A stretch of DNA of 44,956 nucleotides, taken from Campylobacterales bacterium (GTDB lineage: Bacteria > Campylobacterota > Campylobacteria > Campylobacterales > QNZT01). A model generated the notes under the pieces. It did no database searches and was not told the DNA's origin. It saw only the letters and a list, made by a program, of their open reading frames with translations. Shown in pieces: positions 1 through 44,956 of the stretch. The stretch spans positions 1 through 44,956 of the forward strand of contig JAJRSK010000049.1 of the NCBI GenBank assembly GCA_024278835.1. The letters are read 5' to 3'. A program made the position numbers and the translations under genes. Each line of letters starts with the position of its first letter. The first letter of the stretch is position 1.

Positions 1-201
1 CCCTAAAAATAAGGTTTTTAGAGAAAATGAGCTAAAAAAGGAGTGAAATTATAAAAGAGTAGTGCAGAGCATTTTTTTAAACTGAGAATTTACCGAAGGT
101 TAAATCTGTGGGTTTGGAAATTATGAATTTGCAAGTGGCTCATAATAATTAAATTAATTAATATTATTTCTTAAATTTAAATTTTTTGAAGTCTGTTATT
201 T
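1..201. other. AT-rich left edge without a recognisable gene
   Basis: No open frame here has a convincing ribosome binding site or recognisable product. The stretch is very AT-rich and lies beyond the 3' end of the minus-strand Bat operon. I see no clear hairpin followed by a T-run, so the operon terminator may lie off the window or be Rho-type. Confidence 0.4.
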
Positions 202-516
202 CTACCCCTTTACACCAAACCCAAGCCCCTTAAGTTCCCTTGTTAACGCCTCTTTCACCTCTCCTTGAAACTCTAAAGCATCTTCTTTTTGACTCCCGCC
301 CGTCGCCAATTTTTTCTTTAATTGCTTAAAAATAGATTGTAATTCTTTCTTCTCTAGAAAAAATGGCTTAACGATAGTCACAACCTTACCTTTTCGAATC
401 TGCTTGGCAAAAGTGAGTTGATGTTTTGCAAAGGATTTAAGCTCCTTTTGAGTCTCCTGCTTTTTCTCTTTCTCTACGGACCATCCCTCATCGAACTTCG
501 CACCCATCTCAAACAT
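202..516 (-). CDS. SUI1/eIF1-like (YciH family) translation factor homologue
   Basis: A 104-residue cytosolic protein. Residues about 42-104 match the SUI1/eIF1 fold as I know it from bacterial YciH: GKVVTIVKPF, then a Lys-rich helix with LKKKLATGGS, then EFQGEVKEAL and a C-terminal LKGLGFGVKG. The family binds the small ribosomal subunit; the role of bacterial members in start-site fidelity is less settled. The basic N-terminal 40 residues precede the domain. Its start overlaps the end of batD by 8 nt, so it is translated as the last gene of the MoxR/Bat operon, an unexpected partner. Family assignment is from motif pattern only. Confidence 0.75.
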   Translation of the reverse strand: MFEMGAKFDEGWSVEKEKKQETQKELKSFAKHQLTFAKQIRKGKVVTIVKPFFLEKKELQSIFKQLKKKLATGGSQKEDALEFQGEVKEALTRELKGLGFGVKG

Positions 517-1972
517 CCAATATCTCCTCTCTTTTTTCCACTTTTAGATAACTCTCAAACTCTTTTGCCAAGGCTTTTCTATCTATCTCGTGGGATTTAC
601 CTGCGTAGATATTCTCTTCTAGTTGCTTGATAAGGTGCTGTATCTTTGGTGTCTTATCGATGTAGGGTAAGAGAAGTGAGAGAAGAGCTTTATCCTCTTT
701 GGCATTTTTGATACGCTCTTTTATAGGTTTTTCTTGCTGCTCTTTTTTCCTGCCTTTGAAAAGGTTAAAAAGCGTGGTCGCCATCACACCCAACAAAAAG
801 GAGAGGATTGCTGTTATCATGATAGCACTTTTGGAGCTCTCTTTGACGATTTTTACCTCTTGTTTTACCACGGGTATCTTCTTTTCCAAGGCAGCTGAAA
901 CGTGATGTGCTTTGGCATTTTTTACTTCTATTTTAAACTCTCTAGAGTGTACTCTCTTGACTTCACCATTGAAAAAAGAGAACTCCAATGAGGGAATCGT
1001 AAAGTTTCTATCACTCACGATGGCGAATTTCTGTTTAAATATCCCAGAATTTCTCTTGGCTTTATCCGCATAGACCGTAGCATCAGGCACCTCAATCTCA
1101 AAATCATCGATATCATCCATATTTCCCTCACCCTGTATAGTGATAGTGAGATTGACTGGTTCATTGGCTTTTGTGACATTTTTATCCGCCACTACGGTAA
1201 AGGTATAATCCCCATAGAGTGAAATCCCTTCAGGCAGAGGCTTCACATGGATATCGAGGCTATTGGAATAAAATGTTTTCCATCTAGCCCGCTGAAAATT
1301 AAAAAAATCTCTCTGTTGTGTAGAGAGTATCCCCACATCCATACGCCCTGATTCTATCGTCAAATCACCACTTTTTTGTGGATAGAGAAGATAGTTGATC
1401 GTATAGACACTATAGTCGCCTTTGACCTTATTTGGCACTTTCTTCGTCGTTTTTGCCCAAAAGTTTTCAAAAGAGGGTGCATTAAAGTTGGCTTCTTGGA
1501 GGTCAATATCACGACGCTGTTTAAAGATATATGTCAATACGATAGGCTCTCCCACATAGACCTCTGTTTTATCTACCTTTTGTTCAAAAACAAAGGCTTT
1601 TTTTCCATCTTTAGTATCTGGTTTTATCTTTAGATTTATCGGCTCACTCATCACTTTTTTACCATCTATCATGATAGGCAAAGCAGGGATAACACCCTCT
1701 TTTTTCGGATTGAAACTATACTTTCTTATCAAGGTTTTTTTCACTTTACCATTGATGGAGGTGATACTTCTTGTGGTTGATTTATTGGTGATTTTATATC
1801 CTGCTATCTCCTTGATATCAGGGAAAACGACATCCAATCCTTCCACTTCCAAGAGAAGGACTGCCGCATCTCCCTCTGTGATAGGATTGCGCTCTAGTTT
1901 TGCACGCACAGAGGCTATCATGATAGTATGTATAAGCAACAAGATAGCGACTATTCTACCAAGGTTTTTCAT
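509..1972 (-). CDS. batD: BatD-like oxygen-tolerance family protein
   Basis: A 487-residue envelope protein with an N-terminal signal segment (about residues 5-24, ending ASVRA), a long beta-rich periplasmic part of BatD type, a C-terminal membrane helix near 385-405 (SAIMITAILSFLLGV) and a Lys-rich cytoplasmic tail. BatD proteins occur with MoxR and von Willebrand A proteins in Bat operons, linked in some bacteria to aerotolerance and envelope stress; the biochemical activity is not established. It overlaps the upstream BatB-BatC gene by 17 nt and the downstream SUI1-like gene by 8 nt. Two copies of TATCATGATA lie in it, both read Ile-Met-Ile, one in the signal peptide and one in the C-terminal helix. 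Confidence 0.85.
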   Translation of the reverse strand: MKNLGRIVAILLLIHTIMIASVRAKLERNPITEGDAAVLLLEVEGLDVVFPDIKEIAGYKITNKSTTRSITSINGKVKKTLIRKYSFNPKKEGVIPALPIMIDGKKVMSEPINLKIKPDTKDGKKAFVFEQKVDKTEVYVGEPIVLTYIFKQRRDIDLQEANFNAPSFENFWAKTTKKVPNKVKGDYSVYTINYLLYPQKSGDLTIESGRMDVGILSTQQRDFFNFQRARWKTFYSNSLDIHVKPLPEGISLYGDYTFTVVADKNVTKANEPVNLTITIQGEGNMDDIDDFEIEVPDATVYADKAKRNSGIFKQKFAIVSDRNFTIPSLEFSFFNGEVKRVHSREFKIEVKNAKAHHVSAALEKKIPVVKQEVKIVKESSKSAIMITAILSFLLGVMATTLFNLFKGRKKEQQEKPIKERIKNAKEDKALLSLLLPYIDKTPKIQHLIKQLEENIYAGKSHEIDRKALAKEFESYLKVEKREEILDV

Positions 1973-3656
1973 CGTTTACCCTTTCTGCTGGCTTCATTTT
2001 GAGTTTTATCGGCATCGTTTTTGCTTTCATATTTTCCAATCTCTTCTCCCACATCTTTTCCTCTTTTTTACTTATTGGCTCTTTTTTTTGTGCTTTTTTC
2101 TCTTTCTTGGATTGTTCTGGTTTTTTAGGCTCTTCTTTTTTATCTTTATTTTTCTTTTTCTCGTCTTTGTTTTTATCTTTATCTTTTTTCTTAGCGTCGT
2201 CATCACCCTCTTTTTTATCTTTTTTCTTTTTGTCCTCTTTCTGTTTCTTTTTGTCTTTTTTCTTTTGTTCTTTTTTCTTTTTCTCTTCAAGCTTCTTTTT
2301 TGCCAAGGCCAAGTTATGCTCTAAATCCTCTTCTGTTTTTATCTTTTTGGCTTTTTCATAGGCTTCTATCGCTTTTTCATACGCTTTTAACTGCATATAC
2401 GCATTGCCACTATTGAAGGCTTTTTTATACTTAAGCGCATCCGTTTTGGGTGTAACATTTTGATAATTTTTTAGCGCCTCTTTGTACTTGCCACTCTTAT
2501 ACTGTGCATTTGCCAAGTCATAGATACTTTGGGCACTTTTGTTGGATTTTATCACCTCTTTATAGTGTCTGACTGCCTCTTTATAATTTCTCTTTTCATA
2601 CGCTTTTTCCGCTTTATCTATATCAAAAAAGTTAAACACCTTCGCCTCTACATCCCTAGGAGACGCTATCATGATAAGCCCTATCATGATAAGCGAAGTA
2701 CGCGCAGGAAGTGAGTGAAAAGCAAAGAGTAAAAAGGCGATTGCCACAGAGAGCGGATAGTAAAAAAGTTCTCTATACTCTTTGACGCTTTTCTCTTTTA
2801 CCTCTTGCATCTTAAACTTTTTCTTGATATCTTTGACTAAAAGTTCGATGCTGTTATCTTCATGATTTCCTACGATATACGCACCGCCTGTTTCAAAAGC
2901 GAGGTTTTTGATATTTTCGTTAAGTTTAGTGATGACGATGTTGCCCTCTTTATCTTTTATCGATTCGCCATTCTCGATGATTGGCGCACCCTCAGGCGTT
3001 CCTACTGCATAGATATAGATACTCTCTTTATACGCTTTTGCCTTTTCTATCTCTTTAGACAAGTCCATTTTATCCCCACCATCGCTAAAAATAATGATGA
3101 TTTTATCACGTGACTCTTTTAAAAAGTCATTCCCTTTTTCGATGGGAATGAGGAGATTTGTTCCCTTTAAGCTCATGGAATCTAAGGAGAGATTATTGAC
3201 TAGGTACTTTAGTGTCGCACTATCTTGTGTCATAGGAGAGACCAAAAACCCCTCAGAAGAGAATGCTATCACACCTACATTGGCTTCTGCAAAGCTATCG
3301 ACAAACTCCATAAAACGCTTTTTCGCAAAGGCTAGCCTAGAGGGGTAGATATCCCCCGCCATCATCGACTTGGAGATATCTAAAGCCACCATCATATCTA
3401 TACTTTTAGATTTTATCTGCACATCCCCTTTTTCCACCACAGGACGCGCAAGTGCCACTATCATCATGATAAGCGCGACAAAGAGCATGATATTTCGCCC
3501 TATTTTTCCCAAAGTACCATTGTCAAAGCGCAGTTTCTCCAAAATCTTTTCATCAAAATAGAGATCCAACGCCGACTTATTGCTCACTATAAAATAAAAA
3601 AGTATCAAGGTAGGAATCAACATCATCGTCAAATACTCAGGCTTTAAAAATATCAT
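1956..3656 (-). CDS. batB: BatB-BatC fusion: vWA membrane protein with TPR and charged tail
   Basis: A 566-residue protein. Two N-terminal membrane helices (about 8-25 and 54-70) precede a von Willebrand A domain with the metal-ion site DISKS at 93-97 and FSDGG further on. Membrane helices follow near 303-345, then TPR-like repeats (about 360-470, for example YKEAVRHYKE, YKEALKNYQN, YEKAIEAYEK). The last 100 residues are extremely rich in Lys, Glu and Asp. In Bacteroidota BatB (vWA) and BatC (TPR) are usually separate genes; here they are one frame. It overlaps batA by 4 nt. Two TATCATGATA copies 15 bp apart encode the helix sequence IMIGLIMI. The TPR part probably faces the periplasm (inference). 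Confidence 0.88.
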   Translation of the reverse strand: MIFLKPEYLTMMLIPTLILFYFIVSNKSALDLYFDEKILEKLRFDNGTLGKIGRNIMLFVALIMMIVALARPVVEKGDVQIKSKSIDMMVALDISKSMMAGDIYPSRLAFAKKRFMEFVDSFAEANVGVIAFSSEGFLVSPMTQDSATLKYLVNNLSLDSMSLKGTNLLIPIEKGNDFLKESRDKIIIIFSDGGDKMDLSKEIEKAKAYKESIYIYAVGTPEGAPIIENGESIKDKEGNIVITKLNENIKNLAFETGGAYIVGNHEDNSIELLVKDIKKKFKMQEVKEKSVKEYRELFYYPLSVAIAFLLFAFHSLPARTSLIMIGLIMIASPRDVEAKVFNFFDIDKAEKAYEKRNYKEAVRHYKEVIKSNKSAQSIYDLANAQYKSGKYKEALKNYQNVTPKTDALKYKKAFNSGNAYMQLKAYEKAIEAYEKAKKIKTEEDLEHNLALAKKKLEEKKKKEQKKKDKKKQKEDKKKKDKKEGDDDAKKKDKDKNKDEKKKNKDKKEEPKKPEQSKKEKKAQKKEPISKKEEKMWEKRLENMKAKTMPIKLKMKPAERVNDEKPW

Positions 3657-4594
3657 GCTGTTCCCCTACGATTGAGTAAAAATGTATAAAAAAGAAGAGA
3701 CAAAAAGGCCAAAAAGAGTGGATACTCAAAATAGTAAGACTTTTTGATATACTTTTCACTCTCAATCTCACTCTTTTCCATCTCATCTATCCTCTCATAA
3801 ACCGCCTTGAGGTCATCTTTTGAGTGTGCGGCAAAAAAGAGTCCACCCGTAGCATCTGCGATAGACTTTAGATGCTGCCCATCAAAATCTTTATTCTCTC
3901 CGATACCTATGGTATAGACTTTCACACCATATTTTTTGATTCGCTTCATCGCTACATTAAAGGGGATATTATCCCCACGGCTCTGTCCATCTGTGAGTAA
4001 AATAATGATTTTTGTTTTAGCCTTGGAGTCTGAAAAAAGCTTCGCTGCCTGAAAGAGTGCATCATTGATTACCGTATAGTTTGAGCCTGCTACGCCTACA
4101 TAAAGCCCTTGCATAATCTCTTGTAAGACTTTTTCATCATAGGTTAAGGGTGCAGCCACATAAGCAAAGTTACCAAAAACAACCAAACCAATTTGGTCAT
4201 CTTTTCTCTTTTGCACAAAAGATTTTGCCAAAGACATCGAGATATCAAACTTGCTCTCATTCGCCCCTGCTTGCATACCAAAAAATTGATCCCCAAAGCC
4301 ATATTTCATCGAGCCACTCGCATCGAGCACAAGTGCGATAGAGTAGCCTTCCTTGTTTTCCACTTCTACCTTATCCTCTATCACAGGCGAAGCCAGTGCG
4401 ATAAGTGCAAAGAGGATAGAGAGCCATTTGAGCACCTTTATAAGATGTGTTTGACTTCCTTTACTCTCCATAAAGATATTAAGATGTGGAAAAAGTATCG
4501 CTTCGGCACGCGCTTTACAATAATACCCGCACATCAAAAAAAGCCCTATCAAAAGCAAAACAGCAGGATACTCAAATACCAACTCACCCATCAA
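3653..4594 (-). CDS. batA: BatA-like von Willebrand A membrane protein
   Basis: A 313-residue protein with two N-terminal membrane helices (about 8-27 and 52-72), a vWA domain with an intact metal-ion adhesion site DASGS at 91-95 and the downstream LLTDGQSRGD, and a C-terminal hydrophobic helix near 288-308. vWA domains of this group are thought to act with MoxR AAA+ ATPases in assembling or remodelling envelope complexes. The start overlaps the DUF4381-like gene by 11 nt and the end overlaps the BatB-BatC gene by 4 nt, indicating translational coupling. BatA versus BatB naming rests on order and topology. Confidence 0.85.
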   Translation of the reverse strand: MMGELVFEYPAVLLLIGLFLMCGYYCKARAEAILFPHLNIFMESKGSQTHLIKVLKWLSILFALIALASPVIEDKVEVENKEGYSIALVLDASGSMKYGFGDQFFGMQAGANESKFDISMSLAKSFVQKRKDDQIGLVVFGNFAYVAAPLTYDEKVLQEIMQGLYVGVAGSNYTVINDALFQAAKLFSDSKAKTKIIILLTDGQSRGDNIPFNVAMKRIKKYGVKVYTIGIGENKDFDGQHLKSIADATGGLFFAAHSKDDLKAVYERIDEMEKSEIESEKYIKKSYYFEYPLFLAFLSLLFYTFLLNRRGTA

Positions 4595-4967
4595 TGACCT
4601 CTAAAAATAGATTATATTGCCCGATAGTCTCTTCATCAAAAGGTGGCGGGTTTGGGGTAAATTTATACCGCTCAAGCTTTTTTTCCAAAGCTTCAAATAT
4701 CTTTTGACTTCGCTCTTCTTTTGCCAAATATCGTGCATACTTGGTGATTTTATAAGCAGCATCTTTGGCGTTGGAAAAGTCGATATTTTCAAGTCTTTTA
4801 CGCACCTCTTTGGCTGTTAAATCCTCTTTTTTACCCTTAAAATGACGCACTATCATGATAAGCATACCACCCAAAACAAGTAGCCCAAAGGCTATCATGA
4901 TAACAAAGAGATAAAAGGAGATATCAGGAATCTCTTCTAAGCCTCGTATGTCTCTTAAATCTTGCAT
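4584..4967 (-). CDS. DUF4381-like single-span membrane protein
   Basis: A 127-residue protein. The N-terminal LRDIRGLEEIPD is the signature start of DUF4381 proteins, followed by one membrane helix (about residues 18-42) and a charged cytoplasmic helical domain. DUF4381 genes normally sit between DUF58 and vWA genes in MoxR operons, exactly as here. The helix contains two TATCATGATA copies, read FVIMIA and LIMIVR, 42 bp apart. Molecular function is unknown for the family. Confidence 0.78.
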   Translation of the reverse strand: MQDLRDIRGLEEIPDISFYLFVIMIAFGLLVLGGMLIMIVRHFKGKKEDLTAKEVRKRLENIDFSNAKDAAYKITKYARYLAKEERSQKIFEALEKKLERYKFTPNPPPFDEETIGQYNLFLEVIDG

Positions 4968-4968
4968 A

Positions 4969-5802
4969 TCACCTCTTTAAAAATAGTTTTGACAATTTTA
5001 CAAAGGGATCTTCATCCGTATAAATCTTTGTAAATGCCACACGGTTTTTACGACAATGCGCATAAAACTCATGGTCTTTTTGGTGCACTTTCTCTCTGTA
5101 TCTCTTTAGCGCTTTTTTATCTATCTGCATTAATTGGCTATTTAAAGAGCCAGGGTCTGCTAAGTTGATAGTGCCTAACTCGGGAGGATTTTCTTCAAAC
5201 CTATCTCGTATCATGATAGCCACCACCTCATGCTTTTTAGCCAAAAGCTTAAAGTCAAATTCTTCAAAAAAATCACCCAAAACAAAGATAATTGAACGCC
5301 TCTTTATCTCTTCAAATAAGCTTTTACTCAAAGCTTTACTCGCTACACTCTTACCCAAAGCATCAAAGGTCAGTACATTTTCTACTGCCTTATGCACGGC
5401 ATGGACATTTTTTGTCGGTTTAATCACAGTATCGATACTATCTGTGTAGATATAAGAAGAGAATTTATCCCCATTTTTAGCAGCTGAAAATGCCAAGAGT
5501 GCCAGCACTTCAGCGATGACCTCTTGTTTAAAACGCTTGGCTCCAAAATGAACTGAACCACCAAGCAAAGAGACGATAGCGATATTGAGTTCTCTCTCTT
5601 CTTTAAATATCTTGATAAAAGGGCGCTGCATCTTTGCGGTGACATTCCAATCGATGCGACGCACATCATCTCCATAGTTATATTCACGAAGTTCTACAAA
5701 ATCAAAACCCTCACCCTCAAAAATAGAGGGGTTATTGCCAGAAATTTCAGAAAAAATCTGCCTTTTTGTCTTGATTAAAATCTTTTTTAATGTACGCAAC
5801 AA
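4969..5802 (-). CDS. DUF58 domain protein of the MoxR operon
   Basis: A 277-residue soluble protein. It shows the DUF58 signature at about 41-56 (YNYGDDVRRIDWNVTA) and a divergent vWA-like remainder. DUF58 proteins are almost always encoded directly after moxR and are inferred partners of the ATPase. The gene begins 6 nt after the moxR stop codon and ends 1 nt before the DUF4381-like gene. One TATCATGATA copy is read Ile-Met-Ile in AIMIRDRF. Confidence 0.87.
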   Translation of the reverse strand: MLRTLKKILIKTKRQIFSEISGNNPSIFEGEGFDFVELREYNYGDDVRRIDWNVTAKMQRPFIKIFKEERELNIAIVSLLGGSVHFGAKRFKQEVIAEVLALLAFSAAKNGDKFSSYIYTDSIDTVIKPTKNVHAVHKAVENVLTFDALGKSVASKALSKSLFEEIKRRSIIFVLGDFFEEFDFKLLAKKHEVVAIMIRDRFEENPPELGTINLADPGSLNSQLMQIDKKALKRYREKVHQKDHEFYAHCRKNRVAFTKIYTDEDPFVKLSKLFLKR

Positions 5803-5808
5803 AAATCC

Positions 5809-6756
5809 TTAAGGCAAATCAACCGCGGCCAATACCTTCTCAATCACATCTTCGCTAGTCACACCTTCTGCCTCTGCCTCATACGACATAATGACACGAT
5901 GACGAAGCACATCTTTTGCCATCATCGCCACATCAACAGGTGTCACAAACTCCTGCCCTCTCATAAACGCATACGCCTTTGAAGCATTAAAAAGATTGAT
6001 AGACGCCCGTGGACTCGCCCCATACTGGATATACTCCTCAAGCTCTGCCAAACCAAAATCAGCAGGATTTCTCGTAGCAAAAATCAGATTAACGATATAG
6101 GCTTTTAACTCTTCATCGATATGCACAGCCTTAACCTCTTCTTTTAACACTTCTAAATCTGCTGGTGTCGCCACGACGCGCACCTCTTCAAACTTCCCTT
6201 CTGAGACACGATTGATGATTTCGACCTCTTGTTCCTTGGTATTATACCCCACTACGACCTTTAACATAAAACGATCTAATTGCGCTTCAGGCAAGGAATA
6301 TGCCCCCTCTTGTTCTATCGGATTTTGTGTTGCTAAAGTCAAAAATGGTCGCTGTATATGAAAGGTCTCATCCGCGATAGTCACTTGTCTCTCTTGCATC
6401 GCTTCAAGCAAGGCTGATTGGACTTTTGCTGGGGCACGATTGATCTCATCTGCGAGTAATAGGTTCGTAAAAATAGGTCCCTTTTTGACACGAAATTCAT
6501 TATTTTTAGGGTCATAAATCTCTGTACCGATGATATCACTAGGCAGCAAATCAGGGGTAAATTGCACACGCTTAAACTCTAATCCTAAAGTCTTTGCCAA
6601 GGTATTCACCGTCGTTGTTTTAGCAAGCCCAGGCACACCCTCAAGCAAGATATGTCCCTCACACAGCAGTCCAATGAGAAGAGAATCTATCATCTCATCT
6701 TGTCCAACGATTACTTTTTGTACCTCTTGTTTGATTTCTTGTAATTTTGTACTCAT
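5809..6756 (-). CDS. moxR: MoxR family AAA+ ATPase
   Basis: A 315-residue AAA+ ATPase with Walker A GVPGLAKT at 40-47, Walker B LLLADEINR at 99-107, a sensor-1 segment FLTLATQNPIEQEG, and the arginine-finger and C-terminal lid region with YGASPRASINL. MoxR ATPases work as chaperone-like oligomers with vWA proteins, here presumably the BatA and BatB products downstream. It is the first gene of a seven-gene minus-strand operon. GGAG lies upstream of the ATG at a normal distance. It contains no TATCATGATA copies, unlike four of the five genes that follow. Confidence 0.95.
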   Translation of the reverse strand: MSTKLQEIKQEVQKVIVGQDEMIDSLLIGLLCEGHILLEGVPGLAKTTTVNTLAKTLGLEFKRVQFTPDLLPSDIIGTEIYDPKNNEFRVKKGPIFTNLLLADEINRAPAKVQSALLEAMQERQVTIADETFHIQRPFLTLATQNPIEQEGAYSLPEAQLDRFMLKVVVGYNTKEQEVEIINRVSEGKFEEVRVVATPADLEVLKEEVKAVHIDEELKAYIVNLIFATRNPADFGLAELEEYIQYGASPRASINLFNASKAYAFMRGQEFVTPVDVAMMAKDVLRHRVIMSYEAEAEGVTSEDVIEKVLAAVDLP

Positions 6757-7062
6757 ACATACTCCAAAATTGTTATTAAACTCTCTGAAAAACTTCTCAT
6801 CCGAACAACCTCTGCAAGGGAAGGGTCAAAATTTCATAGAAATTTTGGGGTACCCACCGTGAAGCCGTTTGAGGTGAGAAGTTTTTCAGAGAATTCTATT
6901 TTATTAGTTTATCACAAAAAAAGTAATGGTCATATTGTTACAAAAAGTTCAATTTGATAAAAAATAATTAATCTCAGGGGTTAAGTTAGTAATAATTTTG
7001 CCGATTTGCACATAAGTAAGATAAACTTACCTTTAATAAAAAATATTTATACTGGAGTATGA
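6757..7062. promoter_or_regulatory. Divergent intergenic region between moxR and the barrel gene
   Basis: A 306-bp region between two divergently transcribed genes that must hold both promoters. The moxR-proximal half holds the 111-bp inverted-repeat element described separately. The other half (about 6900-7050) is AT-rich with no obvious structure. The barrel gene's ribosome site is GGAG near 7053. I could not place -10 boxes with confidence. Confidence 0.4.
6782..6892. repeat. 111-bp element with perfect 18-bp terminal inverted repeats
   Basis: Bases 6782-6799 and 6875-6892 are exact reverse complements (18 of 18). Inside, 6827-6835 and 6839-6847 form a second perfect 9-bp hairpin with loop ATA, next to the palindrome GGGTACCC. 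It could be a MITE-like insertion, a folded leader of the moxR transcript, or an operator. Only one copy is in this window, so mobility is not shown. Confidence 0.6.
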
Positions 7063-7797
7063 GTGATTAAAAAAAACTTTTTAGCTTTTTTACTACTGTT
7101 GACTACATCACTTTATGCCCAAAATGATGGAAACTTTTTTCAAACCCAAGCAGAGATAGGATTAGCCAGAAGTAACCTCAGTGGCCATATCAGCATAGGT
7201 TCCGACAACAATAGCTCTCGTCTTGATATCAAAAATGATTTAGGCATCAACGGCTCAAAGCAAGGCTTAAAGGCGATGCTAACACGCTCAACTACCCATC
7301 ACAAATTTGGTTTTAAAGTAGAGAAATACGAACATTCAGGAAGCAAAAAACTCTCACAAAACATCCTATATAATGGTTCACAATATGCCAATAGTTCACT
7401 CATCAACAGTGAGATATCCATGAGATGGGCAAAAGCAAAATATCGTTATCGCTATACAAAAAACTTTTCACTAGGTCTTGATATCAACGGTATGCGATTT
7501 AAGACGATAGTCAATGATGATGAAGTAAAAAAAACGATAGTCATGCCCGCAATTGGTGTAGATTATGAAAAAGAGCTAGAAGAAGGGTTAAACTTTATCA
7601 CCAAAGCCTCTAGTACCATCACAGGGGCATCTAGCTATCGTTATGCTTACGCAGGGTTTTCTTATGATTTAAAAGTCTTACATTGCACCTGCTTACATAT
7701 AGGATACCAATATAAAAAACTCAACATCGACACTAACGATATTGATATTGATTTAAAATATCAAGGTTTATATGCGGGGCTTGCGATGAAGTTTTAG
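7063..7797 (+). CDS. Outer-membrane beta-barrel protein of unknown function
   Basis: A 244-residue protein with a clear signal peptide (about 1-19, ending SLYAQ) followed by alternating polar/hydrophobic strands and a C-terminal Phe, as in outer-membrane barrels. The start is GTG: the ATG 4 nt upstream runs into a stop after three codons, while GGAG lies about 6 nt before the GTG. I do not recognise a named family. The 3' end overlaps the convergent HIT gene by 30 nt. Confidence 0.75.
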   Translation: MIKKNFLAFLLLLTTSLYAQNDGNFFQTQAEIGLARSNLSGHISIGSDNNSSRLDIKNDLGINGSKQGLKAMLTRSTTHHKFGFKVEKYEHSGSKKLSQNILYNGSQYANSSLINSEISMRWAKAKYRYRYTKNFSLGLDINGMRFKTIVNDDEVKKTIVMPAIGVDYEKELEEGLNFITKASSTITGASSYRYAYAGFSYDLKVLHCTCLHIGYQYKKLNIDTNDIDIDLKYQGLYAGLAMKF

Positions 7798-8163
7798 TAG
7801 TAACTTCTCCAAAAAAACATCAAAACTTTTTAACTTTAACTTCCCTTCTCTCTGCTTCACTCCCCACATCGGTTCAGGAAAGTACGAATCCTCTTCAAAA
7901 CGCGCCATCACATGAAAATGCACATGCGGTAGGTAGTTTCCAAAAGAGGCGATATTGATTTTTTTAGGATTGTAATAAGAGAGCATCTCTTTTTCGATGA
8001 TATCTACCTTAGAGAGTATTTGAAGCTTCACCTTCAAAGGAGTCTGTGAAAACTCCTTATAGGGCTTTTGTGTAAAAACTTTAAGCCAAGGGATTTCACT
8101 CTCCTCTATCTCTATATAGATTGATTTGTTTTCATAAATTCTATTTTTTTTCATAGATTTCAT
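7768..8163 (-). CDS. HIT family hydrolase-like protein
   Basis: A 131-residue protein with the histidine triad LPHVHFHVMAR (HxHxH) near residues 87-97, placing it among HIT nucleotide hydrolases/transferases. Substrate cannot be read from sequence. The start overlaps the end of the GT2 gene by 23 nt; a second in-frame ATG at 8154 is equally plausible. The 3' end overlaps the convergent barrel gene by 30 nt, so each stop codon lies inside the other gene. Confidence 0.82.
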   Translation of the reverse strand: MKSMKKNRIYENKSIYIEIEESEIPWLKVFTQKPYKEFSQTPLKVKLQILSKVDIIEKEMLSYYNPKKINIASFGNYLPHVHFHVMARFEEDSYFPEPMWGVKQREGKLKLKSFDVFLEKLLLKLHRKPRI

Positions 8164-9076
8164 CTATCGTATAAGGCTTTTTATTTTGCGCCCCATAATA
8201 GGTACGAATGATAAGTTCTGCCAAAAATCCTGTCACAATCAACAAAATACCAACAAAGGTAAGCATCACACCCAAGATAAGCAGAGGACGTGTCCCTATA
8301 CTATATCCAAAAATTTTCAGTATCATCATATAAAAATTTATCATCATACCCATACCGAAGGTGATAATTCCCATCGTACCAAACAGATGCATCGGCTTTT
8401 GGCGGTATTTTTCCATGAAGACCATCAAAAGAAGATCACTCATCACGCGAAAAGTCCGTCCTATACCATACTTGCTCTCACCATGTATCCGTGCATGATG
8501 TTTCACATCCACTTCTGTAATTTTCGCTCCATTAAGTGTAGCAAGTACAGGGATAAAACGGTGTAACTCCCCATAAAGTTCAAGGTTTTTAGCCACTGAC
8601 TTTTTAAATATCTTCAACGTACAACCATAATCAGAGATATAAACACCCGTAAGCTTTCTGATTAATTTATTGGCAAGTTTACTAGGCAGTTTTCGCAGAA
8701 TAAAGCCATCTTGACGCTTCGCACGTTTTCCAGCGACCACATCCCACTTACCCTCTTCTAAAAGCTTTATCATCATAGGGATATCACTCGGGTCATTTTG
8801 TAAATCCCCATCAATCGTCGCAATAAGCTCCCCTTCAGCGACATCGATACCCGCTGCCATCGCCGTCGTTTGACCATAGTTGCGCTTAAAGATAACGACT
8901 TTTGTACGTGCATCAGCCTCCACTTTCATACGCTCTATCGTCCTATCAGTAGAACCATCATCTACCAAGATAAGTTCATAATCTATGCCATCCAAGGCTT
9001 CACGTACGGCTTTAAAAAGAGGTTTGACATTGTCCTCTTCATTCATCATTGGTACCACTAGGGATAATTTTCTCAT
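8141..9076 (-). CDS. DPM1/ArnC-like polyprenyl-phosphate glycosyltransferase (GT2)
   Basis: A 311-residue membrane enzyme with a GT-A domain: the VDDGSTDRT nucleotide-sugar site at about 38-46 and IDGDLQNDPSD at 88-98, including the metal-binding Asp pair. Two C-terminal membrane helices (about 228-252 and 262-290) are typical of dolichyl/undecaprenyl-phosphate sugar synthases. It probably charges undecaprenyl phosphate with a sugar at the inner membrane, supplying the GT39 transferases upstream in the operon (inference). It overlaps the adjacent GT39 gene by 4 nt. The sugar is unknown. Confidence 0.88.
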   Translation of the reverse strand: MRKLSLVVPMMNEEDNVKPLFKAVREALDGIDYELILVDDGSTDRTIERMKVEADARTKVVIFKRNYGQTTAMAAGIDVAEGELIATIDGDLQNDPSDIPMMIKLLEEGKWDVVAGKRAKRQDGFILRKLPSKLANKLIRKLTGVYISDYGCTLKIFKKSVAKNLELYGELHRFIPVLATLNGAKITEVDVKHHARIHGESKYGIGRTFRVMSDLLLMVFMEKYRQKPMHLFGTMGIITFGMGMMINFYMMILKIFGYSIGTRPLLILGVMLTFVGILLIVTGFLAELIIRTYYGAQNKKPYTIDEIYEKK

Positions 9077-10593
9077 ATTTGCTCTACTTTCACGAGGGAA
9101 ATGCCTCTATTTTTGTAAATAATATCATATTTTTTTAGTGAATCTAATTTATTGCTTTTGATCAGCACCACATCACCCACTCTTATCTCGCCACGACGCA
9201 CCTTTTTTTGGCTATAAAAGATAAATGTCGGCACATTGATATGAGACATCGTGACATTTAAATCCCTCTCTTTGACTATCATTGCTGCCTCTTTTATCGG
9301 TGTCTGTTTTGCATGTGCCACCAGTGGCATCACCACAAAGCTAACTATCATAATAAACAAAAAACCTACAGCAAGCAACTTTGAAAAAAGTGACCACTCC
9401 AGCCTTATCATGATAATAGAAAATATCACCGCACCTAACAATGCCCCATAATAGAACACGTCAAAAAGCACCATCGAATCTTTTAAGATTTCAACAGCAT
9501 AAGCATCTCGTATCACTTCTAAGCCACCAAAGTTTAAAAACAGTGGAAGGGCCAATAAAATCAGATAAAGTAAGATAGATGGCATAATCAACCAGAAACT
9601 ACTCATCCGCTCTTGCCATAAAAGTCCCACCAAGACAAAAAGTGGCGTATACCCATAGATGACATAATGAGGCAATTTCGTCCCTGAAAATGAGAAAAAG
9701 ATAAAAACAAAGAGAAACCAGATGATGAGAAAAAGATGCAGATCATTTTTAAAAAGTGTTTTTACCTTTACAAGCACCTTGATATAAAGCGTCGTAAAAG
9801 GCAAAAGCCCTATCAAAAAGACAGGGATATAGTAAACCAAAGAGCCATAATGCCCTTCCATCGCCCCATTAAAACGGCTGATATTGTGCTTGAAAAAAAA
9901 TCCATTGATGAACTTCTCACCCTGATCCATATACTCCAAAACATACCAAGGCGCAGCAACAAGTAAAAATATCCCAATCCCCAGAGGGTTAAAAACAGAC
10001 TTTAACCAAAACTTCCACTCCCCTTTAATCATAAAAAGCAGAAAACTCACTACCATCGGTATCATGATAGCCACAGGCCCTTTAGTCAGCGCGCCAAGCC
10101 CTACAAAAAGATAGGTAAAAAAGATAAATCTATTCTCTCTTGTCTCATACAAGCGATAAAGAGAAAACATAGCTAAAGCGATAAAAAGATTAAGCAGTGC
10201 ATCTGCGATAGCCGCTTTGGCAATGATGGTGATTTGCAAAGAGGCTATCATGATAAAGCTCGCGATAAATGCCCTTTTACTGTCCGCATAACGCTTGGTA
10301 AAAAGATAGGTCGCTCCTACCCAAAGCGCTCCAGCAATCGCAGAGGGCAAGCGCACAGCAAACTCGTTTAAACCAAAAATCTTCACTGAAAGGGCTTGAA
10401 ACCAATAGATAAAGATAGGCTTATCAAAACGCAGCTCCCCGTTGAGATAGGTAGTCAAGAAATTACCACTCTCCAACATCTCACGCGTTGCTTCAGAAAA
10501 TGCCCCCTCATCCAAGTCAAAGAGTGGCAACCATCCAAGCGTGGCAAAAAAACTTATAAAAAGTGCTAGCAAAAGCGCTATCTTAATTTGCAT
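9073..10593 (-). CDS. GT39 / ArnT-like integral membrane glycosyltransferase
   Basis: About 506 residues with roughly ten or more membrane helices and the DLDEGAFSEATREM motif in the first periplasmic loop (Asp residues near 26 and 28), typical of PMT/ArnT enzymes that use polyprenyl-phosphate sugars as donors. I chose the ATG at 10593: GAGG lies 9 nt upstream and it gives an 11-nt overlap with the PAP2 gene. The longer start at 10623 would put ten polar residues before the first helix. Three TATCATGATA copies occur, each read Ile-Met-Ile in a helix. The acceptor (lipid A, protein or other glycan) is unknown. Confidence 0.83.
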   Translation of the reverse strand: MQIKIALLLALFISFFATLGWLPLFDLDEGAFSEATREMLESGNFLTTYLNGELRFDKPIFIYWFQALSVKIFGLNEFAVRLPSAIAGALWVGATYLFTKRYADSKRAFIASFIMIASLQITIIAKAAIADALLNLFIALAMFSLYRLYETRENRFIFFTYLFVGLGALTKGPVAIMIPMVVSFLLFMIKGEWKFWLKSVFNPLGIGIFLLVAAPWYVLEYMDQGEKFINGFFFKHNISRFNGAMEGHYGSLVYYIPVFLIGLLPFTTLYIKVLVKVKTLFKNDLHLFLIIWFLFVFIFFSFSGTKLPHYVIYGYTPLFVLVGLLWQERMSSFWLIMPSILLYLILLALPLFLNFGGLEVIRDAYAVEILKDSMVLFDVFYYGALLGAVIFSIIMIRLEWSLFSKLLAVGFLFIMIVSFVVMPLVAHAKQTPIKEAAMIVKERDLNVTMSHINVPTFIFYSQKKVRRGEIRVGDVVLIKSNKLDSLKKYDIIYKNRGISLVKVEQI

Positions 10594-11182
10594 CCATAAT
10601 CCTCTTTTTGTAGTATCTCTCATAGAGTATATAAGAGGTCAATGCCCCTATCAATCCACCTATCATGATATCACTAGGATAGTGTCTGACAATCACCACA
10701 CGACTTATCATGACAGCCAAACCAAAAAGATAAAACCCTACACGAAACTTAGGAAACAGAAGTGCCAATGCTGTTGCCGCACCTAAAGAAGTCGCGGAGT
10801 GTCCTGAGGGGAAAGAGGTCATTGTATGGGAAAGATGAAAAAAGTCAAATCCAAACAGCCCCTCTTTAAAGTACAATTCTGGACGAAAACGCCCCCCGAC
10901 CATCTTGATAAGTAGCACGATAATGCCTGAGAGTGCTAAAGAGACAAAAACAAACCTAGCTTTCATGGCAATAAGACTATCTCTCTTTTGATAATAAAGA
11001 TAGACCACCAAGGCAGGAATCAGATAATACTCTATCTGCCCAAACTTGGTTAAAAAGTGAAAGATGTCATAGAGCATATCCCCTTTAGCATTTTGAAAGT
11101 ACCTAGCCACAGGTAAATCAAAAAAGTTATAAGAGAGCAGTGCTGCTATCATGATAAACACACTCACGATGACTCTAGGCAA
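10583..11182 (-). CDS. PAP2 superfamily membrane phosphatase (second copy)
   Basis: About 199 residues, five to six membrane helices and a complete acid-phosphatase motif set: KMVGGRFRP (Kx6RP), FPSGHSATS and SRVVIVRHYPSD (SRx5Hx3D). Such enzymes dephosphorylate lipids: undecaprenyl pyrophosphate, phosphatidylglycerophosphate or lipid A. I chose a TTG start at 11182 because GAGGAGG lies 6 nt upstream; the first ATG of the frame (11218) lies 44 nt inside the upstream gene. Two TATCATGATA copies are read Ile-Met-Ile. It is adjacent to another PAP2 gene with similar motifs, possibly an old duplication. Confidence 0.82.
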   Translation of the reverse strand: MPRVIVSVFIMIAALLSYNFFDLPVARYFQNAKGDMLYDIFHFLTKFGQIEYYLIPALVVYLYYQKRDSLIAMKARFVFVSLALSGIIVLLIKMVGGRFRPELYFKEGLFGFDFFHLSHTMTSFPSGHSATSLGAATALALLFPKFRVGFYLFGLAVMISRVVIVRHYPSDIMIGGLIGALTSYILYERYYKKRIMDAN

Positions 11183-11834
11183 GCGTAGCCTCCTCTTTAT
11201 AAAAGAGGTAATAAACACCCTTTAAAATCATAAAATTGATGATAAAAGCAAAGAGCACATCAGAGAAAAAATGCCCTCCTTGCACCACACGCGTCAATGC
11301 CATCGCTACCCCAAAACCAAACCCCAAAAGAAAAACTTTTCGGCTTCTCATCACATATCCAAACGCCATAAAGAAAAAAGCCGCCGCCGCATGCCCACTG
11401 ATAAAGGAGCAGTTGGTTTTACACGCACCGTTTACTTGATAATAAGGGGTAAATTGCTTCTGCCCTCCAAATTGTGTCACATGCACAGGACGCACACGCC
11501 CAGAGAACTCTTTAAAAAAAAGATTGGTCACGATACCCGGTCCAATGAGTAAAAATGTTAGTAAAAAAGCAACTGCCTTTTTATCAAAATAGTCTGATTT
11601 TTTACCCGTTTTTTTCTGATAATAAAGATACGCAAAAAGCAAGAGAAAAGTCACGATAAACAGAGGCGCCAATATATCATGAAAAAATGCCGCCAAGGGG
11701 TGGTCTTTGAGAAAAAATCCCTCCCCCTCTCTATAAAAAAGCCCAGAGACCTCCAAGTCAATCTCAGGAAAAAGCGCAAAAAGTACCAAGCTTCCAACTG
11801 TAAAAATGATAAAAAACTTAGAAAAGTGCATCAA
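11175..11834 (-). CDS. PAP2 superfamily membrane phosphatase (first copy)
   Basis: A 219-residue membrane phosphatase with KEFSGRVRP (Kx6RP), SFISGHAAA (SGH) and TRVVQGGHFFSD (Rx5Hx3D), all catalytic residues present. The phrase NLFFKEFSGRVRPVHVTQFGG resembles PAP2 proteins that act on lipid A or on undecaprenyl pyrophosphate, but the substrate cannot be decided. Its stop codon overlaps the chosen start of the next PAP2 gene and its own start overlaps the GT39 gene upstream by 4 nt, so the block is one transcription unit. Confidence 0.83.
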   Translation of the reverse strand: MMHFSKFFIIFTVGSLVLFALFPEIDLEVSGLFYREGEGFFLKDHPLAAFFHDILAPLFIVTFLLLFAYLYYQKKTGKKSDYFDKKAVAFLLTFLLIGPGIVTNLFFKEFSGRVRPVHVTQFGGQKQFTPYYQVNGACKTNCSFISGHAAAAFFFMAFGYVMRSRKVFLLGFGFGVAMALTRVVQGGHFFSDVLFAFIINFMILKGVYYLFYKEEATLA

Positions 11835-13282
11835 TATCCCTTGAAATTCTTTAGATAGTAGAGATTATAAGAGCGGTTATAATCAGGATACATGACGATA
11901 TTGATCTCTCCAGCATCTTTAATCTTATCAAAATATCTCTCCATCCCCTCGATACCCTTATCACTTACAAAGAGAAAATCTCTACCTTTTTGGCTATTTA
12001 AATCGCGTGTGATATGGTACTGATTTTTCATAGCATGTGTTGGATTCCAGATATAAGTTTTCTCTTTGGCATAGTAGTCAAACTGCGCCACTTCTGTTCG
12101 TCCATCTGTTAAGAGTAGTGTGTTTGGATAAGAGTGATGTGCTTTCACTATCTGCCTACCCACATCACTCCAGCCACTCACGCGTTTATAGGGGTCAATC
12201 TTTCGTGTCAACTCCACCCCAGCAAGCGATGCAAAGGTATGATAGTGATAAAAGACGATAGCCAAAATCGTATGTATCAACACAGAGAGCTTTAACAGTT
12301 TCACTTTTTTTAACTCTATCAGATATGCCACCACCAAAATCGTCGCAGACACATAAGTAACCGCAGCCCAATTGGCATAAGAGCGACTTGTAAAGGAGAG
12401 TATCATGATAACACCCAGCGTAGAGATAGCAAAGAGAAAAAGAATCAAATATTTTTCATTTTTGACAATGGCTTTTTTAAACACCATCACCCAAAAATAG
12501 TAAAAGAGGATAGGACCAAAAACCAAAAACTGTAGTCCAAAAAATTCAAAAAATTTATTGGGATGAAAGACTTTCTCTTTGACTCCAGAGAGATCACTCG
12601 TATGCGTAAAAGAGACAAAATCGTTATTGTAGTTCCAGATAAGATTTGGTAAAAATATCACAAACGCTATCATGATAGTGATATAGAGGTTTCTGTTTTG
12701 AAAATATTTACGGTATTTTGGTATCAATGCTAAGACTAAAAAAACCGATACCAAAAAGAAAATAAAGTTATATTTACTCATCAAACCAAAACCAGAAAAC
12801 ACCCCAGCCCAGATCCAGTCACTTGTCCTATCAGATAAAAGTGCTTTGATGAAAAATAACAATGCCAAAGACCAAAAAAGAAGTAGCACCACATCAGTAG
12901 AGATAATCATACTCGACATCCATACAGAAGGCAAGGTAAAGAAGATAATCGCAGCATAAAGTGCCACTCTTTTATCAAACAATGCTTTTGCAATGAGATA
13001 AATGACATAGGTCGTTATCGGATAAAGTAGCATCGAGCCTATCTTGATAGCCACTTCACTCTCACCAAAAATAGAGGTTGTCAGGTAAATAAGCCACGAT
13101 AGCATAGGTGGTTTAGAGTAATAGCCCCAATCCACATGCTGCGCCCAGTTAAAATAATAAGCCTCATCAAGATAGAGGTCATAAGGAGAGTTAAGCAGCA
13201 CAAAAAGACGATAAATCCAAAAAAGAATCATCAGCGAAACAATCACTAAGGTTTCATTCTTCCCTTCACTTTTCTTCACCAC
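11831..13282 (-). CDS. GT39 / PMT-like membrane glycosyltransferase (second)
   Basis: A 483-residue protein with about ten membrane helices. The first loop carries DLYLDEAYYFNWAQHVDWGYYSKPP, with the Asp-Glu of GT39 and a KPP segment typical of ArnT/PMT_2 proteins. A C-terminal soluble part (about 380-483) is predicted periplasmic. With the DPM1-like GT2 it forms a lipid-linked sugar synthesis and transfer module. It overlaps the flippase-like gene by 17 nt and the PAP2 gene by 4 nt. Two TATCATGATA copies are read Ile-Met-Ile. Confidence 0.82.
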   Translation of the reverse strand: MVKKSEGKNETLVIVSLMILFWIYRLFVLLNSPYDLYLDEAYYFNWAQHVDWGYYSKPPMLSWLIYLTTSIFGESEVAIKIGSMLLYPITTYVIYLIAKALFDKRVALYAAIIFFTLPSVWMSSMIISTDVVLLLFWSLALLFFIKALLSDRTSDWIWAGVFSGFGLMSKYNFIFFLVSVFLVLALIPKYRKYFQNRNLYITIMIAFVIFLPNLIWNYNNDFVSFTHTSDLSGVKEKVFHPNKFFEFFGLQFLVFGPILFYYFWVMVFKKAIVKNEKYLILFLFAISTLGVIMILSFTSRSYANWAAVTYVSATILVVAYLIELKKVKLLKLSVLIHTILAIVFYHYHTFASLAGVELTRKIDPYKRVSGWSDVGRQIVKAHHSYPNTLLLTDGRTEVAQFDYYAKEKTYIWNPTHAMKNQYHITRDLNSQKGRDFLFVSDKGIEGMERYFDKIKDAGEINIVMYPDYNRSYNLYYLKNFKGY

Positions 13283-14198
13283 TACTTACCCCTTTAATTT
13301 CGAATAATTTTGCCCAAAAATAGGTTAATCCTTCACCCGAAATCGTCACTACTCTATATATCAAAGCACCTGCTAAGACTAACTCTTTGGAGAGTATCAT
13401 GATAGAAGGCAATAAAAGCACCAATATCGCCTCTCGTATCCCTACCCCACCTGGCGCACCTGGCACGATAAATCCCAAAAGCCACGCAATAGAGGAGGCA
13501 AAAATAGTCTGCACAAAAATAGAAAAAGTAAAAGGAACATCCAGCAAAAAGTAATAAACCCCTACCAATATCAAAGCCGATCCAAAAAGAAATACCAGAT
13601 GATAGAGTAAAACTCTTGTTAGCGAAAAAAAAGCCTCAGGACTTAAAAGTGTTTCTCGATATTTCTTCTTAAAAAGCACCACAGCCACTAGAAAAACCAA
13701 CAAAGAAAATGCCAAGAGTATCTTGGTCTTTGAAAGCACCAAATAATCACCAATATTAAGAGATATATCAAAGAAAAGTGTGCCTATCATGATAATGAAA
13801 CTCACCGCAAAAAGCTGTAAAAGAATCTCCACACCATTGGCAAAAGCAATAGACTTATGAGAGAGTCCATGTGATTTAGAAAGAGAGTGGCGTCCCAAAA
13901 AGTGAAAAACATTTCCTGGTGCATACTTAAAAATAACCGTTTTAAGATAAACATAAATCACATGTTTATCTAGACAAGCCCCAGAGACCAAAACCAAAAG
14001 AATTCTCCAACCCTCTGCCATATAAAGATAGAGAAAAGAAAAGAGAAAAGAAAAGCCTATCATGATAGGTATCCAAGAGAACTGAAACATCTCTTTCACC
14101 GCTGTAAAGTCAAGCTTTGAAAGCACAAAAAAGAGAAATCCAAAGGAAGTCAGGACAAGGAGATTGCCCACAATTTTAGTAAGTTTTTTAAAGTCCAT
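13266..14198 (-). CDS. Lysylphosphatidylglycerol-synthase-TM / flippase-like membrane protein
   Basis: A 310-residue polytopic protein with about eight helices and the motif VPGAPGGVGIREA near 245-258, diagnostic of the LPG_synthase_TM (UPF0104) family. Members include the flippase part of MprF and many proteins beside polyprenyl-sugar enzymes, so a role in moving lipid-linked sugars is inferred. Its first base is shared with the stop codon of fabH (ATGGAC starting inside TTAATGG). Three TATCATGATA copies (13395, 13785, 14058) are read Ile-Met-Ile; this is the last cluster before a 3.2-kb gap in copies. Confidence 0.8.
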   Translation of the reverse strand: MDFKKLTKIVGNLLVLTSFGFLFFVLSKLDFTAVKEMFQFSWIPIMIGFSFLFSFLYLYMAEGWRILLVLVSGACLDKHVIYVYLKTVIFKYAPGNVFHFLGRHSLSKSHGLSHKSIAFANGVEILLQLFAVSFIIMIGTLFFDISLNIGDYLVLSKTKILLAFSLLVFLVAVVLFKKKYRETLLSPEAFFSLTRVLLYHLVFLFGSALILVGVYYFLLDVPFTFSIFVQTIFASSIAWLLGFIVPGAPGGVGIREAILVLLLPSIMILSKELVLAGALIYRVVTISGEGLTYFWAKLFEIKGVSSGEEK

Positions 14199-15187
14199 TA
14201 AGCGTTAAAATGAACGAGTGCCGATCCCCAAGTAAGTCCACCACCAAAGGTATCAAGTAACATCAATTCACCATCTTTAAGCTTACCATCTTCAAACCAC
14301 TTGTTGATAGCCATAGGGATAGAGGCAGCAGAGGTATTTCCATAACCTTCTACCGTCAATACGACTTTATCCTCTGGCATTTTTAGTTTCTTAGCCACGG
14401 CATTGATGATACGATAGTTAGCCTGATGTGGGACAAACCAGTCTATATCTGTTGATTCTAACTTATTTTCATCTAAGATTTCAAAAACATCTTTTGTTAA
14501 AGTATTGACCGCAAGTTTAAAAGTCTCATTACCCTTCATCTTCAAAAACTGTTGTTTATTCGCAAGTACCTCAGGAGAACAAGGATTTTTTGAGCCACAA
14601 CCCTCAGTAATCAAAAAGTCTTGATACTCACCATCAGAAGAAGTCTTTATATCTAAAATCGCTTTTTTCTTATCGTCAGTCCCTGTGATGATAGCCGCAC
14701 CTGCACCATCTCCAAAAAGAATACTCGTCGTTCTATCATCATAATCAACGATAGAACTCATCTTTTCCGCACCAATAATCAAAACATTTTTCTTCATACC
14801 AGACTCGATAAATGCTTTCGCCATAGAGAGTGCGTAGACAAACCCACTACAAGCTGCTGAGATATCAAAAGCTGTGACATGTTTGATACCTAAATTATCA
14901 GCTATGATACACGCCGTTGAGGGCATACAAAAATAATCTGGTGTAATCGTCGCACAGATAATGGCATCAATATCTTCTAAGGCTAAGCCACTTCTCTCAA
15001 TTGCTAATTTTGCTGCATTGGTTGCCAAGTCACTCGTACTCTCATCATCTGCTGCAAGATAACGCTCTTTGATACCTGTTCTCTGCACTATCCATTCATC
15101 TGTTGTATCCACCATCTTTTCAAAATCAGCATTGGTTAATTTTTTCTTAGGCACATAGGCACCTATAGATTTAAGTGATGCATACAA
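14198..15187 (-). CDS. fabH: Beta-ketoacyl-ACP synthase III (FabH)
   Basis: A 329-residue enzyme that starts fatty-acid synthesis by condensing an acyl-CoA with malonyl-ACP. The catalytic triad is visible: Cys113 in ISAACSGFVYAL, His in FVPHQANYRI and Asn in GYGNTSAASIP. Length is as expected for FabH. It lies 11 nt downstream of plsX in a lipid-synthesis operon. No TATCATGATA copies. Confidence 0.96.
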   Translation of the reverse strand: MYASLKSIGAYVPKKKLTNADFEKMVDTTDEWIVQRTGIKERYLAADDESTSDLATNAAKLAIERSGLALEDIDAIICATITPDYFCMPSTACIIADNLGIKHVTAFDISAACSGFVYALSMAKAFIESGMKKNVLIIGAEKMSSIVDYDDRTTSILFGDGAGAAIITGTDDKKKAILDIKTSSDGEYQDFLITEGCGSKNPCSPEVLANKQQFLKMKGNETFKLAVNTLTKDVFEILDENKLESTDIDWFVPHQANYRIINAVAKKLKMPEDKVVLTVEGYGNTSAASIPMAINKWFEDGKLKDGELMLLDTFGGGLTWGSALVHFNA

Positions 15188-15198
15188 AATAGAATCCT

Positions 15199-16200
15199 TT
15201 AGTTTTTTGCGCTGTATTGTGCGATATTTTTTGCGATGTCGCCATTGATATCTGACTCTACAAACGAAATCGCTTGATAGATGGCATTTTTAATCGCTTT
15301 AGGGTTACTTTTTCCATGACAGATGATCGCACAACCATCTATTCCAAGAAGTGGCGCACCACCATACTCTGCATAATCCATCTGTTTTTTAAGAAGTTTA
15401 AATACCCTTCTCATCAAAAGTGCACCTGTCAATGCAGTAGGAGAACGCTTGATATTCTTCTTAATGAGTAGAGAGATAGAGGAAGCGACTCCTTCACTTG
15501 TTTTGAGTAAGATATTTCCCGTAAACCCATCACAAACGATAACATCCGTACTACCATTGAAGATATCACTACCTTCCACATTTCCTTTAAAAGAAGGAAG
15601 TGCTTTGAGCAATTTGAAAGTCTCTTTGGTTAGTTCATTGCCTTTTGACTCTTCTTCACCATTGGCAAGAAGTCCAACACGAGGGTTTTCTTCTTTTAAA
15701 ATATCTCTAAAATACGCTTCACCCATAATAGCAAACTGAAAAAGATGCTCTGCTTTACAGTCAGTGTTGGCACCTACATCAAGTACAAGACTTCTACTCC
15801 CTACTTGTGTCGGCATCATCGTAGCAATCGCAGGTCGAAGCACACCATCAACACGCCCCATTCTGAGCGTGGCTAAAGACATGGTCGCACCTGAGTGCCC
15901 AGCAGAAACTACCGCATCTGCTTGCCCATCACGTACCAAATCTATGGCTTTATAAATAGTTGATTGTTTTCTTTTTAAGACACCAGTTGCACTCTCTTCC
16001 ATGCCAAATACATCGTCACACTCTATGATGTCGATATATTTTGCAAAACGTCGTGGAATTCTATGCGCAAATGCTGCTTCACGACCAACTAAAATGGCGT
16101 TAAACTTCTCTTTGCGTTTTTTAAGTGCGTGTATGGTTCCATCCACGATAGGCAAAGGACCAAAATCCCCACCCATCGCGTCAATTGCTATTCTTCTCAT
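15199..16200 (-). CDS. plsX: Phosphate acyltransferase PlsX
   Basis: A 333-residue protein converting acyl-ACP to acyl phosphate for phospholipid synthesis. It opens with [13 protein letters not shown] and carries [21 protein letters not shown] and [13 protein letters not shown], all typical of PlsX. It lies between rpmF and fabH, a classic arrangement in many bacteria. No TATCATGATA copies. Confidence 0.96.
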
Positions 16201-16203
16201 GAA

Positions 16204-16362
16204 TTAGCTATCGCTTTTGTATTCACCTGTAGTTGTGTTCATTCGGTGAGGCATTCTCCATGTTCCATCGCTATCTTTTACTGGTCTTGGTAATGAAATC
16301 TTATAGTGTGTTCTTCTTTTTGCCGCTCTTGTCTTACTGACTCGTCTCTTAGGTACTGCCAT
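16204..16362 (-). CDS. rpmF: 50S ribosomal protein L32
   Basis: A 52-residue basic protein beginning [20 protein letters not shown], the highly conserved start of L32, and ending GEYKSDS. The frame runs from ATG at 16362 to TAA at 16204. The C-terminal zinc-binding cysteines present in some L32 proteins are absent, so this is the zinc-independent form. It begins 3 nt after the DUF177 stop and is followed closely by plsX. Confidence 0.95.
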
Positions 16363-16365
16363 TTC

Positions 16366-16716
16366 TCATCCTTCTATATTTTTACATGTTTCACAATAGT
16401 GATATTCTGCTTTTAAAGCTTCTACCTCACTACGCGCTATTTGATCAAAATCCACATGGGATTCATGATTTTCTATGATATCTAAATCTTCACCTTCATA
16501 ATAGCCGTCACTCACCTTCACATGTACTTCTTCATCAAAAGAAACACGTACATCAGCACCGCATCTATCACAAGGTAAAATTGCTTCACCTAAAATTTTC
16601 CCCACAACATCAACAAACTTGCTGTCTCTCTTAAAGTTTCCTTTAAATGTGACAGCTTCATAGTTTATCTCAAAGGGAGCATTTTGAGGTGGAATCTTTC
16701 TAAATGCTATTTTCAT
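16366..16716 (-). CDS. DUF177/YceD family protein with CxxC pairs
   Basis: A 116-residue protein of the YceD/DUF177 type, the usual partner of rpmF and linked in other bacteria to 23S rRNA or L32 metabolism. CDRCG near residues 55-59 and CETC near 110-113 are two CxxC pairs that could bind zinc. It lies between ndk and rpmF with short gaps. Confidence 0.85.
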   Translation of the reverse strand: MKIAFRKIPPQNAPFEINYEAVTFKGNFKRDSKFVDVVGKILGEAILPCDRCGADVRVSFDEEVHVKVSDGYYEGEDLDIIENHESHVDFDQIARSEVEALKAEYHYCETCKNIEG

Positions 16717-16728
16717 CGTTGAAAACGC

Positions 16729-17142
16729 CTATAGTACCTCATTTTCACTAAAGAAATACTTTATTTCTCTAGCGGCACTCTCAGCAGAATCACTTCCGTG
16801 CACTGCATTAGCATCAATACTCTCTGCAAAATCAGCTCTGATCGTACCAGCTGCTGCCTCTTTAGGGTTTGTTGCTCCCATAAGATTTCTATTTTTAGCG
16901 ATAGCATCTTCACCTTCAAGCACCATAACGACCACGGGACCACTTGTCATGAACTCTACTAAATCACCAAAGAAAGGTCTCTCTTTGTGCTCTGCATAAA
17001 ATCCACCTGCTTTTTCATCATCAAGTTTGATTTTCTTCATTGCTGCAATTCTAAGTCCATTTGACTCAAATCTATCTACTATTTTACCGATAACGCCTTT
17101 GCTTACTGCATCTGGCTTGATGATTGAAAGTGTTTGTTGCAT
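16729..17142 (-). CDS. ndk: Nucleoside diphosphate kinase
   Basis: A 137-residue kinase balancing nucleoside triphosphates. The phospho-accepting His is His115 in [12 protein letters not shown]; the start [13 protein letters not shown] and [17 protein letters not shown] are diagnostic. It is the first gene of the ndk-DUF177-rpmF-plsX-fabH group. Confidence 0.97.
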
Positions 17143-17293
17143 TTTCTATATTCTCCGATTATTATTATTGTTGAGCATATGCCCATAAGGTCGTGGAGTA
17201 TAGCAAAAGAAATCAAAAATTAAGTTTAAATGAAAAATTTAGTGACTAAAAGCCTATCATGATAGGTCAAAATGAGTAAAATAGCACTATCCT

Positions 17294-17326
17294 AAAAAAA
17301 GTGCAAGAGGAAAAAGGAACTTACAC
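17294..17326 (-). terminator. Rho-independent terminator downstream of the ferredoxin gene
   Basis: Read on the minus strand, GTGTAAG (17326-17320) pairs with CTTGCAC (17307-17301) with one G-U pair, followed at once by seven T (17300-17294). The loop is a pyrimidine-rich 12 nt. It lies about 100 bp beyond the ferredoxin stop. Confidence 0.7.
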
Positions 17327-17330
17327 TAAG

Positions 17331-17407
17331 GGCGGTTCATCTGCCCATGAGCCTCCGCTGAGGAGTCTCAGCGAAGCATAGCTATTTAGAACAGAGTTCT
17401 AAATAGC
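17331..17407 (-). repeat. Intergenic hairpin repeat, copy 1 (minus orientation)
   Basis: On the minus strand, 17382-17331 reads GC-TATGCTTCGCTGAGACTC and continues with CTCAGC, CTCATGGGCAG and AACCGCC, matching by eye the plus-strand copy at 19741-19793 over about 50 nt with few differences. It contains the hairpin CGCTGAG-ACTC-CTCAGCG. Next to it 17381-17392 and 17396-17407 form a perfect 12-bp stem with loop AGA. It lies between the ferredoxin gene and its terminator. Confidence 0.65.
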
Positions 17408-17421
17408 GTTATTAAGATGTT

Positions 17422-17697
17422 TTAGTCTTGAACTACGTCTTCACCCGGTGTACCACGGTCTTCTCTCATAGTTAAGCCATCTTTTGGTTCATCCCAAACG
17501 ATACACTCTTCAGTAGGACATGCTTCTGCACATGCTGGCGTATCGAAGTGACCTACACATTCAACACATTTATCTTCATATACAAAATAAATCTCTTCTC
17601 CCGTTGGATTATCTTCATCATCAACGATTGCTTCTGTTGGACACTCATCGATACAAGCGCCACAGTTAATACATGTGTCTAAAATTTTTACTGCCAT
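17422..17697 (-). CDS. 2[4Fe-4S] ferredoxin (YfhL type)
   Basis: A 91-residue electron carrier with two cluster motifs: Cys9, 12, 15, 19 (CINCGACIDEC) and Cys44, 47, 56, 60 (CVECVGHFDTPACAEAC). The eight-residue insert between the second and third Cys of the second motif is typical of YfhL/Allochromatium-type ferredoxins with low-potential clusters. The acidic C-terminal extension is usual. It appears monocistronic, with its own downstream terminator. Confidence 0.93.
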   Translation of the reverse strand: MAVKILDTCINCGACIDECPTEAIVDDEDNPTGEEIYFVYEDKCVECVGHFDTPACAEACPTEECIVWDEPKDGLTMREDRGTPGEDVVQD

Positions 17698-17797
17698 GTT
17701 TTTTCCTTATTTATAGTTTGTCCCCAAATTTTCTTGGTTCTTAAAATTGTATCTAATCCAATATAAAACAATTCTAAAATTATTTGTTTATATTATC

Positions 17798-18955
17798 TTA
17801 TAATCCAAAATAGTTTCGAATTGCCTCAACTTTATCTCTTTTCTCCCAAGTAAAGCCCTGATCTTCACGCCCAAAGTGTCCATACGCCGCTGTTTTTCGA
17901 TAAATCGGTCTCAACAAATCTAAACTCTCTATGATACCTTTTGGCGTTAGCGCAAAAATCTCTCTTACGCAGGCTTCTAGCTTTGACTCATCTACCTTTG
18001 AAGTCTCATGTGTATCTACTAAAACAGAGACTGGCTCTACCACACCAATAGCATAAGCCAATTGAATCGTTGCTTTATCACAAACATCTGCTGCTACCAA
18101 GTTTTTGGCGATATACCGCGCCATATATGCTGCTGATCTATCCACTTTGGAAGGATCTTTTCCAGAAAATGCCCCACCACCGTGCGGACAAGCCCCACCA
18201 TAGGTATCAACAATGATTTTTCTACCAGTTAATCCTGCATCTCCCATAGGACCACCGATAACAAAGCGTCCAGTAGGGTTGATATGATAAGTGATATTAT
18301 CCGTAATCATATCTTTTGGCAAGTTTGGAAGCACAACTTCTCTAATCACATCTTCTTTTAATCTCTCTTGCGAAACTTCTTCATCATGTTGCGTTGAGAT
18401 AACGATAGTATCTACTTCTTTGGGCATACCATCTTCATAACGGATACTCACTTGTGCTTTGCCATCTGGTCTGAGGTATGGCAATAAACCACTTTTACGC
18501 ACCTTTGCTAGTGTCTCAGTAAGTTTATGTGATAGATGTATAGGCAAAGGCATAAGTTCCGCCGTCTCACGACAAGCATACCCAAACATCAAACCTTGAT
18601 CACCAGCCCCAATCTCACCATCTTCTTGATCAACACCTTGATTGATATCAGGGCTCTGCTCACCGATACCATTTAATACACCAGCATGACGATAATCAAA
18701 TCCAAACTTTGCATCGGTATACCCAATCTCTCTTACCACCTCTCTTGCAATCTCTTGCATCGGTGCATAAGCAGTTGTTTTAAGTTCCCCAGCAATCACA
18801 CAAAAGCCATTTGAAAGCAGTGTTTCACAAGCAACCCGTGCTTTTGTATCACGCTCGATGATGTAGTCAAGTATCGCATCACTCACTTGATCTGCCATCT
18901 TATCAGGATGTCCCTCAGTCACAGACTCACTTGTAAATAAAAAGTTTTTTAACAT
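17798..18955 (-). CDS. metK: S-adenosylmethionine synthetase
   Basis: A 385-residue enzyme making S-adenosylmethionine from methionine and ATP. Visible signatures are [26 protein letters not shown] (the substrate-loop region), [12 protein letters not shown] and [16 protein letters not shown]. Length is normal and all motifs are intact. The 144-bp upstream region separates it from the divergent peroxiredoxin gene; I see no SAM-riboswitch-like leader. Confidence 0.97.
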
Positions 18956-19099
18956 TAATTTTCCCTATTATTTTATACACTATAGATGTACTATCGTCAC
19001 TATTTTAGCAAAAATTATCTTTTTTAAAATAATGTAATAAAAGATTAAGCATCTATTGGATAATATTTTTCCTCAAACAAAACTTATAAGGAACTTAAC

Positions 19100-19696
19100 A
19101 TGTTAGTAACAAACAAAGCACCAGACTTTACAGCCACAGCCGTTTTAGCAGATGGATCAATCGTAGAAGATTTTAATTTAATGGACAACTTAGGAGAAAA
19201 AGGGGCAGTATTGTTCTTTTACCCACTAGATTTTACATTTGTATGTCCTTCAGAAATCATCGCATTTTCACACAGAATCGAAGAGTTTACATCAAGAGGT
19301 GTTAATGTCATCGGTGTTTCAGTAGATAGTCAATTTTCTCACTTTGCATGGAGAGAGACACCCGTAGATCAAGGTGGTATTGGCAGAGTGAAGTATCCAC
19401 TAGTAGCGGATTTAACAAAACAAATCTCTAAAGATTATGATGTGCTATTTGGTGAGTCAGTCGCACTAAGAGGCTCTTTCCTTATCGATGCAGATGGTAC
19501 AGTAAGACATGCCGTTATCAATGATCTTCCACTTGGTCGTAACATTGACGAAATGATTAGAATGGTAGATACAATGCTATTTACAAACGAGCATGGTGAA
19601 GTATGTCCAGCTGGTTGGGTAAAAGGTGACGAAGGTATGAAAGCAGACACAGAAGGTGTTGCTGAGTACCTAGCAAAACACGAAGACGATTTGTAA
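19100..19696 (+). CDS. Typical 2-Cys peroxiredoxin (AhpC/TSA, Prx1 group)
   Basis: A 198-residue peroxidase. The peroxidatic Cys49 is in FTFVCPSEI and the resolving Cys169 in GEVCPAGW. GGIG at about 92-95 resembles the first of the two hyperoxidation-sensitivity motifs; the C-terminal YF motif is absent. It reduces hydrogen peroxide and organic peroxides with a thioredoxin-type donor. AAGGAAC precedes the ATG. It stands alone and divergent from metK. Confidence 0.95.
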   Translation: MLVTNKAPDFTATAVLADGSIVEDFNLMDNLGEKGAVLFFYPLDFTFVCPSEIIAFSHRIEEFTSRGVNVIGVSVDSQFSHFAWRETPVDQGGIGRVKYPLVADLTKQISKDYDVLFGESVALRGSFLIDADGTVRHAVINDLPLGRNIDEMIRMVDTMLFTNEHGEVCPAGWVKGDEGMKADTEGVAEYLAKHEDDL

Positions 19697-19713
19697 AAAT
19701 TTCATTTTATGAC

Positions 19714-19793
19714 GCAAGAGAAGGCAAAGCCTCCTCTTGCTACGCTTCGCTGAAACTCTTCAGCAGAGAACTCACGCACAGATAAACCGCGCT
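19714..19793 (+). repeat. Intergenic hairpin repeat, copy 2, beginning with a terminator-like hairpin
   Basis: GCAAGAG (19714-19720) pairs with CTCTTGC (19734-19740), enclosing GGC-AAA-GCC; it can serve as the peroxiredoxin terminator although no T-run follows. The rest, 19741-19793, with GCTTCGCTGAAACTCTTCAG and CTCACGCACAG, matches the minus-strand copy at 17331-17382, and 19761-19793 matches 36366-36398. Confidence 0.65.
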
Positions 19794-19858
19794 CAAAACT
19801 CTCTTCAAATATAACCCTTAAACAAATAAGGCAAAGCCTCCTCTTGCTAGGCTTGGCT
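19721..19858 (+). repeat. Imperfect 31-nt direct repeat at both ends of a 76-bp spacer
   Basis: Bases 19721-19751 and 19828-19858 are the same 31-nt sequence except for two C-to-G changes. The second copy runs into the stop codon of the convergent DUF2853 gene (TAG at 19859-19857), so it may have supplied or replaced the original 3' end. Confidence 0.7.
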
Positions 19859-20216
19859 AGGCAGCTGTCTCCTCTGCGCCTAAAACGCTCTCTTTCTCAT
19901 ACATCTTTGTTAACATATAATAAAAACTAGCACGATACTTGTGTCTATTTGATTGACCTAGTTTGATGCAGACCTCTTTGATAGAAGCATTAAGTTTATC
20001 ATCACTCTCAGTTAACCCCAATTTTTTCTTTAAAAAGTTATTTCTCACACGATCTAACTCATCACTATTGGTACATGATACCACTTCAGCATCTACTCTG
20101 TAGATGGCAGGCCCTAAATGAAAGACGACTAATGCCAACAAATCCTCATCCACACTAGACTCATACTTTTTTAAATCATTAAGATACAAGTTATATTTTT
20201 CATCTCTTCTACTCAC
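19857..20216 (-). CDS. DUF2853 family protein
   Basis: A 119-residue acidic-basic soluble protein. The segments LVVFHLGPAIYRVDAE, NNFLKKKLGL and SNRHKYRASFYYMLTK match DUF2853 as I know it. Function is unknown. The C-terminal residues (EETAA) overlap the second copy of a 31-nt intergenic repeat, so the true ancestral C-terminus may differ. It faces the peroxiredoxin gene tail to tail. Confidence 0.75.
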   Translation of the reverse strand: MSRRDEKYNLYLNDLKKYESSVDEDLLALVVFHLGPAIYRVDAEVVSCTNSDELDRVRNNFLKKKLGLTESDDKLNASIKEVCIKLGQSNRHKYRASFYYMLTKMYEKESVLGAEETAA

Positions 20217-20464
20217 AATAGACCCCTTTGCAATAAACTTTAAAGTTAAAATAATTTTCTAGCGATATAGTACACTAATTTCTTATAAAATATAATATAT
20301 TTCACTTTTAATATAAAAAATTAAATTAACTATCTTTTTATAATTTTATTTGTTTCTTTTTTACACACTTTCCCCACCATAACACCCATTTCTAGGCAAA
20401 GTACAAAATTTATTTACAAATATCCCGATGTTACTTTTAGGTGGGGAAATAATAAAGGATATCT

Positions 20465-21295
20465 ATGAAAATAAAAAAGTCAATACTATTAAGTGCAGTT
20501 TTATCTATCATGATAGGTTGCGGTGGTGGCAGTGGCACTGAAACGCTAAGTTTAGAGTCTCAGAGTGTGCAAAGTCAAACACAACTTACACCAAACAGTG
20601 TCTCAGATGCACTAAAGCACAATGAAGATGGAAAGATAACAACCATCAATGCAAGTGGCAAGGTAGAGAGTCTAGCCATCTCTAAAGAAGCCATTTTCTT
20701 TGCAGAAGGTAACAATGGTGTGGAAATCATCAGCATTGGTTATAGCGATAAAATATCTACAGAACTACTCTTTAAGATAAAAGATATCAACGCAAAACAA
20801 GTCACACTCTCCCAGGATGAACAAACACTCTATGTAGAAGATGAAGTAGGCTTTATCCAAATCATCGATATCAGTGATTTAACACATCCTAAAAAAACTG
20901 GTCGTACCACTAAACAAAATATTGACAACGCTGCACTCTCTAAAAATGGTACCTACAAATATATCCCAAGAGGAGAAGAAGGCTTAGAGATAGTCAATAT
21001 CTCAAATCCCTCAAATATCTTTATAGAATCTACCTTTAAGATATCAAATGCCTTCAATGTAGTCTTAGTTGAGAATGATACAAAAGCACTGATAGCAACA
21101 GGATCTGTAGGCATCAACTTACTAGATATCACTAATCCCAGACAAGTTGACAACATCGCTAATTACCGTATCACGGGTGCCAGCGTCACAGGACTCTCAC
21201 TCAATGCCACTGAAGAGTTACTCTTTGTTGCCACAGGAGATGAAGGAGTCTTAGTATTTAACTTGGATATCTTGTTACATAAACTCGGTTACTAA
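20465..21295 (+). CDS. Lipoprotein with LVIVD-type beta-propeller repeats
   Basis: A 276-residue secreted lipoprotein. The signal ends in a lipobox-like SIMIGC with Cys19 followed by GGGSG. The remainder has at least four repeats of LVIVD type (GVEIISIGYSDKI, FIQIIDISDLTHPKK, GLEIVNISNPSNI, GINLLDITNPRQV), which build a beta-propeller; ligand unknown. The palindrome TATCATGATA encodes the IMI of the lipobox. AAGGAT precedes the ATG. A strong hairpin follows 2 nt after the stop codon. Confidence 0.82.
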   Translation: MKIKKSILLSAVLSIMIGCGGGSGTETLSLESQSVQSQTQLTPNSVSDALKHNEDGKITTINASGKVESLAISKEAIFFAEGNNGVEIISIGYSDKISTELLFKIKDINAKQVTLSQDEQTLYVEDEVGFIQIIDISDLTHPKKTGRTTKQNIDNAALSKNGTYKYIPRGEEGLEIVNISNPSNIFIESTFKISNAFNVVLVENDTKALIATGSVGINLLDITNPRQVDNIANYRITGASVTGLSLNATEELLFVATGDEGVLVFNLDILLHKLGY

Positions 21296-21297
21296 CC

Positions 21298-21328
21298 TTA
21301 TCATGATAGCCTAAAGCTATCATGATAA
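21298..21328 (+). terminator. Terminator-like hairpin built from two TATCATGATA copies
   Basis: Bases 21298-21310 and 21316-21328 are perfect 13-bp inverted repeats, each containing the full palindrome, with loop CTAAA. T-rich sequence (CTGCTTTTAACC, then CCTTTTG) follows. It lies directly after the lipoprotein stop and 65 bp before dapC. Each arm is itself a palindrome, so alternative foldings exist. Confidence 0.7.
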
Positions 21329-21393
21329 CTGCTTTTAACCTCCTTTTGCTATAATAAAAGTAAGAAAAACTTACCTAAGACTTAAGGAATTTA

Positions 21394-22521
21394 ATGCAGT
21401 TTCAAACCTACCCTTTTGAGAAACTAACCAATCTTTTATCTAATATCACGCCAAACCCAAAACTCGAACCACTCACTCTGACTATCGGTGAACCTCAGTT
21501 TGAAACACCAGACTTTATACAAGAGACACTTTGCCAAACAAGTCCCCTCTTAAATAAATATCCAAAAACTCTTGGTGAAAAAATCCTCAAAGATGCCCAG
21601 CGTCACTTTGTAAAAAAACGCTTCAATGTGGATTTAGACCCTTCAGAAATCATCCCTACTTTTGGTACAAGAGAAGTGCTTTTTAATTTTCCGCAATTTC
21701 TTCTTTTTGATAAAAAAAATCCTGTCATGGCATTTCCAAACCCTTTTTATCAGATATATGAAGGCGCTGCCATCGCGAGTCGTGCCGAAATTACCCACCT
21801 CAATCTCACCAAAGAAAATGGCTTTAAAGCCCCAATCCAGCCAGAAATCCTCAAAGAGTGTGACTTTGTTATCATCAACTATCCCAACAATCCCACTGCC
21901 ACTTCAGCTACGATAGAAGAGTTAAAAGCTTGGGCACAAGCGGCACTAGATTATGATTTTGTACTGCTTAATGATGAGTGTTATTCAGAGATTTATGTAG
22001 GAGAAAAAGACCCTTCACTCTTAGAAGCCTCTATCATGATAGGCAATGAGGATTTTAAAAATATCATTGTTGTAAACTCGATTTCAAAACGCTCTTCCGC
22101 ACCTGGGCTTAGAAATGGATTTATCGCCGGTGATGCCAAAATATTAAAAGCCTATATGCAGTACCGCACTTATGTGGGTGCCGCCTCACCCCTACCACTA
22201 CAACACGCTGCAGCCGCGGCATGGAGTGATGAAGCACATGTGATCGAAAATCGAGAAAAATATAGCAAAAACTTTGCCATTGCAAGAGAGATACTAGGCA
22301 TCGATACCCCCTCTTCTACATTTTACATCTGGCTTGAGGTAGAAGATGATATTGACTTCACCAAAAAACTGTTTCAAGAGAAAAATGTAAAAGTTTTACC
22401 CGGTTCTTATCTCTCGCGTGGAGAGTTTAAAACAAAACATATTAGAATTGCGCTAGTAGAAAATGAAGAGCGCACCAAAGAAGCACTCACAAGAATCAAG
22501 GAATTATTAGATGGCAGATAA
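21394..22521 (+). CDS. dapC: Succinyldiaminopimelate aminotransferase-like (class I PLP enzyme)
   Basis: A 375-residue fold-type I aminotransferase. Visible motifs are NYPNNPTATSA (substrate/PLP binding), LNDECYSEIY with the PLP Asp region, and NSISKRSSAPGLRNGF with the Schiff-base Lys near 232. Campylobacterota place this N-succinyl-diaminopimelate transaminase next to murC, linking lysine/DAP synthesis to peptidoglycan. The exact substrate is inferred from context. AAGGAATTT precedes the ATG; the end overlaps murC by 11 nt. One TATCATGATA copy is read Ile-Met-Ile in ASIMIG. Confidence 0.85.
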   Translation: MQFQTYPFEKLTNLLSNITPNPKLEPLTLTIGEPQFETPDFIQETLCQTSPLLNKYPKTLGEKILKDAQRHFVKKRFNVDLDPSEIIPTFGTREVLFNFPQFLLFDKKNPVMAFPNPFYQIYEGAAIASRAEITHLNLTKENGFKAPIQPEILKECDFVIINYPNNPTATSATIEELKAWAQAALDYDFVLLNDECYSEIYVGEKDPSLLEASIMIGNEDFKNIIVVNSISKRSSAPGLRNGFIAGDAKILKAYMQYRTYVGAASPLPLQHAAAAAWSDEAHVIENREKYSKNFAIAREILGIDTPSSTFYIWLEVEDDIDFTKKLFQEKNVKVLPGSYLSRGEFKTKHIRIALVENEERTKEALTRIKELLDGR

Positions 22522-23824
22522 AATCCACTTTATCGGTATTGGCGGTATCGGGCTTTCGGCACTGGCACGTTTTTTAAAACGAAATGGCTACGAAATATCA
22601 GGCTCAGATATGAAAGAATCGCATATCACACGACTCCTTCAAGCTGAAGGCATCAGTGTCTCTATCCCACAATCTCCATCAAATATCACAGACCAATCTA
22701 TCGTCATCCACTCCGCCGCTGTAAAAGAAGACAATGTTGAACTCTTAGAAGCCAAGAAAAAAGGGATGTTAGTTCTCTCACGAAAAGAGTCTCTTCCTTT
22801 TGTATTAAAAGGCAAAAAAGTCTACGCAGTCGCAGGTGCACACGGCAAAAGTACCACGTCTGCGATGCTTGCCTCTGTGGTATCTGGCTCAGTACTCATC
22901 GGAGCAGAGAGTAAGCAATTTGGCTCAAATATGCACTATGAAGAGAGTGACAATATCATCTTTGAAGCAGATGAAAGTGACTCTAGCTTCTTAAATGTTA
23001 CCCCACATATCGCTATCGTCACCAACGCAGAACCTGAACATATGGAACATTATGATTATAACTTAGATCGTTTTTTTGATGCTTACCGTACCTTCATCGA
23101 AAAAGCAAAAATTCGCGTACTCAATGCAGAAGATGCGTTTCTAAGCACACTTAAAGACATCGAAGCCATCCGGCTCTATCCTAGTGTCGATATCAAAAAC
23201 ATTAAAACTATTATCAGAGAGGGAGAACCTTACACCTCTTTTGTATTAAAAAATTTAGGTACCTTTGAAGTGTTTGGCGTAGGAGAACATATCGCGATTA
23301 ATGCCTCTCTTACTATCCTTGCCGCGATGACGCAAAACTCTCTTGAAGAGGTACGAGAGAGATTAAAAGCCTATAAGGGAATAAAAAAACGCTTTGATAT
23401 CTTGGAAAAAGATGAAACGCATGTCATCATCGATGATTATGCCCATCATCCAACAGAGATAGAAGTCACCATCAAATCAGCCAGAAAATATGCCAAACTT
23501 TTAGGATTTAAAAAAGTGGTTGCCATTTGGCAACCACACAAATACTCACGCACTATCGACAATCTAGAGAAATTCAAAGAGTGTTTTGCTGGCATTGATG
23601 CGCTTATCATTTTGCCTGTATTTACCGCTGGTGAAAAAGAGCAATTTATCGATTTTGAAAAACATTTTGGACAATACCACCCTATATTTGCAGATAAAGT
23701 TAGCCGTCAAAAGGGAAGGCTAAAAATCCTCAAAGGTGCCCAAACCATAGAAGAGTTACACAATGGGCTCATCATCGGTCTTGGGGCTGGAGATATCACG
23801 TATCAACTAAGAGGAAATAACTAA
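22511..23824 (+). CDS. murC: UDP-N-acetylmuramate--L-alanine ligase
   Basis: A 437-residue Mur ligase adding L-Ala to UDP-MurNAc. The start IHFIGIGGIGLSALA is the UDP-binding loop, AVAGAHGKSTTSAM near 108-121 the ATP P-loop, EADESDSSF and TNAEPEHMEHY are catalytic-centre motifs, and DDYAHHPTEI is the C-terminal domain signature. It overlaps dapC by 11 nt and is followed immediately by a small membrane gene. Confidence 0.96.
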   Translation: MADKIHFIGIGGIGLSALARFLKRNGYEISGSDMKESHITRLLQAEGISVSIPQSPSNITDQSIVIHSAAVKEDNVELLEAKKKGMLVLSRKESLPFVLKGKKVYAVAGAHGKSTTSAMLASVVSGSVLIGAESKQFGSNMHYEESDNIIFEADESDSSFLNVTPHIAIVTNAEPEHMEHYDYNLDRFFDAYRTFIEKAKIRVLNAEDAFLSTLKDIEAIRLYPSVDIKNIKTIIREGEPYTSFVLKNLGTFEVFGVGEHIAINASLTILAAMTQNSLEEVRERLKAYKGIKKRFDILEKDETHVIIDDYAHHPTEIEVTIKSARKYAKLLGFKKVVAIWQPHKYSRTIDNLEKFKECFAGIDALIILPVFTAGEKEQFIDFEKHFGQYHPIFADKVSRQKGRLKILKGAQTIEELHNGLIIGLGAGDITYQLRGNN

Positions 23825-24157
23825 ATGTACATCAATATACTATTTATCATTATCATGATAGTCGCTATACTCATCATCGCTAAACAAAAAGAGTTAACAA
23901 AAGCTGTTAAAGGATTTGTAATAACGATGTTACTTTTAGCCGTAGCAGTCGCTGTTTTATTTGAGTATGGTAACAGTCAAAGTGATAAAAATTCACGTCC
24001 CACACTCAACGCTTTCAAACAAGGGAAAAGTTTACATTGTTCTGGCAATGATATCAGCAATAAAACCTATAGTTATGAGCCAGGCACCTCCTCTTTTCAA
24101 CCGCTTATCAATGTCGTAGGAGAAACTTTTTCTGTGCATGAGTGTACCATCAAGTAG
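23825..24157 (+). CDS. Small membrane protein between murC and mutS2
   Basis: A 110-residue protein with two hydrophobic helices (about 3-20 and 30-47) and a short, probably periplasmic C-terminal domain with two Cys (LHCSGND and HECTIK) that could form a disulfide. I recognise no family. The ATG directly follows the murC stop codon and its own stop directly precedes the mutS2 start. One TATCATGATA copy encodes IIIMIV of the first helix. Confidence 0.65.
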   Translation: MYINILFIIIMIVAILIIAKQKELTKAVKGFVITMLLLAVAVAVLFEYGNSQSDKNSRPTLNAFKQGKSLHCSGNDISNKTYSYEPGTSSFQPLINVVGETFSVHECTIK

Positions 24158-26361
24158 ATGAAAGAGATACTCTCCAAGCTTGATTTAAATGAATTTATCG
24201 GCACTTACGAACACTTTTTAGCCCGTCCTAAACCGCTATTTATAGAAGGCGATGTCAATTTACATTTTCGCTTTATCAAAAAGATTTCCCCTACAGACTT
24301 TACCCCACCAAAAGAGGTAGAAAATGTAGATTCAAGCCTCATGTATCTGAAAAAATCAGGCACACTCAAACTACGAGAAATCTATGCCTTTGTCAAAATA
24401 ATTGAATATTTTCTCTACCTTAAAAAACTCAAATTTGATGATGAAATACAACTCTGGCTTGAAAAAATCATCATTCCCCCAGAGATACTAGAAATAGTCC
24501 GTTACTTTGATGAAAAAGGCTCTCTTAGAGATGAGATAGATGAGAGATTTGTCGCCTTAAACCAAGGAATAAAACAGTCAAAAGAGCAGATAAAAGAGCA
24601 ACTGCGTCGCTTACTCACCTCCTCTAAACTTTCCCCTTACCTAGTAGATAAACAGATTCACTATCTTGATGAGAGTGAAACCCTGCTTGTGCGTGGTGGG
24701 TTTAATCATGTCTTAAAAGGGTCTGTGGCAGGTAGAAGTACCGGAGGATTCTTTTATGTCATCCCAGAAGCACTCTCAACCCTTAAGAAAAAAGAGGCAG
24801 AGTATCTCAGTCAAAAGCTAGAAGTCATCTACGAATATGAAAAAAAGATTTCTAACACATTTCACAAATTTGAACCATTTCTCTCTTTCATAAATCGTGA
24901 ATTTGACCGCTTTGATCACTACCAAGCACGCATCTTTTTTGCCAAAAGTCGAGAACTTGAGTTCATCAAACCAGAAAAAATAGCAAAATTAAACTAGAAA
25001 ATTTCGCCCACCCTGCCCTACACGACCCAAAGCCAATCTCACTAAATTTTGAAAAAAAGATACTCATGATAACAGGTGTCAATGCCGGTGGTAAAACGAT
25101 GCTTTTAAAAGCTATCCTCTCGGCCGTCTTTATGGCAAAGTATCTCCTGCCTATGCGTATAGATGCTAGTAAATCCTCCATCGGGCACTTCAAAGAAATC
25201 AGCGCTATCATCGATGATCCCCAATCGGTTAAAAATGACATCTCTACCTTTGCCGGACGGATGCAAGAATTTTCCAAGCTTTTTGGCAAAGACAACTTTA
25301 TCGTAGGGGTAGATGAGATAGAGCTAGGTACAGATTCTGATGAAGCTGCCACGCTTTTTAAAGTCATCTTAGAAAAACTCTTAGAAAAAAATAGCAAAAT
25401 CATCATCACCACCCACCACAAACGCTTAGCCGCCATGATGGCTCTCAATGATGAAGTGGATTTACTAGCTGCTATCTATGATGAAAAAAACCAAAAACCT
25501 ACCTATGAGTTTTTACACGGCACCGTTGGAAAGTCTTATGCTTTTGAAACAGCCCAGCGTTACGGCATCCCTTCTCACCTCATACAAGAAGCCAAGATAG
25601 TCCATGGCGAAGACAAAGAAAAACTAGGTGAGTTGATACAGAAAAATATCGACTTAGAGCTAGAAGCCAAAAGAAGACTCGCACAACTTAAAAAAGATGA
25701 AACCCGAGTAGAAAAACTCAAAACTTCACTCGAATCACAAAAAGAGAGAGCCGATGCATCTCTAAGAGAGAGCCAAGCCCTCTTAGAAAAAAAGTACCAA
25801 ATAGCCATAGATACTGCCAAAGCAGCAGCAAAAGAGAAAGACCCCGCACAAATCCACCGTCTCCTCAACACCGCTAACAAACAACGAAATGAAAGCCGAG
25901 AGAGAGAATCCCAACAAGAGCCACTAGAACTAAAAGTAGGCGACTTCGTTAAATACAACAACACTAAAGGAAGGATACTTTCTCTTCGTAAAAATGAAGC
26001 GATGATTGAATCTGAAGGGATGAAACTACGCATTCCTATCTCTCAACTCAAACGCTCAGGTAACAATCCCCCAGCAAAGAAAAAACCCCAAGTAAAAATC
26101 CAAGTCCAAAGACCAAGCCACGCATCTGTCAAGCTAGACTTGCACGGGTTACGCGCAGAAGAGGCGATAGAAAAACTAGATAAATACCTCTCTGATGCCC
26201 TCATCACCGGCTATGATGAAGTACTCGTCTATCACGGTGTAGGAAGTGGCAAACTCGCTTATGCTGTCAAGACCTTTCTCAAATCCCACCCAAAAATAAA
26301 AGGCTTCATCGATGCCCCTGCCAATATGGGTGGCATGGGTGCGACGGTGGTGCGACTGTAA
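24158..26361 (+). pseudogene. mutS2: mutS2, frameshifted (or read through by assembly correction)
   Basis: The two frames 24158-24997 and (from about 24981) to 26361 together give one MutS2 of about 734 residues: an N-terminal domain, the ABC ATPase with Walker A GVNAGGKT and Walker B IVGVDEIELGTDSDEA, a long coiled coil, and a C-terminal Smr nuclease domain with LDLHGLRAEEA and YHGVGSGKL. The frame breaks at a run of six A (24975-24980); seven A would restore the reading EKNSKIKLENFAHPALHDP. MutS2 acts on recombination intermediates or stalled ribosomes. Everything else is intact, so a recent mutation, slippage switching or a sequencing error are all possible. The ATG at 25066 is internal and not a real start. 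Confidence 0.88.
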
Positions 26362-26449
26362 CCCATCTTCTATCATGATAAGCGCCATTTAATCTCTATT
26401 GACATTTTTGATGCATATCTTAGTACAATGCCACTACAGGAGAATAATC

Positions 26450-27214
26450 ATGAATAAAAATGCAATACTCGGTATAGGATTTGTCCTACTTGCCATCATA
26501 GGGTATCAAGGATATCTATTAAGCCAAAAAGATACCCCACAAGAAGATGCTGTCATAGAGAAAAAAATTGTTAAAAAAAATGCACCAGAAATCACTATCA
26601 ACATCGACAAAACAAAAAATGAAAAACAGGTGAGAACAGCCACCCAAGCACCAACAGTATCAAAACTCACAGATGATGAGAGACGACTGCAAGACCAAGA
26701 AAATATCGAAAAAAGTATCCAAGATGTTTTTAAAAGTATCTTTGCTTCCAAAGAGGTGCAGGATGGCTTACAGCAGTTTAAACAACAAGCAGAACAAGGG
26801 ATGAAAGAACTTCAACACGAGTTAGAAAATCTCCCTTCCAAGATAGATAGCCTACAATCTGAACTCAAAGATGATCCTTTTTTCTCACAAATTTTAGGAC
26901 AATTAAAAGGATTTAGTGGTAAACAACTCGAAGATAAAGGCGACTATTACTATCTCAAAACTACCGTAGTGGGAGGTAAAGAATCCAAAGTTGACATCCA
27001 AACAAAAGGAAACTTTCTTACTATCATGATAAGTGCAAAAGAGGACAAAACTACAACAAAAGATAACACAACGATGCACCAAAGTTCTTCTCAAAGCAGT
27101 AAAAATGTCCTTCTACTCCCTGCAGATGCTCTAGTAGAAAAACTACAAACCCACTATGAAAATGGTATACTAGAAATCACCATACCAAAATTAACAGCAA
27201 AGACTAGCCTATGA
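26450..27214 (+). CDS. Membrane-anchored protein with Hsp20-like C-terminal domain
   Basis: About 254 residues. I chose the ATG at 26450, preceded by AGGAG with 7 nt spacing; an upstream in-frame ATG (26399) has no such site. One N-terminal membrane helix (about 5-22) is followed by a polar linker, a helical segment with GLQQFKQQAEQGMKE, and a C-terminal domain whose GDYYYLKTTVVGG and YENGILEITIPK look like the alpha-crystallin domain of small heat-shock proteins. The topology is extracytoplasmic by inference. The end overlaps the thioredoxin-like gene by 4 nt. One TATCATGATA copy encodes TIMIS. Confidence 0.7.
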   Translation: MNKNAILGIGFVLLAIIGYQGYLLSQKDTPQEDAVIEKKIVKKNAPEITINIDKTKNEKQVRTATQAPTVSKLTDDERRLQDQENIEKSIQDVFKSIFASKEVQDGLQQFKQQAEQGMKELQHELENLPSKIDSLQSELKDDPFFSQILGQLKGFSGKQLEDKGDYYYLKTTVVGGKESKVDIQTKGNFLTIMISAKEDKTTTKDNTTMHQSSSQSSKNVLLLPADALVEKLQTHYENGILEITIPKLTAKTSL

Positions 27215-27543
27215 AAGAACAGCACTTCACCATAGAGGAGATAGAGGATATCATCAAAAGCGAACTTGGCGTACTGCTCTACTTTTCCACCCCCACCTGC
27301 AATGTTTGTCATGCCCTTAAACCCAAAATAATAGATGCGTTTAACGAAAATTTTCCAGAGATAAAACAGTACTTTATCGATGCCTCGATAAGCCCTGAAA
27401 TACCCGCTTCCTTACAGATATTTTCCGTGCCTACTATCGTGGTATATCTGGATGGAAAAGAGTTTGCAAGAGAGTCGCGTAACGTTTCAGTCGGAGAACT
27501 TGTCTCTAAAATCTCACGTCCTTATGAAATGATGACTTCGTGA
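27211..27543 (+). CDS. Thioredoxin-fold protein with CNVC site
   Basis: A 110-residue thioredoxin-like protein with Cys30 and Cys33 in STPTCNVCHALKP and the cis-proline Pro74 in FSVPTIVVYLDG. No signal peptide, so cytosolic. The CNVC dipeptide differs from the CGPC of classic thioredoxins, suggesting a different redox potential or partner. It overlaps both neighbours by 4 nt, the upstream Hsp20-like gene and the downstream unknown gene, so the three are co-translated. Confidence 0.85.
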   Translation: MKEQHFTIEEIEDIIKSELGVLLYFSTPTCNVCHALKPKIIDAFNENFPEIKQYFIDASISPEIPASLQIFSVPTIVVYLDGKEFARESRNVSVGELVSKISRPYEMMTS

Positions 27544-27914
27544 AGTACGACAAAGAAGAAAAACAAGGCAAGCATTTACGAATCATCTATACAAGAGCCT
27601 TAGAGCGTGGTCTCTCCAAATGTGTCTCCTACCTCATCAAAGATAAAAATGACTCCAAAGAGCGCTTTTTAGACTTTGTAGAGACTATCCGTCGCCCCAT
27701 CGAAAAAGCCCAAGTCGTCCCACTAGACAACGAATACTACAATGGACTACAAAAACTGATGGAATCTATCTTGACCCTAAAAGATAGGGAGTTTGACTAC
27801 GAAGAGACAGCCAGAGATATCGTACGCACCGCCAATGGATTACAAAAGATACAAAGACAGAGAAACACCAGAAGAGATAAACATAAAAAGAAGAAGTTTG
27901 ATGATGGGTATTAA
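27540..27914 (+). CDS. Conserved-looking hypothetical protein
   Basis: A 124-residue, highly charged, mostly helical soluble protein ending in a basic tail (RRDKHKKKKFDDGY). It starts with GTG overlapping the thioredoxin-like stop codon (GTGA). I recognise no family. Co-translation with a thioredoxin-fold gene suggests a related task, but nothing in the sequence defines it. Confidence 0.65.
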   Translation: MKYDKEEKQGKHLRIIYTRALERGLSKCVSYLIKDKNDSKERFLDFVETIRRPIEKAQVVPLDNEYYNGLQKLMESILTLKDREFDYEETARDIVRTANGLQKIQRQRNTRRDKHKKKKFDDGY

Positions 27915-27934
27915 CCCAAGCCCGAAGGCTTAGG
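27915..27934. terminator. Possible bidirectional hairpin between convergent genes
   Basis: AAGCC (27918-27922) and GGCTT (27927-27931) pair around the loop CGAA, extended by two further pairs past one mismatch. It fills the 21-nt gap between the plus-strand hypothetical gene and the minus-strand lipoprotein gene. There is no T-run of note. Confidence 0.35.
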
Positions 27935-27935
27935 A

Positions 27936-30269
27936 TTAGTTAGTAGGTCTTACACATCTTAGACCGATGTTGGAAGTAGTGATATTTAAATCTCCTATTT
28001 CACCTAGTTGAGAACCATTATATCGCGTATAAACCTCTTTTTCTGTCACTATTGTCCCATTCGCATCCCTTGTTCTAGCTAAAAGTTTTTTACAAGGGGC
28101 TTCATAACCTGGTAAGATATGTGCATCATTAGTAGTGCGTAAGATAAAATCAGAAACTTCTGCTGGCGTTGGATCTCTCCAATCAGTAAAGTTAGCATGA
28201 TCTAATGCTGCACAAAAAGTTTGAGAACTGTTATACTCTGCCGGCTTATCAAAATGAATCGCTAAACAAGCTAATTTACTTTTATTTGATTCATTAACCC
28301 ACATCAAGTTTTTACTTGTATCCACAATGACTCTATCTTTTGCCTCACCATTGAGCTCTTGGAGTTGAAAATCTCCTGTTGATGTATCCACAGGTCCTCG
28401 CACACAACGTCCTCCAGAAGGGGTTAAAGTAGAAGTCTCAATCATACCTGGTTGATTCATATTGTGCGTCCAAACGGCTTTTACAGTACCGTCACTCTCC
28501 ACACCAAGCGTTCTAGTGCATCCTTTTCTCGCCATACCTGGTGTTTTACCTTCTTGTTGCATCTGCACGGTATACTTACTAAGCTCTAATGGTGTTGGCA
28601 TACGCCAATCTGTGAAACCAGCATAGTTTGATCTTTTACAATAACCATCAAAACGTGTTCTTAACTCCTCAGCATTTGCAGCAGTCACCATAATGATACA
28701 TCCTCTGGTTGAACCACCGCCTGCTGGTTCATCGGTATCATCATTTGCCCATACTAAACCTGTTTGATGATTTATAACAACTGATTCATTCAAATCACCT
28801 AAATCTTTTACTTCTAAAGTGCTTTGAGGTGCTGAACCATTGACTTTTACTATTCTACTCGCCCTTGCAACATTACCAGCATCATCACTCGATGTATAAT
28901 ATACTGTATAATATCCGACTTTAGATATCTCTACATGACTACTATCAGTTACAACATCTTTTGCGCCCTCTACAATATCTTGTGCACTTACTCCTGGATC
29001 AGAAAAAGTACTTCCAACATTCATTTCAAGAGGATTATCACCACTTAGTATAATAATAGGTGCTTCCGTATCTACTTGTGAAGGATTATAAAAAGTATCA
29101 GTAAATTTGTCCAACTTACCTGCGGTAGGGATTCTTTGTGAAGAATCTGCTGGAAAAAATACACTAATTCCAAATGACTGAGCAAGATATCTTATATTTG
29201 CTTTGTCTATGGCTATCTCAAGTGTATTGTTTACATTTGTGTAAGTAATATCTTGCACCTTAACACCAGTATAATCTGTGGCATGTAAGAGATGATACAT
29301 ACCATCTGACTTGACCACATAATCAAAACTCTCTGCTGGCCATAAGCTTGGTTTCAGACCTGATAGATTGCTATCATCAGTATTGATAAAAAACTGTGCA
29401 TCTGTAATATTGTTATCTTTTTTTAAGAGTAGGTACAAGTTATTTGCATCTGAAGTAACAAATAATTGGCTCGTTCCATTAGTCGATAAAGGGCTGATAC
29501 CATCCCATTTTGTTGCTGCACCAGCGGGTTGTACTGTAAAACTTACACTATCGCTTTGCTCATTGCCATCGACATCTTTAATCACCAATGTAATTGTATG
29601 CGATCCTAAACCAAAATCTACTTTAGAAAAAGTAACCTCTGTACTTAATCTTTGTCCATTTTCACTCCATCTATAAGAGGCAATTTCCCCTCTTGTGATA
29701 GTACTAGATGCTCCCGAAAGAGTGATACTTTCACCCTGTTTAATTGATGCTGGAGATACTGTAGCTACAGCTGTCATAACGCCAATACTTTCATTTAAAT
29801 GTTCCTGTGCCGCTGCTATACTAATCGGACTTCCATCATAAGTAGGCACCGTGCGTAAAAGTGCATTTAATAAGGCAAAGTCTGTATCTGAAGTAGGAAT
29901 TTTACTCACCTTTTTTGCAACATCATCTGTAATTTGAATCAAATCACCTGCATTACCATTGTTATCTAATGTCATCAAAAATCTTGCAACCAAGGGATCA
30001 TTTTCTTGGATTGTCACACCACTATGAGTAAGCCTGTCTGCTGAAACAGTTTTGAATTGATGTGAGTTGATAGAAAAACTACAAGGTTTATTGAGTTCAA
30101 ACTTGAACATACCATTACTATCTGTTTTTCCGGTTTCACTACCACAGACGTATGAAGCACCTTGCACAAAAGAATCCTTATAGTATCCCACACCTGTTGT
30201 ACTAGAACCACCCCCACCACAACCAATCATAATCAATGGTAATACAAAACCAGCTATATATTTCTTCAT
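27936..30269 (-). CDS. Large modular lipoprotein with PKD, DUF5011-like and DUF1566 domains
   Basis: A 777-residue surface lipoprotein. Signal peptide with lipobox LIMIGC (Cys17) and a Gly/Ser linker; a small beta domain; a PKD-like domain near 165-248 (SGASSTITRGEIASYRWSENG); a carbohydrate-binding-like region near 250-395; an Ig-like DUF5011 domain near 400-480 (VGSTFSDPGVSAQD and GYYTVYYTSSDDAGN); and two DUF1566-type modules (about 490-630 and 640-777), each with TGLVWAND or KNLMWVNES and a DWRxPTPxE motif and paired Cys. This looks like an adhesin or surface-binding protein; no catalytic site is evident. It is single-gene, with GGAAAA before the ATG. Confidence 0.8.
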   Translation of the reverse strand: MKKYIAGFVLPLIMIGCGGGGSSTTGVGYYKDSFVQGASYVCGSETGKTDSNGMFKFELNKPCSFSINSHQFKTVSADRLTHSGVTIQENDPLVARFLMTLDNNGNAGDLIQITDDVAKKVSKIPTSDTDFALLNALLRTVPTYDGSPISIAAAQEHLNESIGVMTAVATVSPASIKQGESITLSGASSTITRGEIASYRWSENGQRLSTEVTFSKVDFGLGSHTITLVIKDVDGNEQSDSVSFTVQPAGAATKWDGISPLSTNGTSQLFVTSDANNLYLLLKKDNNITDAQFFINTDDSNLSGLKPSLWPAESFDYVVKSDGMYHLLHATDYTGVKVQDITYTNVNNTLEIAIDKANIRYLAQSFGISVFFPADSSQRIPTAGKLDKFTDTFYNPSQVDTEAPIIILSGDNPLEMNVGSTFSDPGVSAQDIVEGAKDVVTDSSHVEISKVGYYTVYYTSSDDAGNVARASRIVKVNGSAPQSTLEVKDLGDLNESVVINHQTGLVWANDDTDEPAGGGSTRGCIIMVTAANAEELRTRFDGYCKRSNYAGFTDWRMPTPLELSKYTVQMQQEGKTPGMARKGCTRTLGVESDGTVKAVWTHNMNQPGMIETSTLTPSGGRCVRGPVDTSTGDFQLQELNGEAKDRVIVDTSKNLMWVNESNKSKLACLAIHFDKPAEYNSSQTFCAALDHANFTDWRDPTPAEVSDFILRTTNDAHILPGYEAPCKKLLARTRDANGTIVTEKEVYTRYNGSQLGEIGDLNITTSNIGLRCVRPTN

Positions 30270-30395
30270 ATTTTTCCTTTTTTCTTTAATATACTCAATA
30301 TCTTTTTAACGATACTTGATATATCGACCACTTTTTAAAAAAGTTTAAATAATTTAATTTTTTATCTTTATTCATTATCATGATATACTTATTTT

Positions 30396-30455
30396 ATGAA
30401 AAAATTGATTTTAACACTTATGCTATTGGCTCCTACATGGGTTACAACCCCCTAG
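30396..30455 (+). CDS. Possible 19-residue leader or remnant of a secreted peptide
   Basis: ATG at 30396 to TAG at 30453-30455 encodes MKKLILTLMLLAPTWVTTP, which resembles a signal peptide that stops just after the hydrophobic core. No good ribosome site is seen. It may be chance or the leftover of a decayed secreted protein upstream of the small membrane gene. Confidence 0.25.
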   Translation: MKKLILTLMLLAPTWVTTP

Positions 30456-30477
30456 TAATGGTTAAATACTACCAATC

Positions 30478-30774
30478 ATGATAGAAAGATTCAGACGCGT
30501 TGCTGCCAATCCCGCTACCAAAGAAGTACTCAAGTCCCTCAAACCACAAAAAACTTTGTGGGGGATTTTTTCTGTTGTTTTGCTTTTTATTGTGCCTGAG
30601 ATAGTCGCTTTTATTTGGGGAGCCGAGATCACCACTTATTGTCAAAGCCATCTACAAGGAAATCTTACCTTTGAAGAAAAGGGATATTATCAAGGTTTAG
30701 AGTATTTGTTTGGTGAAGGTTCATGGATAAATCTACTCTTAGGGCTAGGACTTTTTATCTGGTTATTTTTTTAA
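30478..30774 (+). CDS. Small membrane protein of unknown function
   Basis: A 98-residue protein with two membrane helices (about 28-47 and 82-97) and an exposed middle segment containing TYCQSH and two similar YQGLEYLFGEG-type phrases. The ribosome site before the ATG is weak. A one-mismatch copy of the palindrome (AATCATGATA) covers the start codon. I recognise no family; it lies 47 bp before the aminotransferase gene. Confidence 0.55.
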   Translation: MIERFRRVAANPATKEVLKSLKPQKTLWGIFSVVLLFIVPEIVAFIWGAEITTYCQSHLQGNLTFEEKGYYQGLEYLFGEGSWINLLLGLGLFIWLFF

Positions 30775-30821
30775 CCTCATTTACACTATAATTACAAAAT
30801 TTTTATACAAAGAGGTACCCT

Positions 30822-31982
30822 ATGCTTTCAAAACGAATCCAGAGCTTATCACCATCACTAACTATCGCTATATCAACCCTTGCACAAGAGCTCAAAGCCG
30901 AGGGAAAAGATGTCATATCTTTCTCCGCCGGTGAGCCAGACTTTAACACACCACAAGTTATAAAAGATGCAGGTATCGCCGCTATCACTGCTGGATTTAC
31001 AAAATATACTGCTGTTCCCGGTATCATAGAACTCAGAGAAACTATCGCTGCTAAACTTAAAAGAGACAATGCTTTAGAGTATTCACCAGCAAATATTATC
31101 ACAAGCAATGGTGCAAAACAATCACTCTTTAACCTCTTTCAAGTAGCACTTGAAGAAGGTGATGAAGTCATCATCCCTGCGCCTTATTGGGTAACTTACC
31201 CTGAACTTGTTAAATACTCTGGTGCAACTTCAATCTTCATCGAGACAGAAGATATAGACAATTTTAAAATCACGGCTGAAAAACTCAAATCCGCAATCAC
31301 ACCTAAAACAAAGATGTTGATATTGACAACCCCTTCTAATCCAACAGGTTCACTTTACTCAAAAGAAGAGTTAAGCAAGTTAGGAGAAGTCCTCAAAGGA
31401 ACTGATATCTTGGTAGCTAGTGATGAAATGTATGAGAAACTTGTCTATGACGCTGCTTTTACAGCCCCTGCTAGTATCTCAGATGATATGTTTCAACGAA
31501 CCATTACCATCAATGGTCTCAGTAAAGCCGTTGCCATGACAGGATGGCGCTTTGGCTACCTCGCAACACCCAATAAAGAGCTAATATCTGCGATGAATAA
31601 ACTACAAAGTCAAAGTACTTCAAACATCTGTTCTATCACACAACACGCGGCTATAGCAGGACTTGATGGTTCTGCTGATGCCGATATCGAGATGATGCGA
31701 CAAGCGTTCAAAAAAAGAAGGGATTTAGCTGTAGAATTATTTAATGAGAGTGATAAACTCTCGGTTAACAAACCTGATGGGGCATTTTACCTCTTTGTCA
31801 ATATCAAAAAAGTGAGCAATGATTCTATGCAGTTCGCTAAAGACTTACTCTCCGAAAAGGGAGTAGCTGTCGTCCCTGGACTTGGATTTGGAACAGAAGG
31901 GTATTTTAGATTTTCTTTTGCAAGTGATGAAGAAACTATCAGAGAAGGGATTAAAAGAATTCGGGATTTTTGCGAAAAATAA
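30822..31982 (+). CDS. aspC: Aspectate-family (class I) aminotransferase, probable aspartate aminotransferase
   Basis: A 386-residue PLP enzyme of the aspartate aminotransferase Ib group. Visible are SFSAGEPDFNTP, the NPTG motif in TTPSNPTGSLY, SDEMYEKLVYD, TINGLSKAVAMTGWRFGY with the Schiff-base Lys near 233, and the substrate-binding Arg in GYFRFSFA. It interconverts aspartate and 2-oxoglutarate with oxaloacetate and glutamate; an alternative aromatic or prephenate activity cannot be excluded. AGAGG precedes the ATG. Confidence 0.9.
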   Translation: MLSKRIQSLSPSLTIAISTLAQELKAEGKDVISFSAGEPDFNTPQVIKDAGIAAITAGFTKYTAVPGIIELRETIAAKLKRDNALEYSPANIITSNGAKQSLFNLFQVALEEGDEVIIPAPYWVTYPELVKYSGATSIFIETEDIDNFKITAEKLKSAITPKTKMLILTTPSNPTGSLYSKEELSKLGEVLKGTDILVASDEMYEKLVYDAAFTAPASISDDMFQRTITINGLSKAVAMTGWRFGYLATPNKELISAMNKLQSQSTSNICSITQHAAIAGLDGSADADIEMMRQAFKKRRDLAVELFNESDKLSVNKPDGAFYLFVNIKKVSNDSMQFAKDLLSEKGVAVVPGLGFGTEGYFRFSFASDEETIREGIKRIRDFCEK

Positions 31983-31992
31983 CTACGCTATC

Positions 31993-32019
31993 ATGATATT
32001 GGCAAAGTGCCAATATCAT
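31993..32019 (+). terminator. Rho-independent terminator after the aminotransferase gene
   Basis: ATGATATTGGCA (31993-32004) and TGCCAATATCAT (32008-32019) form a perfect 12-bp stem with a three-base loop AAG, followed by CTTTTATCTT. The left arm overlaps the TATCATGATA copy at 31989-31998, so the palindrome is again part of a terminator. Confidence 0.8.
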
Positions 32020-32101
32020 CTTTTATCTTCTAAATAATTAAACCTTTTTAATATTTGTCCGATACTAGACTAAAGATTTAGACTAGGGATTTTAGAACAC
32101 T

Positions 32102-32641
32102 ATGAAGCAAAGAAGAGAATTTTTAAAAAAAAGTATCATATTAGGCACAGGACTCATGGTCAGTCCTTACGAACTCTTTGCGATGAAGATACCCACAGAT
32201 AAAACTATCAAACTTTACAATATCCACACACACGAACACTTAAGTGCGACTTATTGGGCAAAAGACCACTTTGTGGCAAGTGAGATGGAAAAAATCAACC
32301 ACTTTTTGCGAGATTTCCGCACAGGAGATGTCCAAAAGATGGATCCTGCACTTTTAGATCAACTCTATGCGATACAACTCATTCGTGATACCAACAAACC
32401 ATTTCAAGTGATATCAGGATATCGATCACCCAAAACAAATGCCATGCTGAATAAAACCACAGAAGGTGTTGCAAAAAACTCTTTTCATGTCAAGGCACAA
32501 GCCATAGATATCAACTTACCTGGCACGGAGTTAAGAGATTTAAAAAAGCTGGCACGATTTCTTCGACGTGGTGGTGTTGGCTACTACCCAAAGACTGGCT
32601 TTATGCACATCGATACGGGTCCTATACGTTACTGGAGTTAA
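32102..32641 (+). CDS. Tat-exported DUF882 / YcbK (MepK-like) peptidase
   Basis: A 179-residue protein with a twin-arginine signal (RREFLKK at 4-10, then a hydrophobic stretch) and the M15-like zinc peptidase motifs: His129 and Asp136 in SFHVKAQAIDI and His169 in FMHIDTGP, plus SGYRSPKTN. E. coli MepK of this family cleaves peptidoglycan cross-links. It is probably a periplasmic murein hydrolase. It stands alone. Confidence 0.87.
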   Translation: MKQRREFLKKSIILGTGLMVSPYELFAMKIPTDKTIKLYNIHTHEHLSATYWAKDHFVASEMEKINHFLRDFRTGDVQKMDPALLDQLYAIQLIRDTNKPFQVISGYRSPKTNAMLNKTTEGVAKNSFHVKAQAIDINLPGTELRDLKKLARFLRRGGVGYYPKTGFMHIDTGPIRYWS

Positions 32642-32733
32642 CACTTAATCAAATATAAAGTCTATTTACTATGGGTTAAAAATTATTTTACTTTTCTCTG
32701 ATATAATATTTCTAAAATAACATAGGAATTTAC

Positions 32734-33456
32734 ATGAGCAAAGTATTGGCACTCTTAGTAGCGATGCAACTTTTGGCATCAGCCCTGACACTACCGCGAG
32801 GCGTCTATAAAAATGCTTATATCACACCCGAAAGTGCCTATCCAATCTACAAACAAATGCGTGAGGCAAAAACACTTTTTTTAAAAGGCAATGTAAAAGA
32901 GGCTACTCCCATTTTTATAAAAGTACTCCTAAAATCAAAAAGATTAAAAACTGAGAAAAATATCGACCAATACGATTATCTCTACGCACATCATGGTATC
33001 TTAACAGCGCTAAAAATGGATGAAAAAAATGAAAAAGAGTATATCAAACTCTCAAAAAAGATACTCTCTTACTTAGATAAATCAACCAAACGAGGCATTT
33101 GGGAAGAAGGCGAATTAGGACAATTTCAGATGAAGATGTATAGAACTGTGGGGAACTCTCTCGCACTTTTACTCTACAAATCTTCTGAGAGAAAAGATAA
33201 GAAAAAAATGAAAGAAGCGCTCAAGTACATCAAAAAAGCAGAAAAATATATCCGATCAGATAAAGACTTTTATATCAAAGATACTAAAGAAAAAATCACC
33301 AATGCTATAGCAGGAAATTCCCCTTTGAAATCAGAAGAAAAGAAACTAAAAATTACAAAACGTATGAAAAGCAAAGATGAACTAAAAAAAGGGTTTCAAA
33401 ATAGCCTAAAAAGTGAAAGAATCACGAAAGATATGAAAAAAACATCCAAAATCTAA
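32734..33456 (+). CDS. Secreted Lys-rich hypothetical protein
   Basis: A 240-residue protein with a signal peptide (about 1-17, ending ASA), a helical middle reminiscent of TPR packing (MREAKTLFLKGNVKEATPIFIKVL) and a strongly basic C-terminal third. Function is not recognised. ATAGGAATTT precedes the ATG. It lies just upstream of rpsU, whose own promoter overlaps its 3' end region. Confidence 0.6.
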   Translation: MSKVLALLVAMQLLASALTLPRGVYKNAYITPESAYPIYKQMREAKTLFLKGNVKEATPIFIKVLLKSKRLKTEKNIDQYDYLYAHHGILTALKMDEKNEKEYIKLSKKILSYLDKSTKRGIWEEGELGQFQMKMYRTVGNSLALLLYKSSERKDKKKMKEALKYIKKAEKYIRSDKDFYIKDTKEKITNAIAGNSPLKSEEKKLKITKRMKSKDELKKGFQNSLKSERITKDMKKTSKI

Positions 33457-33463
33457 TATATTG

Positions 33464-33472
33464 TGGTATACT
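33464..33472 (+). promoter_or_regulatory. Likely extended -10 promoter of rpsU
   Basis: TGGTATACT contains TG-N plus a TATACT -10 hexamer at 33467-33472, 36 bp before the rpsU start. Campylobacterota sigma-70 promoters rely on an extended -10 and rarely show a -35 box; none is evident here. Confidence 0.5.
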
Positions 33473-33508
33473 CTCGTCTTAATTAAAAAAGAAAGTGGGT
33501 GATGTCCG

Positions 33509-33721
33509 ATGCCAGGCGTTATAGTAAAATCAAGCGAGTCTTTTGAAGAAGCGTATAGAAAATTCAAAAAACAAACTGATAGAAACTTAATCGTTACTGA
33601 AAAAAGAGCTAGAAAGTTCTATGAAACAGGAACAGATATAAGAAAAAAACAAAAAATCGCAGCTAAGAAAAAAATGCTTAAAAAGCTTTATATGCTTAGA
33701 AGATACGAGTCAAGACTGTAG
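33509..33721 (+). CDS. rpsU: 30S ribosomal protein S21
   Basis: A 70-residue basic protein. [20 protein letters not shown], then [15 protein letters not shown] and the [12 protein letters not shown] tail match S21. It is a small-subunit protein near the mRNA exit, important for initiation. A strong hairpin follows 12 bp after the stop codon, so it is likely monocistronic. Confidence 0.95.
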
Positions 33722-33733
33722 TCTTGTCCTCCT

Positions 33734-33761
33734 ATTACAAGAGAGTCAACTCTCTTGTAAT
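33734..33761 (+). terminator. Terminator hairpin after rpsU
   Basis: ATTACAAGAGAGT (33734-33746) and its exact reverse complement (33749-33761) form a 13-bp stem with a two-base gap CA. The following sequence is TTAAACTATTC, so the T-run is weak. Confidence 0.7.
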
Positions 33762-33826
33762 TTAAACTATTCAACTCCCTTTAACAAAAATATCACTAAA
33801 ATCACTTATAACATAAAAGGTATTTG

Positions 33827-34234
33827 ATGGGAATTTTATCTATAACGACATTTTTTTGGATTTTACTTGCCTACACAGGAATTGTCTATTCAAACTATCT
33901 GCCAGGACCTTTTCAAAATCCTATCTTTGACTTTAATCATGTCCTCTATGTGCATAAGACACTATCTATCAGTATTGAAAATCTATTTATATTTATTGGA
34001 TTATTTTCTCTTCTTATTGAGATTTATAAAGCAGCCACTACAAAAAGCTTTAACTCACTAGAATCACTTTTCTCTATCATCATCGCGATAGTCTATCTGA
34101 TACTATTTATCACGACGCCATGGGCACACAATGTTACATTTTTATTTTTAACTTCTATGGCTTTTATCGATGGTTTAGGAGGATTTATCATAGAAATCAA
34201 TGCAGCACACAGGGATGTCATCTTTGGGAAGTGA
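33827..34234 (+). CDS. Four-helix membrane protein of unknown function
   Basis: About 135 residues with four hydrophobic segments (near 5-22, 45-65, 78-98 and 104-125). I chose the ATG at 33827, with AAAAGG 6 nt upstream, over the TTG one codon earlier. No family recognised. It ends 2 nt before the end of the convergent periplasmic-protein gene. Confidence 0.6.
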   Translation: MGILSITTFFWILLAYTGIVYSNYLPGPFQNPIFDFNHVLYVHKTLSISIENLFIFIGLFSLLIEIYKAATTKSFNSLESLFSIIIAIVYLILFITTPWAHNVTFLFLTSMAFIDGLGGFIIEINAAHRDVIFGK

Positions 34235-34236
34235 GG

Positions 34237-34722
34237 CTACTGTCTTATGATTTCAAAGTTTGTTAACTCTTCTGTGATACTCACAAACTCACCATTTTCA
34301 TCAAAAGAAATTTTGCCTTTACCATCTACATGGTTATTTTTGTAGTAGATAAATTCACAAGTTTTGTCTTTACAACTTAGTGTGATGTTTTTGATATCAC
34401 TTATCTCATAGCGTTTAAACTTTGGTCTCTCACTCAAACTTTGTGAAAATGCATACAGCATCATTTTTTTATCTTTTTTAAATTTTGATTTTTTGATTTT
34501 TGGCTTCTCTCCACCATAGTAAATAAGGTTATCTTTACCCAGCAAAAATCTAGCCACACGACTCGTCACTTTTGCTTTAAGATAGAGATCTTTTACCGTA
34601 GAGATATCTGTCACTTCACCCAGTGTCATACCTCTAAAATTGACATCATACCTTGCTGAGGAAGCAGCCAAAGAAGCATCTAATGTAAGTGCCATGACTA
34701 TCATGATAATTATTTTTCTCAT
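34237..34722 (-). CDS. Periplasmic hypothetical protein (weakly DUF3108-like)
   Basis: A 161-residue protein with a signal peptide (about 1-20, ending SLAAS) and a beta-rich mature part beginning ARYDVNFRGMTLGEV, which loosely recalls DUF3108 envelope proteins. Two Cys (LSCKDKTCEF) may form a disulfide. The signal peptide contains a TATCATGATA copy read IIIMIV, and another copy lies in the upstream region at 34746-34755. The DUF3108 suggestion is weak. Confidence 0.6.
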   Translation of the reverse strand: MRKIIIMIVMALTLDASLAASSARYDVNFRGMTLGEVTDISTVKDLYLKAKVTSRVARFLLGKDNLIYYGGEKPKIKKSKFKKDKKMMLYAFSQSLSERPKFKRYEISDIKNITLSCKDKTCEFIYYKNNHVDGKGKISFDENGEFVSITEELTNFEIIRQ

Positions 34723-34781
34723 CTGTTTTCCTTATCTTGTTATACTATCATGATAGAGGTTGATTGTGTATTATTTGTGAA

Positions 34782-35282
34782 CTAATAAAGCTTTCCATAT
34801 AAATCGATATGGGTGAGGTAAAGCCTAGTGTCAAACTCTAACTGATGGTAATCTGACTCCATATAAGTGCAGAGTTTATAAAAACTTCTATTGTGCTCTT
34901 TTTCTTTAAAGTGTGCCAACTCATGCACCACAATCATACGTAAAAATGCCTCTGGCATAGACTTGAAACTCGAGGCTACCCTTATCTCATTTTTGGCTTT
35001 TAACTTGCCCCCTTGTACACGTGAGATAAAGGTATGTGTACCAAGGGCATGATTGATGATATGTATCTTGCCATCATAAAGTACCTTACTCAAAGGAGGT
35101 GCCTTTTTCATATGTTGATTTTTCATTTCAATGGCGAAATCATATAATGCTTTATCAGTTTGCAAGCTATGTTTTTGAGAATATTTAGACAAAAGAAACG
35201 TACTTAATTTTTCATCTTTAATCAAGTCTTCTACTTGATTAAGGAGATGTTGAGGATAGTGGTTTAAGTACTTTAACTTCAC
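34782..35282 (-). CDS. YgjP-like (DUF45) zinc metallopeptidase
   Basis: A 166-residue protein with the zinc-binding HELAH (His120, Glu121, His124) and the third ligand likely His130 in KEKEHNRSFYKLC, the pattern of the YgjP/WLM family. A cytosolic peptidase role is inferred. It starts with GTG that shares one base with the exbD stop codon (TAGTG), so it belongs to the exbB-exbD transcription unit. This is an unusual neighbour for a TonB system. Confidence 0.85.
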   Translation of the reverse strand: MKLKYLNHYPQHLLNQVEDLIKDEKLSTFLLSKYSQKHSLQTDKALYDFAIEMKNQHMKKAPPLSKVLYDGKIHIINHALGTHTFISRVQGGKLKAKNEIRVASSFKSMPEAFLRMIVVHELAHFKEKEHNRSFYKLCTYMESDYHQLEFDTRLYLTHIDLYGKLY

Positions 35283-35668
35283 TACTTCTCTTTTTTATTT
35301 TCCAAAGCCAGATTATTTAAACCATGTTTATTCAACAAGTCCAACAACTTAACCACCCGTTCATAAGTCACATCTTTATCGATACGCACATTGATAGGTT
35401 TGAGTTTATCTTTAATCTCCACAAAAGAGGCATCAAGTGCTTCAAAGGTAAGAGTTTTTCCTTTCAATGCGACTTCATCCTTGGTCAACTCAATATTTAT
35501 TTCTTCTTTATTTATCTCTTGTGTCGCGCTATTGGCGTCAGGCAAAGTTAATAAAAGTGCCAACTCCTCTTTTTTAAAAGTAGAACTCACCATGAAAAAT
35601 ATCAATATCAAAAAAACGACATCAATCAAAGGCGTTAAATCAGGTGCGATGTGTTCACGGCGTTTCAT
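35282..35668 (-). CDS. exbD: ExbD/TolR biopolymer transport protein
   Basis: A 128-residue protein with a short cytoplasmic N-terminus, one membrane helix (about 12-30, LTPLIDVVFLILIFFMVSS) carrying the conserved Asp of the ExbD proton channel, and a periplasmic domain. With ExbB it energises TonB. The gene is preceded by AAAGGAG and by a structured repeat (35669-35740) that separates it from exbB. The last residues overlap the YgjP-like gene. Confidence 0.92.
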   Translation of the reverse strand: MKRREHIAPDLTPLIDVVFLILIFFMVSSTFKKEELALLLTLPDANSATQEINKEEINIELTKDEVALKGKTLTFEALDASFVEIKDKLKPINVRIDKDVTYERVVKLLDLLNKHGLNNLALENKKEK

Positions 35669-35740
35669 ATTAATGTCTCCTTTCTACTGGGCAAAGCCCA
35701 GCAGTAATTCCTATCACTGAAGCTTCGCCCTTGGCGAGAA
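35669..35740. repeat. Structured leader repeat between exbB and exbD
   Basis: Contains the hairpins CTGGGC-AAA-GCCCAG (35687-35692/35696-35701) and TCGCC-CTT-GGCGA (35725-35729/35733-35737) with a weak middle stem. The whole block aligns with 40528-40600, and stem pairs differ in a base-paired way. In exbD orientation it ends in the gene's own AAAGGAGACAT ribosome-site region. Confidence 0.65.
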
Positions 35741-35761
35741 TAATCACTCTGACACCATATA

Positions 35762-36280
35762 TCATGATATTTCTTCATAAATTCTATGGCTCATCTCTCG
35801 TCCTAGCGTTGCCTCTATCTTATCTAGCATCCCGATAAGATAGTTATACCCGATATAGTGAGGTATCGCTACGATAAGCCCACCCACCGTCGTAATCAAT
35901 GCCAAAGATATCCCAGAGGCAAATACACTAGGATCATCCATACCTTGCTGTGAAATCGCTTCAAAGGCAGATAGCACCCCTATCACCGTTCCAAGTAATC
36001 CTAAAAGAGGCGCAATGGACGCAATGATACGCACGGTACTTAGACCTCTTTCATATTGCACCATTTTATCAGTTAAGATATCTTTTCCCAGAGCAAGTTT
36101 TGCTTCCTTCCCACTTACAGTAAAACCATCATAAACTTGCGAAACAATCTTAGATGCTTTTCTTTTAGCAAGCAGATACTGTATCAACTTTATAATCATT
36201 GTGGTAAACCCTATGATATTGAGCGCAAGTAAAACGTACATGATTACGCCTCCCTTATCCATATAATACATCAAATCCAT
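35762..36280 (-). CDS. exbB: ExbB/MotA/TolQ proton channel protein
   Basis: About 172 residues with three membrane helices (about 13-32, 93-118 and 130-152) and the conserved SIAPLLGLLGTVIGVLSAF and GISLALITTVGGLIVAIP. It uses the proton gradient to drive TonB. Three consecutive ATGs occur at 36286, 36283 and 36280; AAAAGG ends at 36287, so the third, with 6 nt spacing, is the best start. The stop codon TGA lies inside a TATCATGATA copy (35760-35769), the only copy read in that frame. Confidence 0.92.
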   Translation of the reverse strand: MDLMYYMDKGGVIMYVLLALNIIGFTTMIIKLIQYLLAKRKASKIVSQVYDGFTVSGKEAKLALGKDILTDKMVQYERGLSTVRIIASIAPLLGLLGTVIGVLSAFEAISQQGMDDPSVFASGISLALITTVGGLIVAIPHYIGYNYLIGMLDKIEATLGREMSHRIYEEIS

Positions 36281-36284
36281 CATC

Positions 36285-36419
36285 ATCCTTTTATCAATTT
36301 AAATTATTTTTAATTACGCAATATGAACAAAGTCCATATTCCTAACGCTGACGCTATGTCCTGCTCAGCGCAGAGCTCACGCACAGTAAAACCGTGCTAT
36401 CCTTTTATCAATTTAAATT
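36285..36419. repeat. 93-bp insertion-like element between 21-bp direct repeats (tonB/exbB junction)
   Basis: Bases 36285-36305 and 36399-36419 are identical (21 of 21). The right copy encodes the last TonB residues FKLIKG; the left copy supplies the AAAAGG ribosome site of exbB. The 93 bp between carry repeat-family sequence (36345-36398, with CTCACGCACAG). Removing the 93 bp plus one repeat copy would restore a direct tonB stop/exbB start overlap (GGATGATGATGG). Confidence 0.75.
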
Positions 36420-37068
36420 CTATTGGTATATTTATATCCAAAAACTCCTCGTTTAGTTCAGTAGGAATAGCAGGTAAAGAGATTGCTTTGAGTGTTTTTA
36501 TCGCACCCTTGCTTAAGCGTTTTTTGGTACTATTTAACACCCGTATATTTGTTACTGAACCATCTTTTAATACTCTAAATGCCACACGTACCGTTCCTTG
36601 TATCCGCATCCTTTTTGCCATCTTTGGGTAGTAAAGGTGTTTTTGTATCTGGCGGCGTATCTCGGATGTATATTGATCCTTGATAGAAGATGTATCTATC
36701 TGCTGTATAGGAGCTACTTGTTCTACGATAGGTTCAACGACGTCCTCTACAATCTTTTCTTGCACAGGTTTTGGCTTAGGTTTATAAACCTTTTTCTTTT
36801 TTACTCTCTTTTTCTTTTTGGGTTTAGGTTTTGGCTTGGGTTTTTCGATGATTGGTTTCACTTCCACGACAGGTTCAGGGTCTGGCGGCAATATGATAGG
36901 CTCAACTTTTGGTTTGGGCTTTTTTACGACAACCGAACTTAGTGTGATACGATGCACTTTAGCCTTTGGCTTTGAGATGGCGTGTTGTTGCGAGAGTGAG
37001 GATTGTAGTCCATACCAATGCACAGCAATCACCATAACAAAAATCCCAAAAGCACCTAGTCTACCCAC
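36397..37068 (-). CDS. tonB: TonB energy-transducing protein
   Basis: A 223-residue periplasm-spanning protein: one N-terminal anchor (about 5-20), a Pro/Lys-rich linker with many KPKPK and EP repeats (about 45-115), and a C-terminal TonB domain with YPKMAKRMRIQGTVRVAF and IPIEFKLIKG. It passes energy to outer-membrane receptors. The stop codon TAG lies at the edge of the inserted repeat element, so the present C-terminus is restored by the duplicated 21 bp. A truncated receptor gene lies just upstream. Confidence 0.92.
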   Translation of the reverse strand: MGRLGAFGIFVMVIAVHWYGLQSSLSQQHAISKPKAKVHRITLSSVVVKKPKPKVEPIILPPDPEPVVEVKPIIEKPKPKPKPKKKKRVKKKKVYKPKPKPVQEKIVEDVVEPIVEQVAPIQQIDTSSIKDQYTSEIRRQIQKHLYYPKMAKRMRIQGTVRVAFRVLKDGSVTNIRVLNSTKKRLSKGAIKTLKAISLPAIPTELNEEFLDINIPIEFKLIKG

Positions 37069-37077
37069 ACAATATCC

Positions 37078-37365
37078 CTAAAATCTATAATTGACATGCA
37101 AAGCTGGTAAAAATCCCATACCATAATCCTTGCCATCTTTTTCGTAGGCATCATTATATTTAATCCCTGCTACATTTTTCCTAAAGATGGAAGTAACATT
37201 CATCAATTCTATAGAAAACTCTAAACTCTGATTATTGGCATACTTTATCGTTTTGCCTATCTGTATATCCAAGTCCAAATTACTAGGCAATCTTTTACTA
37301 TAAGGTTCCCCATAGATAGGGGGCTTTTGTAGAAAATGTTTCGGGGATTGGATATCGCTGTTTGA
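37078..37365 (-). pseudogene. Truncated C-terminus of a TonB-dependent receptor
   Basis: About 95 codons without a good start: an in-frame stop (37366-37368) precedes a frame reading SPKHFLQKPPIYGEPYSKRL and ending FLPALHVNYRF, the terminal beta-strands and C-terminal Phe of a TonB-dependent receptor. The full family is 600-900 residues, so the barrel and plug are lost. It lies 9 bp upstream of tonB, where an intact receptor would be expected. A TTG at 37290 gives an apparent 70-residue frame, but that is not a functional start. Confidence 0.75.
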
Positions 37366-37418
37366 TTAACCTTTAATACGGAAACTATCAAAGGTCAATC
37401 AAAAAAATATTTAAAAAA

Positions 37419-39074
37419 TTACTCTTTTTCTTTTATAGCCGCATGATACATAGTAAATTGACTTTTATTATCATCAGCCCAATTACTTACAAATACCACG
37501 CGTTTACCATCTGGACTCACTCCCGCATAAGGGCCACTTGTACTTCTTGCTTGCACAAAACGATTGACTGTCTCACTACCATCTAACTTCAGAGCAAATA
37601 CCTCATTGTATCCCTCTTGACTAGAACTTACATAACACCATCCAGGACGATTGAAGTTTTGACATGAGATGTGCCCTCCACCATGATAACCAGACAAAAG
37701 TTTTGTCTCTCTTTTATCTGCTGGAGCATCTAAATTATATGCGATAATACCACCTTTTTTCCATTCAAATTGGACATAAACTCGGTCACCATTTTCAGCT
37801 AGTCCTATATCTCCATGTCCTGCTAAATTAGTTAATTTTTCTTCATTTTCAAAATTCATATCGTACAGATATATAGCAGTCTCTACACTATCTAGTTTTT
37901 TATTTACAAATTCTGCACCATTTACGGTTTTATTGACTACTATATGATTTCCATTTGGAGAGATATCAATCCAATCAAATAGTGCACGCTCATTATAGGT
38001 CCCCTGACTGTCTTTTATATACACACTGCCCCAAGTACTCTCTTCTATCTCTTTTATCTTACATTCATCTTCTGGTTTTTGGATATTACAAAGTAGTGCA
38101 AAGACATGATCATTATCCGCTTTTTTACCAACAAATAAAACATTTTTATCATATCTATCGATGTGACCTTCACCATTACCAAGAAGAACTTTTTCAAAAC
38201 GCTCCTTTTGAAAATCAAATATCACTTCATGTGTCACTGCATCACCATCGATAGTATTTTTTGTAAATGTAAATTTATTATCTGCTCTATTTTGACCTTG
38301 CAGTGTATAAAATATGTTTGGATTTACATGTGACCATTTAAAAGTATTTCCTACGGGTGAGCCAAGTTTGGCAAATGCTTCACTTGTTGTTAAACCTTTT
38401 GTTATCGATGACTCCGTTAATTTATCGGCATTAAAGAATCTGTATCCTAGATATAGTAGCGACATGTCAGCATTCCAAAATGTAGATTTTGGATATAAAT
38501 ATCCACTATACCCATGCGGACCATTAGCATGCATTCTGGTGATAGTCGCACCAGATGAGGGATCAACAACGGACGCTTGACTGATATCTTCAAATGCAGT
38601 TTTTTCAGGACGAGGTAGGTATTGTGTCGCTTTATAGGTTAATTTTGTATCAACAGGATAGAGATAATTTTCACTAACCCAAAAAGCATACTTTGCTTTT
38701 TCTACAACATCAGCCCCACTCTCATTGTGATAAAAAATTCTTACTTCATACTCTCCAACAGGCATATCAGGATGTGCTACATAGTCAACTTTAGATAGTG
38801 CTACTTCACCCTTGCTTGTCACTAAATTCCATTTTATAACATTTCCCCAGCCATTAGTACTACCTTTAGGAAAGATACCCACCCAATCTTTATCACCAGA
38901 TAGATTCATATCTACATAAACAGATACTATTTCATCTGGTTTATAGACAGACTTTAAGGTTTTTATATCATATTTTTGAATTGTCGTATTGTTATCAGAA
39001 TTTCCCTCACTTGAACATGCCATGTGAAATAAAAGTGTTGTAGCTAGGATACTTATTTTAATTAAATTTTTCAT
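37419..39074 (-). CDS. Lipoprotein with N-terminal beta domain and TolB-like propeller
   Basis: A 551-residue lipoprotein: signal and lipobox FHMACS (Cys20), then a beta-sandwich near 32-130 with DWVGIFPKGSTNGWGNVIKW and GEYEVRIFYHNES, phrases that recall SKICH-type domains, then a WD40/TolB-like propeller to the C-terminus with DWIDISPNGNHIVV and YAGVSPDGKRVVFVSNW. A role in binding or sensing a surface polymer is conceivable; no catalytic residues are evident. It is preceded by AGGATAAAAA and stands alone. Confidence 0.7.
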   Translation of the reverse strand: MKNLIKISILATTLLFHMACSSEGNSDNNTTIQKYDIKTLKSVYKPDEIVSVYVDMNLSGDKDWVGIFPKGSTNGWGNVIKWNLVTSKGEVALSKVDYVAHPDMPVGEYEVRIFYHNESGADVVEKAKYAFWVSENYLYPVDTKLTYKATQYLPRPEKTAFEDISQASVVDPSSGATITRMHANGPHGYSGYLYPKSTFWNADMSLLYLGYRFFNADKLTESSITKGLTTSEAFAKLGSPVGNTFKWSHVNPNIFYTLQGQNRADNKFTFTKNTIDGDAVTHEVIFDFQKERFEKVLLGNGEGHIDRYDKNVLFVGKKADNDHVFALLCNIQKPEDECKIKEIEESTWGSVYIKDSQGTYNERALFDWIDISPNGNHIVVNKTVNGAEFVNKKLDSVETAIYLYDMNFENEEKLTNLAGHGDIGLAENGDRVYVQFEWKKGGIIAYNLDAPADKRETKLLSGYHGGGHISCQNFNRPGWCYVSSSQEGYNEVFALKLDGSETVNRFVQARSTSGPYAGVSPDGKRVVFVSNWADDNKSQFTMYHAAIKEKE

Positions 39075-39166
39075 TTTTTATCCTTCCTGAATTCAACCCT
39101 CCAGTGCAACACACCTAAGCCGAACTTTCTAACTCCCCCTAAGACTTCTTCCTAAAGAGTCCTGCA

Positions 39167-39829
39167 CTAGTACCACTCTACTATCTGTTCTATGGTCTGT
39201 CTTGTCTTCTCATTTTGGGTATTGAGACGATATCCAAATGCAAGCATCACAGCCACCTCAAACGCATCACTATCCATCCCAAACTCCTCTATCATGATAG
39301 CTTCAAGTTCATCTTTTTGAAATCCCTCAATCGGACAAGAATCGATACCTAACATTGCCGCCGTGCTCATCATATTTCCCAGTGCGATATATGTCTGTTT
39401 GGCTGCCCAGTCCACCATCGCCCTCTTATTAGCTAAGAGTTTAAAATCCTCTTTTTGAAACTTCTCATAATATCCACGACGCATCTCTGCCTGTTCTTCT
39501 TCTAAATGGTGCACATCATACATCATCTGTGTGATATAGTCGGCATCATAACGCATACTCTTCTCTTTGCGTGCTAATATAATTACAAAGTGACTCGCTG
39601 TTGGCAAAGTACCTTGTGCACCCCAAGTGACAGGCATCAACTTCTCTCTTAGCTTCATATCTTGTACCACCAAGAACTTCCATGGCTCAAAACCAAAAGA
39701 GCTAGGAGACAACCTCCCTACTTCCAAAATGGTATCAAAATCCTCACTACTTATCTTTTTATCTTTGTCAAAAACCTTACAAGCGTGACGAAAATTAAAG
39801 GCCTTTAATATCTCATTTTTCTCTATCAT
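39167..39829 (-). CDS. Nitroreductase family NAD(P)H-dependent oxidoreductase
   Basis: A 220-residue FMN flavoenzyme of the NfsB type: FRHACKVFD near the N-terminus, GRLSPSSFGFEPWKF (FMN/substrate contact) and IDSCPIEGFQKDE near the C-terminal third. It reduces nitro compounds or quinones. GGAGACC precedes the ATG, which itself lies in a one-mismatch copy of the palindrome; a perfect copy (39290-39299) is read Ile-Met-Ile. With the DJ-1 gene upstream it forms a stress-type pair beside a LysR regulator. Confidence 0.88.
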   Translation of the reverse strand: MIEKNEILKAFNFRHACKVFDKDKKISSEDFDTILEVGRLSPSSFGFEPWKFLVVQDMKLREKLMPVTWGAQGTLPTASHFVIILARKEKSMRYDADYITQMMYDVHHLEEEQAEMRRGYYEKFQKEDFKLLANKRAMVDWAAKQTYIALGNMMSTAAMLGIDSCPIEGFQKDELEAIMIEEFGMDSDAFEVAVMLAFGYRLNTQNEKTRQTIEQIVEWY

Positions 39830-39861
39830 GATGGTCTCCTTTTTGATAGCATCAATCTATT

Positions 39862-40527
39862 TTACTTTTTTACTGCTTTTATGATGGCATCCGCGATACT
39901 TGCACTGGCACTTGGGTTTTGTCCTGTGATGAGATTACCATCTACGACTACATTGTCCGCCCAATTTCCTTTGGCTACAAAACTTGCTCCTTGTTCTACC
40001 AGTTTACTCTCAAGCATAAATGGCATCTTATCACTTTTTTCTACTTCATCTTCTTCTTTATTGGTAAAAGAGGTAAGTTTTTTCCCTTCTACAAGGTACT
40101 TACCATTTTTAAGTTTGACACCCACAAGTGAAGCGGGACCATGACAGACAGCAGAGACTATTTTACCCGCATCGGCAAACTTTGCCAAAGTCTCTTTGAG
40201 AAGTTTATCTTCTGCCAAATCAAACATTGCACCATGTCCACCTGGCATATAAACAGCAGCATACTTACTACTATCTATAGAGGTTAATTTTTTAGCATTT
40301 TTTAGCTCATCCATCGCCTCTTTCCACTCTTGTTTGGCACCTTCTAAACTAGCAGGGTCTATCGGTACCACACCACCATCTATCGTGGAAACAGTTACGT
40401 CAAAACCCTCTTTTTTAAACTTCATATAGGGAACGGCATACTCTTCTAGCCATACACCTGTCTTATCTCCACTCGTCATTTTAGACGCACCTGTAACTAT
40501 CATCAAGATTGCTATTACTGTGTTCAT
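39862..40527 (-). CDS. DJ-1/PfpI family protein (Hsp31-like glutamine-amidotransferase fold)
   Basis: About 221 residues. I start at the ATG at 40527, which has AAGGAGACATAAAT upstream; the earlier ATG at 40548 lies in the leader repeat. The nucleophile elbow AVCHGPAS (Cys128, His129), the acid in WLEEYAVPY and YMPGGHGAM match Hsp31-type class I glutamine amidotransferase-like proteins. Members act as glyoxalases or chaperones. It is divergent from a LysR gene, which may control it. Confidence 0.88.
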   Translation of the reverse strand: MNTVIAILMIVTGASKMTSGDKTGVWLEEYAVPYMKFKKEGFDVTVSTIDGGVVPIDPASLEGAKQEWKEAMDELKNAKKLTSIDSSKYAAVYMPGGHGAMFDLAEDKLLKETLAKFADAGKIVSAVCHGPASLVGVKLKNGKYLVEGKKLTSFTNKEEDEVEKSDKMPFMLESKLVEQGASFVAKGNWADNVVVDGNLITGQNPSASASIADAIIKAVKK

Positions 40528-40600
40528 ATTTATGTCTCCTTCTCCCAAGGCAAAGCCTCGTGAGTACTCCTCTCACTAAAGCTTTGACCTTGTCAAGATT
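40528..40600. repeat. Structured leader repeat upstream of the DJ-1 gene
   Basis: Aligns with the exbB-exbD copy (35669-35740): shared ATGTCTCCTT, GGCAAAGCC, a CTCAC/CACT region, AAGCTT and the CCTTG core. Its hairpins are GGC-AAA-GCC, GTGAG/CTCAC (40560-40564/40572-40576) and TTGAC-CTT-GTCAA (40584-40588/40592-40596). It runs directly into the gene's ribosome site. Confidence 0.65.
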
Positions 40601-40619
40601 TATTGTTATTTTGTCGCGA

Positions 40620-40652
40620 CTGTTGAAAGTATACAGCTAAAGATAGTATAAT
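40620..40652 (+). promoter_or_regulatory. Putative LysR operator and -10 box of the regulator
   Basis: CTGT (40620-40623) and ACAG (40633-40636) are symmetric around 9 nt and contain the T-N11-A spacing of LysR boxes. TATAAT at 40647-40652 is a good -10 hexamer 40 bp before the regulator's ATG. Position between divergent genes fits autoregulation and control of the DJ-1 gene. Confidence 0.4.
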
Positions 40653-40691
40653 GTCAAATTATATTTCTTCTACAAAGGTATAAATATATTT

Positions 40692-41540
40692 ATGGTAAAT
40701 CTCGAACTATACAGAACATTCATCTCCATCTATCGTGAGGGAACTATCTCTAAAGCAGCCATCTCTGTGGAAATCACCCAACCTGCAGCAAGTCAACAAC
40801 TTGCAAGCCTGGAAAAGTCACTCAAAACAAAACTTTTTGAACGCACACCTAGGCAGATGGTACCTACCGATATGGGGCATGAACTATATACCAAGATATC
40901 CGACTCTTTTGACTGGATAGACCAAGTGAGTAAAAACTTTTCACATACAAGTGACAAACAGACACTTTTTACTATTGGTACACCTTTGGAGTTCTATCAT
41001 GATAGGCTGTTGCCACTACTCACATCTCTACCTTTTCGTTGTCATTTTGTTTTTGGCAGTACACAAGCCTTGGCACAGATGCTAGAAGACAATAGACTAG
41101 ATGCTATGATTGCGACACACAAGATACGCACTCCTAATCTCATCCATCATGATATCTTTACAGAATCCTTTTGGCTTGTAGCACCTAATGACTTAGAGAT
41201 ACCAAAAAACTACTCAAGAAGTTGGCTTATCAAACAACGCTGGATAAGTTACGATGCAAAACTCTCCATCATCCGAAAATACTTCAAAACCATATATAAC
41301 ATAAAACCAGCTATCGCACCTATACTTATCACTCCAAATCTACATACTATTTTAAAAAGTGTTGAAAATGGGATTGGTATGAGTGTTTTACCTGATTATA
41401 TCTGCAAAAATTCCATAATAGAAAAGAGAGTGACATTGGTACACAAGCCAAAAATAGCTATCAGCAACACACTCTACTTTGTCTACAAAAGCATGAAAAA
41501 AGAGAGTTTACTGGTGAAAGAATTTTTAAAACATCTGTAA
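40692..41540 (+). CDS. LysR family transcriptional regulator
   Basis: A 282-residue regulator: an N-terminal winged helix-turn-helix (about 2-60, ISKAAISVEITQPAASQQLASLEKSL) and a LysR-type ligand domain. It is divergent from the DJ-1 and nitroreductase genes and probably regulates them, perhaps in response to electrophiles (inference). One TATCATGATA copy is read Tyr-His-Asp, the only coding copy outside the Ile-Met-Ile frame apart from the exbB stop. Confidence 0.9.
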   Translation: MVNLELYRTFISIYREGTISKAAISVEITQPAASQQLASLEKSLKTKLFERTPRQMVPTDMGHELYTKISDSFDWIDQVSKNFSHTSDKQTLFTIGTPLEFYHDRLLPLLTSLPFRCHFVFGSTQALAQMLEDNRLDAMIATHKIRTPNLIHHDIFTESFWLVAPNDLEIPKNYSRSWLIKQRWISYDAKLSIIRKYFKTIYNIKPAIAPILITPNLHTILKSVENGIGMSVLPDYICKNSIIEKRVTLVHKPKIAISNTLYFVYKSMKKESLLVKEFLKHL

Positions 41541-41570
41541 CATTGCAGTAAGATTAGATTATACTAACAG

Positions 41571-41780
41571 ATGCAAAATCGCTATGTAACCGACATTGGA
41601 GACTTTGGTAAGTTTTAGCTATTTCGTCATCCCTTTTCTAGCACACCCCATAAACTAGCACAAATGTGGTTTTTAGACCCTGATGAAACGCATAACAATG
41701 ATGGGAGATAAATCAACTATTTTTAAAGAGGTCAAAACCAATACTTACTCACAAAATGTATTATCACGAATTATGCAATA
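41571..41780 (+). pseudogene. Decayed remnant of a conserved RYVxDIGDFGK protein
   Basis: From ATG 41571 one frame reads MQNRYVTDIGDFGKF, a stop, then LAQMWFLDPDETHNNDGR, a stop, INYF, and after a one-base shift KEVKTNTYSQ. In intact proteins that I recall, RYVGDIGDFGKYGLLR is followed by a WYLxPDExHNxDGKHIxYL segment, so this is a shortened, multiply interrupted copy. Family function is unknown to me. About 100 residues separating the motifs in intact members seem to be deleted. Confidence 0.6.
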
Positions 41781-41791
41781 GGAATTGAAAA

Positions 41792-42140
41792 TCAATTACC
41801 TGTATAATTTGCCCCAAGCACCCTACCTTTTAGGTTTAAGAACATATAGAGCGTCCGTTCACTCTTATCTTTGATTTTATCATTGTCAAAGCTCACGACC
41901 CATTCGGTAAATTTACCAAACTTTTTCTCTTTTACCTCCAACAAAGAAGCATCTGCCCAACTCTTGTCTATTTTATCATGTTCCGCCAGTAGCACAAGTT
42001 GTTTTTTGCATTTTCCTCTATTTCAGATTTACTCACATAATGTTTATGTCCATGATGGCTATGCCCTTTTGCCTGTAAGGTAGAAAAAGTTAGAGTCAAT
42101 ACACTATCAATTGAAATAGTTTTATCATTGTTATTTTCAT
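41792..42140 (-). pseudogene. Frameshifted small periplasmic protein (DUF6488-like)
   Basis: Pieces in different frames give one secreted protein of about 116 residues: a signal peptide (MIKLFQLIV then LTLTFSTLQA), a His-rich start (KGHSHHGHKHYVSKSEIEE), and KIDKSWADASLLEVKEKKFGK to VLGANYTGN. A run of six A (42002-42007, T on the plus strand) would need seven for continuity; a second one-base gap lies in the signal peptide. The C-terminal pattern matches DUF6488 as I recall it. The 67-residue frame 41792-41995 is only its downstream part. Confidence 0.65.
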
Positions 42141-42147
42141 AAGAACC

Positions 42148-42891
42148 CTACTTTCTCACATAAAAAGGTTTCATTTCATGAATGAAGTAAGCACTCATCC
42201 CCTCTTTTTGCTCTCTGTCTATCGCGAAAAGATCCACAGACTCATTCTCTGCCAACTCCAAAACAATATCTGAAGCTTTAGAAAATATATCACCCTCTTC
42301 TCCCTCTATCTCTATCTCTATGCCGATGGCTAGTTGCAAGGTATCATTTTCGTCTCTCTCGGCCATCTCTGCTACATAAGATAACTTTACAGAAGGGTTA
42401 TCTACAAAAAGCTTTTTAAGTGATTTAAGCATCTTTACCGAGCGCTTAGAAGTGATAGGTTTCAAAGAGATATCTTCAGAAAATTCTGCACCATCCTCCT
42501 CTTCAGAAAATCCCGTAGTCAACATCATCTGTATCTCCTCAGGAGCAAACATCTTACTCGCATCAAATCCTGGATTCATCACAAGATTCATATCAGGCAC
42601 CGTCGCAAATAATACAGCCGCTTGAAGTGGTAAATAAAGGTGATTTTCACCAACTGCCTTTTCGAGTAGCTCATAAGAAGTAAAAAATGGTATCGCCCGA
42701 ATCCCCTCTTCACTTTCCCACTCTAAAAGCGATATACTCTCACTCTCTTCTATATTTTCACCTTCACTCGCATCATCACCGCCCAAAACAAAAACCTCTG
42801 AGGCTAATAATTTTTCATAAAATATTTCTCTATATTCTGGTTCTTCTGACGCTTGCACCAATAACTTTTCTATACTTTTTTCTTCACTCAT
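42148..42891 (-). CDS. SseB-like protein
   Basis: A 247-residue acidic soluble protein. The first 130 residues show the SseB N-terminal pattern: FYEKLLASEVFVLG, IPFFTSYELLEKA, LPLQAAVLFATVPDMNLVMNPG, FAPEEIQMML. The rest looks like the SseB C-terminal domain. E. coli SseB is linked to serine sensitivity; the mechanism is unknown. AAAGGATAAGC precedes the ATG. It is the last of a four-gene minus-strand run. Confidence 0.78.
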   Translation of the reverse strand: MSEEKSIEKLLVQASEEPEYREIFYEKLLASEVFVLGGDDASEGENIEESESISLLEWESEEGIRAIPFFTSYELLEKAVGENHLYLPLQAAVLFATVPDMNLVMNPGFDASKMFAPEEIQMMLTTGFSEEEDGAEFSEDISLKPITSKRSVKMLKSLKKLFVDNPSVKLSYVAEMAERDENDTLQLAIGIEIEIEGEEGDIFSKASDIVLELAENESVDLFAIDREQKEGMSAYFIHEMKPFYVRK

Positions 42892-42901
42892 GCTTATCCT
42901 T

Positions 42902-43417
42902 TTATATAAAATATCCTGCCAACCAGCCTATACCAAATCCTATCAAATGTGCATACCATGCGATATTCATCCCCATCATAAGTGGGAGAAAGGAGATAAG
43001 CAACAAAGAGACTATCAAACCACCTCTAAGATGTGGGTCTTTAAGTGCAAACCAACCAAAAAGTACTGAGAGTGCCCCTGAGGCACCTACGAGATTAACA
43101 GATTGGTCAAAATTACTGATGTAAAGATAACTCAGTATGGAGGTTATCAAACCACCCACAAAATATATCAACAGGTATCGCCCTTTAGCATCTAACTCAC
43201 GCTCAAGAAGTACGCCAAACTGAAAAAGCACTGCCATATTCATCAAAAGATGCGTCCAATTTGCGTGCATAAACATAGAGGTAAGAGGTTGCCAATAGTA
43301 GTTTTGCTCAGTAAAAAGCATATTTAACCCATACCTCACATTTAATTCATAGTCATTTTGTGTATAAAGAAACATCAAAAGATTAAGTGCTATGAGTAGT
43401 GGTGTGATGATAACCAT
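42902..43417 (-). CDS. Rhomboid family intramembrane serine protease
   Basis: A 171-residue membrane protease with six helices. HLLMN at 56-60, the catalytic Ser114 in GASGAL and His157 in WYAHLIGFG form the Ser-His dyad. It cleaves single-span membrane substrates. Its start shares a base or two with the stop of the small winged-helix-like gene upstream, and its stop is 11 nt before the SseB-like start. Confidence 0.9.
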   Translation of the reverse strand: MVIITPLLIALNLLMFLYTQNDYELNVRYGLNMLFTEQNYYWQPLTSMFMHANWTHLLMNMAVLFQFGVLLERELDAKGRYLLIYFVGGLITSILSYLYISNFDQSVNLVGASGALSVLFGWFALKDPHLRGGLIVSLLLISFLPLMMGMNIAWYAHLIGFGIGWLAGYFI

Positions 43418-43653
43418 TATTGGAGTTTAAATCCCTCTTCTACTTCTTTGGCTTTTTGTGTACCTGTAACCGTCAATCTATCGTCAGAAATATAGCCATC
43501 TTCTTTGAGTGATTTTAAATATTTTTTACCCTCTTTATAGGTAAACATCCCTGTCTCTTCAAGCATCATAACAACATCATTGATACTCTCACCCTCTTTT
43601 CTCTTATATATCCCCAACAATAAAACTTGCTCTTCTATCCCCATATCCATCAT
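43417..43653 (-). CDS. Small hypothetical protein, winged-helix-like
   Basis: A 78-residue protein whose order of helices (EEQVLLLGIYKRK, SINDVVMMLEE, YKEGKKYLKSLKEDGYI) and final beta-hairpin (DRLTVTGTQKAKEVE) suggests a small winged-helix fold. No named family is recognised. It is translationally coupled to the rhomboid gene. Confidence 0.6.
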   Translation of the reverse strand: MMDMGIEEQVLLLGIYKRKEGESINDVVMMLEETGMFTYKEGKKYLKSLKEDGYISDDRLTVTGTQKAKEVEEGFKLQ

Positions 43654-43654
43654 A

Positions 43655-44557
43655 CTACTTTGCCTTCACTTTGATATCATAGACCTCTTTTACAGCATCA
43701 GGTCCCGCGATAAAAAACATCATCACCGTCTGCTCTAGTGGTGTCTGTTTTTTTGCCTTGACATCTAATTCTAAGGTATTTTTCTTATCTTCTAAAAGTG
43801 CCAACAATGCTTTCATCATGTCCGTCTCTAAATCTTGATTAAATTGATTCTTCATATTGAATTTTAACATCTCAGATGTCTGCTTTATGATGTCATCCCA
43901 TATCTCATTATCACTCATCTTCAGATAGCGCGCTGGAAATTTATCCAAGCAACACTTGCGCATCTCTTTGATGAAGTCGAAAAAAACTATCCGCTTACTA
44001 CTGAAATCAAAAGAAGCTTCAAACCCCTGCAAAATAGGAAAAGTATCGATTTGTGTGACCTTTCCCTTGAGGATAAAAGGTGTAATCTTATCTTTTGCAT
44101 CCACCTCTAAGATATCTACATCCCGTACTCTTTTGCCATCGGTTAAAAAGTTCGCTCTGATGCTGATATCATAATTTTTCGTATATTTATTAAAAAAGCT
44201 TTTTAAATTCTCTTGGACTTGATCTTTTAACATACTAGAGATATCAAAGAGTGAAAATTTTGCATTTTTTATCTCTGCGTGGACAGGAATATTGATGAAA
44301 GTCCCCTCCTCAAACTGTACTCTAGGATCGATATCTTTTAACGTCAAACTATCTGCGAGCAAAAGACCTTGATACGTGATATTATCTATTCTACAATCGG
44401 CATTGATAAAGCCTTCGCATGTTACGGCATCATGCTTTAATGCTTCTACCGTATCTATCTGTTTTGTAAATTCCGATGCAATCTTTGTATTTTTAAAATA
44501 TGAAAGCCCAAATGCACCTGCTATCAAAATGATAATAAGCAGTAGTAATTTCTTCAT
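43655..44557 (-). CDS. Membrane-anchored periplasmic hypothetical protein
   Basis: About 300 residues with an N-terminal anchor or signal (about 3-19) and a long alpha/beta mature part with two Cys pairs (TCEGFINADC and KCCLD). No family is recognised. I start at ATG 44557, with AGGAC 5 nt further upstream, rather than the TTG at 44560. It lies 1 nt before the winged-helix-like gene and probably heads the operon. Confidence 0.6.
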   Translation of the reverse strand: MKKLLLLIIILIAGAFGLSYFKNTKIASEFTKQIDTVEALKHDAVTCEGFINADCRIDNITYQGLLLADSLTLKDIDPRVQFEEGTFINIPVHAEIKNAKFSLFDISSMLKDQVQENLKSFFNKYTKNYDISIRANFLTDGKRVRDVDILEVDAKDKITPFILKGKVTQIDTFPILQGFEASFDFSSKRIVFFDFIKEMRKCCLDKFPARYLKMSDNEIWDDIIKQTSEMLKFNMKNQFNQDLETDMMKALLALLEDKKNTLELDVKAKKQTPLEQTVMMFFIAGPDAVKEVYDIKVKAK

Positions 44558-44577
44558 CAATTGTCCTAATTATATAT

Positions 44578-44700
44578 TTAGAGCATCTCTAAAAACTCTA
44601 GATGCCCTTTGATGACTATTTTTACAAAATATGCCTTAAGACATCTCACAATTCCTAAATATTCGTCTTTAGAGTGGTCTTTATCAGCTAAAATCATCAT
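44578..44700 (-). CDS. Possible 40-residue small ORF
   Basis: ATG 44700 to TAA 44578 encodes MMILADKDHSKDEYLGIVRC and a hydrophobic end. The frame continues about ten codons upstream without a start. There is no clear ribosome site, so it may be a truncated gene remnant. Confidence 0.3.
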   Translation of the reverse strand: MMILADKDHSKDEYLGIVRCLKAYFVKIVIKGHLEFLEML

Positions 44701-44956
44701 TGTAATCGTCTTGTTACCAATGATGTGTAAAATTACATATCATTTTTATTAAAAGGAGTTGTCAAAATGGAAAGCACACCTGAAAGTATTCAAAATAAAA
44801 TTGAAAAACTTTATCAAAGAGCCACTTGCAAATTCTAAAGAAACTCACAATATAAGCTAAATTAAGTTTTCAAAAAGTCCCCAAACACCCTATAAATGTT
44901 ATAATTCTTCACCAAAACAACTATAAAAATATCAAGCACAACAAGGGACTTTTGTA
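44701..44956. other. Right-edge region with one 23-residue frame
   Basis: ATG 44767, preceded by a good AAAAGGAG, encodes MESTPESIQNKIEKLYQRAT and stops at 44838. The strong ribosome site before so short a frame suggests a truncated or frameshifted gene. The rest up to the window end is AT-rich with no further coding signal. Confidence 0.35.

Follow-up and report, generated by a model that had tools for sequence, protein, structure and literature searches.

A highly iterated CATG-centred palindrome in a Campylobacterales genome as a possible DNA self-recognition signal

The closest described systems to the repeat analysed here are the DNA-uptake sequences of the Neisseriaceae (DUS) and Pasteurellaceae (USS), the cyanobacterial palindrome HIP1 (GCGATCGC) with its alternates, and the methylation-dependent import of Campylobacter jejuni. 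Uptake sequences are over-represented genome-wide at about one copy per kb, form close inverted pairs at terminators and lie in permissive regions; DUS dialects differ between lineages. HIPs are short palindromes far above Markov expectation across a genome. According to PMC4390886, HIP1 and the alternate HIPs include a sequence targeted by a methyltransferase of the same genome, and the alternates are GC-rich (section 3.1). DUS pairs occur in terminators, as stated in PMC2397512, and for import into C. jejuni DNA must carry CtsM methylation at RAATTY (PMC8468864, PMC10046745). The palindrome described here is TATCATGATA.

Exact matching finds 33 copies of TATCATGATA in the window, i.e. the whole 44,956-nt stretch of DNA that was analysed, against chance levels of 0.10 (dinucleotide shuffles) and 0.72 (order-3 Markov model). 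An earlier sequence-only reading had counted 32, which is nearly right, and its claim of strong enrichment is borne out. It had also named two outcomes that would speak against it, and neither was found: the enrichment is not limited to the window, because the 2.5 Mb genome holds 1,549 copies and 7 of the reversed control sequence, and the frequency is not near third-order Markov expectation, 459 copies being observed in a 658 kb genome sample versus 11.8 expected from the order-3 model (~39-fold). The highly repeated palindrome is thus real and confirmed, showing both the genome-wide over-representation of about 1 per kb of uptake sequences and the excess over Markov expectation of HIPs; unlike the GC-rich HIPs, it has G or C at 2 of 10 positions. 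Sampled stretches of the genome are evenly supplied with copies, at 0.40-0.99 per kb; spacing is near-random except for close pairs and has a mean of 1,242 bp, beside an average of ~1,150-1,500 for meningococcal DUS (PMC2397512). In the window, gene calls made with our own hexamer script, a non-standard caller, place 25 copies within genes, 7 between genes and 1 over a stop codon (Table 1), matching the intergenic and stop-codon placements first described.

Table 1. Positions and gene context of the 33 exact TATCATGATA copies in the window (strand of each gene in brackets).
Copy	Positions	Context
1	815..824	in gene 509..1972(-), read Ile-Met-Ile
2	1667..1676	in gene 509..1972(-)
3	1916..1925	in gene 509..1972(-)
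4	2667..2676	in gene 1956..3656(-); close pair with copy 5
5	2682..2691	in gene 1956..3656(-); close pair with copy 4
6	4851..4860	in gene 4584..4967(-)
7	4893..4902	in gene 4584..4967(-)
8	5209..5218	in gene 4969..5802(-)
9	9406..9415	in gene 9073..10623(-)
10	10060..10069	in gene 9073..10623(-)
11	10246..10255	in gene 9073..10623(-)
12	10661..10670	in gene 10583..11218(-)
13	11147..11156	in gene 10583..11218(-)
14	12401..12410	in gene 11831..13282(-)
15	12668..12677	in gene 11831..13282(-)
16	13395..13404	in gene 13266..14198(-)
17	13785..13794	in gene 13266..14198(-)
18	14058..14067	in gene 13266..14198(-)
19	17255..17264	intergenic
20	20506..20515	in gene 20465..21295(+), near start of predicted protein; lipobox according to the sequence-only reading
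21	21299..21308	intergenic, 3 bases past end of 20465..21295(+); close pair with copy 22
22	21318..21327	intergenic; with copy 21 can fold to a stem-loop behind gene 20465..21295(+)
23	22032..22041	in gene 21394..22521(+)
24	23851..23860	in gene 23825..24157(+)
25	26371..26380	intergenic, between 25066..26361(+) and 26399..27214(+)
26	27022..27031	in gene 26399..27214(+)
27	30376..30385	intergenic
28	31989..31998	intergenic, directly past 30822..31982(+)
29	34699..34708	in gene 34237..34722(-)
30	34746..34755	intergenic
31	35760..35769	overlaps stop-codon end of 35762..36286(-)
32	39290..39299	in gene 39167..39829(-)
33	40995..41004	in gene 40692..41540(+), read Tyr-His-Asp

Flank analysis extends the full signal to the 12-mer yTATCATGATAr, almost nothing being conserved outside these 12 bp; the excess near-copies are mostly transitions at the outer positions (T0C 67 versus 15.6, A1G 28 versus 6.9, both strands). 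TATCATGATA is denser in non-coding than in coding DNA (1.63 versus 0.59 per kb), as is the motif in G001 (2.07 versus 0.35 per kb) and G002's own motif in that genome (0.88 versus 0.46 per kb). The density peaks in the 40 bp 3’ of stop codons, at 3.89 per kb versus 1.40 before starts, the two kinds of counting window being able to overlap in short gaps. Pairs 12-34 bp apart number 22 versus 7.2 expected. Twelve of the 20 pairs at ≤30 bp are not within one gene, and 8 of these 12 begin 3-11 bp past a stop codon, placing them at putative terminators in the manner of the close inverted pairs of uptake sequences. Their folding energies carry no weight, since two palindrome copies are always able to form a hairpin, and the shuffles behind the folding z-scores preserved base composition only. 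Within genes, copies lie in permissive regions, as uptake sequences do: residue identity at coding copies is 40/135 (30%, 45 sites) to G002 versus a background of 52%, and 57% (36 sites) to G001 versus 65%. The bias towards gene 3’ ends and pairs and the permissive coding sites are established observations.

Copies are also retained at orthologous positions, a check that had been suggested with the first count. In comparisons at 75% identity, G001 has 15 of this genome's 31 sites intact and, reciprocally, 15 of 24 G001 sites are intact here, well over the 8.3% for any 10-mer; in protein-level alignments, which include weak and paralogous matches, retention in G001 falls to 11 of 36 coding sites. 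Among relatives, a single congener holds 1,009 copies of TATCATGATA and the remaining 20 genomes of the family 3-88. The version in G002 is the non-palindromic CTACATGATA, with the same CATG core, and 487 copies of TATCATGTAG are found there versus 5 of the control. A third spelling, TTACATGTAA, occurs in Sulfurospirillum and in scattered genomes of two other families, reaching a maximum of 1,496 copies; of 397 genomes, 31 have at least 30, and these belong to three families. Because CTACATGATA and TTACATGTAA have only CATG in common, the inner TCATGA singled out by the sequence-only reading is not the conserved heart of the motif. Where motifs were sought in samples of 5-40 kb per genome, weaker ones could escape, and the G350 stretch was without readable letters. 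What these data establish is enrichment, a consensus of 12 bp, dialects that share one core, and turnover with retention.

Because some 1,500 repeats in one genome go together with relatives' differing spellings around a shared CATG core, the motif may be a “self” tag telling these bacteria which DNA to import. Judging from sequence, we give an even chance to its being a DNA-uptake self-recognition signal, probably read together with CATG methylation, and find arguments equally balanced on whether, by analogy, it would be the functional counterpart of the Neisseria and Pasteurellaceae uptake sequences, with a probably methylated CATG at its centre. The core would be marked by an orphan adenine methyltransferase acting on CATG, and a component of the competence machinery would recognise core and flanks: yTATCATGATAr for this genus, CTACATGATA for G002 and TTACATGTAA for Sulfurospirillum. 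DNA bearing the signal would be imported and recombined more often, and intact copies would therefore spread, by molecular drive or selection, to about 1 per 1.2-1.6 kb where protein and regulation tolerate them; once the system was lost, copies would decay. We infer both the protein that would read the flanks and uptake as the function.

Like DUS and USS, the motif is a signal of 10-12 bp that recurs at similar density, pairs up closely past stop codons, occupies permissive positions in coding sequence and differs between lineages as dialects. Unlike DUS and USS, most dialects of the motif are palindromic and have a presumed methyltransferase site at their centre. Two points count against an uptake reading: to our knowledge, known uptake sequences are not palindromes, and we know of no uptake signal in Helicobacter pylori, whose M.HpyAI enzyme methylates CATG. 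The resemblance to HIP1 or an uptake signal first noted from the window holds in many features, and the functions then listed (protein binding, methylation, uptake) narrow towards an uptake-type signal, which is favoured because the pairs past stop codons, the permissive coding sites and the dialects fit it.

G000, G001 and G002 have a D12 methyltransferase gene; the enzyme is 78% identical in the congener, and selO adjoins the gene in both genomes. We take it to be akin to M.HpyAI and M.NlaIII and, on that basis, probably specific for CATG, and CATG in this organism is presumably methylated. The specificity remains presumed because motif-free carriers are not all clearly CATG-avoiding: CATG observed/expected is 0.29 in G275 and G078, 0.34 in G289, 0.51 in G145, 0.58 in G345, 0.64 in G036, 0.66 in G190, 0.87 in G031 and 1.05 in G346, i.e. 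scarce in some, not in all. Among solved-structure sequences, no relatives of the enzyme were found at E 0.01. In f8, 6 of 9 motif-rich versus 4 of 42 other genomes have the enzyme (Fisher p 0.0008), and within genus g28 copy numbers are higher in the 11 carriers than in the 4 non-carriers (p 0.006), both tests treating related genomes as independent and using thresholds set after the tables had been viewed. The enzyme thus accompanies the motif significantly but imperfectly. It is not sufficient, as G031, G036, G345 and G346 carry it without an evident motif in 20-40 kb samples, and a match at 1e-10 is missing from nine of the 33 motif-rich genomes; among these nine, TTACATGTAA copies number 934 (G260), 567 (G185), 412 (G370), 380 (G387) and 340 (G149). 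Comparing genomes for a methyltransferase, as had been proposed, therefore yields an established statistical company, in which the enzyme is neither sufficient nor required today. As an alternative partner, N6_N4 methyltransferases (PF01555) were rejected: G000 has two weak sub-cut-off matches with internal stops and G001 has none. The ComEC gene, the sole competence gene sought, is present in all motif-rich genomes tested, including G000, G001 and G002 (the test set was without G220); it does not discriminate, because motif-poor genomes carry it as well, and was rejected as a discriminator given its presence in 57 of 59 genomes overall.

The same enzyme would be central to an explanation that involves no DNA uptake, namely Elhai's HIP1 proposal transferred to these bacteria: the motif would be a HIP-like by-product or tool of the orphan CATG methyltransferase, with repair or replication reading methylated CATG in context and biasing mutation towards the palindrome. 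The repeat, like HIP1 and its alternates, is a highly iterated palindrome with a presumed orphan methyltransferase site and a density of the same order (~1 per kb), alternates replace it in some lineages, the dialects centre on CATG as HIPs hold a resident methyltransferase site (PMC4390886), and the enzyme, with selO beside it in both genomes, accompanies the motif. We nevertheless regard it as unlikely: a 4-bp site alone leaves a 10-12 bp signal with genus-specific flanks unexplained, as it does the non-palindromic G002 form, the 40-bp post-stop bias and the pair excess, and the nine motif-rich genomes without an enzyme match stand against it. Further differences from HIP1 are the CATG core, an AT-rich rather than GC-rich sequence, another phylum, one non-palindromic dialect and the gene 3’-end bias.

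We consider it improbable that the motif is the binding site of an abundant dimeric protein that organises, segregates or repairs the chromosome and differs in specificity between lineages; palindromy in 2 of 3 clear dialects and the even spread over the sampled stretches would suit such a protein, but the G002 form is non-palindromic, spacing is near random save for close pairs, and a structural site would not be expected to favour gene 3’ ends and permissive residues. A dispersed mobile repeat or compositional accident, which has only the repetition itself in its favour, is in our view excluded by the flanks and by the contrast with Markov expectation and keeps a negligible probability, given almost no conservation past 12 bp, copies intact at orthologous places with often diverged flanks, and the excess over both the order-3 model and the reversed sequence.

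The uptake self-recognition reading can be widened to a Campylobacterota epigenetic uptake code, which we put forward tentatively and rate somewhat short of an even chance. An orphan methyltransferase would set the chemical mark (CATG here and in Sulfurospirillum, RAATTY in Campylobacter), and the flanking context, lineage-specific and mostly palindromic and multiplied to about 1 per 1-2 kb by molecular drive, would provide the dialect deciding whose DNA enters. The CtsM/RAATTY system of C. jejuni belongs to the same phylum and likewise has an adenine-methylation site as competence self mark, as proposed here; unlike our motif, with its CATG core in a 10-12 bp context, RAATTY is a short site of very high frequency, with 28,170 occurrences in a single C. 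coli genome. Part of family f3 has an enriched palindrome, CTAAATTTAG, that contains RAATTY. If true, uptake sequences would reach a further bacterial group, uniting uptake motifs with methylation-based self-recognition, so far studied apart, and HIP1, whose function is unsettled, would gain a comparison from another phylum. The dialects TATCATGATA, CTACATGATA and TTACATGTAA and the copy-number differences among genomes amount to a natural experiment on the rise and fading of a motif, and cultivable Sulfurospirillum species make function directly testable.

No description of either motif string was found in open-access papers, and the Sulfurospirillum regulator site CTATW-N17-CTATW, as given in PMC7755780, bears no resemblance to the motif. 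A scan of genome contigs for TATCATGATA pairs, which misses low-density genomes and may not have covered the window's own genome, yielded 50 stretches, of which the congener accounts for 6, Candidatus Lindowbacteria for 34 and single hits for 10. The Lindowbacteria (two genomes) were rejected as carriers, their stretches holding a compound palindromic element and no scattered copies. Viral contigs gave TATCATGATA pairs in 18 stretches, with 2-4 copies each, and TTACATGTAA pairs in 42; these were rejected as the same signal, the flanks of 9 of the 42 TTACATGTAA stretches showing mostly local clusters, with some pairs inside longer, operator-like palindromes. Two related Sulfurospirillum diekertiae plasmids hold 4 copies each, where ~17 are predicted from genome density, a deficit that we count in favour of the uptake reading. 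Family f10 includes G076; over its first 20 kb, the second contig of this genome matches the S. diekertiae plasmid pSDCE1 exactly.

The sequence-only reading had described TATCATGATA, a 10-bp palindrome centred on CATG, as iterated far above chance, and this was borne out in the window and beyond it. The window holds 33 copies against a mean of 0.10 and a maximum of 1 in 100 dinucleotide shuffles, which makes it the top 10-mer palindrome there by a wide margin, the two runners-up having 3 copies each. Under an order-3 Markov model, 11.8 copies were expected and 459 found in the window plus 38 stretches of its genome, G000 (657,730 bases; 918 versus 23.5 counted over both strands), and the whole of G000 (2,507,854 bases, 77 contigs) holds 1,549 copies versus 7 of the reversed sequence, our control. 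Density is even, at 0.40-0.99 per kb across the first-sample stretches with readable letters.

In that first sample (the window and 20 stretches), 240 of the 241 copies have complete flanks. The base preceding the palindrome is C for 59% of copies and T for 26%, with a mirror-symmetric G or A after it; further out the flanks are almost without signal, so the signal reads yTATCATGATAr. Near-copies, counted on both strands, are in excess and are mostly transitions, outer bases foremost (T0C 67 versus 15.6 expected, A1G 28 versus 6.9, C3T 13 versus 6.9), with one transversion, A4T, also slightly raised (26 versus 17.2). Coding copies are read as Ile-Met-Ile (216) or Tyr-His-Asp (129), the third frame containing a stop; in the window, 24 of 25 use the Ile-Met-Ile frame. 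By our gene calls, the motif provides the ATG start codon of a gene at 38 sample copies and the TGA stop codon at 16.

Placement relative to genes is tabulated below for G000, its sole congener G001, and G002, a relative with a non-palindromic version of the motif. The first 40 bp past stop codons carry 3.89 copies per kb (39 copies) and the last 40 bp ahead of starts 1.40 (19 copies). Distances between copies are near-exponential (mean 1,242 bp) except for an excess of pairs 12-34 bp apart, 22 versus 7.2 expected. Separations of up to 30 bp account for 20 pairs: a single gene encloses both copies in 8, and of the remaining 12, 8 start 3-11 bp downstream of a stop codon; by a stricter criterion 8 of the 20 are wholly intergenic. 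A palindrome can pair with any other copy of itself to give a stem, so the folding scores of the pairs are no independent evidence; their placement is. G001 has 4 pairs at 16-24 bp versus 0.6 expected, and G002 has 2 under 34 bp, both in inverted orientation.

Features of the motifs, the candidate enzyme and the window, with counts or positions
Feature	Genome or locus	Position	Description
TATCATGATA placement	G000		coding 352, intergenic 69, edges 38; per kb 1.63 outside genes, 0.59 inside
TATCATGATA placement	G001		coding 133, intergenic 32, edges 16; per kb 2.07 outside genes, 0.35 inside
Own-dialect placement	G002		coding 85, intergenic 8, edges 2; per kb 0.88 outside genes, 0.46 inside
Close TATCATGATA pair	window	21299/21318	among the 8 pairs starting 3-11 bp after a stop codon
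D12-class gene	G000, L106	1495-2505	336 aa; PF02086 match
Lindowbacteria element	L025, L026, L028, L031, L034, L035		plus other loci from the close-pair scan
CTAAATTTAG versus control	G331		423/10
CTAAATTTAG versus control	G172		205/2
CTAAATTTAG versus control	G133		200/1
CTAAATTTAG versus control	G289		182/4
CTAAATTTAG versus control	most of genus g8		61-200 versus 0-11
Other genes	window	1956-4594 and 8141-13282	BatA/BatB-like VWA genes, then ArnC- and ArnT-like glycosyltransferase model matches, every one under curated cut-offs

Conservation at orthologous positions, proposed in the same reading as a check, was found: where G000 and G001 samples align (61.5 kb, 75% identity), 15 of 31 G000 sites are intact in G001 and 15 of 24 G001 sites in G000, versus 8.3% for an arbitrary 10-mer. 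Protein-level alignments, weak or paralogous matches included, show G001 retaining the motif at 11 of 36 coding sites, and G002's own motif stands at 0 of 45 G000 coding sites. Residue identity at coding sites is 40/135 (30%) to G002 versus 52% overall, and 62/108 (57%) to G001 versus 65% overall. By these alignments, copies arise at permissive positions and are partially retained later inside the genus.

Among the 22 genomes of the family, TATCATGATA is abundant in G000 (1,549) and G001 (1,009), the remaining 20 having 3-88 copies; several of these exceed their own control, most so G015 (88 versus 6) and G008 (66 versus 5). Across 397 genomes of the phylum, second to G000 is G081 (166 versus 2), the next having 23. 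The 12-mer CTATCATGATAG occurs 16, 14 and 10 times in G081, G015 and G008 (controls 0, 1 and 0). A close-pair scan of one genome from each of 84,980 species, which could miss genomes with a few hundred copies, gave repeated separate matches only in G001 and two Candidatus Lindowbacteria genomes. In the latter, whose loci have 57-65% GC, the matches come from a compound palindromic element present in many copies: overlapping TATCATGATA units bounded by aaagtga and tcacttt. We rejected it as the same motif and regard it as a separate repeat family containing the same 10-mer. The AT-rich TATCATGATA was also seen as a close pair on a viral contig of 63% GC (L086).

K-mer counts on sampled stretches of relatives revealed other iterated motifs around the same CATG core. 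The G002 dialect is the non-palindromic TATCATGTAG/CTACATGATA: TATCATGTA occurs 95 times in 195 kb versus 5.4 expected, and TATCATGTAG 487 times genome-wide (control 5), with 62 copies in G014 and 0-15 in the other 20 family genomes. TTACATGTAA or TACATGTA was seen in samples of G076, G185, G397, G355, G149, G136, G206 and G347. Genome-wide, 31 of 397 genomes have at least 30 copies of TTACATGTAA, the next highest having 19; they comprise 20 of the 22 genomes of family f10 (maximum 1,496 copies), 9 of 51 in f8, and G355 (1,059) and G339 (78) in f3. TTACATGTAA is Sulfurospirillum's own iterated palindrome, with 1,220 copies in G076 (L199), which is S. diekertiae on the basis of its plasmid. GTCATGAC occurs 5 times in 105 kb of G015. 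No CATG-centred motif was among the most enriched words in 5-40 kb samples of G006, G008, G010, G012 and G017-G020, or in 7-40 kb samples of G142, G400, G323, G304, G362, G179, G252, G125, G230, G094, G073, G137, G031, G036, G345, G346, G275, G078, G145, G190 and G289. One non-palindromic word recurs 12 times in L169/L170 (G019) and 11 times in L204 (G304), both short samples, probably as local repeat arrays such as CRISPR. TTACATGTAA clusters on viral contigs L281, L291 and L266, in the first two within longer palindromes (e.g. tatcTTACATGTAAgata) that look like phage operator sites.

A candidate partner is the D12-class methyltransferase of G000, which is probably specific for CATG. Its sequence includes FAGTG and DPPY, NCBIfam gives weak matches only, and we take it to be akin to M.HpyAI/M.NlaIII. 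It lies between genes that we identified by eye as xth and selO, and of the 4 neighbouring open frames listed, none looked to us like a restriction enzyme. The G001 enzyme is 78% identical, again adjoining selO, and that of G002 55%. M.HpyAI is an alpha-class enzyme methylating CATG (PMC3936762). Of the 33 motif-rich genomes among 397 (TTACATGTAA at least 30 or TATCATGATA at least 60), 24 have a strong D12 relative (E up to 1e-60); the other nine (G149, G166, G185, G202, G260, G326, G339, G370, G387) have no D12 match at 1e-10. With thresholds that we chose after seeing the tables, the enzyme is present in 6 of 9 motif-rich versus 4 of 42 other f8 genomes (Fisher p 0.0008); in genus g28, 11 carriers have 411-1,496 copies versus 49, 238, 412 and 934 in 4 non-carriers (p 0.006); and f10 minus G081, which has another dialect, gives 15 carriers versus 6 non-carriers (p 0.006). 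Some D12 match at 1e-10 is found in 235 of 397 genomes, the majority motif-free. Observed/expected CATG is 0.29-1.05 in motif-free enzyme carriers and 0.68 (G149) to 1.29 (G355) in motif-rich genomes.

Of 59 genomes searched for ComEC, 57 have it, including G000, G001, G002 and G081 and 30 of 31 TTACATGTAA-rich genomes, G220 being outside the tested list; it was not found in G004 and G006, drafts of 280 and 480 contigs. It fits an uptake reading, without discriminating power. In C. jejuni, uptake is restricted to DNA methylated by CtsM at RAATTY (PMC8468864 and PMC10046745). TAAATTTA occurs 56 times versus 9.6 in a 20 kb sample of G289 (both strands), and CTAAATTTAG, which contains RAATTY, is over-represented genome-wide across much of f3, up to 423 copies. 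Enrichment is not clear in genus g16 (4-90 versus 3-44) or in some g8/g22 genomes (G162 16 versus 24, G199 15 versus 23, G161 17 versus 17), and outside f3 counts are 0-53, mostly near or under control. If f3 is Campylobacteraceae, it is suggestive only that the uptake methylation site there also lies within an over-represented palindrome.

Uptake sequences (DUS) differ as dialects between lineages. TATCATGATA resembles them in its copy number and spacing, in a 12-bp signal that is loose at the ends, in pairs at gene ends, in coding copies at permissive sites, in turnover combined with retention, and in lineage dialects; spacing, terminator pairs and permissive regions are described for DUS in PMC2397512. 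We put the chance that TATCATGATA is a methylation-linked uptake signal at about even, and rank it first because the C. jejuni case shows how the marks of uptake sequences and of HIP1 could be one. A HIP-like effect of methylation or repair is a possible but distinctly less probable explanation: the features typical of HIP1 are the common CATG and the accompanying enzyme, probably CATG-specific (PMC4390886), and TATCATGATA lies outside HIP in the GC-rich sense. A binding site for a chromosome protein seems unlikely and ranks third. The sequence-only reading had likened the repeat to HIP1 and uptake signals; the shared marks of each stand, and membership of DUS or of GC-rich HIP is not claimed. 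Its remark that it knew of no description in Campylobacterota agrees with the open-licence PMC literature, where searches by motif string found neither motif described, as judged from the listed entries, no report of such signals was found for Sulfurospirillum palindromes, and none was among the matches listed for uptake sequences with methyltransferases or with Campylobacter, Helicobacter and CATG, Campylobacterota uptake palindromes, or Sulfurospirillum methylomes and CATG.

Plasmid relatives of the D12 enzyme carry the name DNA adenine methylase, and one S. diekertiae plasmid encodes a relative 61% identical to it. On two plasmids of this species (39.9 and 38.0 kb; L233, L234), TTACATGTAA occurs 4 times each where about 17 were expected from G076 density, roughly four-fold rarer on both, which counts as one observation since the plasmids are related; TATCATGATA occurs 3 times on each.
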